Assembly (NCBI GenBank): GCA_032622095.1 | Contig: CP136062.1 | Span: forward strand, 37,634,918 to 37,698,917 | Reading direction: 5' to 3' | Source of the DNA: Siphonodentalium dalli | Taxonomy: Eukaryota > Mollusca > Scaphopoda > Gadilida > Siphonodentaliidae | Length of the DNA stretch: 64,000 nucleotides | Part shown: piece after piece, positions 1 through 64,000 of the stretch | How positions within the stretch are numbered: the first letter of the stretch is position 1 | How the letters are laid out: the number at the start of each line of letters is the position of its first letter | The notes under the pieces: model-generated | Told to the model about the DNA's origin: nothing | Database searches by the model: none | The model's input: only the letters and a program-made list of their open reading frames with translations | Made by a program: the position numbers and the translations under genes

Positions 1-319
1 ACCTCGAAACTTTTTTGTTGCCAAAATGGCTGACGAAAGAACAGCGCGAGCGAACAGCGGACACACCAAACGTTGTAATCCGAGTCCGACTTCAGTAAAA
101 GGTGTATAGTTGTGATTATCAATTTCGTCCATCATAGAAATCTGGTATATTTTATAATAGAGACATGTTCTGCACACAGATCTATACAATGTGCATGTTC
201 ATAAAAGGTATCTCGGGATTACTCAGATGGTGGGCCAATATAGACTTGAGTGATGTGTTTTGACCTGTGCCATTTAAATTTAATTGGGGGGTGTGGGGGT
301 GGTCAATGCGTATTATTTT
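1..319. other. No gene seen
   Basis: I see no coding region or RNA gene here. Bases 76-130 loosely resemble 35236-35275 (both carry CCGAGTCCG followed by AAAGGTGTA), so a degenerate dispersed repeat may be present. Confidence 0.5.
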
Positions 320-480
320 TCATTTGCGTTTAAGCGCAAATGATTTACGCTTAGGCATAAACATTTGCGGTTAAGCCTAAATGATAGAGGTTATTTGAAC
401 TTAAGCGCAAATATGTGTGCTTAAGCGCAAATATGTGTGCTTAAGCGCAAATATGTGTGCTTAAATGCAAATATTTTCAT
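320..480. repeat. Short tandem repeat, 20-bp unit
   Basis: Three exact copies of a 20-bp unit (TTAAGCGCAAATATGTGTGC) occupy 401-460, with a degenerate fourth to about 475. Looser variants of TTAAGCGCAAAT in both orientations extend upstream to about 320. Confidence 0.9.
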
Positions 481-581
481 TCAAACTTAAATAAATAATA
501 AATGTTAAAAGGGCCTCCCCCATATATATATGACCATGGCGGGAATTCGCTGGTGCAGCATTAAAGTCTTAACATATCATG

Positions 582-652
582 TGCTAGAGCATTCTCTTAT
601 ATATGTGAGTCATCCATATGGAGCCTCGCATCATATATAAAAGAATGCACTG
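582..652. repeat. Degenerate palindrome of the CATTCTCTTATATATG family
   Basis: An imperfect inverted repeat: GCATTCTCTTATATATGTGA on the left is matched by TATATAAAAGAATGC on the right, with a GAGCCTCGCAT centre. It is a worn copy of the palindrome found intact at 18227-18297, 18374-18450, 19388-19462, 19679-19747 and 20324-20400. Confidence 0.7.
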
Positions 653-689
653 GCTTACAAGGCTTGCCAATGAACTGAACATGTATTAG

Positions 690-3600
690 GTTATTGCATG
701 CACTTTTAATACACAGGGCAAGGTAAATTACATCATTTTATAGATATTCTAACATTTCTAGTTTGTGAAAACTATAATTAAAGCCATATTGTATGAACCC
801 TGTCTAACCAACTGAACTATGAACTATAGACATGTTATCATTTTTATTATCAGAGACATGCCTTCTGCAAAGATATAGCCTTATACATCATAAACATGCA
901 AATAGTTGCTTCATTTGGGCTAACTTCCATCATTTAGTGAGTCAAACATGAGGAAATTCTCTTAGTTTGAAAGTTGTAGCAAGCCTGGCCCGGTGAGTTG
1001 ATGTCACAAACATCAAATATTGTTACTTCTTGTCAGATGGACATTCCTGCCAATAAATTAAACATTTCTCATTGCAACTGTGTGCATTTTAATACACAGA
1101 GCGTCAGAGCCTGATATAAATTACACCATTTGATGGATATTTTATTAAATAGTCTGAGGAAACAACATAAAAGCCATATTCTATGCATCCCTGTATAGCC
1201 AAAAGAAATTAAACTATGGATATTTTATTGTTTATTTGATCAGAGACATGTATTCTGTTGAGATATATGTTAAAAACATGCAAATAGTGGTTTCATTTGG
1301 GCTTGCTCCCATAAATTAGAGAGTCAGACATGAAGAGATTCCCTTATTTCAAATTTATAAGATGCCAAGCCAGCTGAAATGGTGTATCAAACCTCAAATG
1401 GCAGTATTTCTTATCAGATGGAAATCTCTACCAATAAATTAAACATTTCTCATAGTCATTGCATGCATTTTAATATACAGGACAAGTTAGAAAACATCAT
1501 TTGATGGATATTTTACTTAAAATAGTCTGTGGAAACAACCTAAAAGCCATATTGTATGCATCCCTGTGTAGCCAAAAGAAATTAAACTATGGATATTTTA
1601 TTGTTTATTTCACCAGAGACATGTATTCGGTTGATATATTGCCTTATATATGTTATAAACATGCAAATAGTGGCTTCATTTTGGGCTTGCTTCCATAATT
1701 TAGAGAGTCAAACCTGAAGAGATTCCCTTATTTCAAATTTGTAAGATGCGAAGCCAACTGAAATGGTGTATCAAACCTCAAATGGCAATATTTCTTATCA
1801 GATGGACATCTCTACTAATAAATTAAACATTTCTCATGGTCATTGCATACATTTTAATATACAGGACAAGGTAGAAACATCATTTGATGGAAATATTAAT
1901 TAAAATAGTCTGTCAAATCTACATAAAAGCCATATTGTATGCATCCCTGTATAGCCAAATGAAATTAAACTATGGATATTTTATTGTTTATTTCATTAGA
2001 GACATGCATTCTGTTGAGATATAGCCTTATATATGTTATAAACATGCAAATAGTACCTTTATTTGGGTTTGCTTCCATAATTTAGAGAGTCAAACCTGAA
2101 GAGATTCCCTTATTTCAAATTTACAAGATGCCAAGCCAGCTGAAATGGTGTATCAAACCCCAAATGACAGTATTTCTTATCAGATGGACATCTGTACCAA
2201 TAAATTAAACATTTCTCATAGTCACTGCATGCATTATAATATATAGGCCAAGATAGAAAACATCATTTGATGGATATTTTACTTAAAATATTCAGTGGAA
2301 ACTACATAAAAGCAATATTGTATGCATCCCTGTATAGCCAAATCAAATTAAACTATGGATATTGTATTGTTTATTTTATCTGAGACATGTATTCTGTTCA
2401 GATATAGCCTTATATATGTTATAAACATGCCAATAATGGCATAATTTAGGCTTTTTTTCCATAATTTAGAGGGTCAAAGCTGAATAAATTCCCTTATTTC
2501 AAATTTGTAAGATGCCAAGCCAGCTGAAATGGTCTATCAAACCTCAAATGACAGTATTTCTTATCAGATGGACATCTGTACCAATAAATTAAACATTTCT
2601 CATAGTCACTGCATGCATTATAATATATAGGACAAGGCAGAAAACAACATTTGATGGATATTTTACTTAAAATAGTCTGTGGAAACAACCTAAAAGCCAT
2701 GTTGTATGCATCCCTGTATAGCCAAAATAAATTAAACTATGGATATTTTATTGTTGATTTCATCAGAGACATGTATTCTGTTGAGATATAGCCTTATATA
2801 TGTTATAAACATGCAAATAGGGGCTTCATTTGGGCTTGCTTCCATAATTTAGAGAGTCAAACCTGAAGAGATTCCCTTATTTTAAATTTGTAAGATGCCA
2901 AGACAGCTGAAATGGTGTATCAGCCCTTAAATGGCAGTATTTCTTATCAGATGGACATCTCTCCCAATAAATTAAACATTTCTCATGGTCACTGTGTGCA
3001 ATATGATATATAGGGCAAGGTAGAAAACATTATTTGATGGATATCGTACTTAAAATAGTCTGTGGAAACTACTTAAAAGCAATATTGTATGCAGCCCTCT
3101 ATAGCCAAATGCAATTAAACTATGGATATTTTATTGTGTATTTTATCAGCGACATGTATTATGTTGATATATAGCCTTATACATGTCATTAACATGCAAA
3201 TAGTGGCTTCATATGGGCTTTCTTCCATTATTTAGAGAGTCAAATCTGAAGAAATTCCCTTAGTTTGATATTTATGATCCCATAATCCCATGAAATGGTA
3301 TTTTAAACCTCAAATGTCAGTATTTCTTATCAGATGGACATATCAACTAATGAATTAAACATTTCCCATGGTCATTACATGCATTTTAATATACAAGGCT
3401 ATGTAGAAAACATCATTTGATGGATATTTTACTTAAAATAGTCTGTGGAAACTACATAAAAGCAATATTGTATGCATCCCTCTATAGCCAAATGCAATTG
3501 AACTATGGATATTTTATTGTGCATTTTATCAGAGACATGTATTCTATTGAGATATAGCCTTATACATGTTACTAACATGCAAATAGTGGCTTCATTTGGG

Positions 3601-4010
3601 CTTTCTTCCATAATTTAGAGAGTCAAAGCTGAATAAATTCCCTTAGGTTTCAAATTTAAAAGATACCAAGCCAGCTGAAATGGTGTATCAAACATAAAAT
3701 GTCAGTATTTCTTATCAGATGGACATCTCTACCAATAAATTAAGCATTTCTCATGTCCATTGCATGCATTTTAATATATAGGACAAGGCAGAATACATCA
3801 CTTGATGGATATTTTACTTTAAATACTTTGTGGAAACTAAATAAAGTCACATTGTATGCTTTCCTATATTGCCAAATGAAATTCAACTATGAATACATTG
3901 GATATTTTATTGTTTGTATCATCAGAGACATACATTCTGCTAAGATATAGTCTTTTGTGTGTTATAAACATACAATAGGTGCAACTCTGAAGAAATACCA
4001 TCGGTTTGAA
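690..4010. repeat. 383-bp satellite, about 8.6 tandem copies
   Basis: The landmark AACATTTCTCAT (or a close variant) recurs near 1061, 1442, 1825, 2208, 2592, 2974, 3358 and 3742, a spacing of 381-384 bp. Other markers (GATGGATATTTTACTTAAAA, AGAGACATGTATTCTG) keep the same phase. The first and last copies are the most diverged, as expected at satellite edges. Short open frames inside are broken differently in each copy, so I do not call genes. The monomer is AT-rich and not recognised. Confidence 0.93.
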
Positions 4011-4305
4011 ATTGGTAGCATCTTCCATCCTTATATAAGAGGGGTATATACCAGCTTGAAGTACCGGTTTAATTAATAGGTTCAATGCAAGGGGCCACCA
4101 AAGAGGTTTGTCTAGTTCGGGATGGTGTGGCAAACCGCCAACTGGAGATTTCAAGGGAGGCCTCCTCAATGGCGACCCACTATATTGTGCAAACAAAATT
4201 TTATTAAAATTGTATAAAGGTCAGCATGCCCTAAGAGCATTGAGAAATAGATAAAAACACTTACTGACAGATTGCCAATAACAAAATTACATCTGTTGAA
4301 ACTAT

Positions 4306-4595
4306 TGTTATGTAAACAAAACTGTTACAGTGATTTGTCAACAAATATATAATTATAGCTGTATTATTAGTTCAAATATTTAACTATGAATAACATTTTC
4401 AGAATATTTAATCAACAGGTTGGACCTTTTCCAATGTTATGTAAACAAAACTGTTACAGTGAGTGACTTGTCAACAATTATATAATCTTATAGCTGTAGT
4501 ATTACATGTAGTTCAAATATTTAAGTATGAATATGAATTTTCAGAATATTTAATCAACAGGTTGGTCTGGTTGGACCTTTTTCAATGTTTACCAT
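4306..4595. repeat. Tandem duplication of about 130 bp
   Basis: Two diverged head-to-tail copies, each running from TTATGTAAACAAAACTGTTA to TTTAATCAACAGGTTGG. The second carries small insertions, including an extra GTGACTTG-type stretch and a repeated GTTGG. Confidence 0.85.
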
Positions 4596-4679
4596 AAACT
4601 TTTGATCACAATTTTGCTCTCGTTGGACTTTTAAGGTTATTCCAATACAGCAGTAATTTCTACATAACAATTAATTCTT

Positions 4680-4985
4680 GGTTTAGAAATATTTTCTTTA
4701 AGTATTTCTTAACTTAGAAAAAAAATCTTGAAACAAGAAATATATATTTAATTTTTGAAGCCATTTTCTTAGTAAGGAAATTGTTTCTTGTTTCAAGACT
4801 AAAATCTATCTTATTTGAGAAAACTATCTCTTGTCTGGTGGGAGTTTCTTAAATTTTCTTGATGTAGCAGACTTGGGGGGTATATTTCCCAAAATAAGAT
4901 TTATTTTCCTGTTTCAGGAAATAGTTTTTCTTGTTTCAAGATATTTTATCTTATTAAAAAATTATTTTTGGCAGTGTGGGAGTAG
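4680..4985. mobile_element. Foldback-like AT-rich repeat (possible MITE)
   Basis: TCTTGTTTCAAGA-type palindromic motifs occur in both orientations (AATCTTGAAACAAGAAAT near 4727, TTTCTTGTTTCAAGAC near 4785, TTCTTGTTTCAAGATATTTT near 4927), ending at TTTTTGGCAGTG. The arrangement suggests an old inverted-repeat element. I could not define termini or a target duplication. Confidence 0.45.
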
Positions 4986-5039
4986 CCAGAACAAGCATAA
5001 TGTGTGGCTACTGCATGGTACATGGAAATAAAATGTTTC

Positions 5040-5669
5040 TTGTTATCGGCACGTACTTCTAGGAATGGTGGTAATATGATGGGGTTTAAAATATCCCAAA
5101 TATGATGTGCTGAATCAATCCTGACACAAATACACCATTGTTAAATGTGTTGTAATGTTCAGTTACTCTACCTTTAAAGCAACTCGTACCATTGAGGCCT
5201 CTAATAAAACTAAGTTATCGCATTGACAATAAAAATAGAATGATAGATACTTGATATACCCAACTGACAAACAATTATGTTAAGTTTGATCATTTATAAA
5301 CGGACAATCCGTTTCCAGATTCTCCATTTATAAGTGATCAATCCCACAACGCTGGATTGCGAGGTCAGATTGTCCACTTAAAAAGAACTATTAACGTTAA
5401 TCAAGGTTAGATTGAAATAACCAATCGCCAATTTGACACCCCTAACTAACCATTTATAAAATAGGAACTTTCAATCGAGGAAGTCACCCCGTAACTCTTA
5501 TGTTAAATTAGATTTAGATAATTAGATAATTTAGCAGGTGTTTAGCAGATTAAACACAATAAAGAGCGTTCATTGTCACTCATGTGGCATGAATAAAGAC
5601 GGCTCTTCAGCCGAACAACACAGTCATTCGGTAATTGTATTACATACATAGAGTATCATAAATTAGATA
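5040..5669. other. No gene seen
   Basis: Non-coding sequence upstream of the LINE relic. It holds a short hairpin (CGGCTCTTCAGCCG near 5598). It may include untranslated leader of the retrotransposon, but nothing proves this. Confidence 0.4.
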
Positions 5670-5708
5670 TACTTGCTGCCGAAACATCAAGTGGCGAGTA
5701 CGACGTAA

Positions 5709-6035
5709 TGTCTATTAACCGAATCATGGCTCCATCATTCTATTCCCGATTCAGAAATCCATAGTCCTGGTTACCACGATCCCGCGCACGGTGTGTGTAT
5801 TTATGTTCGCGACAATACCATTCAAAATATGCGAAGACCTCACAGTGACGAAGTAGAATCTATCTGGATAGAGGTTACAATTAACACAAAACGTTGTCAT
5901 GTGGGATGCTTCTATCGCCTTCCAAACTGTGAACGAAGATTAATGAAAACATTTCCCTTGCGCACGATAGCGACCTGGATGTCATAATAGGTGGATATTT
6001 CCACGGGGTAGGAACTGCTCCGCGAGGCTGATACC
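5709..6035 (+). pseudogene. LINE (non-LTR retrotransposon) endonuclease fragment, N-terminal part
   Basis: In one frame, 5709-5987 reads as an endonuclease/exonuclease/phosphatase-type domain of a CR1/L2-like LINE: LLTESWLHHSIPDSEI, then GVCIYVRDN, then SIWIEVTIN and VGCFYRLPN, which correspond to the usual TETWL, GVaiYvrd and iGcvYRPPn blocks. There is no start codon in the right place. A frameshift follows near 5950, after which SDLDVIIGGYFHG in the next frame matches the normal vIiGDFN block, with the catalytic Asp and Asn replaced. A stop ends it near 6030. It is a dead copy. Confidence 0.8.
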
Positions 6036-6045
6036 TCTTCCGATC

Positions 6046-6850
6046 TTCGGTCCAGTTCTTATCCGGTCTGGTCAAGGTAACTGGGGATTTTCCCATGGTA
6101 AATAAAGCTATGCGTATGCGTATGGTGCGTTGCGTTATTTTTATCGCATGCGATTGTCGGACGGAAAATCAAATAGAAATGCACGGGCACCCACACATGC
6201 ATGCGGTTCCGATGCGAAGCTATTCTGACGCTCCGAATGCCTCCGATTGTTATCGGACCGAAAATACTCGTATTTTCCATCCGCTCCGTTTGCGTTCGCA
6301 TGTAAATCCATGGTGAAGTGACTGAAACGATCACTATCGGACAACGTTCGCATGGCCCCAACGGCACGACGAACGGATCCGACGAACGGATCCGATTATT
6401 TTCGCTAACGCACACGCAATCATGTGTGGCTAGCTTAATGCAAGTTTTACGCAACAGAAATAAATATGCAGTTTATTTGTTGTATATACGTATACCTTTT
6501 CAGCTACCTCAAATATCAAGACGTACTAGTTGGAAATTGTTAAGTAAATGTGGAATAGTATAATTTATCCATTTTAAGAAATGTTCCAGTTCACTAGTGA
6601 TGGGTCCCAGTTCACTATTGATAAGATTCGTTCACTTCCCGAACATCTATGCAACAGATTTTTGGTAAAATAAGTGTGCACATATGTTTGAACTAAAACA
6701 TCACACTAGACTCACTTTTGTTTGATTTTAATCACTAATGGTTATTGCGATACAGTAGTTTGGTACATGTTGTAAAGAACGTCTGTTTTGGACCAAGTAC
6801 ACAAAATTCGCGAGTGAACTGGACACGGATCGATAGTGAACTGGACCGAA
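6046..6850. mobile_element. Insertion splitting the LINE relic
   Basis: The two endonuclease parts are separated by about 0.8 kb of unrelated sequence. Its ends are inverted: TTCGGTCCAGTTC at 6046 and GAACTGGACCGAA ending at 6850. A second inverted pair lies inside (TCCAGTTCACTAGTGATGGG near 6586; ATCGATAGTGAACTGGACCG near 6828). I saw no clear target duplication. Overlapping short frames on both strands look like by-products of GC-richer sequence and are not called. Confidence 0.5.
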
Positions 6851-6872
6851 AATCACAAGAGGATCTTTTCTC

Positions 6873-7130
6873 ATGAAGCAGTTCCTATCCCGTGATTTCA
6901 ATGACAATTATGTGCACAATGGGAATGGTAAAATAAACGGCACATGTAGCGAACGTGGTCTGACCCAATTGATCGCTGATAAAACTCATTTTACTGAAAA
7001 CTCCTCATCTATTCTCGACTTGCCAATGACTAGCAACCCCGACCTTGTTGAGTCCCCTTGTATTCTTGGTAACATACTCGACAACATAGTTAGGCATCAC
7101 TGTCAAGTTTTTGCTCGGATAAAACGTTAA
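6873..7130 (+). pseudogene. LINE endonuclease fragment, C-terminal part
   Basis: Translation resumes the LINE endonuclease: a DFND block, then CSERGLTQLIADKTHFT, then SSILDLPMTSNPDLV. These match the gLtQli.kpTR and silDLi.ts.pdlv blocks that end the endonuclease domain in CR1/L2-type elements. It is followed by a stop and a frame break before the linker region at 7180. Confidence 0.8.
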
Positions 7131-7179
7131 ACAAATTTAATCGGCTATAACCGTCACTAGACGTGCCTGGAACTTTAAC

Positions 7180-7485
7180 ATGGCTGACTTCGATATCATG
7201 AACGAAGAATTCTTGAGCTGGAACTATGACGATAATACACCATTTGAACTATCAGCTCATGCAGATAACTTGACTGCAAAAATTGAGAAGGTATGCAGTG
7301 ACAATATCCCCAATAAGATAATACAGATTCGAAAAGGTAGTCCCCAATGGCTTACGTGTAATCTACGGAAACTGATGAGGCAACGAAATCGATTATATAA
7401 GATAGCTAAAAAGCAAAACACACCACATACATGGGCAAACTTTCGATCTAAACGTAATCATGGTAATGAAACTATTATTAAATAG
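7180..7485 (+). pseudogene. LINE linker between endonuclease and reverse transcriptase
   Basis: About 100 residues typical of the linker in CR1/L2-like ORF2: a D/E-rich start (NEEFLSWNYDD), IPNKIIQIRKGSPQWLTCNL and LRKLMRQRNRLYKIAKK, matching the usual ip.k.v.ir..d.PW and iR.RNrl.r.akk pattern. The Pro-Trp pair is Pro-Gln-Trp here. It overlaps the next fragment in a different frame, showing a frameshift near 7465. Confidence 0.78.
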
Positions 7486-7819
7486 CAAACGTGATTATGA
7501 CACCAAGAATGAAAATAAATTGAACAACCCATCAAATGACCAATCCTCTTGGTGGAAACCCCTCCAAAAAGTAGTATTTGCAACCAGTGATCGATCAATA
7601 CCCCCCTTGAACATAAACAACGAATTTCGTATCTCACCAACTGAAAAAGCAAATGCTTTCAATTCCTATGTTTGTAATATTTCATCAGTTGATGAAGTCG
7701 GGAAACGGCTACCAGTGCTCGATCCTGATAACTCCATATCCACATTAGGCGATAGTATGATAATAACGTATTACGTTATTCGAAAACTTACTCCCCCCAA
7801 GGCCATGATAATAATGTAG
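7463..7819 (+). pseudogene. LINE fragment, start of reverse-transcriptase region
   Basis: The frame continues with SSWWKPLQKVV, SIPPLNINNEFRISPTEKAN, AFNSYVCNISSVDEVG and IRKLTPPKA, matching the region just before RT motif 1 (fW..l..l, iPpL...g......eKA..fn.yF, l..L.p.KA.G.D). It stops at the KA position. Beyond 7830 I find no RT catalytic YxDD block, so the 3' half is missing, not the 5' half as LINE truncation usually leaves it. Confidence 0.78.
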
Positions 7820-7829
7820 ATATACAATT

Positions 7830-8039
7830 AGAATATACAATTAGATTAGGCGAATAATAATTGTACCCGCACAGGTTGATACTTTGAACTATATTCTCAA
7901 GTCCCATTAATTAATGTACCGATTTAAATCTGGTATCAATGGTACTGATGTTTATAGTTCATGGCTATATACCGGTGAAAACAATTAAATGAATGTGCCA
8001 CGCCCTGTTACTGAAACCATGTCATTTGGACATTGCTGG
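7830..8039. other. No gene seen
   Basis: Short AT-rich stretch after the LINE relic, with no RT motifs on either strand. Confidence 0.5.
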
Positions 8040-8890
8040 GTAAAGGCACGGATGGCCTTCGTTATACATGTAGGTTATAATTTAGAAATAACAGTTACCA
8101 AATTATAACATGTTGTAAAGACTATACTAATAGTATACTATATGATAGTATGAATGCCATATTATCCTCAAAACACACACCGTGTGAAGTCGAGCGTTTG
8201 TTTATATACAGCATGTAAAGAGTGAACGATAAGCACAACACTCAACACCGTGGAAATGTTTTAGCAGTGTGAGGCGACACATTCAACACAGAAATATTGA
8301 AAGGTGAGTGTTAGCTAGCGCTATTCTGATACTTATAAACAATTGGGTGGAATTTCAAAACAAAGTTCACTTAAAGGTACTCAATCCGATTTAACGCTCC
8401 TGAATTACTATTTCTTTGGTTTCGGGGGTTAAAATATTTGATTGAGTCGAGGAACCCACCCATCAAAGCTCAGAGTGATCAATTATCGATTTTTGAAGTT
8501 TGTTATTTCAATTGTTTGTGGCCCAGAAACACGCCATCAAACAGATGGTCTCGGTCAAGATTGCGGATCAAGATGGATAACTCTAAAAACAAGTGGTTTA
8601 CGGCCAAATTTTGTGAATACTCAAGTGATAATATATACGGCCATATTTCGTTCAACAAAATGTTGATAAATAACACGTTGTTGAGAAATTTGATACCATC
8701 GTAGACAGTGGTTAGCATTATTTTGTTGCAATTCTATCGATTCTTATAACTAAAGCGTATTTTGAAGAAATGTTGTTGTTGTTGTATCTTGATGAAATAG
8801 GGACACGCAGATCCGATTGAGTACCTTTAATGCATGTGGTATCCCAGCTATGAGTGTTTTGCTGATCGCATACACTTTACTCACTTTTGT
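8040..8890. mobile_element. Inverted-repeat element interrupted by a TTAA MITE
   Basis: The left arm (ACACTCAACACCGTGG near 8237, preceded by AGAGTGAACGATAAGC) and the right arm (GAGTGTTTTGCTGATCGCAT near 8853) are inverted relative to each other, as in the uninterrupted relative at 32740-33030. That relative also shares the upstream CTTCGTTATACATGTAGGTT-type segment. The MITE at 8375-8826 sits between the arms. Confidence 0.65.
8375..8826 (+). mobile_element. TTAA-flanked MITE, copy 1
   Basis: Terminal inverted repeats AGGTACTCAATCCGAT and ATCCGATTGAGTACCT, each immediately flanked by TTAA (8371-8374, 8827-8830). The internal landmark CGAGGAACCCACCCATCAAA is shared with five other copies in this window. 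It encodes no transposase. The TTAA target is typical of the piggyBac superfamily, but these ends do not start with the usual CCC, so the superfamily is uncertain. Confidence 0.88.
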
Positions 8891-8940
8891 TAAAAAATAT
8901 GGGGTTTATTTACATGACTTAGAATAGCATTTAAATTTAA

Positions 8941-9320
8941 GGTATTCAATCCGATCAGATGGTATCAAATTTCAAAAAACTTGTTATTTATCAACATTTT
9001 GTTCAATAAAATATGACCGTATTAACTATTATCACTTAAGTATCACAACATTTGGCCATATTACCACTTGATTTCAGAGTTATCCATCTTCATCCGCAAT
9101 TTTGTCCGATACCGTCCGTTTGACCACGTGTTTCTGGGCCACATATAATTGCACATCTCGGGAAATAACAAACTTCAAAAATAAATATTTGATCACTCTG
9201 AGCTCTGATGGGTGGGTTCCTCGACTCGAATCAAATATGTGTTACCCCCGAAGCCAAAGAAGCCAAAGAAGAAGCAAAACAAAAACTATTGTTAGGAGCG
9301 TTAATTCAGATATTGTAACT
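8941..9320 (-). mobile_element. TTAA-flanked MITE, copy 2
   Basis: Same family in reverse orientation. The left end is GGTATTCAATCCGAT after TTAA at 8937-8940. The internal landmark GATGGGTGGGTTCCTCGACT is on the + strand. The right end is degenerate (CAGATATTGTAACT) before TTAA at 9321-9324. Confidence 0.82.
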
Positions 9321-9324
9321 TTAA

Positions 9325-12300
9325 TACAACTATTAGTTATTTTTTAAGTCCAGCATTTATGTTCATTTCATTGTACCTGAGCACATCTGGTGGGCTAAGT
9401 CCTCATTCTGGAAGATTCGTCAGAAGAACAATCTGAATCAGGACCCTATCTCAGCCATTTATTAACTCTGAACTGTTTGTAAAATTAAACACAAAGTGAT
9501 CTAGACAGACTGATGGACAAACCAAAGCACTGCCACTGATGGTTATTTAAACAAAATTTTCGGCTACCACTTTTGACCCAAAAATCTTTACCAAATGTAT
9601 ACCATGCAAATTTTCATTGTGAGCTGTTTCTGAATAATGAATAGAACCTGGTATAAAATTGTATACTATGAGGGTTTACGAGCAGATAATTTTACCAATT
9701 CACAATACAAACCTTTAATAATACCATGCATACATGTACATGGCCTCAATAGCTCGAAGACGAGTGTGACTCGCCACACAGTAGTATTTCAACCAGGCTC
9801 TACTCATGATTCATTCCATGAACAGAATATTACATGCACACTTCTGGTACGGTAGCACTATTTGTGCTGACGATAGGATATCATATGCATATCGCGATTC
9901 AATTTAGACTTGAAACAGTTATTGAAATTTCAACACAGTGATGAATGGTGGCCTGGTGTACTGATAATTGTGTTTCTCATTTATAATAGCATGCCACTCC
10001 ATGCCTAAGCTAAAGTAGCCACTCTTTAACAAATGGTTCTGGTATCTGGAGAAGTTGGGACTATTATTAGCTCAGAATATTCATTGCATGTACGCAGCAT
10101 AATACATTTCAAATAACATGAAGTATAGGTATATATCCGAAATTAAATTGGGCAGAAATGTAGAAATTACAGTAAGTTTGCTCAACTGTCCCCCGATGCA
10201 ACATGCGATTTGCCCGAAAGTTCCACAAATTCACCCAAAATTGCCCAAACCATAAACAACCACAAACAACCATAAACAACCATAAACAACTAATGCAGCC
10301 GTAGAACTTATACTAGAGAGTAGAGACACGTAAATATAAAATTTAAACCAAACCGACATTCGATACTGCATGGTACCCTGAATAATTCCAAACTAATTTA
10401 AGTCATTTTATTTCGCGAAAACTCTGTCTAAATGTTGACAATTGACTGAATATAAAGTGGGTACTATTAGTCTGACCGTATTTCGGGGTACGACAGTGAA
10501 CTGAGTGTATACCATCATAATTCAATTCGAACTAACAGTAACATATATATTAATAACACATAATATTAAACAATTTGTACAATTTTAACATCCTGCGCAC
10601 TAGTCCGTAAACCTGGCTTGTAGATAATCAGATTGCTCTGATTTAGAATGGCCGGGTTCACAGACAAATTGCGCACATGTCAAATTTTTGATAGTAAACG
10701 TCAATACGACATGAGTCATATCTAAATTTTTGTAATAATAAAAATATTAAATAATAAAAAAAAAGAAGTCATTAATACTTTCATTTGTTTAAGTTTTATA
10801 CCATTAATTAGGTATATATATATACACATTTACGATTTTATTGCAATAGTTGCATATAATATAATGATATCAATAAATTACCATGTGAACACCCAATATC
10901 CAGAGTATATGAAAGTAAGTAGATTTATAGATGTCATTCCAAGTGAAATATGTTATTAAATGAGTGATGACGTATGGTACAGAGCTCTGGTGGGTGGGTT
11001 GATGGAGGCAAAGATAAACAACACTGCGGCTGGCTAATTGTTTATCATATATGTCAGATTGATTTATAGCAGCATGACACTCTTGTTTCTCCTATTCTTG
11101 AAATTTCATTACAGGGTGTCATAAGGGACCCCTCACCTATATATATACGTGTCTTCTGTATCCCATTGATCTGCTTCAAAAATAATTAACCCTTTCCAAG
11201 GTTCCCATAGACACATGCTATAATGTACATGGACTCTTCCTCATATCTCAATTCTATGGTTATATTTGCACCCTATTCTATTGATTTTGGTATTGACAGA
11301 TTAATTAATTTTTTTAAACATTGTTAAACCTTCAGACACATGCTGTCAGTTTGAAATGAAAATAATGTCTGATAGCCAATATGATTTATCTATGCAATAG
11401 GAAACAGGCAGATAAATATACATGACTATTGTAGGTGATGCCTTGTTTTTAAAATCAAGATGGTAGATGTTGTTAATATTTCCAGGAACCTTATTTTCCC
11501 ATTTGTTCATATTTTCATGGTTGATTGAATTTTAGGTGCCCAAGAGCGCTTAGAAGATTAACATCGAAGATTATGGATTGTAGTGTGCAAGCTATTGTAA
11601 AACATTGTAATGTGTGAAACCATTTGATTCATGGCTACTTACTTTCTTTTATATGAACTATGGTAATATGCTTTGATTCAGGGATCATAGGGGCCAGCAT
11701 CCTCATCATATTATGTCTGTATAACATTATAAAGATAACACCTTTGTATTGTATAAATATCATATATGTTTGAAAACCATACACCCATGTTATGAAACAA
11801 TTAATCCTGCATGTACCTAACAATATAAGCATTCCTTATTACACAGGTCAGATGTGATCTTATCTGTCCAACTTGTTTGATGAACAAATAACTGGGGAAA
11901 ATCGTAGGGTGGGGGGGGGGGTAATTAAAGTACAATTTAAATATGATATGGAATCCCATACAATATGTTGTTCTAAGCGGTCTGCCTTGTCAACAGATTA
12001 TAATTTCTCTTTAGAATGGAATGCATTTTGAATATCTGTCAAAAGTGGCAGAGATAGGGATTTATCACGTTTGCTTCCAATGAGTTAACTTAAACTCCTA
12101 AACATATCTTCCGACACCACTAAGCAATTGCATATCTCAGTTTGGCCCACCAAAGACCCCATGCATAGAAACACCCCATACCCTCACCCATCACCACCAA
12201 AACCATACTCAGCGGTAAGTAGAATATATATATATTGTACATTATTAGAAGCGGATTTGTTTACTGGCCCACCCAAAACCAACCACGCCACACCACGGCA

Positions 12301-12420
12301 TCGTATCTCTCGTATTTATTGAAAAAATCAGTTTCATAAACCCAGAAGAAAATTTAAATATTCCAAAAAAACAACCATTTTGGAAAAATATTGTAAGTAA
12401 GCTGAAATGACGTAAAACTA
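9325..12420. other. No gene seen; minor simple repeats
   Basis: About 3 kb with no supported gene on either strand. It contains a CCATAAACAAC tandem (10249-10291), TA-rich tracts near 10815, and an 11-base G run near 11911. Short open frames lack domain signal, splice context or repetition. Confidence 0.5.
10249..10291. repeat. 11-bp tandem repeat
   Basis: About four copies of CCATAAACAAC, one with a C-for-T change. Confidence 0.9.
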
Positions 12421-12431
12421 ATTTGTCATCA

Positions 12432-12469
12432 GCATGCACGCACGCGCGCGCACACACACACACACACAG
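12432..12469. repeat. GC/CA microsatellite
   Basis: Alternating purine-pyrimidine tract, CGCGCG followed by (CA)n. Such sequence can adopt Z-DNA. Confidence 0.92.
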
Positions 12470-12589
12470 GCCCCACCCCACTCACACATTCGTACCTATG
12501 TTCCGTTTATTTGTTGTTGTAAACACCTTTCGGTTATTTGACGTATACACATCTCAATTCGCTCACATACCCATAGCCGGTCGTACTAA

Positions 12590-12662
12590 AAGCCGACCAC
12601 ACCCGACCGCACCCGTTCGCACCGACCGCACCCGTTCGCACCGACCGCATCCGACCGCATCT
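12590..12662. repeat. 19-bp tandem repeat, C-rich
   Basis: Repeated ACCGCACCCGTTCGCACCG with truncated variants (ACCGCATCCG). It directly abuts the 337-bp satellite. Confidence 0.85.
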
Positions 12663-13520
12663 CCGCCAGGGGCCCGAGTGAGATGGGGCATGCACCATCG
12701 TGCAGAATAGACCTGTATGTACCACAGTTCCAATCCTCAAATTATATAGCCACTAACTTGCGGCCGGTTCCGTTAGGTATGCAAGATTAAAAACGGCCTC
12801 GACCGCACCCCCCCTAGCTGCATGACCACGGAAGGGGACATCTTATCATACAGCGAATACCCTTCTGCATCCATGGGCGATCGGTTAAGTCGCTAGCTGC
12901 AGCGGAAGTGAATAAATTAGCCCATACGCTGCTGTTGAATTCGCTATGAATGTACGCAAAAACGCCGAAAATAACATCCACCGACCGCACCGCCACCAGG
13001 GGACCGAGGGAGATGGAGCATGCATTATCGTGCATAACAGACTGTATGAACCAAAGTTTCAATCCCCAAATCGATAGCTTGAGCGCAAACGTCACTCTTA
13101 ACCCCTAACTTGAGGCGGGTTCCGTCAGGTAAGCAACATGACAAAGGCACCGATCACACCTCCCCTGGCTGACTGACAAGCAAATGAACATCATATGATT
13201 CAACGACCTCTGCGTCCATGGACGATCGGGCAGGTATCTAGCTGTAGCGCAAGTGAATAAATTAACACAGACGCTGCTGTAGAATTCCCTATGAATGTTA
13301 TCAAAAACGCCGAACATAACACCCACCCACCGCATCGCCAATAGGGACCGAGCGAGATGGAGAATGCATTATCATACAGCATAGGCCTGTATGTACCAAA
13401 GTTCCAATCCCCAAGTCGATAGCTCTGGTGGAAACGAAACTGTTCATCCTAACTTGCGATCGGTACTGTCAGGTAAGCAAAACAAAAAAGGCACCAACCG
13501 CACCTCCCCTACCTGCCTGA
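12660..13520. repeat. Satellite of about 337 bp, 2.6 copies
   Basis: The landmark CCGAGNGAGATGG recurs near 12673, 13004 and 13348. GAATAAATTA recurs near 12910 and 13255, and CCTGACCACGG-like blocks recur in phase. The open frames on the minus strand are related between copies but broken by stops and shifts, so no gene is called. Confidence 0.85.
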
Positions 13521-14179
13521 CCACGGAAGTGAACCTACTGTCACAGTCATGTACATTTGGCGGATAGAATTCCTGTCCAAAAGCTATAATATTGTTACAC
13601 ATTCCAATAACTCGTGGTATAGTTATTTGCCCTAAGGGAGAGTATAACTTGGGAAAGTTGGATTTCACTGTGTCAACAAATTTCAACGTGCCTCTTGGTT
13701 TACCAATATGCGTAACTGTTAGCCCTAAATTACCATTGCTTTTCTTTGCTATCATATGAAATCGTAGTTAACCAGCTTCGAATGGGATAAAACCAGCCCC
13801 ATATATATTGGCATGTGGCAATGGTACAACTGTATACCGAGAACGATCAGCAACAAGAAATAAAGGTGCATGCATCAGATCGTCCATGAATTATTTTACA
13901 AAGAATTACTTTTAAAAGCTGATACAATGTATGGTGTATTAAATAACGTGCTCTACTATAGTATACGGTATATACTCTACATGTTAGCTATATATCTATC
14001 TTTTAAAAGAGGTAACGTGCGTTATTAGTTTCATACTTGTTCTTGGTAACCACTTAATGAATATTTTAAATGAAGTTTGTTACGTGAAATGAATTAAACA
14101 TTGATACGATATTTTGTACATGTACGGAAACTTTGTAGTGGCGTATTTACGATGAAAAGAAGAAAATAGTTAATTCTCA
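13521..14179. other. No gene supported
   Basis: A minus-strand open frame (13444-13755, 103 codons) overlaps the end of the satellite and shows no domain I recognise. Bases 13545-13620 resemble 16786-16822 joined to 17038-17055, that is, the same dispersed repeat without the Tc1-like insertion. Bases 13835-13905 are the inverse of 16655-16725. Confidence 0.4.
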
Positions 14180-16265
14180 GTGACATGGGGTTGGGTTGTA
14201 AGTACTTATATTGTATGGGACACTATCGGGTCTAATTGCAAATTTCATGCGCATGTTTTCACGTCTGGTTATCACATGTATGGAGGCGGCGACGGGCGAT
14301 ATGGTGTACGTATGTACTGTTCTTCTAATATTGATTGTGACACTGCCGGGTCTGTTTGACAATTTCATGTGAATGTTCTCACGACTGGTTACATATAGGG
14401 CCCGGACGCGGCGACATGGGATTGGCGTTTACGCACTTATATTGCATTGGACCATTTATGTTTGAACATTTCATGTGCATGTTTTCACATGTCACAATAT
14501 GCCCCACGTAGAGACTTGGCGACACGGAGTTAGGGTGTACGTACTTATATTGCATGCAACACTGTCCGGTCGGTTTAAACATTTAATGTGTATGTTCTCA
14601 TAGTTGGTCACGGCGGTGTGGTACAAGGGGTTGGGTATACATACTTTTATTGCATTTGATTATATAGGCAACATATAGATAGAACCGCATGAGTGTCTGG
14701 ATTCTGACGAAATTATCGCACGAGATTTGTTGGCGGAGCGATACCTCGAGTGCGGGACGCAGTCCCGCACGAGAGGTATCGCGTTCCGCCAACAAATCGA
14801 GTGCGATAATTCGTCACAATCCAGACACTCATGCGGTTCTATTTTTATTACATATCTCCGTATTACAGTAAGTTGACTCACAATCGTACATCTCCGGTAC
14901 AGAAAATGTGAATTTAATTGAGTTTTAACGGAATTTTAGGGTTAACGCAACAATCTATCCGCGAGTTAATTGGGTTTCCCCAGATTTTCCAAAAATATAA
15001 CTCAATCAGCGCGCTGCGATTTCGACAAGTGGGTTGTCGCCCTTACGTTGAAAAGTTGAAAAAGTAAAAATAGTAACGGCGAGAGCCAGTCTAACAACAC
15101 TGAATGAAATAGTTCCGTCGACAGATTGCACTAGTGCGATTCTGAAAATTATCACACGCCTGGAACGTCGTGCGATAATGCGAATTACGTTGATAGATAT
15201 GTCATAAATTTTATTTCATGTGCATGTTTTCACGTCTGGCCGTCACATGTAGGGACGCGGCGACAGGTGGTTGGGGTGCAGTATGTACTTTCTGTCTAAT
15301 ATTGATTGTGACACTGCCGGGTGTGTTTGACATTTTAGTGTGCACGTTCTCACGAATTGTTACATGTAGGGACGCGGCGACATGGGATGGGTGTGTACGC
15401 ACTCATATGGCATGGACCATGCCTGCTTGAACATTTCATGTGACAATATGTCCCATGTAGAGACGTGGTAACATGGGGTTAGGGTGTGCTAATTATATTG
15501 CGTGGGACACTGTCTGGTCTATTTGATTATTTAGTGTGTATGGCATTAAGGCTGATCACATCGTCACAGAGGGGTGACACAGGGGGTTGGGGTGTATGTA
15601 TACTTATATGCATGCAACACTGTCCGGTCGTTTTGAACATGTCATGTGTATGTTCTCATGGCTGGTCATATCGGCGCGGTACAAGGGGTTGGGTATACAT
15701 ACATTTATTGCATTTGATTATATTGGCGATATCTTTTATTTCATGTTCATGTTTTCACGTCTGGGCATCACATGTAGGGACGCGGCGACAGGTGTTTGGG
15801 ATGCAGTATGTACTTTCTTTCTAATATTGATTGTGACACTGCCGGGTCTGTTTGACATATTAATGTGCACGTTATCACGAATGGTTACATGTAGGGACGC
15901 GGCGACATGGGATTGGTGTGTACGCACTTATATTGCATGGGACCATGTCTTCTGGAACATTTCATGTGCATGTTTTCACATGTCACAATATGTCCCACGC
16001 AGAGACGTGGCGACATGGCGTTAGGGTGTGCGTACTTAAATTGCATAGGACATTGTCTGGTCTATTTGATTATGTGTATGGCATCAAGGCTGATCACATC
16101 GTCACAGAGGGGTGGCACAGGCGGTTGTGATGTACGTATACTTATATTGCATGCAACACTGTCCGGTCGGTTTGAATATTTCATGTGTATGTTATCATGG
16201 CTGGTCACAGCGGCTTTGCACGAGGGATGGGTATACATACATTTATTACATTTGGTTATATAGGC
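14180..16265. repeat. Satellite with 525-bp higher-order unit
   Basis: The landmark CACGTCTGG recurs at 14260, 15231 and 15756. The last two are 525 bp apart; the first interval is lengthened by the foldback at 14681-14840 and adjacent sequence. Each 525-bp unit is built from four or five diverged subunits of about 125 bp sharing TTCATGTGCATGTTTTCAC and GACGCGGCGACATGG motifs. Open frames through it are repeat by-products. Confidence 0.85.
14681..14840. mobile_element. 160-bp perfect-looking foldback
   Basis: Starts AGAACCGCATGAGTGTCTGG and ends with its reverse complement. The arms stay paired to the centre (GTGCGGGACGCAGTCCCGCAC region), with only a few mismatches. It lies within the 525-bp satellite and looks like an inserted MITE, though I could not assign a family or a target duplication. 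Confidence 0.8.
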
Positions 16266-16820
16266 AGCATATTATATTTGATACATCCCAAATTGCATAT
16301 GTATATTTGTGGTGACAACTCGATAAGCTAATGTTTCTTTTCCGAATTCCGAAAACATGAACCTCAGCACCCGTCTTGGATTTTACCTTTGCATCTGTCC
16401 GTCTGCATATTGGATGTCACGTTTCAATCTATTGGTAAACCATATAGCCCACATTTATGAGTATGTAATTATCAAATTGTACATGCACGATCAAGCTTCA
16501 TATCTAGAGGTCATTTTGCCATGTAAGCATCGTGTGCTTGGTCGTGAGTACACCAGATATCTCGTTGTGATAGATACATATATTTGAATTTCGAATTCAC
16601 ATGACAGTATAAACTTTATAGCATTTCCCCAAATTATGTGACTATTTTTTAGTAAAATAATTCATAGGCGATCTGATGCATGCATCTTCTTTTCTTGTAC
16701 GCCAATACGATCATCACGTGTTCGTGTACGTCATAATCTCCCGTAAGACCGCGTGCGTAAAACAGCTATCTACTTTCGCTGGATCGGATTCCTGACCAAA
16801 TGCAATACTTTTGTTACACG
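16266..16820. other. No gene seen
   Basis: Non-coding. Bases 16655-16725 are the reverse complement of 13835-13905 (ATGCATCAGATCG core), so the 525-bp satellite is flanked by an inverted pair. Bases 16786-16820 belong to a dispersed repeat also at 13545. Confidence 0.45.
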
Positions 16821-16822
16821 TA

Positions 16823-17035
16823 CAGTAATGCCCTAATTATTCGACTCCTTAACCACAGCATAATTATGGGTAACTTTTCAGGATTTAGTCGGAAATATGG
16901 CTTGTTGCCATTCATTGGAAAGCTCTCACTGACAGCTTTCCGACGAGTGGCAACAATCCATATTTCCGACTAATTCCTGAAAAATTACCCATAATTCTGT
17001 TGTGGTTAAGGAATCGATTATTTAGGGCATTACTG
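16823..17035. mobile_element. Tc1/mariner-like foldback MITE
   Basis: A 213-bp near-palindrome with ends CAGTAATGCCCTAA and TTAGGGCATTACTG, flanked by TA on both sides (16821-16822, 17036-17037). CAGT-type ends and a TA target are characteristic of the IS630-Tc1-mariner superfamily. A related unoccupied site appears at 13575-13610. Other copies: 32424-32681 and half of one at 33354-33453. No transposase is encoded. Confidence 0.88.
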
Positions 17036-17250
17036 TACTCCTGATAACTCGTGATGTAAATATCAAATTGCGAAAACAACTCGAGTGGCTTATCTGCGTC
17101 ATGTGGTTCAGATGACTGGTCCAATAGAACGATGGATGTATATTAAATTACCCGGACAACACGAGGGCGTATCACAAACTCTCTCATCGTGTTCAGGACG
17201 TGCATATACATTCTTCAGAGAAACAAAACAAGGTACGTTGACTAATTAAC

Positions 17251-17560
17251 ACCGCCCCTAGCAAGCTGCAAAACAGAGTTCAGTCCCCTCGCTACACGAT
17301 ATCTGAACGCTGTGAATTTTCTTAATTAAATATAACATTTTTTATTGAAGTCTTTTGCCAGTTACAATTCACTCTGGTTTGTTCTGGACAACTTTCAAAT
17401 GAATATGGACAGTTCAGTTTCTCAGAATGATGCAGAATGAAATGTAACCTACAAAAGTCTCAAATAAATAAACGCGAGATTTCTTCACGTTACGTGTAGG
17501 TGCGGGCAGCGGTAAGTCATGCGTAGGGGACTGAACTCTGCATGGAGCTTGCGCCCCTAG
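17251..17560. mobile_element. Inverted-repeat element of about 310 bp
   Basis: GAGTTCAGTCCCCT near 17277 and AGGGGACTGAACTC near 17525 are inverted. Pairing extends outwards through GCAAGCT/AGCTTGC to CCCCTAG at both ends (imperfect, about 40 bp per arm). No coding potential. Confidence 0.65.
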
Positions 17561-17568
17561 TTGTCTCT

Positions 17569-17680
17569 CGATTATAGCGTAGCCTCTAGTAATAACTTTT
17601 TATAAAATGTATTAACTGTAAGATGCAAACATTACCTTTAAAGTGATGTGATACACTCCGGTAGGGTGATCAAATAGAAC
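17569..17680 (+). repeat. Dispersed repeat, copy A
   Basis: About 100 bp (TATAGCGTAGCCTCTAGTAA ... CTCCGGTAGGGTG) that reappears as its reverse complement at 30493-30592 with a few mismatches. Confidence 0.85.
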
Positions 17681-17689
17681 CGGAGAAAA

Positions 17690-18075
17690 ATACGTATTTT
17701 TTAAATTAGTTATTTTTACGCATATTAATCCAAATTTACAGTACCCACGCGTCATTCTTATAAACTAAATGCAATGACTCTCATTGGGTAAATAGTTTGC
17801 GTTAGTTTATCGCCGATCGCAGCGTCCCGAATCGATATGTAAATATTTACAATCAAGCGTAGTTCAGACAATGATATCTATGGAGCGTTATGGTTTATTT
17901 CTTTGAAATTTTCAGTAATGCTAGTAAAATGCTACATTCCCACACTTGGCATAGCGCCTGAGTACTAACTTATCAGTTTCTCGCACCGAACAAGTCCATA
18001 ATATGTCGTTATATAGATAAATCATTTATACAGTAAATTAAATACCAGTTAGGAAACACTGAAGTTTATCCACCA
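17690..18075. other. No gene seen
   Basis: Non-coding sequence between two repeat elements. Confidence 0.5.
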
Positions 18076-18079
18076 TTAA

Positions 18080-18470
18080 CCCTTTACCCAACAAACCGGC
18101 CAAAACCGGCCAAATAAAGCTTCAACAGCCTAAAATATCTTCGGTCTGTCTCAATAGAACCATACAAATATGGATATCATTGGAACCGGCTCCTTGACCA
18201 CATTGTGATAGTTACAGTTAGCCCTGTGCCAATGCATTCTCTTATATATGCGAGTCGACCATAGGTCGCCTCGCATATATAAGAGAATGCATTGGCCTAA
18301 ACAAAATCTTTTTTTAACACTTTTTACCATTTTTTCTTACATTCTTTAACAATTTTATAATTTTTAATGTGTTAAGCCAATGCATTCTCTTATATATGCG
18401 AGGCGACCTATGGTCGACTCGCATATATAAGAGAATGCATTGGCACAGGGCCCTTCTGTTGGGTAAAGGG
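18080..18470. mobile_element. piggyBac-like MITE with nested palindromes
   Basis: Inverted ends CCCTTTACCCAACA and TGTTGGGTAAAGGG are flanked by TTAA on both sides (18076-18079, 18471-18474). CCC-starting ends and a TTAA target are the piggyBac signature. Inside are two palindromes (18227-18297 and 18374-18450), themselves inverted relative to each other, so the motif CATTCTCTTATATATGCGAG occurs four times in alternating orientation. There is no transposase. At 391 bp it is a non-autonomous element. Confidence 0.85.
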
Positions 18471-18582
18471 TTAATGCTTGGTGACATAATTACGTGGGCT
18501 CCCTGGGGATGTCACAGACAACCTCACACAACAATGAGAAAATAGAAATCAGCATATTTGTGTTATTTGTGACATCACAATA

Positions 18583-19003
18583 AGGGTACGTTCATACGCT
18601 GGCAAGTTTGCACGGTATGTTTTTGCAGGCATTTCGTCATAGAAAACCAAATGGTGCCAGAATATGAACGGAAACATGCACATAACATGCATCTTTACCA
18701 AAGCTAACGACATGAGAAGTAAATTTATGTAGTTTCACTTGTAACGGTGCTACTGGAATTTGCCTTCAAATACCTGTATGATTTATTCTTGCGAGATAAT
18801 TGCATGCTACTTACAGGCAAAATCCAGTAGCATCGCCACAAGTGGAACAACATAGATTTTACTTCGCACGAATATGTAGTTAGCTGTGGTACAGATGCAT
18901 CTTATATGGTTGTTTCCGTTCATATTCTGGCACCATATCGTTTTCTACGACACAATGCCCGCAAACCATACCGTGCAAATTTGCCAGTGTGTGAACGTAC
19001 CCT
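18583..19003. mobile_element. 421-bp foldback MITE
   Basis: Inverted ends AGGGTACGTTCATACGC and GTGTGAACGTACCCT. Pairing continues inwards for at least 95 bp per arm (TGGTGCCAGAATATGAACGG against CCGTTCATATTCTGGCACCA) and then through the middle (CTACTGGAATTTGCC against GGCAAAATCCAGTAG). Target duplication unclear, superfamily not assigned. A short open frame across the right arm is coincidental. Confidence 0.85.
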
Positions 19004-19106
19004 ATGTTGAGGAGACGCCACATTCTCTCAAAAATACTGGGGATTACACACATGCCTCAAAAAATAAATTTATAGCAAAAAATGGTAATCTACCAAGCAC
19101 AGTTAA

Positions 19107-19955
19107 AGATTCATAATCCTATTTAACGCCCCTAAATTATACTATTTCTTCGGCTTCGGGGTTAAACAATATTAAATTTGAGTCGAGGAACCCACCCATC
19201 AAAGCACAGAATGATAAGATTTCTAGTTTTGAAATCTGCTATTTTCACCACTTCGAATATTTTGCACCCTGGCAAATATTCGACGAATGCCGACCGACAT
19301 AATCTCGATACCAAATTGCGTTGAATAAAATGTTGATATATGTGACCCGCCATATCAAATCCAGTCGTAATTCGGGATTTTTTTTACCCTGTGCCAATGC
19401 ATTCTCTTATATATGCGAGTCGAACATAGGTTGCCTCGCATATATAAGAGAATGCATTGGCCTAACAATTTTTTATCATGTTTTTTAAATAAAGTTTTCT
19501 TACAAATTTTAGGACATAAAATAAAAAACATCGATTACCCTGCAGGGAGCCCCACACATATATAGAATCATATAGAAGAGTTTCGTCTGGTCATGTTTGT
19601 CTGGGGCTCTGTATGGGTGAAATTATAAAATTGTTAAAGAATACAAGAACAAATTATTAAAATTGTAAAAAATTGTTAGGCCAATGCATTCTCTTATATA
19701 TGCGAGGCGATCTATGGTCGATCGCATATATAAGAGAATGCACTGGCACAGGGTAAAAAAATCCCGACTTACGACTGGATTTGATATGGCGGGTCACATA
19801 TAACACTTTTTGAGTAATTTAATACTATAGTTGACATTGGTTAGGATTATGATTTGGCAATTAATCGATTTTGATAACTCAAGCGGCATTTCCAGAAATG
19901 TTTTTTGTTGTTAGAATCTAATGTTATGGGGACCATCGAATCGGATTATGTACCT
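19107..19955 (+). mobile_element. TTAA-flanked MITE, copy 3, carrying a nested element
   Basis: Flanked by TTAA at 19103-19106 and 19956-19959. The right end is TCGGATTATGTACCT and the internal landmark CGAGGAACCCACCCATCAAA is near 19183. It is enlarged to 849 bp by the insertion at 19337-19802. Without that it would be about 380 bp, like its relatives. Confidence 0.82.
19337..19802. mobile_element. Nested foldback element with long inverted ends
   Basis: Ends TATATGTGACCCGCCATATC and the reverse complement. Each arm runs on through ATCCAGTCGTAA, CGGGATTTTTTT and CCCTGTGCCAATGCATTCTC into a palindrome of the same family as at 18227. The loop is AT-rich (19500-19670). The exact target duplication is ambiguous because the junctions are TATA-rich. 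Confidence 0.8.
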
Positions 19956-20099
19956 TTAAATATTATGACTGACTTATGCTATGGCTACTTTAGACGATAC
20001 AAACCATAAATTCTTGTGTTCTATATGTGGCTATTAACGACTAAGACACTGTGCTTCTCTTGTCTTACTAAGAAATCAACGAACCAAAATTCGAGCATT

Positions 20100-20400
20100 C
20101 AACTCCATATAACAATTTTTATCATTTTTTCTTTATAATTTTTTCTTACATTCTTTAACAATTTTTATCATTTTTTCTTATATTCTTCAACAATTTTATC
20201 ATTTTTTCTTATATTCTTTAACAATTATCATTTTTTTAATCAGTTTTTCTTACATTCTTTAACAATTTTATCATTTTTTATCATTTTTTCTTATATTCTT
20301 TATCAATTATAAAAAAATGTGTTAGGACAATGCATTCTCTTATATATGCCAGGCGACCTATGGTCGACTCGCATATATAAGACAATGCATTGGCACAGGC
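20100..20400. repeat. AT-rich simple repeat plus one palindrome copy
   Basis: Irregular repeats of ATTTTTTCTTATATTCTTTA and ACAATTTTATC lead into a single palindrome (20324-20400) ending GCATTGGCACAGG. It looks like one half of the nested element at 19337-19802, with an expanded loop. Confidence 0.75.
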
Positions 20401-20482
20401 TTACACATATGAAACGGGAACCTTCAGTGTTTCCTATATATAACTGGGTATTTTATTTATTAAAAATAATTTATGTACTTAA

Positions 20483-20842
20483 AGATGCATAAACCGAATT
20501 AACGCTCGTAAATTACTATTTCATTGGCTTCGGGGGTAAAAATATCTGATTCGAGTCGAGGAACCCACCCATAAAATCTCAGAGTGATCAGATATCGATG
20601 TTTGAAATCTATTATTTTTTCACCACCGATCATTTTAAGTGGCCCAGTAAACAGTCAACGAGAAGACGTTCTCTGACCAAATTGTGGATAACATGTTTTG
20701 GGCAATTGTTTACTATAGTTGACTGTGGTTAGCATTATTTTTGGGCAATTACTCGATTCTGATAACTGAAGCGGCATTTAAAAAAATGTTGTTTTTGTTG
20801 GAATCTGATGACATGGGGACCATCGAATCGGATTGAGTACCT
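20483..20842 (+). mobile_element. TTAA-flanked MITE, copy 4
   Basis: TTAA at 20479-20482 and 20843-20846. Ends AGATGCATAAACCGA (degenerate) and TCGGATTGAGTACCT. Internal landmark CGAGGAACCCACCCAT near 20558. Confidence 0.85.
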
Positions 20843-20965
20843 TTAAAATGTAACGTTTATATGTTATAACTTATAAATAATCCATTGGCATATCACTTAT
20901 TATAAAATCTATTAAATGTACCTTTGAAATAGATAAATCCTTTAATATATAAAATATATATTTGA

Positions 20966-20999
20966 GAATGTCTGTATGTCTGTCTGTCTGTCTGTCTGG
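20966..20999. repeat. GTCT microsatellite
   Basis: (GTCT)n tract within otherwise unremarkable sequence between two TTAA MITEs. Confidence 0.9.
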
Positions 21000-21099
21000 C
21001 TTTATGTCCGCTATAGAATTTAACGGGTGACTATCTAGGGGGCTCTGTTGGGGTCTGACAGGGGTAACGCTTAACGAGGGAGATACTAGTGAAGCTTAA

Positions 21100-21514
21100 A
21101 TGTACTCAATCCGATTCGATGCTCCCCATATAATCAGAATCCAACAACAACGACATTTTTTTAACTGTCGCTTCAATTATCAGTATCGATTAATTGCCGA
21201 AAAAATAATGTTAACCACCGTCAACTATATAGTACAAAATTGCTCAAAACCTGTTATTTATCAACATTTTGGCCAACGAAATTTTGCCGGTTTGTCAAAT
21301 ATCTGACACAAAAAAGCCACTTAATTTTAGAGTTATCCATCTTCATCCGCAATATGGTTAGAGAAATTCCTCTCGTCGACTGTTTACTGGACCACTTAAA
21401 ATAAAAATAAAAGATTTCAAACATCGATATCTGATCGTTCTGAGCTTTGATGGGTGGGTTCCTTGACTCGAATCAAATAGTAATTTGCGAGCGTTAATTC
21501 GGATTGAGTACCTT
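21100..21514 (-). mobile_element. TTAA-flanked MITE, copy 5
   Basis: TTAA at 21096-21099 and 21515-21518. Ends ATGTACTCAATCCGAT and TCGGATTGAGTACCTT. Reverse orientation (GATGGGTGGGTTCC on the + strand near 21447). It lies directly against the 53-bp minisatellite. Confidence 0.85.
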
Positions 21515-21520
21515 TTAACG

Positions 21521-24500
21521 TTTTTAAAGTGACGCTGTCAGGGTGAGGAATAAAAAAGGGAGGGACATGCACCAATTTAAAGTGACGCTGTCGGGGAGAG
21601 GAATAAAAAAGGGAGGGACATGCACCAATTTAAAGTGACGCTGTCGGGGAGAGGAATAAAAAAGGGAGGGACATGCACCAATTTAAAGTGACGCTGTCGG
21701 GGAGAGGAATAAAAAAGGGAGGGACATGCACCAATTTAAAGTGACGCTGTCGGGGAGAGGAATAAAAAAGGGAGGGACATGCACCAATTTAAAGTGACGC
21801 TGTCGGGGAGAGGAATAAAAAAGGGAGGGACATGCACCAATTTAAAGTGACGCTGTCGGGGAGAGGAATAAAAAGGGAGGGACATGCACCAATTTAAAGT
21901 GACGCTGTCGGGGAGAGGAATAAAAAAGGGAGGGACATGCACCAATTTAAAGTGACGCTGTCGGGGAGAGGAATAAAAAGGGAGGGACATGCACCAATTT
22001 AAAGTGACGCTGTCGGGGAGAGGAATAAAAAAGAGAGGGACATGCACCAATTTAAAGTAACGCTGTCGGGGAGAGGAATAAAAAAGGGAGGGACATGCAC
22101 CAATTTAAAGTGACGCTGTCGGGGAGAGGAATAAAAAAGGGAGGGACATGCACCAATTTAAAGTGACGCTGTCGGGGAGAGGAATAAAAAAGGGAGGGAC
22201 ATGCACCAATTTAAAGTGACGCTGTCGGGGTGAGGAATAAAAAGGGAGGGATATGCACCAATTTAAAGTGACGCTGTCGGGGTGAGGAATAAAAAGGGAG
22301 GGATATGCACCAATTTAAAGTGACGCTGTCGGGGTGAGGAATAAAAAAGGGAGGGACATGCACCAATTTAAAGTGACGCTGTCGGGGTGAGGAATAAAAA
22401 AGGGAGGGACATGCACCAATTTAAAGTGACGCTGTCGGGGTGAGGAATAAAAAGGGAGGGATATGCACCAATTTAAAGTGACGCTGTCGGGGTGAGGAAT
22501 AAAAAGGGAGGGATATGCACCAATTTAAAGTGACGCTGTCGGGGTGAGGAATAAAAAAGGGAGGGACATGCACCAATTTAAAGTGACGCTGTCGGGGTGA
22601 AGAATAAAAAGGGAGGGATATGCACCAATTTAAAGTGACGCTGTCGGGGTGAGGAATAAACAAGTGAGGGACATGCACCAATTTAAAGTGACGCTGTCGG
22701 GGTGAGGAATAACAAATGGAGGGACATGCACCAATTTAAACTGACGCTGTCGGGGTGAGGAATAACAAAGGGAGGGACATGCACCAATTTAAAGTGACGC
22801 TGTCGGGTTGAGGAATAAAAAAGGGAGGGACATGCACCAATTTAAAGTGACGCTGTCGGGGAGAGGAATAAAAAAGGGAGGGACATGCACCAATTTAAAG
22901 TGACGCTGTCGGGGTGAGGAATAACAAATGGAGGGACATGCACCAATTTAAACTGACGCTGTCGGGTTGAGGAATAAAAAAGGGAGGGACATGCACCAAT
23001 TTAAAGTGACGCTGTCGGGGAGAGGAATAAAAAAGGGAGGGACATGCACCAATTTAAAGTGACGCTGTCGGGGTGAGGAATAAAAAGGGAGGGATATGCA
23101 CCAATTTAAAGTGACGCTGTCGGGGTGAGGAATAAAAAGGGAGGGATATGCACCAATTTAAAGTGACGCTGTCGGGTTGAGGAATAAAAAAGGGAGGGAC
23201 ATGCACCAATTTAAAGTGACGCTGTCGGGGAGAGGAATAAAAAAGGGAGGGACATGCACCAATTTAAAGTGACGCTGTCGGGGAGAGGAATAAAAAAGGG
23301 AGGGACATGCACCAATTTAAAGTGACGCTGTCGGGGAGAGGACTAAACAAGGGAGGGACATGCACCAATTTAAAGTAACGCTGTCGGGGAGAGGAATAAA
23401 AAAGAGAGGGACATGCACCAATTTAAAGTGACGCTGTCGGGGAGAGGAATAAAAAAGAGAGGGACATGCACCAATTTAAAGTAACGCTGTCGGGGAGAGG
23501 AATAAAAAAGGGAGGGACATGCACCAATTTAAAGTGACGCTGTCGGGGAGAGGAATAAAAAAGGGAGGGACATGCACCAATTTAAAGTGACGCTGTCGGG
23601 GAGAGGAATAAAAAGGGAGGGACATGCACCAATTTAAAGTGACGTTGTCGGAGAGAGGAATAAAAAGGGAGGGACATGCACCAATTTAAAGTGACGCTGT
23701 CGGGGAGAGGAATACAAAAGAGAGGGACATGCACCAATTTAAAGTGACGCTGTCGGGGAGAGGAATAAAAAAGAGAGGGACATGCACCAATTTAAAGTGA
23801 CGCTGTCGGGGAGAGGAATAAAAAGGGAGGGACATGCACTAATTTAAAGTGACGTTGTCGGGGAGAGGAATAAAAAGGGAGGGACATTCACCAATTTAAA
23901 GTGACGCTGTCGGGGAGAGGAATAAAAAAGAGAGGGACATGCACCAATTTAAAGTGACGCTGTCGGGGAGAGGAATAAAAAAGAGAGGGACATGCACCAA
24001 TTTAAAGTGACGCTGTCGGGGAGAGGAATAAAAAAGAGAGGGACATGCACCAATTTAAAGTGACGCTGGCGGGGAGAGGAATAAAAATGGAGGGACATGC
24101 ACCAATTTAAAGTGACGCTGTCGGGGAGAGGACTAAAAAAGGAAGGGACATGCACCAATTTAAAGTGACGCTGTCGGGGAGAGGACTAAAAAAGGGAGGG
24201 ACATGCACCCATTTAGAGTGACGCTGTCGGGGAGAGGACTAAAAAAGGGAGGGACATGCACCAATTTAAAGTGACGCTGTCGGGAAGAGGAATAAAAAAG
24301 GGAGGGACATGCACCAATTTAAAGTGACGCTGTCGGGGAGAGGAATAAAAAAGGGAGGGACTTACACCAATTTAAAGTGACGCTGTCGGGGAGAGGACTA
24401 AAAAAGGGAGGGACATGCACCAATTTAAAGTGACGCTGTCGGGAAGAGGAATAAAAAAGGGAGGGACATGCACCAATTTAAAGTGACGATGTCGGGGAGA

Positions 24501-24950
24501 GGAATAAAAAAGAGAGGGACATGCACCAATTTAAAGTTACGCTGTCGGGGAGAGGAATAAAAAAGGGAGGGACATGCACCAATTTAAAGTGACGCTGTCG
24601 GGGAGAGGAATAAAAAGGGAGGGACATGCACCAATTTAAAGTGACGCTGTCGCGGAGAGGAATAAAAAAGGGAGGGACATGCACCAATTTAAAGTGACGC
24701 TGTCGGGGAGAGGAATAAAAAAGGGAGGGACATGCACCAATTTAAAGTGACGCTGTCGGGGAGAGGAATAAAAAGGGAGGGACATGCACCAATTTAATGT
24801 GACGCTGTCGGGAAGAGGAATAAAAAAGGGAGGGACATGCACCAATTTAAAGTGACGCTGTCGGGGAGAGGAATAAAAAAGGGAGGGACATGCACCAATT
24901 TAAAGTGACGCTGTCGGGGAGAGGAATAAAAAGGGGAGGGACATGCACCA
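21521..24950. repeat. 52/53-bp minisatellite, about 65 copies
   Basis: Uninterrupted tandem copies marked by AAAGTGACGCTGTCGGGG and GGGAGGGACATGCACC, 53 bp apart (52 where the A run loses a base). The outer parts mostly carry GGGGAGAGGAAT, while the middle (about 22190-23190) is rich in GGGGTGAGGAAT, so two subtypes are interleaved. Minus-strand frames of 60-104 codons repeat here only because three 53-bp units make 53 codons. They break wherever a 52-bp unit occurs and are not genes. Confidence 0.97.
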
Positions 24951-25250
24951 TTTTCGATGATGATATTGTCACCGATTTGCAATGAACTTATTATATATTT
25001 CTGTATGTTATTGGGAATCTTATGGTGTCGTTCAAGGATACACCAGTGCCGCTGTCCGAGTTGGAGATGGGGTTCGGGGTGTTGGCGCCAACGTGAATAA
25101 AGATTTTTTGTAGCCGATTTCTTCCAAACTTATATACATATCAGAGTTATGGAGGTGCGGACACAGTATATGAGTGTTCATTGCTTCATATATGGGGTTC
25201 CTTAAGCTGGATCGAAGTTTCGCTACTGCACTGGACTTCAATTCTTGCCC
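24951..25250. other. No gene seen
   Basis: Single-copy spacer between two repeat arrays, ending in a C run near 25249. Confidence 0.5.
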
Positions 25251-27179
25251 CCCCCCCTCTCGTATTTTGGGTCGAAAATGATTTTTATTTTCACTTTTTC
25301 TGAGATAATGCTGGACTTTCGAGAGGTGGTGCTAAGGGAAGTGACACTGTTTATGGCTGAATCGAGCTGAAACTTGGTATTTTTGATACTTTCCGTAAGA
25401 GAATCCAGCAAATTAACGTTCAGCTTCGAGAAATTACTCGATCTAAAGCTTTGAATTTAAATCTGAATTTCAATTTGGTGAATTTAGATCTGGATTGAAG
25501 TTCGAAATTCAGATTGAAATTCAAACTCTAATTTGTTTTACCTCAAGTTCTTTGTTGAGTTCCAATTCGTGCCCCCGTTGCTCAGATTTTGGGTGAAAAG
25601 TTTCTGAGATACCGCTGGGCTTGGGAAATTGAAGGGAAATGGCACAATTTATGGCTGGATCGAGATGAAACTTGGTATTTTTGATACTTTCCGTAAGAGA
25701 ATCCAGCAAACTAACGCTCAGCTTCGAGAAATTACTCGATCTGTAGCTTTGAATTCAATCTGAATTTCAATCTGGGCTAATTTAGATCTAGGATGAAGTT
25801 CGAAATTCAGATTTAAATTCAAACTTTAATTTGTTTTGCTTCAATTTTTTGTTGTGTTCCAATTCGGGCTCCCTTCTGGAATTTTGGTCAAAAGTGATTG
25901 TTTTAACTTTTTCTGAGATACCGCTTGACTTGAAAAATTTCGCACTCAATATTTGAGATATGGTGCTAAGGGAAGTGGCACTGTTTATGGCTGGATCGAG
26001 CTGAAACTTGGTATTTTTTATACTTCCCGTAAGAGATTCGAGCAAACTAACGGTCAGCTTCGAGAAATTACTCGATATATAGCTTTGAATTTCATTCTGA
26101 ATTTCAATCTGGGCGAATTTAGATCTGGATTGAAGTTCGAAATTAAGATTGAAATTCAAACTCTAATTTGTTTTACCTCAAGTTCTTTGTTGTGTTCCAA
26201 TTCGTGCCCCCCGCTGTTCAGATTTTTGGTCAAAAGTTATTGTTTTCACTTGTTCTGAGATACCGCTGGACTTGGGAAATTGAAGGGAAGTGGCACAATT
26301 TATGGCTGGATCGAGATGAAACTTGGTATTTTTGATACTTTCCGTAAGAGAATCCAGCAAACTAACACTCAGCTTCGAGAAATTACTCGATCTGTAGCTT
26401 TGAATTCAATCTGAATTTCAATCTGGGCTAATTTAGATCTAGGTTGAAGTTCGAAATTCAGATTTAAATTCAAACTTTAATTTGTTTTGCTTCAAGTTTT
26501 TTGTTGTGTTCCAATTCGTGCTCCCCTTCTGGAATTTTGGGTCAAAAGTGATTGTTTTCACTTTTTATGAGATACCGTTTAACTTGAAAAATTTCGCACT
26601 CAATATTTGAGAGGTATGCTGAAGGGAAGTGGCACTGTTTATGGCTGGATCGAGCTGAAACTTGGTATTTTTGATACTTTCCGTAAGAGAATCCAACAAA
26701 TTAACGCTCAGATTCGAGAAATTACTCGATCTATAGCTTTGAATTTCAATCTGAATTTCAATCTGGGCGAATTTAGATCTGGATTGAAGTTCGAAATTCA
26801 GATTGAAATTCAATCTCTAATTTGTTTTGCCTCCAGTTCTTTGTTGTGTTCCCATTCGTGCTCCCCTTATAGAATTTTGGGTCAAAAGTGATTGTTTTCA
26901 CTTTTTCTGAGATACCGCTTAACTTGAAAAATTTCGCACTCAATATTTGAGTGGTGGTGTTGAAGGGAAGTGGCACTGTTTATGGCTGGATTGAGCTGGA
27001 ACTTGGTATGTTTGATACCTTCCGTAAGAGAATCCAGCAAACTAAAAAACGCTCAGCTTCGAGAAATTACTCGATCTATAGCTTTGAATTTCATTCTGAA
27101 TTTCAATCTGGGCGAAATTAGATCTGTATTGAAGTTCGAAATTCAGATTGAAATTCAAACTTTAATTTGTTTTGCTTCA

Positions 27180-28660
27180 AGTTATTTGTTGTGTTCCAAT
27201 TCGTGCTCCCCTTTTCGACCTTTGAGTAATAAGTGATTTTGTTTTCACTTTTTCTGAGATACTGCTGGACTGAGAAAATTTCGCCATCCCTGGACTTGGC
27301 CGATTTTGCGATCAATATTTGAGTGGTGTTGTTGAAGGGAAGTGGCACTGTTTATGGCTGAATCGAGCTGAAACTTGGTATTTTTGATACTTTCCGTAAG
27401 AGAATCCAGCAAATTAACGTTAATTTGCTCTTACGGAAAGTATCAAAAATACCAGGTGTCAGCTCGATTCAGCCATAAATTGTGCCACTTCCCTTCAATT
27501 TCCCAAGTCCAGCGGTATCTCAGAACAAGTGAAAACAATCACTTTTGACCCAAAATCTGAGTAGCGGGGGCACGAATTGGAACACAACAAAAAACTTGAG
27601 GCAAAACAAATTAGAGTTTGAATTTCAATCTGAATTTCGAACTTCAATCCAGATCTAAATTCGCCAGGATTGAAATTCAGAATGAAATTCAAAGCTATAG
27701 ATCGAGTAATTTCTCGAAGCTGACCGTTAGTTTGCTCGAATCTCTTACGGAAAGTATAAAAAATACCAAGTTTCAGCTCGATCCAGCCATAAACAGTGCC
27801 ACTTCCCTTAGCACCACCAAGTTCGAAATTCAGATTTATGAGAATCCAGCAAATTAACGTTCAGCTTCGAGAAATTACTCGATCTGTAGCTTTGAATTCA
27901 ATCTGAATTTCAATCTGGGCGAATTTAGATCTAGGTTGAAGTTCGAAATTCAGATTTAAATTCAAACGTTAATTTGTTTTGCTTCAAGTTTTTTGTTGTG
28001 TTCCAATTCGTGCTCCCCTTTTCGACCTTTGAGTAATAAGTGATTTTGTTTTCACTTTTTCTGAGATACTGCTGGACTGAGAAAATTTCGCCATCCCTGG
28101 ACTTGGCCGATTTTGCGATCAATATTTGAGTGGTGTTGTTGAAGGGAAGTGGCACTGTTTATGGCTGAATCGAGCTGAAACTTGGTATTTTTGATACTTT
28201 CCGTAAGAGAATCCAGCAAATTAACGTTAATTTGCTCTTACGGAAAGTATCAAAAATACCAAGTGTCAGCTCGATTCAGCCATAAATTGTGCCACTTCCC
28301 TTCAATTTCCCAAGTCCAGCGGTATCTCAGAACAAGTGAAAACAATCACTTTTGACCCAAAATCTGAGTAGCGGGGGCACGAATTGGAGCACAACAAAAA
28401 ACTTGAGGCAAAACAAATTAGAGTTTGAATTTCAATCTGAATTTCGAACTTCAATCCAGATCTAAATTCGCCCAGATTGAAATTCAGAATGAAATTCAAA
28501 GCTATAGATCGAGTAATTTCTCGAAGCTGACCGTTAGTTTGCTCGAATCTCTTACGGAAAGTATAAAAAATACCAAGTTTCAGCTCGATCCAGCCATAAA
28601 CAGTGCCACTTCCCTTAGCACCACCAAGTTCGAAATTCAGATTTATGAGAATCCAGCAAA
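27180..28660. repeat. 807-bp direct duplication with inverted content
   Basis: Two nearly identical blocks 807 bp apart (for example 27421 against 28228 and 27618 against 28425). Each contains a head-to-head junction where AGAGAATCCAGCAAATTAAC turns into GTTAATTTGCTCTTACGG, that is, a palindromic switch of repeat orientation. Confidence 0.9.
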
Positions 28661-29848
28661 TTAACGTTCAGCTTCGAGAAATTACTCGATCTGTAGCTTT
28701 GAATTCAATCTGAATTTCAATCTGGGGGAATTTAGATCTAGGTTGAAGTTCGAAATTCAGATTTAAATTCAAACTTTAATTTGTTTTGCTTCAAGTTTTT
28801 TGTTGTGTTCCAATTCGTGCTCCCCTTCTGAAATTTTGGTCAAAAGTGATTGTTTTCACTTTTTCTGAGATACCGCTTGACTTGAAAAATTTCGCACTCA
28901 ATATTTGAGAGGTTGTGCTAAGGGAACTGGCACTGTTTATGGCTGGATCGAGCTGAAACTTGTTATTTTTTATACTTTCCGTAAGAGATTCGAGCAAACT
29001 AACGGTCAGCTTCGAGAAATTACTCGATATATAGCTTTGAATTTCAATCTGGGCGAATTTAGATCTGGATTGAAGTTCGAAATTCAGATTGAAATTCAAA
29101 CTCTAATTTGTTTTACCTCAAGTTCTTTGTTGAGTTCCAATTCGTGCCCCCGCTGCTCAGATTTTTGGTCAAAAGTTATTGTTTTCACTTGTTCTGAGAT
29201 ACCGCTGGACTTGGGAAATTGAAGGGAAGTGGCACAATTTATGGCTGGATCGAGCTGAAACTTGGTATTTTTGATAATTTCCGTAATAGAATCCAACAAA
29301 TTAACGCTCAGATTCGAGAAATTTCTCGATCTATAGCTTTGAATTTCAATCTGGGCGAATTTAGATCTGCATGAAGTTCGAAATTCAGATTGAAATTCAA
29401 TCTCTAATTTGTTTTGCTTCAAGTTCTTTGTTGTGTTCCAATTCGTGCTCCCCTTCTGGAATTTTTGTCAAAAGTGATTGTTTTCACTTTTTCTGAGATA
29501 CCGCTTAACTTGAAAAATTTCGCACTCAATATTTGAGTGGTGGTGTTGAAGGGAAGTGGCACTGTTTATGGCTGGATCGAGCTGGAACTTGGTATGTTTG
29601 ATACTTTCCGTAAGAGAATCCAGCAAACTAACGCTCAGATTGAATTTCAAAGCTATAGATCGAGTAATTTCTCGAAACTGAACGTTAGTTTGCTGGATCA
29701 AACATACCAAGTTTCAGCTCAATCCAGCCATAAATAGTGCCACGTCCCTTCAGCACCACCACTCAAATATTGAAACGCGAAATTTTCCAAGTCCAGCATT
29801 ATCTCAGAAAAAGTGAAAATAAAAATCATTTTTGACCCAAAATTCGAG

Positions 29849-29855
29849 AGGGGGT

Positions 29856-29891
<36 letters not shown>

Positions 29892-29897
29892 GGGGGG
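29849..29897 (+). repeat. Poly-G tract (35 uninterrupted G)
   Basis: G runs of 4 or more, then 35 (29856-29890), then 6, separated by single T or A. Expected to form quadruplex structures and to be error-prone in sequencing. It lies where the array switches from inverted to direct copies. Confidence 0.92.
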
Positions 29898-30492
29898 TTG
29901 GGCAAGAATTGGAACAAAACAAAGAACTTGAGGCAAAAAAAAATTAGAGTTTGAATTCTCAATTTTGAATTTAGATCTGGATTGGAGTTGGAAATTCAGA
30001 TTGAAATTCAAACTTTAATTTGTTTTGCCTCATGTTCTTTGTTTTGTTCAAATTCGTGCTCCCCTTCTCGAACTTTGGGTGAAAAGTGATTTTTTTTCTC
30101 ACTTTTTCTGAGATACTGTTGTTCAACATTTGAGTGAATGTGCGCTGGAGGGAAGTGGCACTTTTTATGGCTGGATCGAGCTGAAACTTGGTATTTTTGA
30201 AACTTTCCGTAAGATAATCGAGCAAACTAACGCTCAGATTCGAGAAATTACTCGATCAATAGCTTTGAATTTCATTCTGAATTTCAATCTGGGCGAATAT
30301 AGATCTGGATTGAAGTTCGAAATTCAGATTGAAATTCAAACTCTAATTTGTTTTGCCTCAAGTTCTTTGTTGTGTTCAAATTCGTGCCCTCCCTTCTCGA
30401 ATTTCAGGTCAAAAGTGATTGTTTTCACTTTTTCTGAGATACCGCTGAACTTGGAAAATTTCGCGTTCAATATTTGAGTGGCACTTTTTTTC

Positions 30493-30592
30493 ACCCCTAC
30501 CAGAGTGTTTCACATCACTTTAAAGGTACTGTTTGCATCTTACAGTTAATACATTTTATAACAAGTGATTACTAGAGACTACGCTATAATCG
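30493..30592 (-). repeat. Dispersed repeat, copy B
   Basis: Reverse complement of 17569-17680 (CACATCACTTTAAAGGTA core). It lies directly after the complex array. Confidence 0.85.
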
Positions 30593-31499
30593 ACCACTCA
30601 AATATTGAACGCGAAATGTTCAAAGTTCAGCGCGGGTAGCGAAAGTTTCTAAATCCAGTAGTCTAAGAAAAACTGAAAAAAAATCACTTTTGACCCAAAA
30701 TTCGAGAAGACTGAAACTTGTTATTTTTGATAGTTTTGAAAGTGTCATGGGATAGGTGCCGTTGACGTCCTATGTCTTATGGGGGCACTAATAATTAATG
30801 TAACTAAATAATTAATTATATTGCGAAATTGCGGTTTGGAATAAATGGTCGTTGGAAATTGATTCACAGTATAAATTGACAAGAGGAGTGTCATGGGAAG
30901 ACCTAATGGACTCTACCATACACATATTAGCATATTGCTACACAATTCTGCGTAACTTGCTACCCCTCTTTATTTGACACCCAGTTCCCTCTTGGATAAT
31001 CAAGCAAGCTCACAAATCATGGCATGTCGAGAATGAAAGAATGAGATGAATGACATTTTATTGGAATTGACCTAAATCGAATGTTGTCTAAACTCGGGAA
31101 AGGTATGTCAAATTTCGCCACCGCGCTGGACTTAGACCATTTCACGTTCAATATTTGAACTGAAATATTATGAATGCATACAAATATATCACAAAAATCA
31201 AATAAAACCAATAAATGTGAAACACACTTCTTTAACAGTTGTACCCGTGGACAAATTCTCATATCTTATCGAAATGAACATGTCGCGAAAAATTGATAAA
31301 ACATTTTTTTTCGTCGATTTATGTTCAAATTTCACAACCTCGACAAATGTTGACCGAATTAAATCACTTGAACAATTATATCTTCTCAACTGTCCTATTT
31401 ATATGGGGACGTGACTCAAGGTATCATATCGTTATACAGTAAATTAAAGCAGATAGATAAAACATACATATAATCTTACAAAATGAGGGACATTGAACT
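30593..31499. other. No gene seen; array remnants
   Basis: Fragments related to the 25-30 kb array recur at 30593-30720 (inverted, ACCACTCAAATATTGAACGC) and 31100-31165 (GCGCTGGACTTAG, TTCAATATTTGA). The rest is unrecognised and short frames lack support. Confidence 0.5.
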
Positions 31500-31507
31500 G
31501 TCAGAGG

Positions 31508-31761
31508 CAAGCCTTGAAATAGGGTGTCTGTCATTTGCAGAATGAGGTCCCCAGAGGGTGAATTTAGTGATGCTACCCCGCATAGCGGGCTAGCATCACC
31601 AAATTCACCCTCTGGGGACCTCATTCTGCTTACACCTCAGCAGAATGAGGTTCCCAGAGGGTGAATTTGATGATGCTAGCCCGCTATGCGGGGTAGCATC
31701 ACTAAATTCACCCTCTGGGGACCTCATTCTACAAATGACAGACACCCTATTTCAAGGCTTG
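31508..31761. mobile_element. hAT-like MITE with 8-bp target duplication
   Basis: Inverted ends CAAGCCTTGAAATAGGGTGT and its reverse complement are flanked by a perfect 8-bp duplication GTCAGAGG (31500-31507, 31762-31769). CA-starting ends plus an 8-bp duplication fit the hAT superfamily. Each arm contains a further palindrome around GCTAGCCCGCTATGCGGGGT, so the 254-bp element is a palindrome made of palindromes. No transposase. A degenerate relative lies at 34037-34160. Confidence 0.9.
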
Positions 31762-32060
31762 GTCAGAGGATGGAATGTTAGCATAGATTATAACACAATT
31801 GAGTCTGTTCCATTCAATATATTTTCCCCAAAATACAATTTATCAATAGAGATGGAAATGTATAGAAAGCCTGTTAAAAAATAGCGGGCACAGTGTGCGG
31901 CCAAATATAGTTTCTGCTGAGATATAAGCAAACACAGTTAGTTGCACGTGAATTTTCAAGATACAGTGAATTTCTTTATTTTTTTCAACAGACTCACAGC
32001 CTAACCTAAGCAACTTAAAATCTTGCTCTGTGTCGGGCAAGATGATCGCGATTCCAACTG

Positions 32061-32098
32061 TCATCGCGGTGTCATCGCGGTGTCATCGCGGTGTCATC
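32061..32098. repeat. 11-bp tandem repeat upstream of the TSP1 gene
   Basis: Three exact copies of TCATCGCGGTG and a partial fourth, ending about 40 bp before the proposed start codon, so possibly in the 5' untranslated region. Confidence 0.9.
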
Positions 32099-32135
32099 AC
32101 ATTCTGACCGACATTTTCAATATTTTAATTTCAAG

Positions 32136-32418
32136 ATGCTGGTGCAATTATTCACATTGGTATGTTTAATATCGATGGATTTCGGAGCCGCACAGGACGA
32201 TCGTCGTAAACACAACGCGAGAGATGATAGCGTACCGACCGACGTTCCCCCGATTAACATAACAACAACAACAACAACAGCAGCAACAAACACAACATTC
32301 TACAGCTCAAAGGAGGACAAATCACATTGCGATAAAGCCATCCCTCAGCGCCATATCCTGGTCGAGCACGGAGATTTAACGGCCTATATCGTCGAATCTG
32401 AGGTCACGGATCAGCCAG
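32136..32418 (+). CDS. Putative first coding exon: signal peptide and Thr-rich segment
   Basis: Ninety-four codons plus one base. Residues 1-19 (MLVQLFTLVCLISMDFGAA) form a hydrophobic leader followed by a charged, hydrophilic stretch, as in a signal peptide. A Thr/Ala-rich run near residues 42-54 contains N-I-T and N-T-T sequons, suggesting a glycosylated linker. One Cys follows near residue 65. The exon ends CCAG before GTATAT, a usable 5' splice site in phase 1, matching the phase-1 start of the next exon. The ATG at 32136 is chosen over the upstream in-frame one at 32091 because it begins the hydrophobic leader. The segment after the leader matches no family I recognise. Evidence is the leader, donor and phase agreement only. 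Confidence 0.55.
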
Positions 32419-32423
32419 GTATA

Positions 32424-32681
32424 TAGTACTGCTCCTTAACCACGGCAGAATTATGGGTAACTTTTCAGGATTTAGTCGGAAATATGGCTTGTTGCCATTC
32501 ATCGGAACGCCCTTCTTAGGCCAATGCATTATCTATACCTATGGTCGACTCGCATATATTTGAGAATGCATGCACATGAAGCTTTCCGATGAATGGGAAC
32601 AAGCCATATTTCCGACTAAATCCTGAACAGTTACCCAAACTTCTGCTGTCGTCAAGGAGCCGACTACTTAGGGCATTACTG
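32424..32681. mobile_element. Tc1/mariner-like MITE in intron 1, with a second palindrome in its loop
   Basis: Same family as 16823-17035: TTTTCAGGATTTAGTCGGAA on the left arm, its complement on the right, right end GGGCATTACTG followed by TA. The left end is shortened. The loop carries a fragment of the CATTCTC palindrome family (about 32519-32572). The element begins only five bases after the exon 1 splice donor. Confidence 0.82.
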
Positions 32682-32739
32682 TATCTGTATATGACACCAT
32701 ACAATATTTTATTCATATATGCATTCAAAGGCATGCATG

Positions 32740-33030
32740 TGCACGGGTGACCTTCGTTGTACATGTAGGTTATACTTTTACCAAATCAAGAATTTCCTCA
32801 AGAATATACTAACAGTATAGTATAATGATAATTATGAATGCGATATTACCCACAAAACACACTTTGTGTGAATCGAGCATTTGTTTATATACAACACGTA
32901 CATAGTGTGCGATAAGCAAAACACTCAACACCGTGGCGATTTTTTGGGGTGAGTGTCAATATAACCAAGTACACTTAGTGGGGTCTCCCCGGTGTAGAGT
33001 GTTTTGCGTATCGCACACTCTTTACTCAAT
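32740..33030. mobile_element. Inverted-repeat element, relative of 8040-8890
   Basis: GTGTGCGATAAGCAAAACAC near 32907 is inverted as GTGTTTTGCGTATCGCACAC near 33000. The upstream block (CTTCGTTGTACATGTAGGTT, then ATACTAACAGTATAGTATA) matches 8057-8150. Here the arms are about 60 bp apart, with no inserted MITE. Confidence 0.75.
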
Positions 33031-33353
33031 GTACTGTGTCATAAGACTTTTGTTTACTAACAAGGTGTATGCACGATCTTGACAATAACATGTTATTTAT
33101 GCGATATTTATGATTGGTATAAGAACAACATCTGACTATATTTTAATAATCTGTCTGTTTATGGCGTGCACAGTATTTTGTATACGATATTGTTTGTTGC
33201 ATGCACTCCAGAGCGCAATCATATGAGTAACTATTAATTGGTTAGCCTGCATGGGTTGATGCAGGTGTGTTGTTTTTCGTTTCTATACTTAAATGGTACG
33301 ATAGCAATTTAATTTCAAACTAATGATTTTATTTTGTGAAACGACCATATACA

Positions 33354-33453
33354 TTAATGCTCTAAATAATCGACTCCTTAACCATAGCAGAATTATGGGT
33401 AACTTTTCAGGATTTAGTCGGAAATATGGCTTGTTGCTATTCATCGGAAAGCT
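33354..33453. mobile_element. Half copy of the Tc1/mariner-like MITE
   Basis: One arm only (CTAAATAATCGACTCCTTAA ... TCATCGGAAAGCT), ending where the loop would begin. It lies in intron 1, 130 bp before TSP1 exon 2. Confidence 0.82.
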
Positions 33454-33586
33454 CGATTAGTTCTATGAGTTGGTCATTCGTAAAACCAACATATTTTATA
33501 TTCTATAATTACAATCATGGGTATATAATATATGATCTTGAGCGCGTTACCATTTCTGACTATGGTTTTCTTGTTTCATTATGTAG

Positions 33587-33754
33587 TCGACGGAAAGTGG
33601 TCTAATTGGGATGAGACTGAATGCCTGGTGACCTGTGGGCGTGGTTACTATGTTCGTACTCGGACCTGCACCAACCCACCACCTTATAACGGGGGAGAAC
33701 AGTGCGGCGGAAAATCTATACAGATGGCGGGTTGTTGGAAGGCGGACTGTCCAG
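33587..33754 (+). CDS. TSP1 domain exon 1 (gene exon 2)
   Basis: A 168-bp exon between ATGTAG and GTGAGT. It encodes one complete thrombospondin type-1 repeat: WSNW tryptophan block, then ECLVTC, CG, R-Y-Y-V-R-T-R-T-C strand with the Arg residues that stack on the tryptophans, NGGEQC, AGC and DC ending CPG. All six cysteines are present in the usual order. The second-Cys context is C-L-V-T-C instead of C-S-x-T-C. Both borders are phase 1. It differs strongly in sequence from the later TSP1 exons, although the 75 bp just upstream is about 90% alike. An in-frame ATG at 33532 reads straight through the acceptor into the domain with a hydrophobic leader (see findings). Confidence 0.88.
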
Positions 33755-34036
33755 GTGAGTATTGTAGGCTATGCAGGGATATAGCTCTCTCCATCGCCCT
33801 GTTTAATCAAACCAAGCTGTTCAACTGAGTGCAAAGAGTACATCATATTATAAATTTATAATAATTTAAACTGGTGAAATAATGGGGGAATGGATTTTTG
33901 AGAGTGAAACATTTATTTAACTAGATGCTGTGCACGTGGTTCTGTTTTAAACTAAAGAAGAAATAGAATCTATGTGAAGAAGTTTCTATAAAAAAAATGA
34001 TAATAAAGAAGCTTTCCAAAGAAGATGAGGCCTAAG
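33755..34036. other. Intron 2, first part
   Basis: Non-coding. The frame from the TSP1 exon reaches a stop at 33826-33828, consistent with splicing at 33755. Confidence 0.6.
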
Positions 34037-34160
34037 TAGAATGAGGTCCCAGAGGATAAATTTAGTTATGCTAGCCCGCTATGCAGGATAGCGTCACTAA
34101 ATTCACCCTCTGGGGACCTCATTCTGCAAATGACAGGCACGCCGAACTCAGGCTTGCTCA
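34037..34160. mobile_element. Degenerate hAT-like MITE fragment
   Basis: AGAATGAGGTCC, GCTAGCCCGCTATGC, TTCACCCTCTGGGGACCTCA and GCAAATGACAG match one palindromic half of 31508-31761, with point changes and a worn outer end (AGGCTTGCTCAGA). Confidence 0.8.
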
Positions 34161-34446
34161 GACACAACATTTCAGACTCTCAACTTGACATATTTCACAG
34201 CTGTTGTAGTTTTGGGGTTTTCCAGATAAATTTTGGCTGTTGGATAGCCCTGTCGTACACATGGGGATTTATTTTAAAAAGTAAACGCATGACCTATGAT
34301 TTTTATTGCATTTTCGTGATAAACTGGTGTCAATCTAGCTGGGTAAACATCACATGAGTGACCTGCAGGCTTCAATTCAGTGAATTTGGCTGAAACGTTA
34401 ACACTGTCTTCTATGGGAAACCATTTTGTTCAGTGATTCCCAGCCA

Positions 34447-34474
34447 TGTGAGCGCGAACTGTCGAACTGCGCAG
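34447..34474 (+). pseudogene. Possible tail of a decayed TSP1 exon
   Basis: TGT to GCAG reads CERELSNCA plus one base, followed directly by GTGAGT. Spacing and phase match the last cysteines of the TSP1 exons here (CEQPACPG then GT). No TSP1 head lies upstream, so this would be the 3' remnant of a lost exon. The same TGTGAGCGCG string occurs at 36287 in intron sequence, which weakens the call. Confidence 0.4.
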
Positions 34475-34599
34475 GTGAGTCCAAATTACAAGATAGAGTT
34501 CGCTCCCTTACTATGTTCGATCAATCGAAACTATGACGTGAGTGTTAACTAAACGATGACGTTCTCTCCCTGACTGTTCGATAAAACCAATATGCACAC

Positions 34600-35110
34600 G
34601 TGACCGTGGTGTAACAGAATGATGTTCGCCCCATAATGATTTAGTTTTGTTTAAAGGTACTCAGTCCGATCAGACGTTCTTAAATTACTATTTATTTGGC
34701 TTCGAGGGTAAAAAATATTTGATTCGAGTCGAGGTAATAATAACCACTTGATTTTAGCGTTAACCGACACATGCATGGCCGTCCGCTTGACCACGGGTTT
34801 CTGGGCCACTTATTATGGCACATCTTGAGAAACAAAAACACTTCAAAAATCGATATCTGATCACTCTGAGCTTTGATGGGTGGGCTCCTTGTCTCGAATA
34901 AAATATTGTTTTTCCCCCGAAGCCAAAGAAATTGTAATTTAGGAGCGTATGGTCGGATTAAGTACCTTTAATGTGCATGACTATCTGTCATTGCTGAAAC
35001 GAGCCATATGCATCTAGTTACCACCTTAACGTCCGCACCCCTCGATAAATCATAAAAACTACACGTTTAGAGACACCTAAAGTTTACACGAATCTCATTT
35101 CATTGCGGTT
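34600..35110. repeat. Intron block shared with the TSP1 repeat unit
   Basis: ATGATGTTCGCCCC, GCTGAAACGAGCCAT, CTCGATAAATCAT and ACACGAATCTCATTTCATTG also occur, in the same order, downstream of each later TSP1 exon (for example 36303-36480). Exon 2 and its intron therefore belong to the same ancestral tandem unit as exons 3-7, but here the sequence is older, interrupted by a MITE and has no minisatellite. Confidence 0.85.
34655..34967. mobile_element. TTAA-flanked MITE, copy 6
   Basis: TTAA at 34651-34654 and 34968-34971. Ends AGGTACTCAGTCCGAT and TCGGATTAAGTACCT. The paralogous intron at 36336-36346 shows the empty site (TTGTTCAATGTG), directly confirming insertion. The two halves both carry outer-end sequence, so this copy is internally rearranged. 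Confidence 0.88.
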
Positions 35111-35466
35111 CCTGCTAATTTTGTGCTCCTCGTGTATACAAATGTAGAAATGTTTGTTTTCGCCTGGTCGCTGGGGGTTTTATTTATAGAAATGGGAATT
35201 TTTGGGACTGATTTAAAAGTCGAACTGCGAACCGGAGGCCGAGTCCGGTGAAAGGTGTAGTTGGGAATTTCAATTCCGTTTATTGTCCTTTATATTATTT
35301 TGTCCTAGCGGCTAGAACGACGATAAACCCTAACAAACCAAACCAATTATATTATTATGCCAATAATGTTTATTTTTGGTTTGTGTCAATTACAAATAAA
35401 AGAAATGAAAAAGGATAATTTGTAAGTCTTATATTTCAACTTGTATAGACATTTTTCGTTTTGCAG
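35111..35466. other. Intron 2, last part
   Basis: No gene or repeat array. ATTGCGGTTCCTGCTAATTT near 35107 is the unamplified equivalent of the 47-bp repeat's intronic half. Confidence 0.55.
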
Positions 35467-35511
35467 CCGACTGGGGGTTGTGGTCGGAGACGGCCGAGTC
35501 GATCGCCGGTT
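35467..35511 (+). pseudogene. Head of a decayed TSP1 exon
   Basis: After a clean acceptor (TTTTGCAG) the phase-1 frame reads ADWGLWSE, the start of a TSP1 domain (W-x-x-W block), then TAESIAGLLTR with none of the expected cysteines, and a stop soon after. It looks like the 5' remnant of a broken TSP1 exon, 135 bp before the intact exon 3. Together with the tail at 34447 it suggests at least one lost domain. Confidence 0.55.
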
Positions 35512-35645
35512 TGTTAACTAGGTGCTGGTTGCTATTGTTATTTTAACTGAATTCTGAGTTGGTCATTCTATAATTACAATAATGGGCATATAATATATGA
35601 TCTTGAGCGCGTTACCATTTCTGACATTGGTTTTCGTGTTTACAG

Positions 35646-35813
35646 TTGATGGTGGTTGGTCTCAGTGGAACGACGGTGGGTGCAGTACAACCTGCGGCTT
35701 GGGGAGACAGACACGCACCAGAACGTGCACAAATCCGACACCGGCATCCGACGGGAAAACATGCCCCGATTCCAACACAGATGTGGCGCTATGCGAACAA
35801 CCAGCGTGTCCAG
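35646..35813 (+). CDS. TSP1 domain exon 2 (gene exon 3)
   Basis: 168 bp between TTTACAG and GTACCA, phase 1 at both ends. It encodes WSQW, then GGCSTTCG (the classic C-S-x-T-C-G), GRQTRTRTC with stacked Arg residues, DGKTCPDS, ALCE and ACPG; six cysteines. It differs from exons 4-6 at 10 bases, all between 35679 and 35751; seven are synonymous and three change residues (Gly/Val, Asn/His, Asp/Gly). Adjoining intron is more than 99% alike between copies. Upstream, an in-frame ATG (35597) again gives a hydrophobic leader running into the domain. Confidence 0.87.
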
Positions 35814-36464
35814 GTACCACACTTACATTCGAACCGCCTTTAGTATGCACGTCCGCCTCACGTGTCCAGGTACCACACCTACATTCGAACCGCCTTTAGT
35901 ATGCACGTCTGCCTCACGGCTGGCTCCTTCTACATATATAACAGTTTTATCTCTATATGTATTTAAACTAAAAGGAGAACAGATATAGTGATATATATAG
36001 CGTTTAAGGTCCCATAAAAATGCGTCATAAAGCGTGTGGTTAAGTGTGACTTTATAAGTGCCCATTTGAAGTACCCGTTTACCTGGTTCAGCTGACATAT
36101 TCTTGTATTGTGTGTTGGGCGCTGATGATACTATTGAGTCCTTGGGGGAATTTTAAACACTTTTATTTAAAAAAAAGGGAAAAAAAGGAGAAAAAAAATT
36201 CAGTCTGGAAGAGAAATGTACCGGTAAATCAATTTGTTGATACAGTCAGTATAATCAAAACAGTCACAACACCTAGATTTTGAATATGTGAGCGCGGTAA
36301 CAAAATGATGTTCGCCCCCTTATGATTCATATTTGTTCAATGTGTATGACTATCTATCATTGCTGAAACGAGCCATCTACATCTAGTTATACCACGTTAA
36401 TGTCCGCACCTCTCGATAAATCATACGAACTGGACGTTTTAGAGACACCAAAAGTTTACACGAA
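35814..36464. repeat. TSP1-unit spacer, copy 1 (with duplicated splice donor)
   Basis: Intron part that follows every TSP1 exon from exon 3 on. The first 56 bp, counted from the exon's GTGTCCAG at 35806, is repeated once in tandem, so a second identical donor (CCAG/GTACCACAC) lies at 35869/35870. Using it would add 56 bases and shift the frame. Further on are A-rich runs (36170-36200) and the block CTCGATAAATCATACGAACT leading to the minisatellite. Confidence 0.92.
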
Positions 36465-39400
36465 TCTCATTTCATTGCGGTTCGTGTTAATTTACAGTTG
36501 ATGGTGGTTGGTCTCATTTAATTGCGGTTCATGTTAATTTACAGTTGATGGTGATTGGTCTCATTTAATTGCGGTTCATGTTAATTTACAGTTGATGGTG
36601 GTTGGTCTCATTTAATTGCGGTTCATGTTAATTTACAGTTGATGGTGGTTGGTCTCATTTAATTGCGGTTCATGTTAATTTACAGTTGATGGTGGTTGGT
36701 CTCATTTAATTGCGGTTCATGTTAATTTACAGTTGATGGGTTGGTCTCATTTAATTGCGGTTCATGTTAATTTACAGTTGATGGTGGTTGGTCTCATTTC
36801 ATTGCGGTTCGTGTTAATTTACAGTTGATGGTGGTTGGTCTCATTTAACTGCGGTTCATGTTAATTTACAGTTGATGGTGGTTGGTCTCATTTCATTGCG
36901 GTTCATGTTAATTGACAGTTTATGGTGGTTGGTCTCATTTAATTGCGGTTCATGTTAATTTACAGTTGATGGTGGTTGGTCTCATTTAATTGCGGTTCAT
37001 GTTAATTTACAGTTGATGGTGGTTGGTCTCATTTAATTGCGGTTCATATTAATTGACAGTTTATGGTGGTTGGTCTCATTTAATTGCGGTTCATGTTAAT
37101 TTACAGTTGATGGTGGTTGGTCTCATTTAATTGCGGTTCATGTTAATTGACAGTTTATGGTGGTTGGTCTCATTTATTTGCGGTTCATGTTAATTTACAG
37201 TTGATGGTGGTTGGTCTCATTTAATTGCGGTTCATGTTAATTTACAGTTGATGGTGGTTGGTCTCATTTAATTGCGGTTCATGTTAATTTACAGTTGATG
37301 GTGGTTGGTCTCATTTCATTGCGGTTCGTGTTAATTTACAGTTGATGGTGGTTGGTCTCATTTAATTGCGGTTCATGTTAATTTACAGTTGATGGTGGTT
37401 GGTCTCATTTCATTGCGGTTCATGTTAATTTACAGTTGATGGTGGTTGGTCTCATTTCATTGCGGTTCATGTTAATTTACAGTTGATGGTGGTTGGTCTC
37501 ATTTAATTGCGGTTCATGTTAATTTACAGTTGATGGTGGTTGGTCTCATTTAATTGCGGTTCATGTTAATTTACAGTTGATGGTGGTTGGTCTCATTTAA
37601 TTGCGGTTCATGTTAATTGACAGTTTATGGTGGTTGGTCTCATTTCATTGCGGTTCATGTTAATTTACAGTTGATGGTGGTTGGTCTCATTTAATTGCGG
37701 TTCATGTTAATTGACAGTTTATGGTGGTTGGTCTCATTTAATTGCGGTTCATGTTAATTTACAGTTGATGGTGGTTGGTCTCATTTAATTGCGGTTCATG
37801 TTAATTGACAGTTTATGGTGGTTGGTCTCATTTATTTGCGGTTCATGTTAATTTACAGTTGATGGTGGTTGGTCTCATTTAATTGCGGTTCATGTTAATT
37901 TACAGTTGATGGTTGTTGGTCTCATTTCATTGCGGTTCATGTTAATTTACAGTTGATGGTGGTTGGTCTCATTTAATTGCGGTTCATGTTAATTTACAGT
38001 TGATGGTGGTTGGTCTCATTTAATTGCGGTTCATGTTAATTTACAGTTGATGGTGGTTGATCTCATTTAATTGCGGTTCATGTTAATTGACAGTTTATGG
38101 TGGTTGGTCTCATTTCATTGCGGTTCATGTTAATTTACAGTTGATGGTGGTTGGTCTCATTTAATTGCGGTTCGTGTTAATTTACAGTTGATGGTGGTTG
38201 GTCTCATTTAATTGCGGTTCATGTTAATTTACAGTTGATGGTGGTTGGTCTCATTTAATTGCGGTTCATGTTAATTTACAGTTGATGGTGGTTGGTCTCA
38301 TTTAATTGCGGTTCGTGTTAATTTACAGTTGATAGTGGTTGGTCTCATTTCATTGCTGTTCATGTTAATTTACAGTTGATGGTGGTTGGTCTCATTTAAT
38401 TGCGGTTCGTGTTAATTGACAGTTTATGGTGGTTGGTCTCATTTCATTGCGGTTCGTGTTAATTTACAGTTGATGGTGGTTGGTCTCATTTAATTGCGGT
38501 TCATGTTAATTTACAGTTTATGGTGGTTGGTCTCATTTCATTGCGGTTCATGTTAATTTACAGTTGATGGTGGTTGGTCTCAATTAATTGCGGTTCATAT
38601 TAATTTACAGTTGATGGTGGTTGGTCTCATTTAATTGCGGTTCATGTTAATTTACAGTTGATGGTGGTTGGTCTCATTTAATTGCGGTTCATGTTAATTT
38701 ACAGTTGATGGTGGTTGGTCTCATTTAATTGCGGTTCATGTTAATTTACAGTTGATGGTGGTTGGTCTCATTTAATTGCGGTTCATGTTAATTTACAGTT
38801 GATGGTGGTTGGTCTCATTTCATTGCGGTTCGTGTTAATTTACAGTTGATGGTGGTTGGTCTCATTTCATTGCGGTTCGTGTTAATTTACAGTTGATGGT
38901 GGTTGGTCTCATTTCATTGCGGTTCGTGTTAATTTACAGTTGATGGTGGTTGGTCTCATTTCATTGCGGTTCATGTTAATTTACAGTTGATGGTGTTTGT
39001 TCTCATTTCATTGCGGTTCGTGTTTATTTACAGTTGATGGTGGTTGGTCTCATTTCATTGCGGTTCATGTTAATTTACAGTTGATGGTGGTTGGTCTCAT
39101 TTCATTGCGGTTCATGTTAATTTACAGTTGATGGTGGTTGGTCTCATTTCATTGCGGTTCGTGTTAATTTACAGTTGATGGTGGTTGGTCTCATTTCATT
39201 GCGGTTCGTGTTAATTTACAGTTGATGGTGGTTGGTCTCATTTCATTGCGGTTCATGTTAATTTACAGTTGATGGTGGTTGGTCTCATTTCATTGCGGTT
39301 CATGTTAATTTACAGTTGATGGTGGTTGGTCTCATTTCATTGGGGTTCGTGTTAATTTACAGTTGATGGTGGTTGGTCTCATTTCATTGCGGTTCGTGTT

Positions 39401-42400
39401 AATTTACAGTTGATGGTGGTTGGTCTCATTTTATTGCGATTCATGTTAATTTACAGTTGATGGTGGTTGGTCTCATTTCATTGCGGTTCATGTTAATTTA
39501 CAGTTGATGGTGGTTGGTCTCATTTCATTGCGGTTCATGTTAATTTACAGTTGATGGTGGTTGGTCTCATTTCATTGCGGTTCGTATTAATTTACAGTTG
39601 ATGGTGGTTGGTCTCATTTCATTGCGGTTCATGTTAATTTAAAGTTGATGGTGGTTGGTCTCATTTCATTGCGGTTCGTGTTAATTTACAGTTGATGGTG
39701 GTTGGTCTCATTTCATTGCGGTTCATGTTAATTTACAGTTGATGGTGGTTGGTCTCATTTCATTGCGGTTCATGTTAATTTACAGTTGATGGTGGTTGGT
39801 CTCATTTCATTGCGGTTCGTGTTAATTTACAGTTGATGGTGGTTGGTCTCATTTCATTGCGGTTCGTGTTAATTTACAGTTGATGGTGGTTGGTCTCATT
39901 TCATTGCGGTTCATGTTAATTTACAGTTGATGGTGGTTGGTCTCATTTAATTGCGGTTCATGTTAATTTACAGTTGATGGTGGTTGGTCTCATTTAATTG
40001 CGGTTCATGTTAATTTACTGTTGATTGTGGTTGGTCTCATTTCATTGCGGTTCATGTTACTTTACAGTTGATGGTGGTTGGTCTCATTTAATTGCGGTTC
40101 ATGTTAATATACAGTTGATGGTGGTTGGTCTCATTTAATTGCGGTTCATGTTAATTTACAGTTGATGGTGGTTGGTCTCATTTAATTGCGGTTCATGTTA
40201 ATTTACAGTTGATGGTGGTTGGTCTCATTTAATTGCGGTTCATGTTAATTTACAGTTGATGGTGGTTGGTCTCATTTAATTGCGGTTCATGTTAATTTAC
40301 AGTTGATGGTGGTTGGTCTCATTTAATTGCGGTTCATGTTAATTTACAGTTGATGGTGGTTGGTCTCATTTAATTGCGGTTCATGTTAATTGACAGTTTA
40401 TGGTGGTTGGTCTCATTTCATTGCGGTTCATGTTAATTTACAGTTGATGGTGGTTGGTCTCATTTAATTGCGGTTCATGTTAATTTACAGTTGATGGTGG
40501 TTGGTCTCATTTCATTGCGGTTCATGTTAATTTACAGTTGATGGTGGTTGGTCTCATTTCATTGCGGTTCATGTTAATTTACAGTTGATGGTGGTTGGTC
40601 TCATTTAATTGCGGTTCATGTTAATTTACAGTTGATGGTGGTTGGTCTCATTTAATTGCGGTTCATGTTAATTGACAGTTTATGGTGGTTGGTCTCATTT
40701 AATTGCGGTTCATGTTAATTTACAGTTGATGGTGGTTGGTCTCATTTAATTGCGGTTCATGTTAATTTACAGTTGATGGTGGTTGGTCTCATTTAATTGC
40801 GGTTCATATTAATTTACAGTTGATGGTGGTTGGTCTCATTTAATTGCGGTTCGTGTTAATTTACAGTTGATGGTGGTTGGTCTCATTTAATTGCGGTTCA
40901 TGTTAATTTACAGTTGATGGTGGTTGGTCTCATTTAATTGCGGTTCATGTTAATTTACAGTTGATGGTGGTTGATCTCATTTCATTGCGGTTCATGTTAA
41001 TTTACAGTTGATGGTGGTTGGTCTCATTTAATTGCGGTTCATGTTAATTTACAGTTGATGGTGGTTGGTCTCATTTAATTGCGGTTCATGTTAATTTACA
41101 GTTGATGGTGGTTGGTCTCATTTAATTGCGGTTCATGTTAATTTACAGTTGATGGTGGTTGGTCTCATTTCATTGCGGTTCGTGTTAATTTACAGTTGAT
41201 GGTGGTTGGTCTCATTTAATTGCGGTTCATGTTAATATACAGTTGATGGTGGTTGATCTCATTTCATTGCGGTTCATGTTAATTTACAGTTGATGGTGGT
41301 TGGTCTCATTTAATTGCGGTTCATGTTAATTTACAGTTTATGGTGGTTGGTCTCATTTAATTGCGGTTCATGTTAATTTACAGTTTATGGTGGTTGGTCT
41401 CATTTAATTGCGGTTCATGTTAATTTACAGTTGATGGTGGTTGATCTCATTTCATTGCGGTTCATGTTAATTTACAGTTGATGGTGGTTGGTCTCATTTA
41501 ATTGCGGTTCATGTTAATTTACAGTTGATGGTGGTTGGTCTCATTTAATTGCGGTTCATGTTAATTTACAGTTGATGGTGGTTGGTCTCATTTAATTGCG
41601 GTTCATGTTAATTTACAGTTGATGGTGGTTGGTCTCATTTAATTGCGGTTCATGTTAATTTACAGTTGATGGTGGTTGGTCTCATTTCATTTCGGTTCAT
41701 GTTAATTTACAGTTGATTGTGGTTGGTCTCATTTCATTGCGGTTCGTGTTAATTTACAGTTGATGGTGGTTGGTCTCATTTAATTGCGGTTCATGTTAAT
41801 TTACACTTGATGGTGGTTGGTCTCATTTAATTGCGGTTCATGTTAATTTACAGTTGATGGTGGTTGGTCTCATTTAATTGCGGTTCATGTTAATTTACAG
41901 TTGATGGTGGTTGGTCTCATTTAATTGCGGTTCATGTTAATTTACAGTTGATGGTGGTTGGTCTCATTTAATTGCGGTTCATGTTAATTTACAGTTGATG
42001 GTGGTTGGTCTCATTTCATTGCGGTTCGTGTTAATTTACAGTTGATGGTGGTTGGTCTCATTTAATTGCGGTTCATGTTAATATACAGTTGATGGTGGTT
42101 GATCTCATTTCATTGCGGTTCATGTTAATTTACAGTTGATGGTGGTTGGTCTCATTTAATTGCGGTTCATGTTAATTTACAGTTTATGGTGGTTGGTCTC
42201 ATTTAATTGCGGTTCATGTTAATTTACAGTTTATGGTGGTTGGTCTCATTTAATTGCGGTTCATGTTAATTTACAGTTGATGGTGGTTGATCTCATTTCA
42301 TTGCGGTTCATGTTAATTTACAGTTGATGGTGGTTGGTCTCATTTAATTGCGGTTCATGTTAATTTACAGTTGATGGTGGTTGGTCTCATTTAATTGCGG

Positions 42401-43329
42401 TTCATGTTAATTTACAGTTGATGGTGATTGGTCTCATTTAATTGCGGTTCATGTTAATTTACAGTTGATGGTGGTTGGTCTCATTTAATTGCGGTTCATG
42501 TTAATTTACAGTTGATGGTGGTTGGTCTCATTTAATTGCGGTTCGTGTTAATTTACAGTTGATGGTGGTTGGTCTCATTTAATTGCGGTTCATGTTAATT
42601 TACAGTTGATGGTGGTTGGTCTCATTTAATTGCGGTTCATGTTAATTTACAGTTGATGGTGGTTGGTCTCATTTAATTGCGGTTCATGTTAATTTACAGT
42701 TGATGGTGGTTGGTCTCATTTCATTGCGGTTCATGTTAATTTGCAGTTGATGGTGGTTGGTCTCATTTAATTGCGGTTCATGTTAATTTACAGTTGATGG
42801 TGGTTGGTCTCATTTAATTGCGGTTCATGTTAATTTACAGTTGATGGTGGTTGGTCTCATTTAATTGCGGTTCATGTTAATTTACAGTTGATGGTGGTTG
42901 GTCTCATTTAATTGCTGTTCAAGTTAATTTACAGTTGATGGTGGTTGGTCTCATTTCATTGCGGTTCGTGTTAATTTACAGTTGATTGTGGTTGGTCTCA
43001 TTTCATTGCGGTTCGTGTTAATTTACAGTTGATGGTGGTTGGTCTCATTTAATTGCGGTTCATGTTAATTTACAGTTGATGGTGGTTGGTCTCATTTCAT
43101 TTCGGTTCATGTTAATTTACAGTTGATTGTGGTTGGTCTCATTTCATTGCGGTTCGTGTTAATTTACAGTTGATGGTGGTTGGTCTCATTTAATTGCGGT
43201 TCATGTTAATTTACAGTTGATGGTGGTTGGTCTCATTTAATTGCTGTTCATGTTAATTTACAGTTGATGGTGGTTGGTCTCATTTAATTGCGGTTCATGT
43301 TAATTTACAGTTGATGGTGGTTGGTCTCA
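36465..43329. repeat. 47-bp splice-acceptor minisatellite, array 1 (146 copies)
   Basis: The unit runs from TCTCATTTAATTGCGG through GTTAATTTACAG/TTGATGG to GGTTGG. 43325 minus 36465 is 6860, that is 146 x 47 less two bases, which are missing from one unit near 36738. Each unit holds the 3' splice site and first 19 bases of the TSP1 exon; the last 19 bases of the array are the real start of exon 4. Common variants are TTTCATT for TTTAATT, TTCGTG for TTCATG and GACAGTTTATGG. Two units lose the acceptor AG (40019, 41805). Confidence 0.98.
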
Positions 43330-43478
43330 GTGGAACGACGGTGTGTGCAGTACAACGTGCGGCTTAGGGAGGCAGACTCGAACCAGAACGTGCACTCATC
43401 CGACTCCGGCATCCGGCGGGAAAACATGCCCCGATTCCAACACAGATGTGGCGCTATGCGAACAACCAGCGTGTCCAG
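43311..43478 (+). CDS. TSP1 domain exon 3 (gene exon 4)
   Basis: 168 bp, phase 1 at both ends, acceptor TTTACAG and donor GTACCA. Complete six-cysteine TSP1 repeat (WSQW, GVCSTTCG, GRQTRTRTC, GGKTC, ALCE, ACPG). Identical in DNA to the exons at 45573 and 48117. Its first 19 bases are the last copy of the 47-bp array. Choosing an acceptor one unit upstream would add 47 bases, shift the frame and reach a stop 57 bases into the normal exon, so only the terminal acceptor keeps the domain. Confidence 0.87.
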
Positions 43479-44130
43479 GTACCACACTTACATTCGAACC
43501 GCCTTTAGTATGCACGTCCGCCTCACGTGTCCAGGTACCACACCTACATTCGAACCGCCTTTAGTATGCACGTCTGCCTCACGGCTGGCTCCTTCTACAT
43601 ATATAACAGATTTATCTCTATATGTATTTAAACTAAAAGGAGAACAGATATAGTGATATATATAGCGTTTAAGGTCCCATAAAAATGCGTCATAAAGCGT
43701 GTGGTTAAGTGTGACTTTATAAGTGCCCATTTGAAGTACCCGTTTACCTGGTTCTGCTGACATATTCTTGTATTGTGTGTTGGGCGCTGATGATACTATT
43801 GAGTCCTTGGGGGAATTTTAAACACTTTTATTTAAAAAAAAGGAAAAAAAAGGAGAAAAAAAAATTCAGTCTGGAAGAGAAATGTACCGGTAAATCAATT
43901 TGTTGATACAGTCAGTATAATCAAAACAGTCACAACACCTAGATTTTGAATATGTGAGCGCGGTAACAAAATGATGTTCGCCCCCTTATGATTCATATTT
44001 GTTCAATGTGTATGACTATCTATCATTGCTGAAACGAGCCATCTACATCTAGTTATACCACGTTAATGTCCGCACCTCTCGATAAATCATACGAACTGGA
44101 CGTTTTAGAGACACCAAAAGTTTACACGAA
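43479..44130. repeat. TSP1-unit spacer, copy 2
   Basis: Same as 35814-36464 with only a handful of differences (for example AGATTTAT for AGTTTTAT, and A-run lengths). Second donor at 43534/43535. Exon start to array start is exactly 820 bp here and in the next three copies. Confidence 0.93.
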
Positions 44131-45591
44131 TCTCATTTCATTGCGGTTCATGTTAATTTACAGTTGATGGTGGTTGGTCTCATTTAATTGCGGTTCATGT
44201 TAATTTACAGTTGATGGTGGTTGGTCTCATTTCATTGCGGTTCATGTTAATTTACAGTTTATGGTGGTTGGTCTCATTTAATTGCGGTTCATGTTAATTT
44301 ACAGTTGATGGTGGTTGGTCTCATTTAATTGCGGTTCATGTTAATTTACAGTTGATGGTGGTTGGTCTCATTTAATTGCGGTTCATGTTAATTACAGTTG
44401 ATGGTGGTTGGTCTCATTTAATTGCGGTTCATGTTAATTTACAGTTGATGGTGGTTGGTCTCATTTAATTGCGGTTCATGTTAATTTACAGTTGATGGTG
44501 GTTGGTCTCATTTAATTGCGGTTCATGTTAATTTACAGTTGATGGTGATTGGTCTCATTTAATTGCGGTTCATGTTAATTTACAGTTGATGGTGGTTGGT
44601 CTCATTTAATTGCGGTTCATGTTAATTTACAGTTGATGGTGGTTGGTCTCATTTAATTGCGGTTCGTGTTAATTTACAGTTGATGGTGGTTGGTCTCATT
44701 TAATTGCGGTTCATGTTAATTTACAGTTGATGGTGGTTGGTCTCATTTAATTGCGGTTCATGTTAATTTACAGTTGATGGTGGTTGGTCTCATTTAATTG
44801 CGGTTCACGTTAATTTACAGTTGATGGTGGTTGGTCTCATTTCATTGCGGTTCATGTTAATTTGCAGTTGATGGTGGTTGGTCTCATTTAATTGCGGTTC
44901 ATGTTAATTTACAGTTGATGGTGGTTGGTCTCATTTAATTGCGGTTCATGTTAATTTACAGTTGATGGTGGTTGGTCTCATTTAATTGCGGTTCATGTTA
45001 ATTTACAGTTGATGGTGGTTGGTCTCATTTAATTGCGGTTCATGTTAATTTACAGTTGATGGTGGTTGGTCTCATTTAATTGCGGTTCATGTTAATTTAC
45101 AGTTGATGGTGGTTGGTCTCATTTAATTGCGGTTCATGTTAATTTACAGTTGATGGTGGTTGGTCTCATTTAATTGCTGTTCATGTTAATTTACAGTTGA
45201 TGGTGGTTGGTCTCATTTCATTGCGGTTCGTGTTAATTTACAGTTGATTGTGGTTGGTCTCATTTCATTGCGGTTCGTGTTAATTTACAGTTGATGGTGG
45301 TTGGTCTCATTTAATTGCGGTTCATGTTAATTTACAGTTGATGGTGGTTGGTCTCATTTCATTTCGGTTCATGTTAATTTACAGTTGATTGTGGTTGGTC
45401 TCATTTCATTGCGGTTCGTGTTAATTTACAGTTGATGGTGGTTGGTCTCATTTAATTGCGGTTCATGTTAATTTACAGTTGATGGTGGTTGGTCTCATTT
45501 AATTGCGGTTCATGTTAATTTACAGTTGATGGTGGTTGGTCTCATTTAATTGCGGTTCATGTTAATTTACAGTTGATGGTGGTTGGTCTCA
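44131..45591. repeat. 47-bp splice-acceptor minisatellite, array 2 (31 copies)
   Basis: 1456 bp from TCTCA to TCTCA equals 31 x 47 less one; the short unit is TTAATTACAG near 44393. The order of variants in the first units (TTTATGG in the third unit, 46-bp unit sixth) is the same as in arrays 3 and 5, showing that these arrays descend from one template. Confidence 0.97.
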
Positions 45592-45740
45592 GTGGAACGA
45601 CGGTGTGTGCAGTACAACGTGCGGCTTAGGGAGGCAGACTCGAACCAGAACGTGCACTCATCCGACTCCGGCATCCGGCGGGAAAACATGCCCCGATTCC
45701 AACACAGATGTGGCGCTATGCGAACAACCAGCGTGTCCAG
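45573..45740 (+). CDS. TSP1 domain exon 4 (gene exon 5)
   Basis: DNA-identical to the exon at 43311: a 168-bp, phase 1-1, six-cysteine TSP1 repeat with acceptor TTTACAG and donor GTACCA. Complete identity with the neighbouring copies means a very recent duplication or continuing gene conversion. It sits 2262 bp after the previous exon start. Confidence 0.86.
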
Positions 45741-46392
45741 GTACCACACTTACATTCGAACCGCCTTTAGTATGCACGTCCGCCTCACGTGTCCAGGTAC
45801 CACACCTACATTCGAACTGCCTTTAGTATGCACGTCTGCCTCACGGCTGGCTCCTTCTACATATATAACAGTTTTATCTCTATATGTATTTAAACTAAAA
45901 GGAGAACAGATATAGTGATATATATAGCGTTTAAGGTCCCATAAAAATGCGTCATAAAGCGTGTGGTTAAGTGTGACTTTATAAGTGCCCATTTGAAGTA
46001 CCCGTTTACCTGGTTCTGCTGACATATTCTTGTATTGTGTGTTGGGCGCTGATGATACTATTGAGTCCTTGGGGGAATTTTAAACACTTTTATTTAAAAA
46101 AAAGGAAAAAAAAGGAGAAAAAAAAATTCAGTCTGGAAGAGAAATGTACCGGTAAATCAATTTGTTGATACAGTCAGTATAATCAAAACAGTCACAACAC
46201 CTAGATTTTGAATATGTGAGCGCGGTAACAAAATGATGTTCGCCCCCTTATGATTCATATTTGTTCAATGTGTATGACTATCTATCAATGCTGAAACGAG
46301 CCATCTACATCTAGTTATACCACGTTAATGTCCGCACCTCTCGATAAATCATACGAACTGGACGTTTTAGAGACACCAAAAGTTTACACGAA
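45741..46392. repeat. TSP1-unit spacer, copy 3
   Basis: As copy 2, second donor at 45796/45797. It carries GAACTGCC for GAACCGCC in the second 56-bp repeat, a change shared with copy 4 only. Confidence 0.93.
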
Positions 46393-48135
46393 TCTCATTT
46401 CATTGCGGTTCATGTTAATTTACAGTTGATGGTGGTTGGTCTCATTTAATTGCGGTTCATGTTAATTTACAGTTGATGGTGGTTGGTCTCATTTCATTGC
46501 GGTTCATGTTAATTTACAGTTTATGGTGGTTGGTCTCATTTAATTGCGGTTCATGTTAATTTACAGTTGATGGTGGTTGGTCTCATTTAATTGCAGTTCA
46601 TGTTAATTTACAGTTGATGGTGGTTGGTCTCATTTAATTGCGGTTCATGTTAATTACAGTTGATGGTGGTTGGTCTCATTTAATTGCGGTTCATGTTAAT
46701 TTACAGTTGATGGTGGTTGGTCTCATTTAATTGCGGTTCATGTTAATTTACAGTTGATGGTGGTTGGTCTCATTTAATTGCGGTTCATGTTAATTTACAG
46801 TTGATGGTGATTGGTCTCATTTAATTGCGGTTCATGTTAATTTACAGTTGATGGTGGTTGGTCTCATTTAATTGCGGTTCATGTTAATTTACAGTTGATG
46901 GTGGTTGGTCTCATTTAATTGCGGTTCGTGTTAATTTACAGTTGATGGTGGTTGGTCTCATTTAATTGCGGTTCATGTTAATTTACAGTTGATGGTGGTT
47001 GGTCTCATTTAATTGCGGTTCATGTTAATTTACAGTTGATGGTGGTTGGTCTCATTTAATTGCGGTTCATGTTAATTTACAGTTGATGGTGGTTGGTCTC
47101 ATTTCATTGCGGTTCATGTTAATTTGCAGTTGATGGTGGTTGGTCTCATTTAATTGCGGTTCATGTTAATTTACAGTTGATGGTGGTTGGTCTCATTTAA
47201 TTGCGGTTCATGTTAATTTACAGTTGATGGTGGTTGGTCTCATTTAATTGCGGTTCATGTTAATTTACAGTTGATGGTGGTTGGTCTCATTTCATTGCGG
47301 TTCGTGTTAATTTACAGTTGATGGTGATTGGTCTCATTTAATTGCGGTTCATGTTAATTTACAGTTGATGGTGGTTGGTCTCATTTAATTGCGGTTCATG
47401 TTAATTTACAGTTGATGGTGGTTGGTCTCATTTAATTGCGGTTCGTGTTAATTTACAGTTGATGGTGGTTGGTCTCATTTAATTGCGGTTCATGTTAATT
47501 TACAGTTGATGGTGGTTGGTCTCATTTAATTGCGGTTCACGTTAATTTACAGTTGATGGTGGTTGGTCTCATTTCATTGCGGTTCATGTTAATTTGCAGT
47601 TGATGGTGGTTGGTCTCATTTAATTGCGGTTCATGTTAATTTACAGTTGATGGTGGTTGGTCTCATTTAATTGCGGTTCATGTTAATTTACAGTTGATGG
47701 TGGTTGGTCTCATTTAATTGCTGTTCATGTTAATTTACAGTTGATGGTGGTTGGTCTCATTTCATTGCGGTTCGTGTTAATTTACAGTTGATTGTGGTTG
47801 GTCTCATTTCATTGCGGTTCGTGTTAATTTACAGTTGATGGTGGTTGGTCTCATTTAATTGCGGTTCATGTTAATTTACAGTTGATGGTGGTTGGTCTCA
47901 TTTCATTTCGGTTCTTGTTAATTTACAGTTGATTGTGGTTGGTCTCATTTCATTGCGGTTCGTGTTAATTTACAGTTGATGGTGGTTGGTCTCATTTAAT
48001 TGCGGTTCATGTTAATTTACAGTTGATGGTGGTTGGTCTCATTTAATTGCGGTTCATGTTAATTTACAGTTGATGGTGGTTGGTCTCATTTAATTGCGGT
48101 TCATGTTAATTTACAGTTGATGGTGGTTGGTCTCA
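46393..48135. repeat. 47-bp splice-acceptor minisatellite, array 3 (37 copies)
   Basis: 1738 bp from TCTCA to TCTCA equals 37 x 47 less one, with the one-base-short unit near 46655 at the same rank as in array 2. Array 3 resembles array 2 with about six extra units in the middle. Confidence 0.97.
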
Positions 48136-48284
48136 GTGGAACGACGGTGTGTGCAGTACAACGTGCGGCTTAGGGAGGCAGACTCGAACCAGAACGTGCA
48201 CTCATCCGACTCCGGCATCCGGCGGGAAAACATGCCCCGATTCCAACACAGATGTGGCGCTATGCGAACAACCAGCGTGTCCAG
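48117..48284 (+). CDS. TSP1 domain exon 5 (gene exon 6)
   Basis: DNA-identical to the exons at 43311 and 45573. Complete six-cysteine TSP1 repeat, 168 bp, phase 1 at both ends. It is followed by the longest intron of the window (12106 bp), of which about 95% is minisatellite. Confidence 0.86.
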
Positions 48285-48936
48285 GTACCACACTTACATT
48301 CGAACCGCCTTTAGTATGCACGTCCGCCTCACGTGTCCAGGTACCACACCTACATTCGAACTGCCTTTAGTATGCACGTCTGCCTCACGGCTGGCTCCTT
48401 CTACATATATAACAGTTTTATCTCTATATGTATTTAAACTAAAAGGAGAACAGATATAGTGATATATATAGCGTTTAAGGTCCCATAAAAATGCGTCATA
48501 AAGCGTGTGGTTAAGTGTGACTTTATAAGTGCCCATTTGAAGTACCCGTTTACCTGGTTCTGCTGACATATTCTTGTATTGTGTGTTGGGCGCTGATGAT
48601 ACTATTGAGTCCTTGGGGGAATTTTAAACACTTTTATTTAAAAAAAAGGGAAAAAAAGGAGAAAAAAAAATTCAGTCTGGAAGAGAAATGTACCGGTAAA
48701 TCAATTTGTTGATACAGTCAGTATAATCAAAACAGTCACAACACCTAGATTTTGAATATGTGAGCGCGGTAACAAAATGATGTTCGCCCCCTTATGATTC
48801 ATATTTGTTCAATGTGTATGACTATCTATCATTGCTGAAACGAGCCATCTACATCTAGTTATACCACGTTAATGTCCGCACCTCTCGATAAATCATACGA
48901 ACTGGACGTTTTAGAGACACCAAAAGTTTACACGAA
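48285..48936. repeat. TSP1-unit spacer, copy 4
   Basis: As the other spacers, second donor at 48340/48341. It leads into the largest array. Confidence 0.93.
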
Positions 48937-51900
48937 TCTCATTTCATTGCGGTTCGTGTTAATTTACAGTTGATGGTGGTTGGTCTCATTTAATTGCGGT
49001 TCATGTTAATTTACAGTTGATGGTGATTGGTCTCATTTAATTGCGGTTAATGTTAATTTACAGTTGATGGTGGTTGGTCTCATTTAATTGCGGTTCATGT
49101 TAATTTACAGTTGATGGTGGTTGGTCTCATTTAATTGCGGTTCATGTTAATTTACAGTTGATGGTGGTTGGTCTCATTTAATTGCGGTTCATGTTAATTT
49201 ACAGTTGATGGTGGTTGGTCTCATTTAATTGCGGTTCGTGTTAATTTACAGTTGATGGTGGTTGGTCTCATTTAATTGCGGTTCATGTTAATTTACAGTT
49301 GATGGTGGTTGGTCTCATTTCATTGCGGTTCATGTTAATTTACAGTTGATGGTGGTTGGTCTCATTTCATTGCGGTTCATGTTAATTTACAGTTGATGGT
49401 GGTTGGTCTCATTTAATTGCGGTTCATGTTAATTTACAGTTGATGGTGGTTGGTCTCATTTCATTGCGGTTCATGTTAATTTACAGTTTATGGTGGTTGG
49501 TCTCATTTAATTGCGGTTCATGTTAATTTACAGTTGATGGTGGTTGGTCTCATTTAATTGCGGTTCATGTTAATTTACAGTTGATGGTGGTTGGTCTCAT
49601 TTAATTGCGGTTCATGTTAATTTACAGTTGATGGTGGTTGGTCTCATTTAATTGCGGTTCATGTTAATTTACAGTTGATGGTGGTTGGTCTCATTTCATT
49701 GCGGTTCGTGTTAATTTACAGTTGATGGTGGTTGGTCTCATTTAATTGCGGTTCATGTTAATTTACAGTTGATGGTGGTTGGTCTCATTTCATTGCGGTT
49801 CATGTTAATTTACAGTTGATGGTGGTTGGTCTCATTTCATTGCGGTTCATGTTAATTTACAGTTGATGGTGGTTGGTCTCATTTAATTGCGGTTCATGTT
49901 AATTTACAGTTGATGGTGGTTGGTCTCATTTAATTGCGGTTCATGTTAATTTACAGTTGATGGTGGTTGGTCTCATTTAATTGCGGTTCATGTTAATTGA
50001 CAGTTTATGGTGGTTGGTCTCATTTCATTGCGGTTCATGTTAATTTACAGTTGATGGTGGTTGGTCTCATTTAATTGCGGTTCATGTTAAATGACAGTTT
50101 ATGGTGGTTGGTCTCATTTAATTGCGGTTCATGTTAATTTACAGTTGATGGTGGTTGGTCTCATTTAATTGCGGTTCATGTTAATTTACAGTTGATGGTG
50201 GTTGGTCTCATTTAATTGCGGTTCATGTTAATTTACAGTTGATGGTGGTTGGTCTCATTTCATTGCGGTTCATGTTAATTTACAGTTGATGGTGGTTGGT
50301 CTCATTTAATTGCGGTTCATGTTAATTTACAGTTGATGGTGGTTGGTCTCATTTAATTGCGGTTCATGTTAATTTACAGTTGATGGTGGTTGGTCTCATT
50401 TAATTGCGGTTCATGTTAATTGACAGTTTATGGTGGTTGGTCTCATTTCATTGCGGTTCATGTTAATTTACAGTTGATGGTGGTTGGTCTCATTTAATTG
50501 CGGTTCGTGTTAATTTACAGTTGATGGTGGTTGGTCTCATTTAATTGCGGTTCATGTTAATTTACAGTTGATGGTGGTTGCTCTCATTTAATTGCGGTTC
50601 ATGTTAATTTACAGTTGATGGTGGTTGGTCTCATTTAATTGCGGTTCGTGTTAATTTACAGTTGATGGTGGTTGGTCTCATTTCATTGCTGTTCATGTTA
50701 ATTTACAGTTGATGGTGGTTGGTCTCATTTAATTGCGGTTCGTGTTAATTGACAGTTTATGGTGGTTGGTCTCATTTCATTGCGGTTCGTGTTAATTTAC
50801 AGTTGATGGTGGTTGGTCTCATTTAATTGCGGTTCACGTTAATTTACAGTTTATGGTGGTTGGTCTCATTTCATTGCGGTTCATGTTAATTTACAGTTGA
50901 TGGTGGTTGGTCTCATTTAATAGCGGTTCATATTAATTTACAGTTGATGGTGGTTGGTCTCATTTAATTGCGGTTCATGTTAATTTACAGTTGATGGTGG
51001 TTGGTCTCATTTAATTGCGGTTCATGTTAATTTACAGTTGATGGTGGTTGGTCTCATTTAATTGCGGTTCATGTTAATTTACAGTTGATGGTGGTTGGTC
51101 TCATTTAATTGCGGTTCATGTTAATTTACAGTTGATGGTGGTTGGTCTCATTTCATTGCGGTTCGTGTTAATTTACAGTTGATGGTGGTTGGTCTCATTT
51201 CATTGCGGTTCGTGTTAATTTACAGTTGATGGTGGTTGGTCTCATTTCATTGCGGTTCGTGTTAATTTACAGTTGATGGTGGTTGGTCTCATTTCATTGC
51301 GGTTCATGTTAATTTACAGTTGGTGGTGGTTGGTCTCATTTCATTGCGGTTCGTGTTTATTTACAGTTGATGGTGGTTGGTCTCATTTCATTGCGGTTCA
51401 TGTTAATTTACAGTTGATGGTGGTTGGTCTCATTTCATTGCGGTTCATGTTAATTTACAGTTGATGGTGGTTGGTCTCATTTCATTGCGGTTCGTGTTAA
51501 TTTACAGTTGATGGTGGTTGGTCTCATTTCATTGCGGTTCGTGTTAATTTACAGTTGATGGTGGTTGGTCTCATTTCATTGCGGTTCATGTTAATTTACA
51601 GTTGATGGTGGTTGGTCTCATTTCATTGCGGTTCATGTTAATTTACAGTTGATGGTGGTTGGTCTCATTTCATTGCGGTTCATGTTAATTTACAGTTGAT
51701 GGTGGTTGGTCTCATTTCATTGCGGTTCGTGTTAATTTACAGTTGATGGTGGTTGGTCTCATTTCATTGCGGTTCGTGTTAATTTACAGTTGATGGTGGT
51801 TGGTCTCATTTTATTGCGGTTCATGTTAATTTACAGTTGATGGTGGTTGGTCTCATTTCATTGCGGTTCATGTTAATTTACAGTTGATGGTGGTTGGTCT

Positions 51901-54900
51901 CATTTCATTGCGGTTCATGTTAATTTACAGTTGATGGTGGTTGGTCTCATTTCATTGCGGTTCGTATTAATTTACAGTTGATGGTGGTTGGTCTCATTTC
52001 ATTGCGGTTCATGTTAATTTAAAGTTGATGGTGGTTGGTCTCATTTCATTGCGGTTCGTGTTAATTTACAGTTGATGGTGGTTGGTCTCATTTCATTGCG
52101 GTTCATGTTAATTTACAGTTGATGGTGGTTGGTCTCATTTCATTGCGGTTCATGTTAATTTACAGTTGATGGTGGTTGGTCTCATTTCATTGCGGTTCGT
52201 GTTAATTTACAGTTGATGGTGGTTGGTCTCATTTCATTGCGGTTCGTGTTAATTTACAGTTGATGGTGGTTGGTCTCATTTCATTGCGGTTCATGTTAAT
52301 TTACAGTTGATGGTGGTTGGTCTCATTTAATTGCGGTTCATGTTAATTTACAGTTGATGGTGGTTGGTCTCATTTAATTGCGGTTCATGTTAATTTACAG
52401 TTGATTGTGGTTGGTCTCATTTCATTGCGGTTCATGTTACTTTACAGTTGATGGTGGTTGGTCTCATTTAATTGCGGTTCATGTTAATTTACAGTTGATG
52501 GTGGTTGGTCTCATTTAATTGCGGTTCATGTTAATTTACAGTTGATGGTGGTTGGTCTCATTTAATTGCGGTTCATGTTAATTTACAGTTGATGGTGGTT
52601 GGTCTCATTTAATTGCGGTTCATGTTAATTTAGAGTTGATGGTGGTTGGTCTCATTTAATTGCGGTTCATGTTAATTTACAGTTGATGGTGGTTGGTCTC
52701 ATTTAATTGCGGTTCATGTTAATTTACAGTTGATGGTGGTTGGTCTCATTTAATTGCGGTTCATGTTAATTGACAGTTTATGGTGGTTGGTCTCATTTCA
52801 TTGCGGTTCATGTTAATTTACAGTTGATGGTGGTTGGTCTCATTTAATTGCGGTTCATGTTAATTTACAGTTGATGGTGGTTGGTCTCATTTCATTGCGG
52901 TTCATGTTAATTTACAGTTGATGGTGGTTGGTCTCATTTCATTGCGGTTCATGTTAATTTACAGTTGATGGTGGTTGGTCTCATTTAATTGCGGTTCATG
53001 TTAATTTACAGTTGATGGTGGTTGGTCTCATTTAATTGCGGTTCATGTTAATTGACAGTTTATGGTGGTTGGTCTCATTTAATTGCGGTTCATGTTAATT
53101 TACAGTTGATGGTGGTTGGTCTCATTTAATTGCGGTTCATGTTAATTTACAGTTGATGGTGGTTGGTCTCATTTAATTGCGGTTCATATTAATTTACAGT
53201 TGATGGTGGTTGGTCTCATTTAATTGCGGTTCGTGTTAATTTACAGTTGATGGTGGTTGGTCTCATTTAATTGCGGTTCATGTTAATTTACAGTTGATGG
53301 TGGTTGGTCTCATTTAATTGCGGTTCATGTTAATTTACAGTTGATGGTGGTTGATCTCATTTCATTGCGGTTCATGTTAATTTACAGTTGATGGTGGTTG
53401 GTCTCATTTAATTGCGGTTCATGTTAATTTACAGTTGATGGTGGTTGGTCTCATTTAATTGCGGTTCATGTTAATCTACAGTTGATGGTGGTTGGTCTCA
53501 TTTAATTGCGGTTCATGTTAATTTACAGTTGATGGTGGTTGGTCTCATTTCATTGCGGTTCGTGTTAATTTACAGTTGATGGTGGTTGGTCTCATTTAAT
53601 TGCGGTTCATGTTAATTTACAGTTGATGGTGGTTGATCTCATTTCATTGCGGTTCATGTTAATTTACAGTTGATGGTGGTTGGTCTCATTTAATTGCGGT
53701 TCATGTTAATTTACAGTTTATGGTTGTTGGTCTCATTTAATTGCGGTTCATGTTAATTTACAGTTTATGGTGGTTGGTCTCATTTAATTGCGGTTCATGT
53801 TAATTTACAGTTGATGGTGGTTGATCTCATTTCATTGCGGTTCATGTTAATTTACAGTTGATGGTGGTTGGTCTCATTTAATTGCGGTTCATGTTAATTT
53901 ACAGTTGATGGTGGTTGGTCTCATTTAATTGCGGTTCATGTTAATTTACAGTTGATGGTGATTGGTCTCATTTAATTGCGGTTCATGTTAATTTACAGTT
54001 GATGGTGGTTGGTCTCATTTAATTGCGGTTCATGTTAATTTACAGTTGATGGTGGTTGGTCTCATTTAATTGCGGTTCGTGTTAATTTACAGTTGATGGT
54101 GGTTGGTCTCATTTAATTGCGGTTCATGTTAATTTACAGTTGATGGTGGTTGGTCTCATTTAATTGCGGTTCATGTTAATTTACAGTTGATGGTGGTTGG
54201 TCTCATTTAATTGCGGTTCATGTTAATTTACAGTTGATGGTGGTTGGTCTCATTTCATTGCGGTTCATGTTAATTTAAAGTTGATGGTGGTTGGTCTCAT
54301 TTCATTGCGGTTCATGTTAATTTACAGTTGATGGTGGTTGGTCTCATTTAATTGCGGTTCATGTTAATTTACAGTTGATGGTGGTTGGTCTCATTTAATT
54401 GCGGTTCATATTAATTTACAGTTGATGGTGGTTGGTCTCATTTAATTGCGGTTCGTGTTAATTTACAGTTGATGGTGGTTGGTCTCATTTAATTGCGGTT
54501 CATGTTAATTTACAGTTGATGGTGGTTGGTCTCATTTAATTGCGGTTCATGTTAATTTACAGTTGATGGTGGTTGATCTCATTTCATTGCGGTTCATGTT
54601 AATTTACAGTTGATGGTGGTTGGTCTCATTTCATTGCGGTTCATGTTAATTTACAGTTGATGGTGGTTGGTCTCATTTAATTGCGGTTCATGTTAATCTA
54701 CAGTTGATGGTGGTTGGTCTCATTTAATTGCGGTTCATGTTAATTTACAGTTGATGATGGTTGGTCTCATTTCATTGCGGTTCGTGTTAATTTACAGTTG
54801 ATGGTGGTTGGTCTCATTTAATTGCGGTTCATGTTAATTTACAGTTGATGGTGGTTGATCTCATTTCATTGCGGTTCATGTTAATTTACAGTTGATGGTG

Positions 54901-57900
54901 GTTGGTCTCATTTAATTGCGGTTCATGTTAATTTACAGTTTATGGTGGTTGGTCTCATTTAATTGCGGTTCATGTTAATTTACAGTTTATGGTGGTTGGT
55001 CTCATTTAATTGCGGTTCATGTTAATTTACAGTTGATGGTGGTTGATCTCATTTCATTGCGGTTCATGTTAATTTACAGTTGATGGTGTTTGGTCTCATT
55101 TAATTGCGGTTCATGTTAATTTACAGTTGATGGTGGTTGGTCTCATTTAATTGCGGTTCATGTTAATTTACAGTTGATGGTGATTGGTCTCATTTAATTG
55201 CGGTTCATGTTAATTTAAAGTTGATGGTGGTTGGTCTCATTTAATTGCGGTTCATGTTAATTTACAGTTGATGGTGGTTGGTCTCATTTAATTGCGGTTC
55301 GTGTTAATTTACAGTTGATGGTGGTTGGTCTCATTTAATTGCGGTTCATGTTAATTTACAGTTGATGGTGGTTGGTCTCATTTAATTGCGGTTCATGTTA
55401 ATTTACAGTTGATGGTGGTTGGTCTCATTTAATTGCGGTTCATGTTAATTTACAGTTGATGGTGGTTGGTCTCATTTCATTGCGGTTCATGTTAATTTAA
55501 AGTTGATGGTGGTTGGTCTCATTTCATTGCGGTTCGTGTTAATTTACAGTTGATGGTGGTTGGTCTCATTTCATTGCGGTTCATGTTAATTTACAGTTGA
55601 TGGTGGTTGGTCTCATTTCATTGCGGTTCATGTTAATTTACAGTTGATGGTGGTTGGTCTCATTTCATTGCGGTTCGTGTTAATTTACAGTTGATGGTGG
55701 TTGGTCTCATTTCATTGCGGTTCGTGTTAATTTACAGTTGATGGTGGTTGGTCTCATTTCATTGCGGTTCATGTTAATTTACAGTTGATGGTGGTTGGTC
55801 TCATTTAATTGCGGTTCATGTTAATTTACAGTTGATGGTGGTTGGTCTCATTTAATTGCGGTTCATGTTAATTTACAGTTGATTGTGGTTGGTCTCATTT
55901 CATTGCGGTTCATGTTACTTTACAGTTGATGGTGGTTGGTCTCATTTAATTGCGGTTCATGTTAATTTACAGTTGATGGTGGTTGGTCTCATTTAATTGC
56001 GGTTCATGTTAATTTACAGTTGATGGTGGTTGGTCTCATTTAATTGCGGTTCATGTTAATTTACAGTTGATGGTGGTTGGTCTCATTTAATTGCGGTTCA
56101 TGTTAATTTACAGTTGATGGTGGTTGGTCTCATTTAATTGCGGTTCATGTTAATTGACAGTTTATGGTGGTTGGTCTCATTTCATTGCGGTTCATGTTAA
56201 TTTACAGTTGATGGTGGTTGGTCTCATTTAATTGCGGTTCATGTTAATTTACAGTTGATGGTGGTTGGTCTCATTTCATTGCGGTTCATGTTAATTTACA
56301 GTTGATGGTGGTTGGTCTCATTTCATTGCGGTTCATGTTAATTTACAGTTGATGGTGGTTGGTCTCATTTAATTGCGGTTCATGTTAATTTACAGTTGAT
56401 GGTGGTTGGTCTCATTTAATTGCGGTTCATGTTAATTGACAGTTTATGGTGGTTGGTCTCATTTAATTGCGGTTCATGTTAATTTACAGTTGATGGTGGT
56501 TGGTCTCATTTAATTGCGGTTCATGTTAATTTACAGTTGATGGTGGTTGGTCTCATTTAATTGCGGTTCATGTTAATTTACAGTTGATGGTGGTTGGTCT
56601 CATTTAATTGCGGTTCGTGTTAATTTAGAGTTGATGGTGGTTGGTCTCATTTAATTGCGGTTCATGTTAATTTACAGTTGATGGTGGTTGGTCTCATTTA
56701 ATTGCGGTTCATGTTAATTTACAGTTGATGGTGGTTGATCTCATTTCATTGCGGTTCATGTTAATTTACAGTTGATGGTGGTTGGTCTCATTTAATTGCG
56801 GTTCATGTTAATTTACAGTTGATGGTGGTTGGTCTCATTTAATTGCGGTTCATGTTAATTTACAGTTGATGGTGGTTGGTCTCATTTAATTGCGGTTCAT
56901 GTTAGTTTACAGTTGATGGTGGTTGGTCTCATTTCATTGCGGTTCGTGTTAATTTACAGTTGATGGTGGTTGGTCTCATTTAATTGCGGTTCATGTTAAT
57001 TTACAGTTGATGGTGGTTGGTCTCATTTAATTGCGGTTCATGTTAATTTACAGTTTATGGTGGTTGGTCTCATTTAATTGCGGTTCATGTTAATTTACAG
57101 TTTATGGTGGTTGGTCTCATTTAATTGCGGTTCATGTTAATTTACAGTTGATGGTGGTTGATCTCATTTCATTGCGGTTCATGTTAATTTACAGTTGATG
57201 GTGGTTGGTCTCATTTAATTGCGGTTCATGTTAATTTACAGTTGATGGTGGTTGGTCTCATTTAATTGCGGTTCATGTTAATTTACAGTTGATGGTGATT
57301 GGTCTCATTTAATTGCGGTTCATGTTAATTTACAGTTGATGGTGGTTGGTCTCATTTAATTGCGGTTCATGTTAATTTACAGTTGATGGTGGTTGGTCTC
57401 ATTTAATTGCGGTTCGTGTTAATTTACAGTTGATGGTGGTTGGTCTCATTTAATTGCGGTTCATGTTAATTTACAGTTGATGGTGGTTGGTCTCATTTAA
57501 TTGCGGTTCATGTTAATTTACAGTTGATGGTGGTTGGTCTCATTTAATTGCGGTTCATGTTAATTTACAGTTGATGGTGGTTGGTCTCATTTCATTGCGG
57601 TTCATGTTAATTTGCAGTTGATGGTGGTTGGTCTCATTTAATTGCGGTTCATGTTAATTTACAGTTGATGGTGGTTGGTCTCATTTAATTGCGGTTCATG
57701 TTAATTTACAGTTGATGGTGGTTGGTCTCATTTAATTGCGGTTCATGTTAATTTACAGTTGATGGTGATTGGTCTCATTTAATTGCGGTTCATGTTAATT
57801 TACAGTTGATGGTGGTTGGTCTCATTTAATTGCGGTTCATGTTAATTTACAGTTGATGGTGGTTGGTCTCATTTAATTGCGGTTCGTGTTAATTTACAGT

Positions 57901-60409
57901 TGATGGTGGTTGGTCTCATTTAATTGCGGTTCATGTTAATTTACAGTTGATGGTGGTTGGTCTCATTTAATTGCGGTTCATGTTAATTTACAGTTGATGG
58001 TGGTTGGTCTCATTTAATTGCGGTTCATGTTAATTTACAGTTGATGGTGGTTGGTCTCATTTCATTGCGGTTCATGTTAATTTGCAGTTGATGGTGGTTG
58101 GTCTCATTTAATTGCGGTTCATGTTAATTTACAGTTGATGGTGGTTGGTCTCATTTAATTGCGGTTCATGTTAATTTACAGTTGATGGTGGTTGGTCTCA
58201 TTTAATTGCGGTTCATGTTAATTTACAGTTGATGGTGGTTGGTCTCATTTAATTGCGGTTCATGTTAATTTACAGTTGATGGTGGTTGGTCTCATTTAAT
58301 TGCGGTTCATGTTAATTTACAGTTGATGGTGGTTGGTCTCATTTAATTGCGGTTCGTGTTAATTTAGAGTTGATGGTGGTTGGTCTCATTTAATTGCGGT
58401 TCATGTTAATTTACAGTTGATGGTGGTTGGTCTCATTTAATTGCGGTTCATGTTAATTTACAGTTGATGGTGGTTGATCTCATTTCATTGCGGTTCATGT
58501 TAATTTACAGTTGATGGTGGTTGGTCTCATTTAATTGCGGTTCATGTTAATTTACAGTTGATGGTGGTTGGTCTCATTTAATTGCGGTTCATGTTAATTT
58601 ACAGTTGATGGTGGTTGGTCTCATTTAATTGCGGTTCATGTTAGTTTACAGTTGATGGTGGTTGGTCTCATTTCATTGCGGTTCGTGTTAATTTACAGTT
58701 GATGGTGGTTGGTCTCATTTAATTGCGGTTCATGTTAATTTACAGTTGATGGTGGTTGGTCTCATTTAATTGCGGTTCATGTTAATTTACAGTTTATGGT
58801 GGTTGGTCTCATTTAATTGCGGTTCATGTTAATTTACAGTTTATGGTGGTTGGTCTCATTTAATTGCGGTTCATGTTAATTTACAGTTGATGGTGGTTGA
58901 TCTCATTTCATTGCGGTTCATGTTAATTTACAGTTGATGGTGGTTGGTCTCATTTAATTGCGGTTCATGTTAATTTACAGTTGATGGTGGTTGGTCTCAT
59001 TTAATTGCGGTTCATGTTAATTTACAGTTGATGGTGATTGGTCTCATTTAATTGCGGTTCATGTTAATTTACAGTTGATGGTGGTTGGTCTCATTTAATT
59101 GCGGTTCATGTTAATTTACAGTTGATGGTGGTTGGTCTCATTTAATTGCGGTTCGTGTTAATTTACAGTTGATGGTGGTTGGTCTCATTTAATTGCGGTT
59201 CATGTTAATTTACAGTTGATGGTGGTTGGTCTCATTTAATTGCGGTTCATGTTAATTTACAGTTGATGGTGGTTGGTCTCATTTAATTGCGGTTCATGTT
59301 AATTTACAGTTGATGGTGGTTGGTCTCATTTCATTGCGGTTCATGTTAATTTGCAGTTGATGGTGGTTGGTCTCATTTAATTGCGGTTCATGTTAATTTA
59401 CAGTTGATGGTGGTTGGTCTCATTTAATTGCGGTTCATGTTAATTTACAGTTGATGGTGGTTGGTCTCATTTAATTGCGGTTCATGTTAATTTACAGTTG
59501 ATGGTGATTGGTCTCATTTAATTGCGGTTCATGTTAATTTACAGTTGATGGTGGTTGGTCTCATTTAATTGCGGTTCATGTTAATTTACAGTTGATGGTG
59601 GTTGGTCTCATTTAATTGCGGTTCGTGTTAATTTACAGTTGATGGTGGTTGGTCTCATTTAATTGCGGTTCATGTTAATTTACAGTTGATGGTGGTTGGT
59701 CTCATTTAATTGCGGTTCATGTTAATTTACAGTTGATGGTGGTTGGTCTCATTTAATTGCGGTTCATGTTAATTTACAGTTGATGGTGGTTGGTCTCATT
59801 TCATTGCGGTTCATGTTAATTTGCAGTTGATGGTGGTTGGTCTCATTTAATTGCGGTTCATGTTAATTTACAGTTGATGGTGGTTGGTCTCATTTAATTG
59901 CGGTTCATGTTAATTTACAGTTGATGGTGGTTGGTCTCATTTAATTGCGGTTCATGTTAATTTACAGTTGATGGTGGTTGGTCTCATTTAATTGCGGTTC
60001 ATGTTAATTTACAGTTGATGGTGGTTGGTCTCATTTAATTGCGGTTCATGTTAATTTACAGTTGATGGTGGTTGGTCTCATTTAATTGCGGTTCATGTTA
60101 ATTTACAGTTGATGGTGGTTGGTCTCATTTAATTGCTGTTCAAGTTAATTTACAGTTGATGGTGGTTGGTCTCATTTCATTGCGGTTCGTGTTAATTTAC
60201 AGTTGATTGTGGTTGGTCTCATTTCATTGCGGTTCGTGTTAATTTACAGTTGATGGTGGTTGGTCTCATTTAATTGCGGTTCATGTTAATTTACAGTTGA
60301 TGGTGGTTGGTCTCATTTCATTTCGGTTCATGTTAATTTACAGTTGATGGTGGTTGGTCTCATTTAATTGCGGTTCATGTTAATTTACAGTTGATGGTGG
60401 TTGGTCTCA
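48937..60409. repeat. 47-bp splice-acceptor minisatellite, array 4 (244 copies)
   Basis: 60405 minus 48937 is 11468, exactly 244 x 47, so there is no net length change over 11.5 kb. Blocks of variant units repeat inside it: the rare TGTTACTTTACAG unit at about 52434 and 55912 lies exactly 74 units apart and also occurs in array 1 (40054) and array 5 (63672). Start and end variants match array 1 (GGTGATTGG as second unit; CTGTTCAAGTTAA near the end), so arrays 1 and 4 share ancestry. Confidence 0.98.
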
Positions 60410-60558
60410 GTGGAACGACGGTGGGTGCAGTACAACGTGCGGCTTAGGGAGGCAGACTCGAACCAGAACGTGCACTCATCCGACTCCGGCATCCGGCGGG
60501 AAAACATGCCCCGATTCCAACACAGATGTGGCGCTATGCGAACAACCAGCGTGTCCAG
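60391..60558 (+). CDS. TSP1 domain exon 6 (gene exon 7)
   Basis: 168 bp, phase 1 at both ends, six-cysteine TSP1 repeat. It differs from the exons at 43311, 45573 and 48117 by a single base (GGG for GTG before the first Cys, giving Gly as in exon 3). It is the last exon in the window; the following intron is cut by the window end, so the gene is incomplete here. Confidence 0.86.
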
Positions 60559-61210
60559 GTACCACACTTACATTCGAACCGCCTTTAGTATGCACGTCCG
60601 CCTCACGTGTCCAGGTACCACACCTACATTCGAACCGCCTTTAGTATGCACGTCTGCCTCACGGCTGGCTCCTTCTACCTATATAACAGTTTTATCTCTA
60701 TATGTATTTAAACTAAAAGGAGAACAGATATAGTGATATATATAGCGTTTAAGGTCCCATAAAAATGCGTCATAAAGCGTGTGGTTAAGTGTGACTTTAT
60801 AAGTGCCCATTTGAAGTACCCGTTTACCTGGTTCTGCTGACATATTCTTGTATTGTGTGTTGGGCGCTGATGATACTATTGAGTCCTTGGGGGAATTTTA
60901 AACACTTTTATTTAAAAAAAAGGAAAAAAAAGGAGAAAAAAAAATTCAGTCTGGAAGAGAAATGTACCGGTAAATCAATTTGTTGATACAGTCAGTATAA
61001 TCAAAACAGTCACAACACCTAGATTTTGAATATGTGAGCGCGGTAACAAAATGATGTTCGCCCCCTTATGATTCATATTTGTTCAATGTGTATGACTATC
61101 TATCATTGCTGAAACGAGCCATCTACATCTAGTTATACCACGTTAATGTCCGCACCTCTCGATAAATCATACGAACTGGACGTTTTAGAGACACCAAAAG
61201 TTTACACGAA
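60559..61210. repeat. TSP1-unit spacer, copy 5
   Basis: As the other spacers (second donor at 60614/60615; CTACCTATATAAC for CTACATATATAAC). Confidence 0.93.
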
Positions 61211-64000
61211 TCTCATTTCATTGCGGTTCATGTTAATTTACAGTTGATGGTGGTTGGTCTCATTTAATTGCGGTTCATGTTAATTTACAGTTGATGGTGG
61301 TTGGTCTCATTTCATTGCGGTTCATGTTAATTTACAGTTTATGGTGGTTGGTCTCATTTAATTGCGGTTCATGTTAATTTACAGTTGATGGTGGTTGGTC
61401 TCATTTAATTGCGGTTCATGTTAATTTACAGTTGATGGTGGTTGGTCTCATTTAATTGCGGTTCATGTTAATTACAGTTGATGGTGGTTGGTCTCATTTA
61501 ATTGCGGTTCATGTTAATTTACAGTTGATGGTGGTTGGTCTCATTTAATTGCGGTTCATGTTAATTTACAGTTGATGGTGGTTGGTCTCATTTAATTGCG
61601 GTTCATGTTAATTTACAGTTGATGGTGGTTGGTCTCATTTAATTGCGGTTCATGTTAATTACAGTTGATGGTGGTTGGTCTCATTTAATTGCGGTTCATG
61701 TTAATTTACAGTTGATGGTGGTTGGTCTCATTTAATTGCGGTTCATGTTAATTTACAGTTGATGGTGGTTGGTCTCATTTCATTGCGGTTCATGTTAATT
61801 TACAGTTGATGGTGGTTGGTCTCATTTAATTGCGGTTCATGTTAATTTACAGTTGATGGTGGTTGGTCTCATTTAATTGCGGTTCGTGTTAATTTACAGT
61901 TGATGGTGGTTGGTCTCATTTCATTGCTGTTCATGTTAATTTACAATTGATGGTGGTTGGTCTCATTTAATTGCGGTTCGTGTTAATTGACAGTTTATGG
62001 TGGTTGGTCTCATTTCATTGCGGTTCGTGTTAATTTACAGTTGATGGTGGTTGGTCTCATTTAATTGCGGTTCATGTTAATTTACAGTTTATGGTGGTTG
62101 GTCTCATTTCATTGCGGTTCATGTTAATTTACAGTTGATGGTGGTTGGTCTCATTTAATTGCGGTTCATATTAATTTACAGTTGATGGTGGTTGGTCTCA
62201 TTTAATTGCGGTTCATGTTAATTTACAGTTGATGGTGGTTGGTCTCATTTAATTGCGGTTCATGTTAATTTACAGTTGATGGTGGTTGGTCTCATTTAAT
62301 TGCGGTTCATGTTAATTTACAGTTGATGGTGGTTGGTCTCATTTAATTGCGGTTCATGTTAATTTACAGTTGATGGTGGTTGGTCTCATTTCATTGCGGT
62401 TCGTGTTAATTTACAGTTGATGGTGGGTGGTCTCATTTCATTGCGGTTCGTGTTAATTTACAGTTGATGGTGGTTGGTCTCATTTCATTGCGGTTCGTGT
62501 TAATTTACAGTTGATGGTGGTTGGTCTCATTTCATTGCGGTTCATGTTAATTTACAGTTGATGGTGGTTGGTCTCATTTCATTGCGGTTCGTGTTAATTT
62601 ACAGTTGATGGTGGTTGGTCTCATTTCATTGCGGTTCATGTTAATTTACAGTTGATGGTGGTTGGTCTCATTTCATTGCGGTTCATGTTAATTTACAGTT
62701 GATGGTGGTTGGTCTCATTTCATTGCGGTTCGTGTTAATTTACAGTTGATGGTGGTTGGTCTCATTTCATTGCGGTTCGTGTTAATTTACAGTTGATGGT
62801 GGTTGGTCTCATTTCATTGCGGTTCATGTTAATTTACAGTTGATGGTGGTTGGTCTCATTTCATTGCGGTTCATGTTAATTTACAGTTGATGGTGGTTGG
62901 TCTCATTTCATTGCGGTTCATGTTAATTTACAGTTGATGGTGGTTGGTCTCATTTCATTGCGGTTCGTGTTAATTTGCAGTTGATGGTGGTTGGTCTCAT
63001 TTCATTGCGGTTCGTGTTAATTTACAGTTGATGGTGGTTGGTCTCATTTCATTGCGGTTCATGTTAATTTACAGTTGATGGTGGTTGGTCTCATTTCATT
63101 GCGGTTCATGTTAATTTACAGTTGATGGTGGTTGGTCTCATTTCATTGCGGTTCATGTTAATTTACAGTTGATGGTGGTTGGTCTCATTTCATTGCGGTT
63201 CGTGTTAATTTACAGTTGATGGTGGTTGGTCTCATTTCATTGCGGTTCATGTTAATTTAAAGTTGATGGTGGTTGGTCTCATTTCATTGCGGTTCGTGTT
63301 AATTTACAGTTGATGGTGGTTGGTCTCATTTCATTGCGGTTCATGTTAATTTACAGTTGATGGTGGTTGGTCTCATTTCATTGCGGTTCATGTTAATTTA
63401 CAGTTGATGGTGGTTGGTCTCATTTCATTGCGGTTCGTGTTAATTTACAGTTGATGGTGGTTGGTCTCATTTCATTGCGGTTCGTGTTAATTTACAGTTG
63501 ATGGTGGTTGGTCTCATTTCATTGCGGTTCATGTTAATTTACAGTTGATGGTGGTTGGTCTCATTTAATTGCGGTTCATGTTAATTTACAGTTGATGGTG
63601 GTTGGTCTCATTTAATTGCGGTTCATGTTAATTTACAGTTGATTGTGGTTGGTCTCATTTCATTGCGGTTCATGTTACTTTACAGTTGATGGTGGTTGGT
63701 CTCATTTAATTGCGGTTCATGTTAATTTACAGTTGATGGTGGTTGGTCTCATTTAATTGCGGTTCATGTTAATTTACAGTTGATGGTGGTTGGTCTCATT
63801 TAATTGCGGTTCATGTTAATTTACAGTTGATGGTGGTTGGTCTCATTTAATTGCGGTTCATGTTAATTTACAGTTGATGGTGGTTGGTCTCATTTAATTG
63901 CGGTTCATGTTAATTTACAGTTGATGGTGGTTGGTCTCATTTAATTGCGGTTCATGTTAATTTACAGTTGATGGTGGTTGGTCTCATGTAATTGCGGTTC
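61211..64000. repeat. 47-bp splice-acceptor minisatellite, array 5 (at least 59 copies, cut by window end)
   Basis: 2790 bp of the same unit, still running at the window edge. Two 46-bp units occur (near 61473 and 61660), the first at the same rank as in arrays 2 and 3. One unit loses the acceptor AG (61945). An 11th-to-24th-unit stretch matches the 50.6-51.1 kb part of array 4 in variant order. Confidence 0.97.

Follow-up and report, generated by a model that had tools for sequence, protein, structure and literature searches.

Organization of the TSP1 gene and its junction arrays

The window, a 64,000-nucleotide stretch of contig CP136062.1 of the scaphopod Siphonodentalium dalli, carries a gene in which most TSP1 exons are directly preceded by an array of 47-bp units. 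The following features were located, with the supporting search given in parentheses where there was one.

32136..32408, + strand, first exon found, with a spacer and what looks like a signal peptide (ORF, tblastn)
33587..33754, + strand, TSP1 exon 1, without array (tblastn; Pfam TSP_1)
35093..35121, + strand, detached first 29 bp of a unit, ~520 bp from the AG part of exon 2
35646..35813, + strand, TSP1 exon 2, array-free, acceptor ATTGGTTTTCGTGTTTACAG
35805..35918, + strand, 56-bp direct duplication across the donor of TSP1 exon 2
36465..43329, + strand, array 1, 146 units, 144 with AG
43311..43478, + strand, TSP1 exon into which array 1 runs (tblastn; Pfam TSP_1)
43470..43583, + strand, 56-bp donor duplication after the array 1 exon
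44131..45591, + strand, array 2, 31 units, AG in all
45573..45740, + strand, TSP1 exon into which array 2 runs (tblastn)
45732..45845, + strand, 56-bp donor duplication after the array 2 exon
46393..48135, + strand, array 3, 37 units, AG in all
48117..48284, + strand, TSP1 exon into which array 3 runs (tblastn)
48276..48389, + strand, 56-bp donor duplication after the array 3 exon
48937..60409, + strand, array 4, 244 units, AG in all
60391..60558, + strand, TSP1 exon into which array 4 runs (tblastn)
60550..60663, + strand, 56-bp donor duplication after the array 4 exon
61211..64000, + strand, array 5, 59 full units within the window

No Pfam domain was matched in the first exon. The gene belongs to a recently duplicated, TSP1-rich family whose product looks secreted.

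The unit, 47 bp in its single-copy state, consists of the last 33 nt of an intron and the first 14 nt of a TSP1 exon. The five arrays were located at the listed coordinates by Tandem Repeats Finder, and our own segmentation yielded 517 full units in the window, comprising 61 distinct sequences. The segmentation confirmed the initial annotation in that the unit holds the gene's own acceptor and the first four arrays enter intact TSP1 exons, and it returned the same copy numbers (146, 31, 37, 244, and at least 59). Each of these four arrays continues into a stop-free phase 1-1 exon of 56 codons (168 bp), whose donor is CCAG|GTACCA. The fifth array ends past the window at C2:37704776 after 184 units, 183 of them with AG, and also runs into an intact TSP1 exon. 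The acceptor AG is kept in 514/517 units in the window; exactly three units have lost it, as many as had been counted by eye, namely those starting at 39988, 41774, and 61914, and the AG counts of the two-state segmentation described below agree. Besides, the 56-bp duplication across the donor is present in 12/15 exons of the subfamily, in 2 copies, and in up to 4 in locus A.

Distribution of the arrays in the genome

An exact 39-base junction pattern gave 863 matches in the 2.2-Gb genome, all in four related TSP1 loci (118 in locus A and 378 in locus B, forward; 164 in locus C and 203 in locus D, reverse), and the same pattern read backwards gave no match genome-wide. Since all exact matches lie in these four loci, we rejected a dispersed satellite or transposon-borne repeat as the source; diverged copies elsewhere would escape an exact pattern. 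Two-state segmentation of the four loci, with three lone or partial units excluded, yielded at least 1,854 units (220 distinct) in 19 arrays, the longest of 473 units; this is a lower bound, because locus D extends ~3.1 kb further upstream (16 more exact matches) outside the segmentation. The AG is kept in 1,841/1,854 units, and an intact TSP1 exon adjoins 13 of the arrays. Thus, the arrays are not confined to four successive introns, as had been proposed from the window.

Near-identical sequence surrounds arrays of unequal length. Blocks B2-B5 are 99.5-99.8% identical to one another, and the last exon of the run, with its flank, is common to loci A and B at 99.86%, with one module in A versus five in B. 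Loci C and D have flanks 99.93% identical and main arrays of 417 and 473 units. Related loci thus differ in array length (417 versus 473; 194 versus 184) next to near-identical flanks, although they are loci of one assembly and not known alleles. The differences within A/B and within C/D could have arisen by loss or by gain. Shared runs of at least 8 units occur only within A/B or within C/D; when compared with five shuffles per pair, the observed run exceeded all five in 17/18 listed pairs, the exception being an 8-unit run shared by arrays 2 and 4 of B.

The identity of the C and D flanks raises the question of whether the assembler inflated the arrays or duplicated loci, and C and D could be two alleles placed twice by the assembly. 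We give hardly any credence to an artefact as the general explanation, since the units are diverse both in the window and overall, the array stretches contain no N, the array borders are the same in four loci, and the long shared runs respect the A/B and C/D pairing.

A 48-bp array lies across the same exon junction in two further TSP1 genes (the pair L017/L019 on contig C4). This array is of independent origin, and junction-straddling arrays arose at least twice in the genome. Among 59 further TSP1 exons, 58 have an AG at exactly the position of the array acceptor, which supports the placement of that acceptor, and none of the 59 junctions has a junction copy within about 330 bp upstream. The same intron end as in the array unit is present once in the relatives L016, L052, and L053. 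In addition, ten other TSP1 introns of the genome contain ~39-bp arrays ending 12-21 bp before the exon. These ordinary intronic minisatellites resemble the 47-bp arrays in gene family, intron position, and unit length, but they exclude the acceptor AG, whereas the 47-bp unit includes 14 exon bases and its arrays reach into the exon and so are not wholly intronic.

Reading frame, splice-site strength, and selection

It had been suggested that only the last acceptor of an array restores the frame. In accordance with this, 0/1,750 tested non-terminal intact acceptors leave the exon open, all of them giving a stop, versus 15/15 terminal acceptors; the six arrays in C and D that meet no exon were left out of this test. 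The array acceptor scores 28.1; for 72 single-copy acceptors of the family, the leave-one-out median is 21.5, and the acceptor of exon 2, an array-free exon of the same gene, scores lower (10.9). The acceptor matrix was built without L086, which has no AG, and without the pair L017/L019; it includes close relatives sharing the intron end, which raises the array score. Each unit also carries, 28 nt ahead of where the AG ends, the sequence CTCAT, which we take to be a candidate branch site. No donor-like GT was found in the unit, the best scoring -3.6 versus 16.1 for the real donor, and on this score in-unit donors (recursive splicing or micro-exons) were rejected. Pairing of the second donor copy of one module with the last exon's terminal acceptor was rejected as well, since it leads to a stop.

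The TSP1 exons show purifying selection: pN/pS was 0.25 among 10 distinct subfamily exons, two of which (A8872 and B35646) are array-free, and 0.31 against 15 relatives, both values pooling non-independent pairs. L016, which has no full exon, was left out of this comparison. Because of this selection and the open frames, the terminal acceptor is probably the one used.

The same data bear on whether the genes with arrays are unexpressed or decaying copies for which splicing is irrelevant. There are broken modules in loci C and D, where six arrays enter exon remnants, and in locus A a single unit stands ahead of a truncated exon. Yet none of the 13 intact exons adjoining arrays contains a stop, and the pN/pS of 0.25 speaks against decay; we regard this explanation as very improbable.

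A functional role is also to be weighed, namely, that internal acceptors are partly used and lead to nonsense-mediated decay, with array length tuning expression. The array acceptors score above the family median, nearly all units keep the AG, and every tested non-terminal acceptor gives an early stop, all of which would suit such regulated decoys. However, the decoy AG columns are not clearly better conserved than other columns, ranking 9 of 46 by change frequency and 18 of 46 by events, array length is unequal between loci with near-identical flanks, and the decoys come without an accompanying donor-like GT. The ninth-lowest rank of 46 may indicate weak conservation of the decoys, but we consider their regulated use improbable. 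In the absence of clear extra conservation of the decoy AGs, we read the arrays as tolerated rather than selected. The initial annotation had allowed for either neutrality or an influence on splicing timing or transcript diversity; nothing here supports the latter, since every non-terminal acceptor tested leads to a stop and the decoy AGs are not clearly more conserved than other columns. Neutrality is the better fit, and the number of TSP1 copies is likely to be affected as a by-product.

Array borders and proposed origin

All 13 arrays that meet an intact exon start at (G/A)AA|TCTCATTT and stop 5 bp into the next unit (TCTCA|GTGG), with the 5-bp direct repeat TCTCA at their borders. This anatomy suggests an origin in which a 47-bp block that began with TCTCA was also followed by TCTCA. 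Misalignment between the two 5-bp repeats would have produced a second copy of the block; growth to between 3 and 473 copies could have followed through replication slippage or unequal exchange. In L016, a single-copy relative, the exon copy reads TCTCG, and the single unit of locus A reads TCTAA, so that the repeat is perfect only in arrays. A direct single-copy ancestor is not among the loci found, which counts against the proposed origin.

Splice-site choice and module turnover

Selection of a 3' splice site among equals has usually been studied with few competing sites in test constructs. Here, up to hundreds of near-identical copies of a junction oblige the splicing machinery to choose the single useful one; an intron holds as many as ~470 near-identical acceptors, of which the correct one is transcribed last, at the greatest distance from the donor upstream. 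If splicing faithfully uses the terminal acceptor, the main rule in these introns cannot be first-come or first-AG choice and must instead be whole-exon recognition.

We favor, with a probability of roughly two in three, the interpretation that this is a tolerated, mirage-like, junction-straddling minisatellite in a recently duplicated TSP1-rich family, in which the terminal acceptor is used and the arrays probably drive gain and loss of modules. Every unit would bring a 3' splice site, but the terminal one would be chosen because it alone is followed, after the 168 nt of the exon body, by a donor (CAG|GTACCA); the units have no donor-like GT, so internal acceptors would never join a defined exon. 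Furthermore, the arrays give successive introns long stretches of homology, and the exons between them are symmetrical (phase 1-1), so that whole TSP1 modules are probably gained and lost through the arrays with the frame unbroken. Two observations run against this interpretation: only 47-94 nt part the penultimate units from the terminal one, a distance at which exon definition alone does not clearly tell them apart, and the donor is duplicated too, over 56 bp.

Symmetry of the exons makes exon skipping possible as well. According to this alternative, an array weakens recognition of its exon, 168-bp phase 1-1 exons are skipped harmlessly, and arrays are tolerated because the exons are dispensable cassettes. 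All 13 array-bearing intact exons are symmetrical (13/13), and the number of TSP1 domains is unequal between genes A and B. Under constant skipping, however, the open frames and the pN/pS of 0.25 would not be maintained, and we find the alternative unlikely.

Beyond tolerated arrays with a used terminal acceptor, we tentatively propose that junction minisatellites are a recurrent class of mutation in the TSP1 family, although we lean somewhat against so general a statement: short-homology duplication would arise at exon edges, acceptors without a nearby donor would be ignored by the spliceosome even if several hundred near-identical ones precede the right one, and in-frame modules would be gained or lost by exchange between arrays. 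As every module consists of a TSP1 exon that stands in frame between arrays, the arrays may link intron minisatellites to the evolution of domain number. The loci offer 3 to 473 copies at intact exons together with array-free relatives, so that splicing fidelity can be plotted against copy number.

Comparison with known systems

Gene 6-16 (Turri) reportedly contains a minisatellite of multiple splice donors with short repeats. The likeness lies in a minisatellite that multiplies the gene's own splice site, as far as the type is described; there it is the donor, whereas the 47-bp array multiplies the acceptor, without a donor-like GT, and the donor shows merely the 56-bp duplication (2 copies, up to 4), a small-scale parallel.

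The kind of structure had been described, contrary to what the initial annotation supposed. According to the available text of PMC3087553, tandem repeats spanning exon-intron boundaries, called "mirages," occur in amphioxus Adh3 (credited there to Canestro 2002) and in the globin genes BflGb6 and BflGb9; many repeats contain AG or GT, either exon end is affected, length is variable, and regular splicing is reported to be undisturbed. The arrays described here share two of these traits, in that their units span the exon-intron boundary, as placed by the 58/59 relatives, and carry a splice signal (the retained AG, with its score of 28.1). They differ in size from the mirages given in that text (6 or 3 units of 150-160 bp in BflGb6; units of 10-72 bp in Adh3), with 47-bp units that number up to 473 in one array and 1,854 or more overall, before 13 intact exons. 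Besides, there is a second independent origin in the same family, and splicing here is predicted from genomic sequence. In the literature searched, we found no acceptor array of hundreds of units, and it is on this search that we base the statement that such arrays are not in print at this scale. The kind is therefore known, as mirages, and what is new is the scale, the recurrence, and the natural test of exon definition.

A survey of human segmental duplicates with internal tandem repeats at exon-intron boundaries found 27 intron modifications (PMC2812944). No hundreds-fold acceptor arrays are reported in the available text of that survey, unlike the situation here; the cases are alike in that boundary tandem repeats occur in recently duplicated genes and are able to change introns.

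Tandem arrays of a splice acceptor

The initial annotation had claimed a 47-bp minisatellite carrying the gene's own splice acceptor, in about 517 copies and five arrays. Our own segmentation bore this out, with 517 full units in 61 distinct sequences; only three units lack the AG, as had been claimed. The repeat unit reads TCTCATTTAATTGCGGTTCATGTTAATTTACAG and then TTGATGGTGGTTGG, and Tandem Repeats Finder reproduced the arrays at the coordinates claimed:

36465-43329, plus strand: array 1, 146 full units
44131-45591, plus strand: array 2, 31 full units
46393-48135, plus strand: array 3, 37 full units
48937-60409, plus strand: array 4, 244 full units
61211-64000, plus strand: array 5, 59 full units in the window

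Arrays 1 to 4 were each found to be continuous with a TSP1 exon, again as claimed. These exons are 168 bp long, phase 1-1 and open, with the donor CCAG|GTACCA, and encode a product that hits Pfam TSP_1 (PF00090) at 42.9 bits (cut-off, 21.6). Array 5 ends past the window at C2:37704776, comprises 184 units, and also joins an intact TSP1 exon.

We searched the whole 2.2-Gb assembly (nine contigs; window at C2:37634918-37698917) with an exact 39-base junction pattern and obtained 863 matches, every one of them in four related TSP1 loci; the reversed pattern gave 0 matches in the whole assembly.

Loci containing the 47-bp arrays (junction matches by pattern search; units per array by segmentation)
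Locus A, C2:37.56-37.59 Mb: 118 matches; arrays of 194, 3, 10, 10, 4, and 4 units
Locus B, the window gene: 378 matches; arrays of 146, 31, 37, 244, and 184 units
Locus C, C2:39.02-39.05 Mb, reverse strand: 164 matches; arrays of 33, 16, 8, 16, and 417 units
Locus D, C2:39.28-39.32 Mb, reverse strand: 203 matches; arrays of 8, 16, and 473 units

Segmentation of the four loci yielded 1,854 units in 19 arrays, with the AG present in 1,841. Thirteen arrays join an intact TSP1 exon: six in A, five in B, and one apiece in C and D. Exon remnants follow the remaining six, which belong to C and D, and locus A has one lone unit upstream of a truncated exon. Loci C and D, 262 kb apart, are 99.93% identical across 4.5 kb from the exon onward, and are either recently duplicated or a pair of alleles that were placed twice. 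The TSP1 exon family is very large genome-wide, with at least 151 matches (1583 first-look candidates, 150 scored).

Comparative support for the acceptor and recurrence of junction arrays

We compared 59 additional TSP1 exons from the genome; in 58 of them an AG directly precedes the same codon, and a second junction copy was absent within ~330 bp upstream of all 59 (best, 22/34 bases). Fourteen of 16 nearer relatives have no tandem repeat across the junction. In locus L016, the intron end of the array, TCTCATTTCATTGTGGTTCGTGTTAATTTTAAG, is present once, adjoining a TSP1 exon that has TCTCG in its own copy; L052 and L053 resemble L016 in this single intron end. Using a matrix built from 72 single-copy acceptors, we scored the array acceptor at 28.1 versus a leave-one-out median of 21.5, a comparison favoring the array because the matrix includes close relatives sharing its intron end. 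Exon 2 of the window gene, which is array-free, has an acceptor scoring 10.9, and none of 31 other AGs from the array-free stretch of the same intron exceeded 0.4.

The remaining two of the 16 relatives, L017 and L019, have arrays of their own. This different array is found at two places on contig C4, 289.02 and 291.57 Mb (L017, L019, and L071); it has 12 acceptors in one and 6 in the other, and leads into an intact TSP1 exon. Its 48-bp unit (~11 intron and 37 exon bases, TTAACTTACAG|TTGACGGGGGATGG...) straddles the same TSP1 acceptor and lacks the CTCAT candidate branch site; its borders, read by eye as GTGT on both sides, are unlike those of the 47-bp arrays. We also searched for paired, spaced C4-type junctions with GAC in the first copy; matches fell only at these C4 places and in loci C and D, and the reversed pattern gave none. 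The two C4 arrays look like the product of a single origin, since both carry the same 62-bp variant unit. This origin is independent of the 47-bp arrays, and junction arrays arose more than once.

Reading frame and probable use of the terminal acceptor

We followed the reading frame from intact-AG acceptors to where the TSP1 exon finishes. Loci A and B contributed 864 sites from the 11 arrays that join an exon: only the terminal acceptor of each array (11 in all) was open, and the remaining 853 ran into a stop. The long array of C and that of D gave 883 sites, of which the two terminal ones were open and 881 were stopped, and the C4 arrays gave 18, of which 2 were open and 16 stopped. Thus, 0 of the 1,750 nonterminal sites tested were productive, in agreement with the earlier proposal that the last acceptor alone restores the frame. 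Pooled pN/pS was 0.25 among 10 distinct subfamily exon sequences (15 exons, two array-free) and 0.31 for subfamily exons versus 15 relatives, the pairs being nonindependent in both cases. Such values are unlike those expected of unused exons, and the terminal acceptor is therefore probably in use, at least often. The symmetrical array-bearing exons may be skipped in part, although skipping as a constant rule would leave the constraint unexplained.

Every one of the 11 arrays in A and B that join an exon has a terminal unit matching the consensus perfectly; in C and D the terminal unit is one base off consensus. From the branch-site candidate onward into the exon, it is thus identical in sequence to many of the internal units, so whatever marks it must sit further downstream, in the exon body and the donor at +168. 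No donor-like GT occurs within units; the best scored -3.6 versus 16.1 for the real donor. Under exon definition, an acceptor without a donor inside exon distance is ignored, a prediction with which the array layout agrees; the last few units remain serious rivals to the terminal acceptor under this model.

The AG is altered in 13 of 1,852 full units, ranking ninth lowest by change frequency and 18th by single-step events against all 46 neighboring column pairs. This gives no clear sign of special retention of the internal AGs, and a weak effect may exist. Runs of identical units common to arrays of A and B reach 24 units, and a run of 31 is common to the main C and D arrays (4 to 6 when shuffled, in both cases); for arrays 2 and 4 of B, one of 18 pairs listed, the common run was not above shuffles. 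Because of these long common runs, homogenization accounts better for the near-identity of units than selection on decoy acceptors does.

Origin and evolution of the arrays

All 13 exon-joining arrays start at the identical intron base and finish with the first 5 bp of one more unit (TCTCA, followed by GTGG). These borders resemble the footprint expected from duplication between 5-bp direct repeats, and the first 47-bp duplication would have arisen between TCTCA repeats. The perfect repeat is missing in the single-copy forms found, as the relatives' exons read TCTCG and the lone unit of A begins TCTAA. In the array-free second TSP1 exon of genes A and B, the intron TCTCA part lies ~520 bp from the AG part, which sets the two repeats apart; such an arrangement fits a direct-repeat origin, and the separation is probably one event shared by A and B.

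The last exon of the run and its flank are 99.86% identical between A and B, with one module in A versus five in B. Blocks B2 to B5 are 99.5 to 99.8% identical to one another, and A has five more small-array modules ~10 kb downstream, ~90% identical to those of B. If arrays in neighboring introns exchanged, the gene would gain or lose one complete TSP1 exon with the frame intact; the A/B difference may reflect modules gained by B or modules lost by A.

Donor duplications, other repeats, and known systems

Of the 15 subfamily exons, 12 (five each in A and B, one each in C and D) have a 56-bp duplication across their donor:

35805-35918, window: 56-bp donor duplication
43470-43583, window: 56-bp donor duplication
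45732-45845, window: 56-bp donor duplication
48276-48389, window: 56-bp donor duplication
60550-60663, window: 56-bp donor duplication
32675-32900, locus A: 56-bp donor repeat, four copies

The exact donor motif occurs in both copies at every window duplication and in three of the four copies in locus A. In the one module tested, the second donor is intact but frame-shifting; the first copy, which like the terminal acceptor gives the shortest exon, keeps the frame. A paper cited in PMC2572611 reportedly describes an interferon-induced human transcript that contains a minisatellite with multiple donors.

Ten other TSP1 introns, of another subfamily (L036, L039, L040, L045, L055, L056, L060, L061, L063, and L066), have ~39-bp minisatellites that end 12 to 21 bp before the exon, exclude the AG, and contain fewer than one AG per unit. 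These purely intronic arrays are a useful contrast to the junction-straddling ones.

The initial annotation knew of no description of such arrays. The kind is already known, since PMC3087553 describes amphioxus "mirages," minisatellite-like duplications of intron-exon boundaries, of the same kind as the arrays in loci A to D; it gives BflGb6 haplotypes with 6 and 3 units, refers to cases in Adh3, and reports regular splicing to be undisturbed. Besides, PMC2812944 and PMC4039745 report tandem repeats at human exon-intron boundaries and a nematode minisatellite tied to alternative splicing, respectively. An acceptor array of hundreds of units was not found in the literature searched. Thus, the principle is known, and what is new relative to that literature is the larger scale, the complete acceptor in each unit, and the recurrence within one gene family.

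Two further repeats were noted in the window:

21523-24954: 53-bp minisatellite, 65 copies (Tandem Repeats Finder); on the minus strand, the strongly acceptor-like TTTTTTATTCCTCTCCCCGACAG is in every unit of the stretch read
689-3975: 383-bp tandem repeat, 8.6 copies, 84% matches
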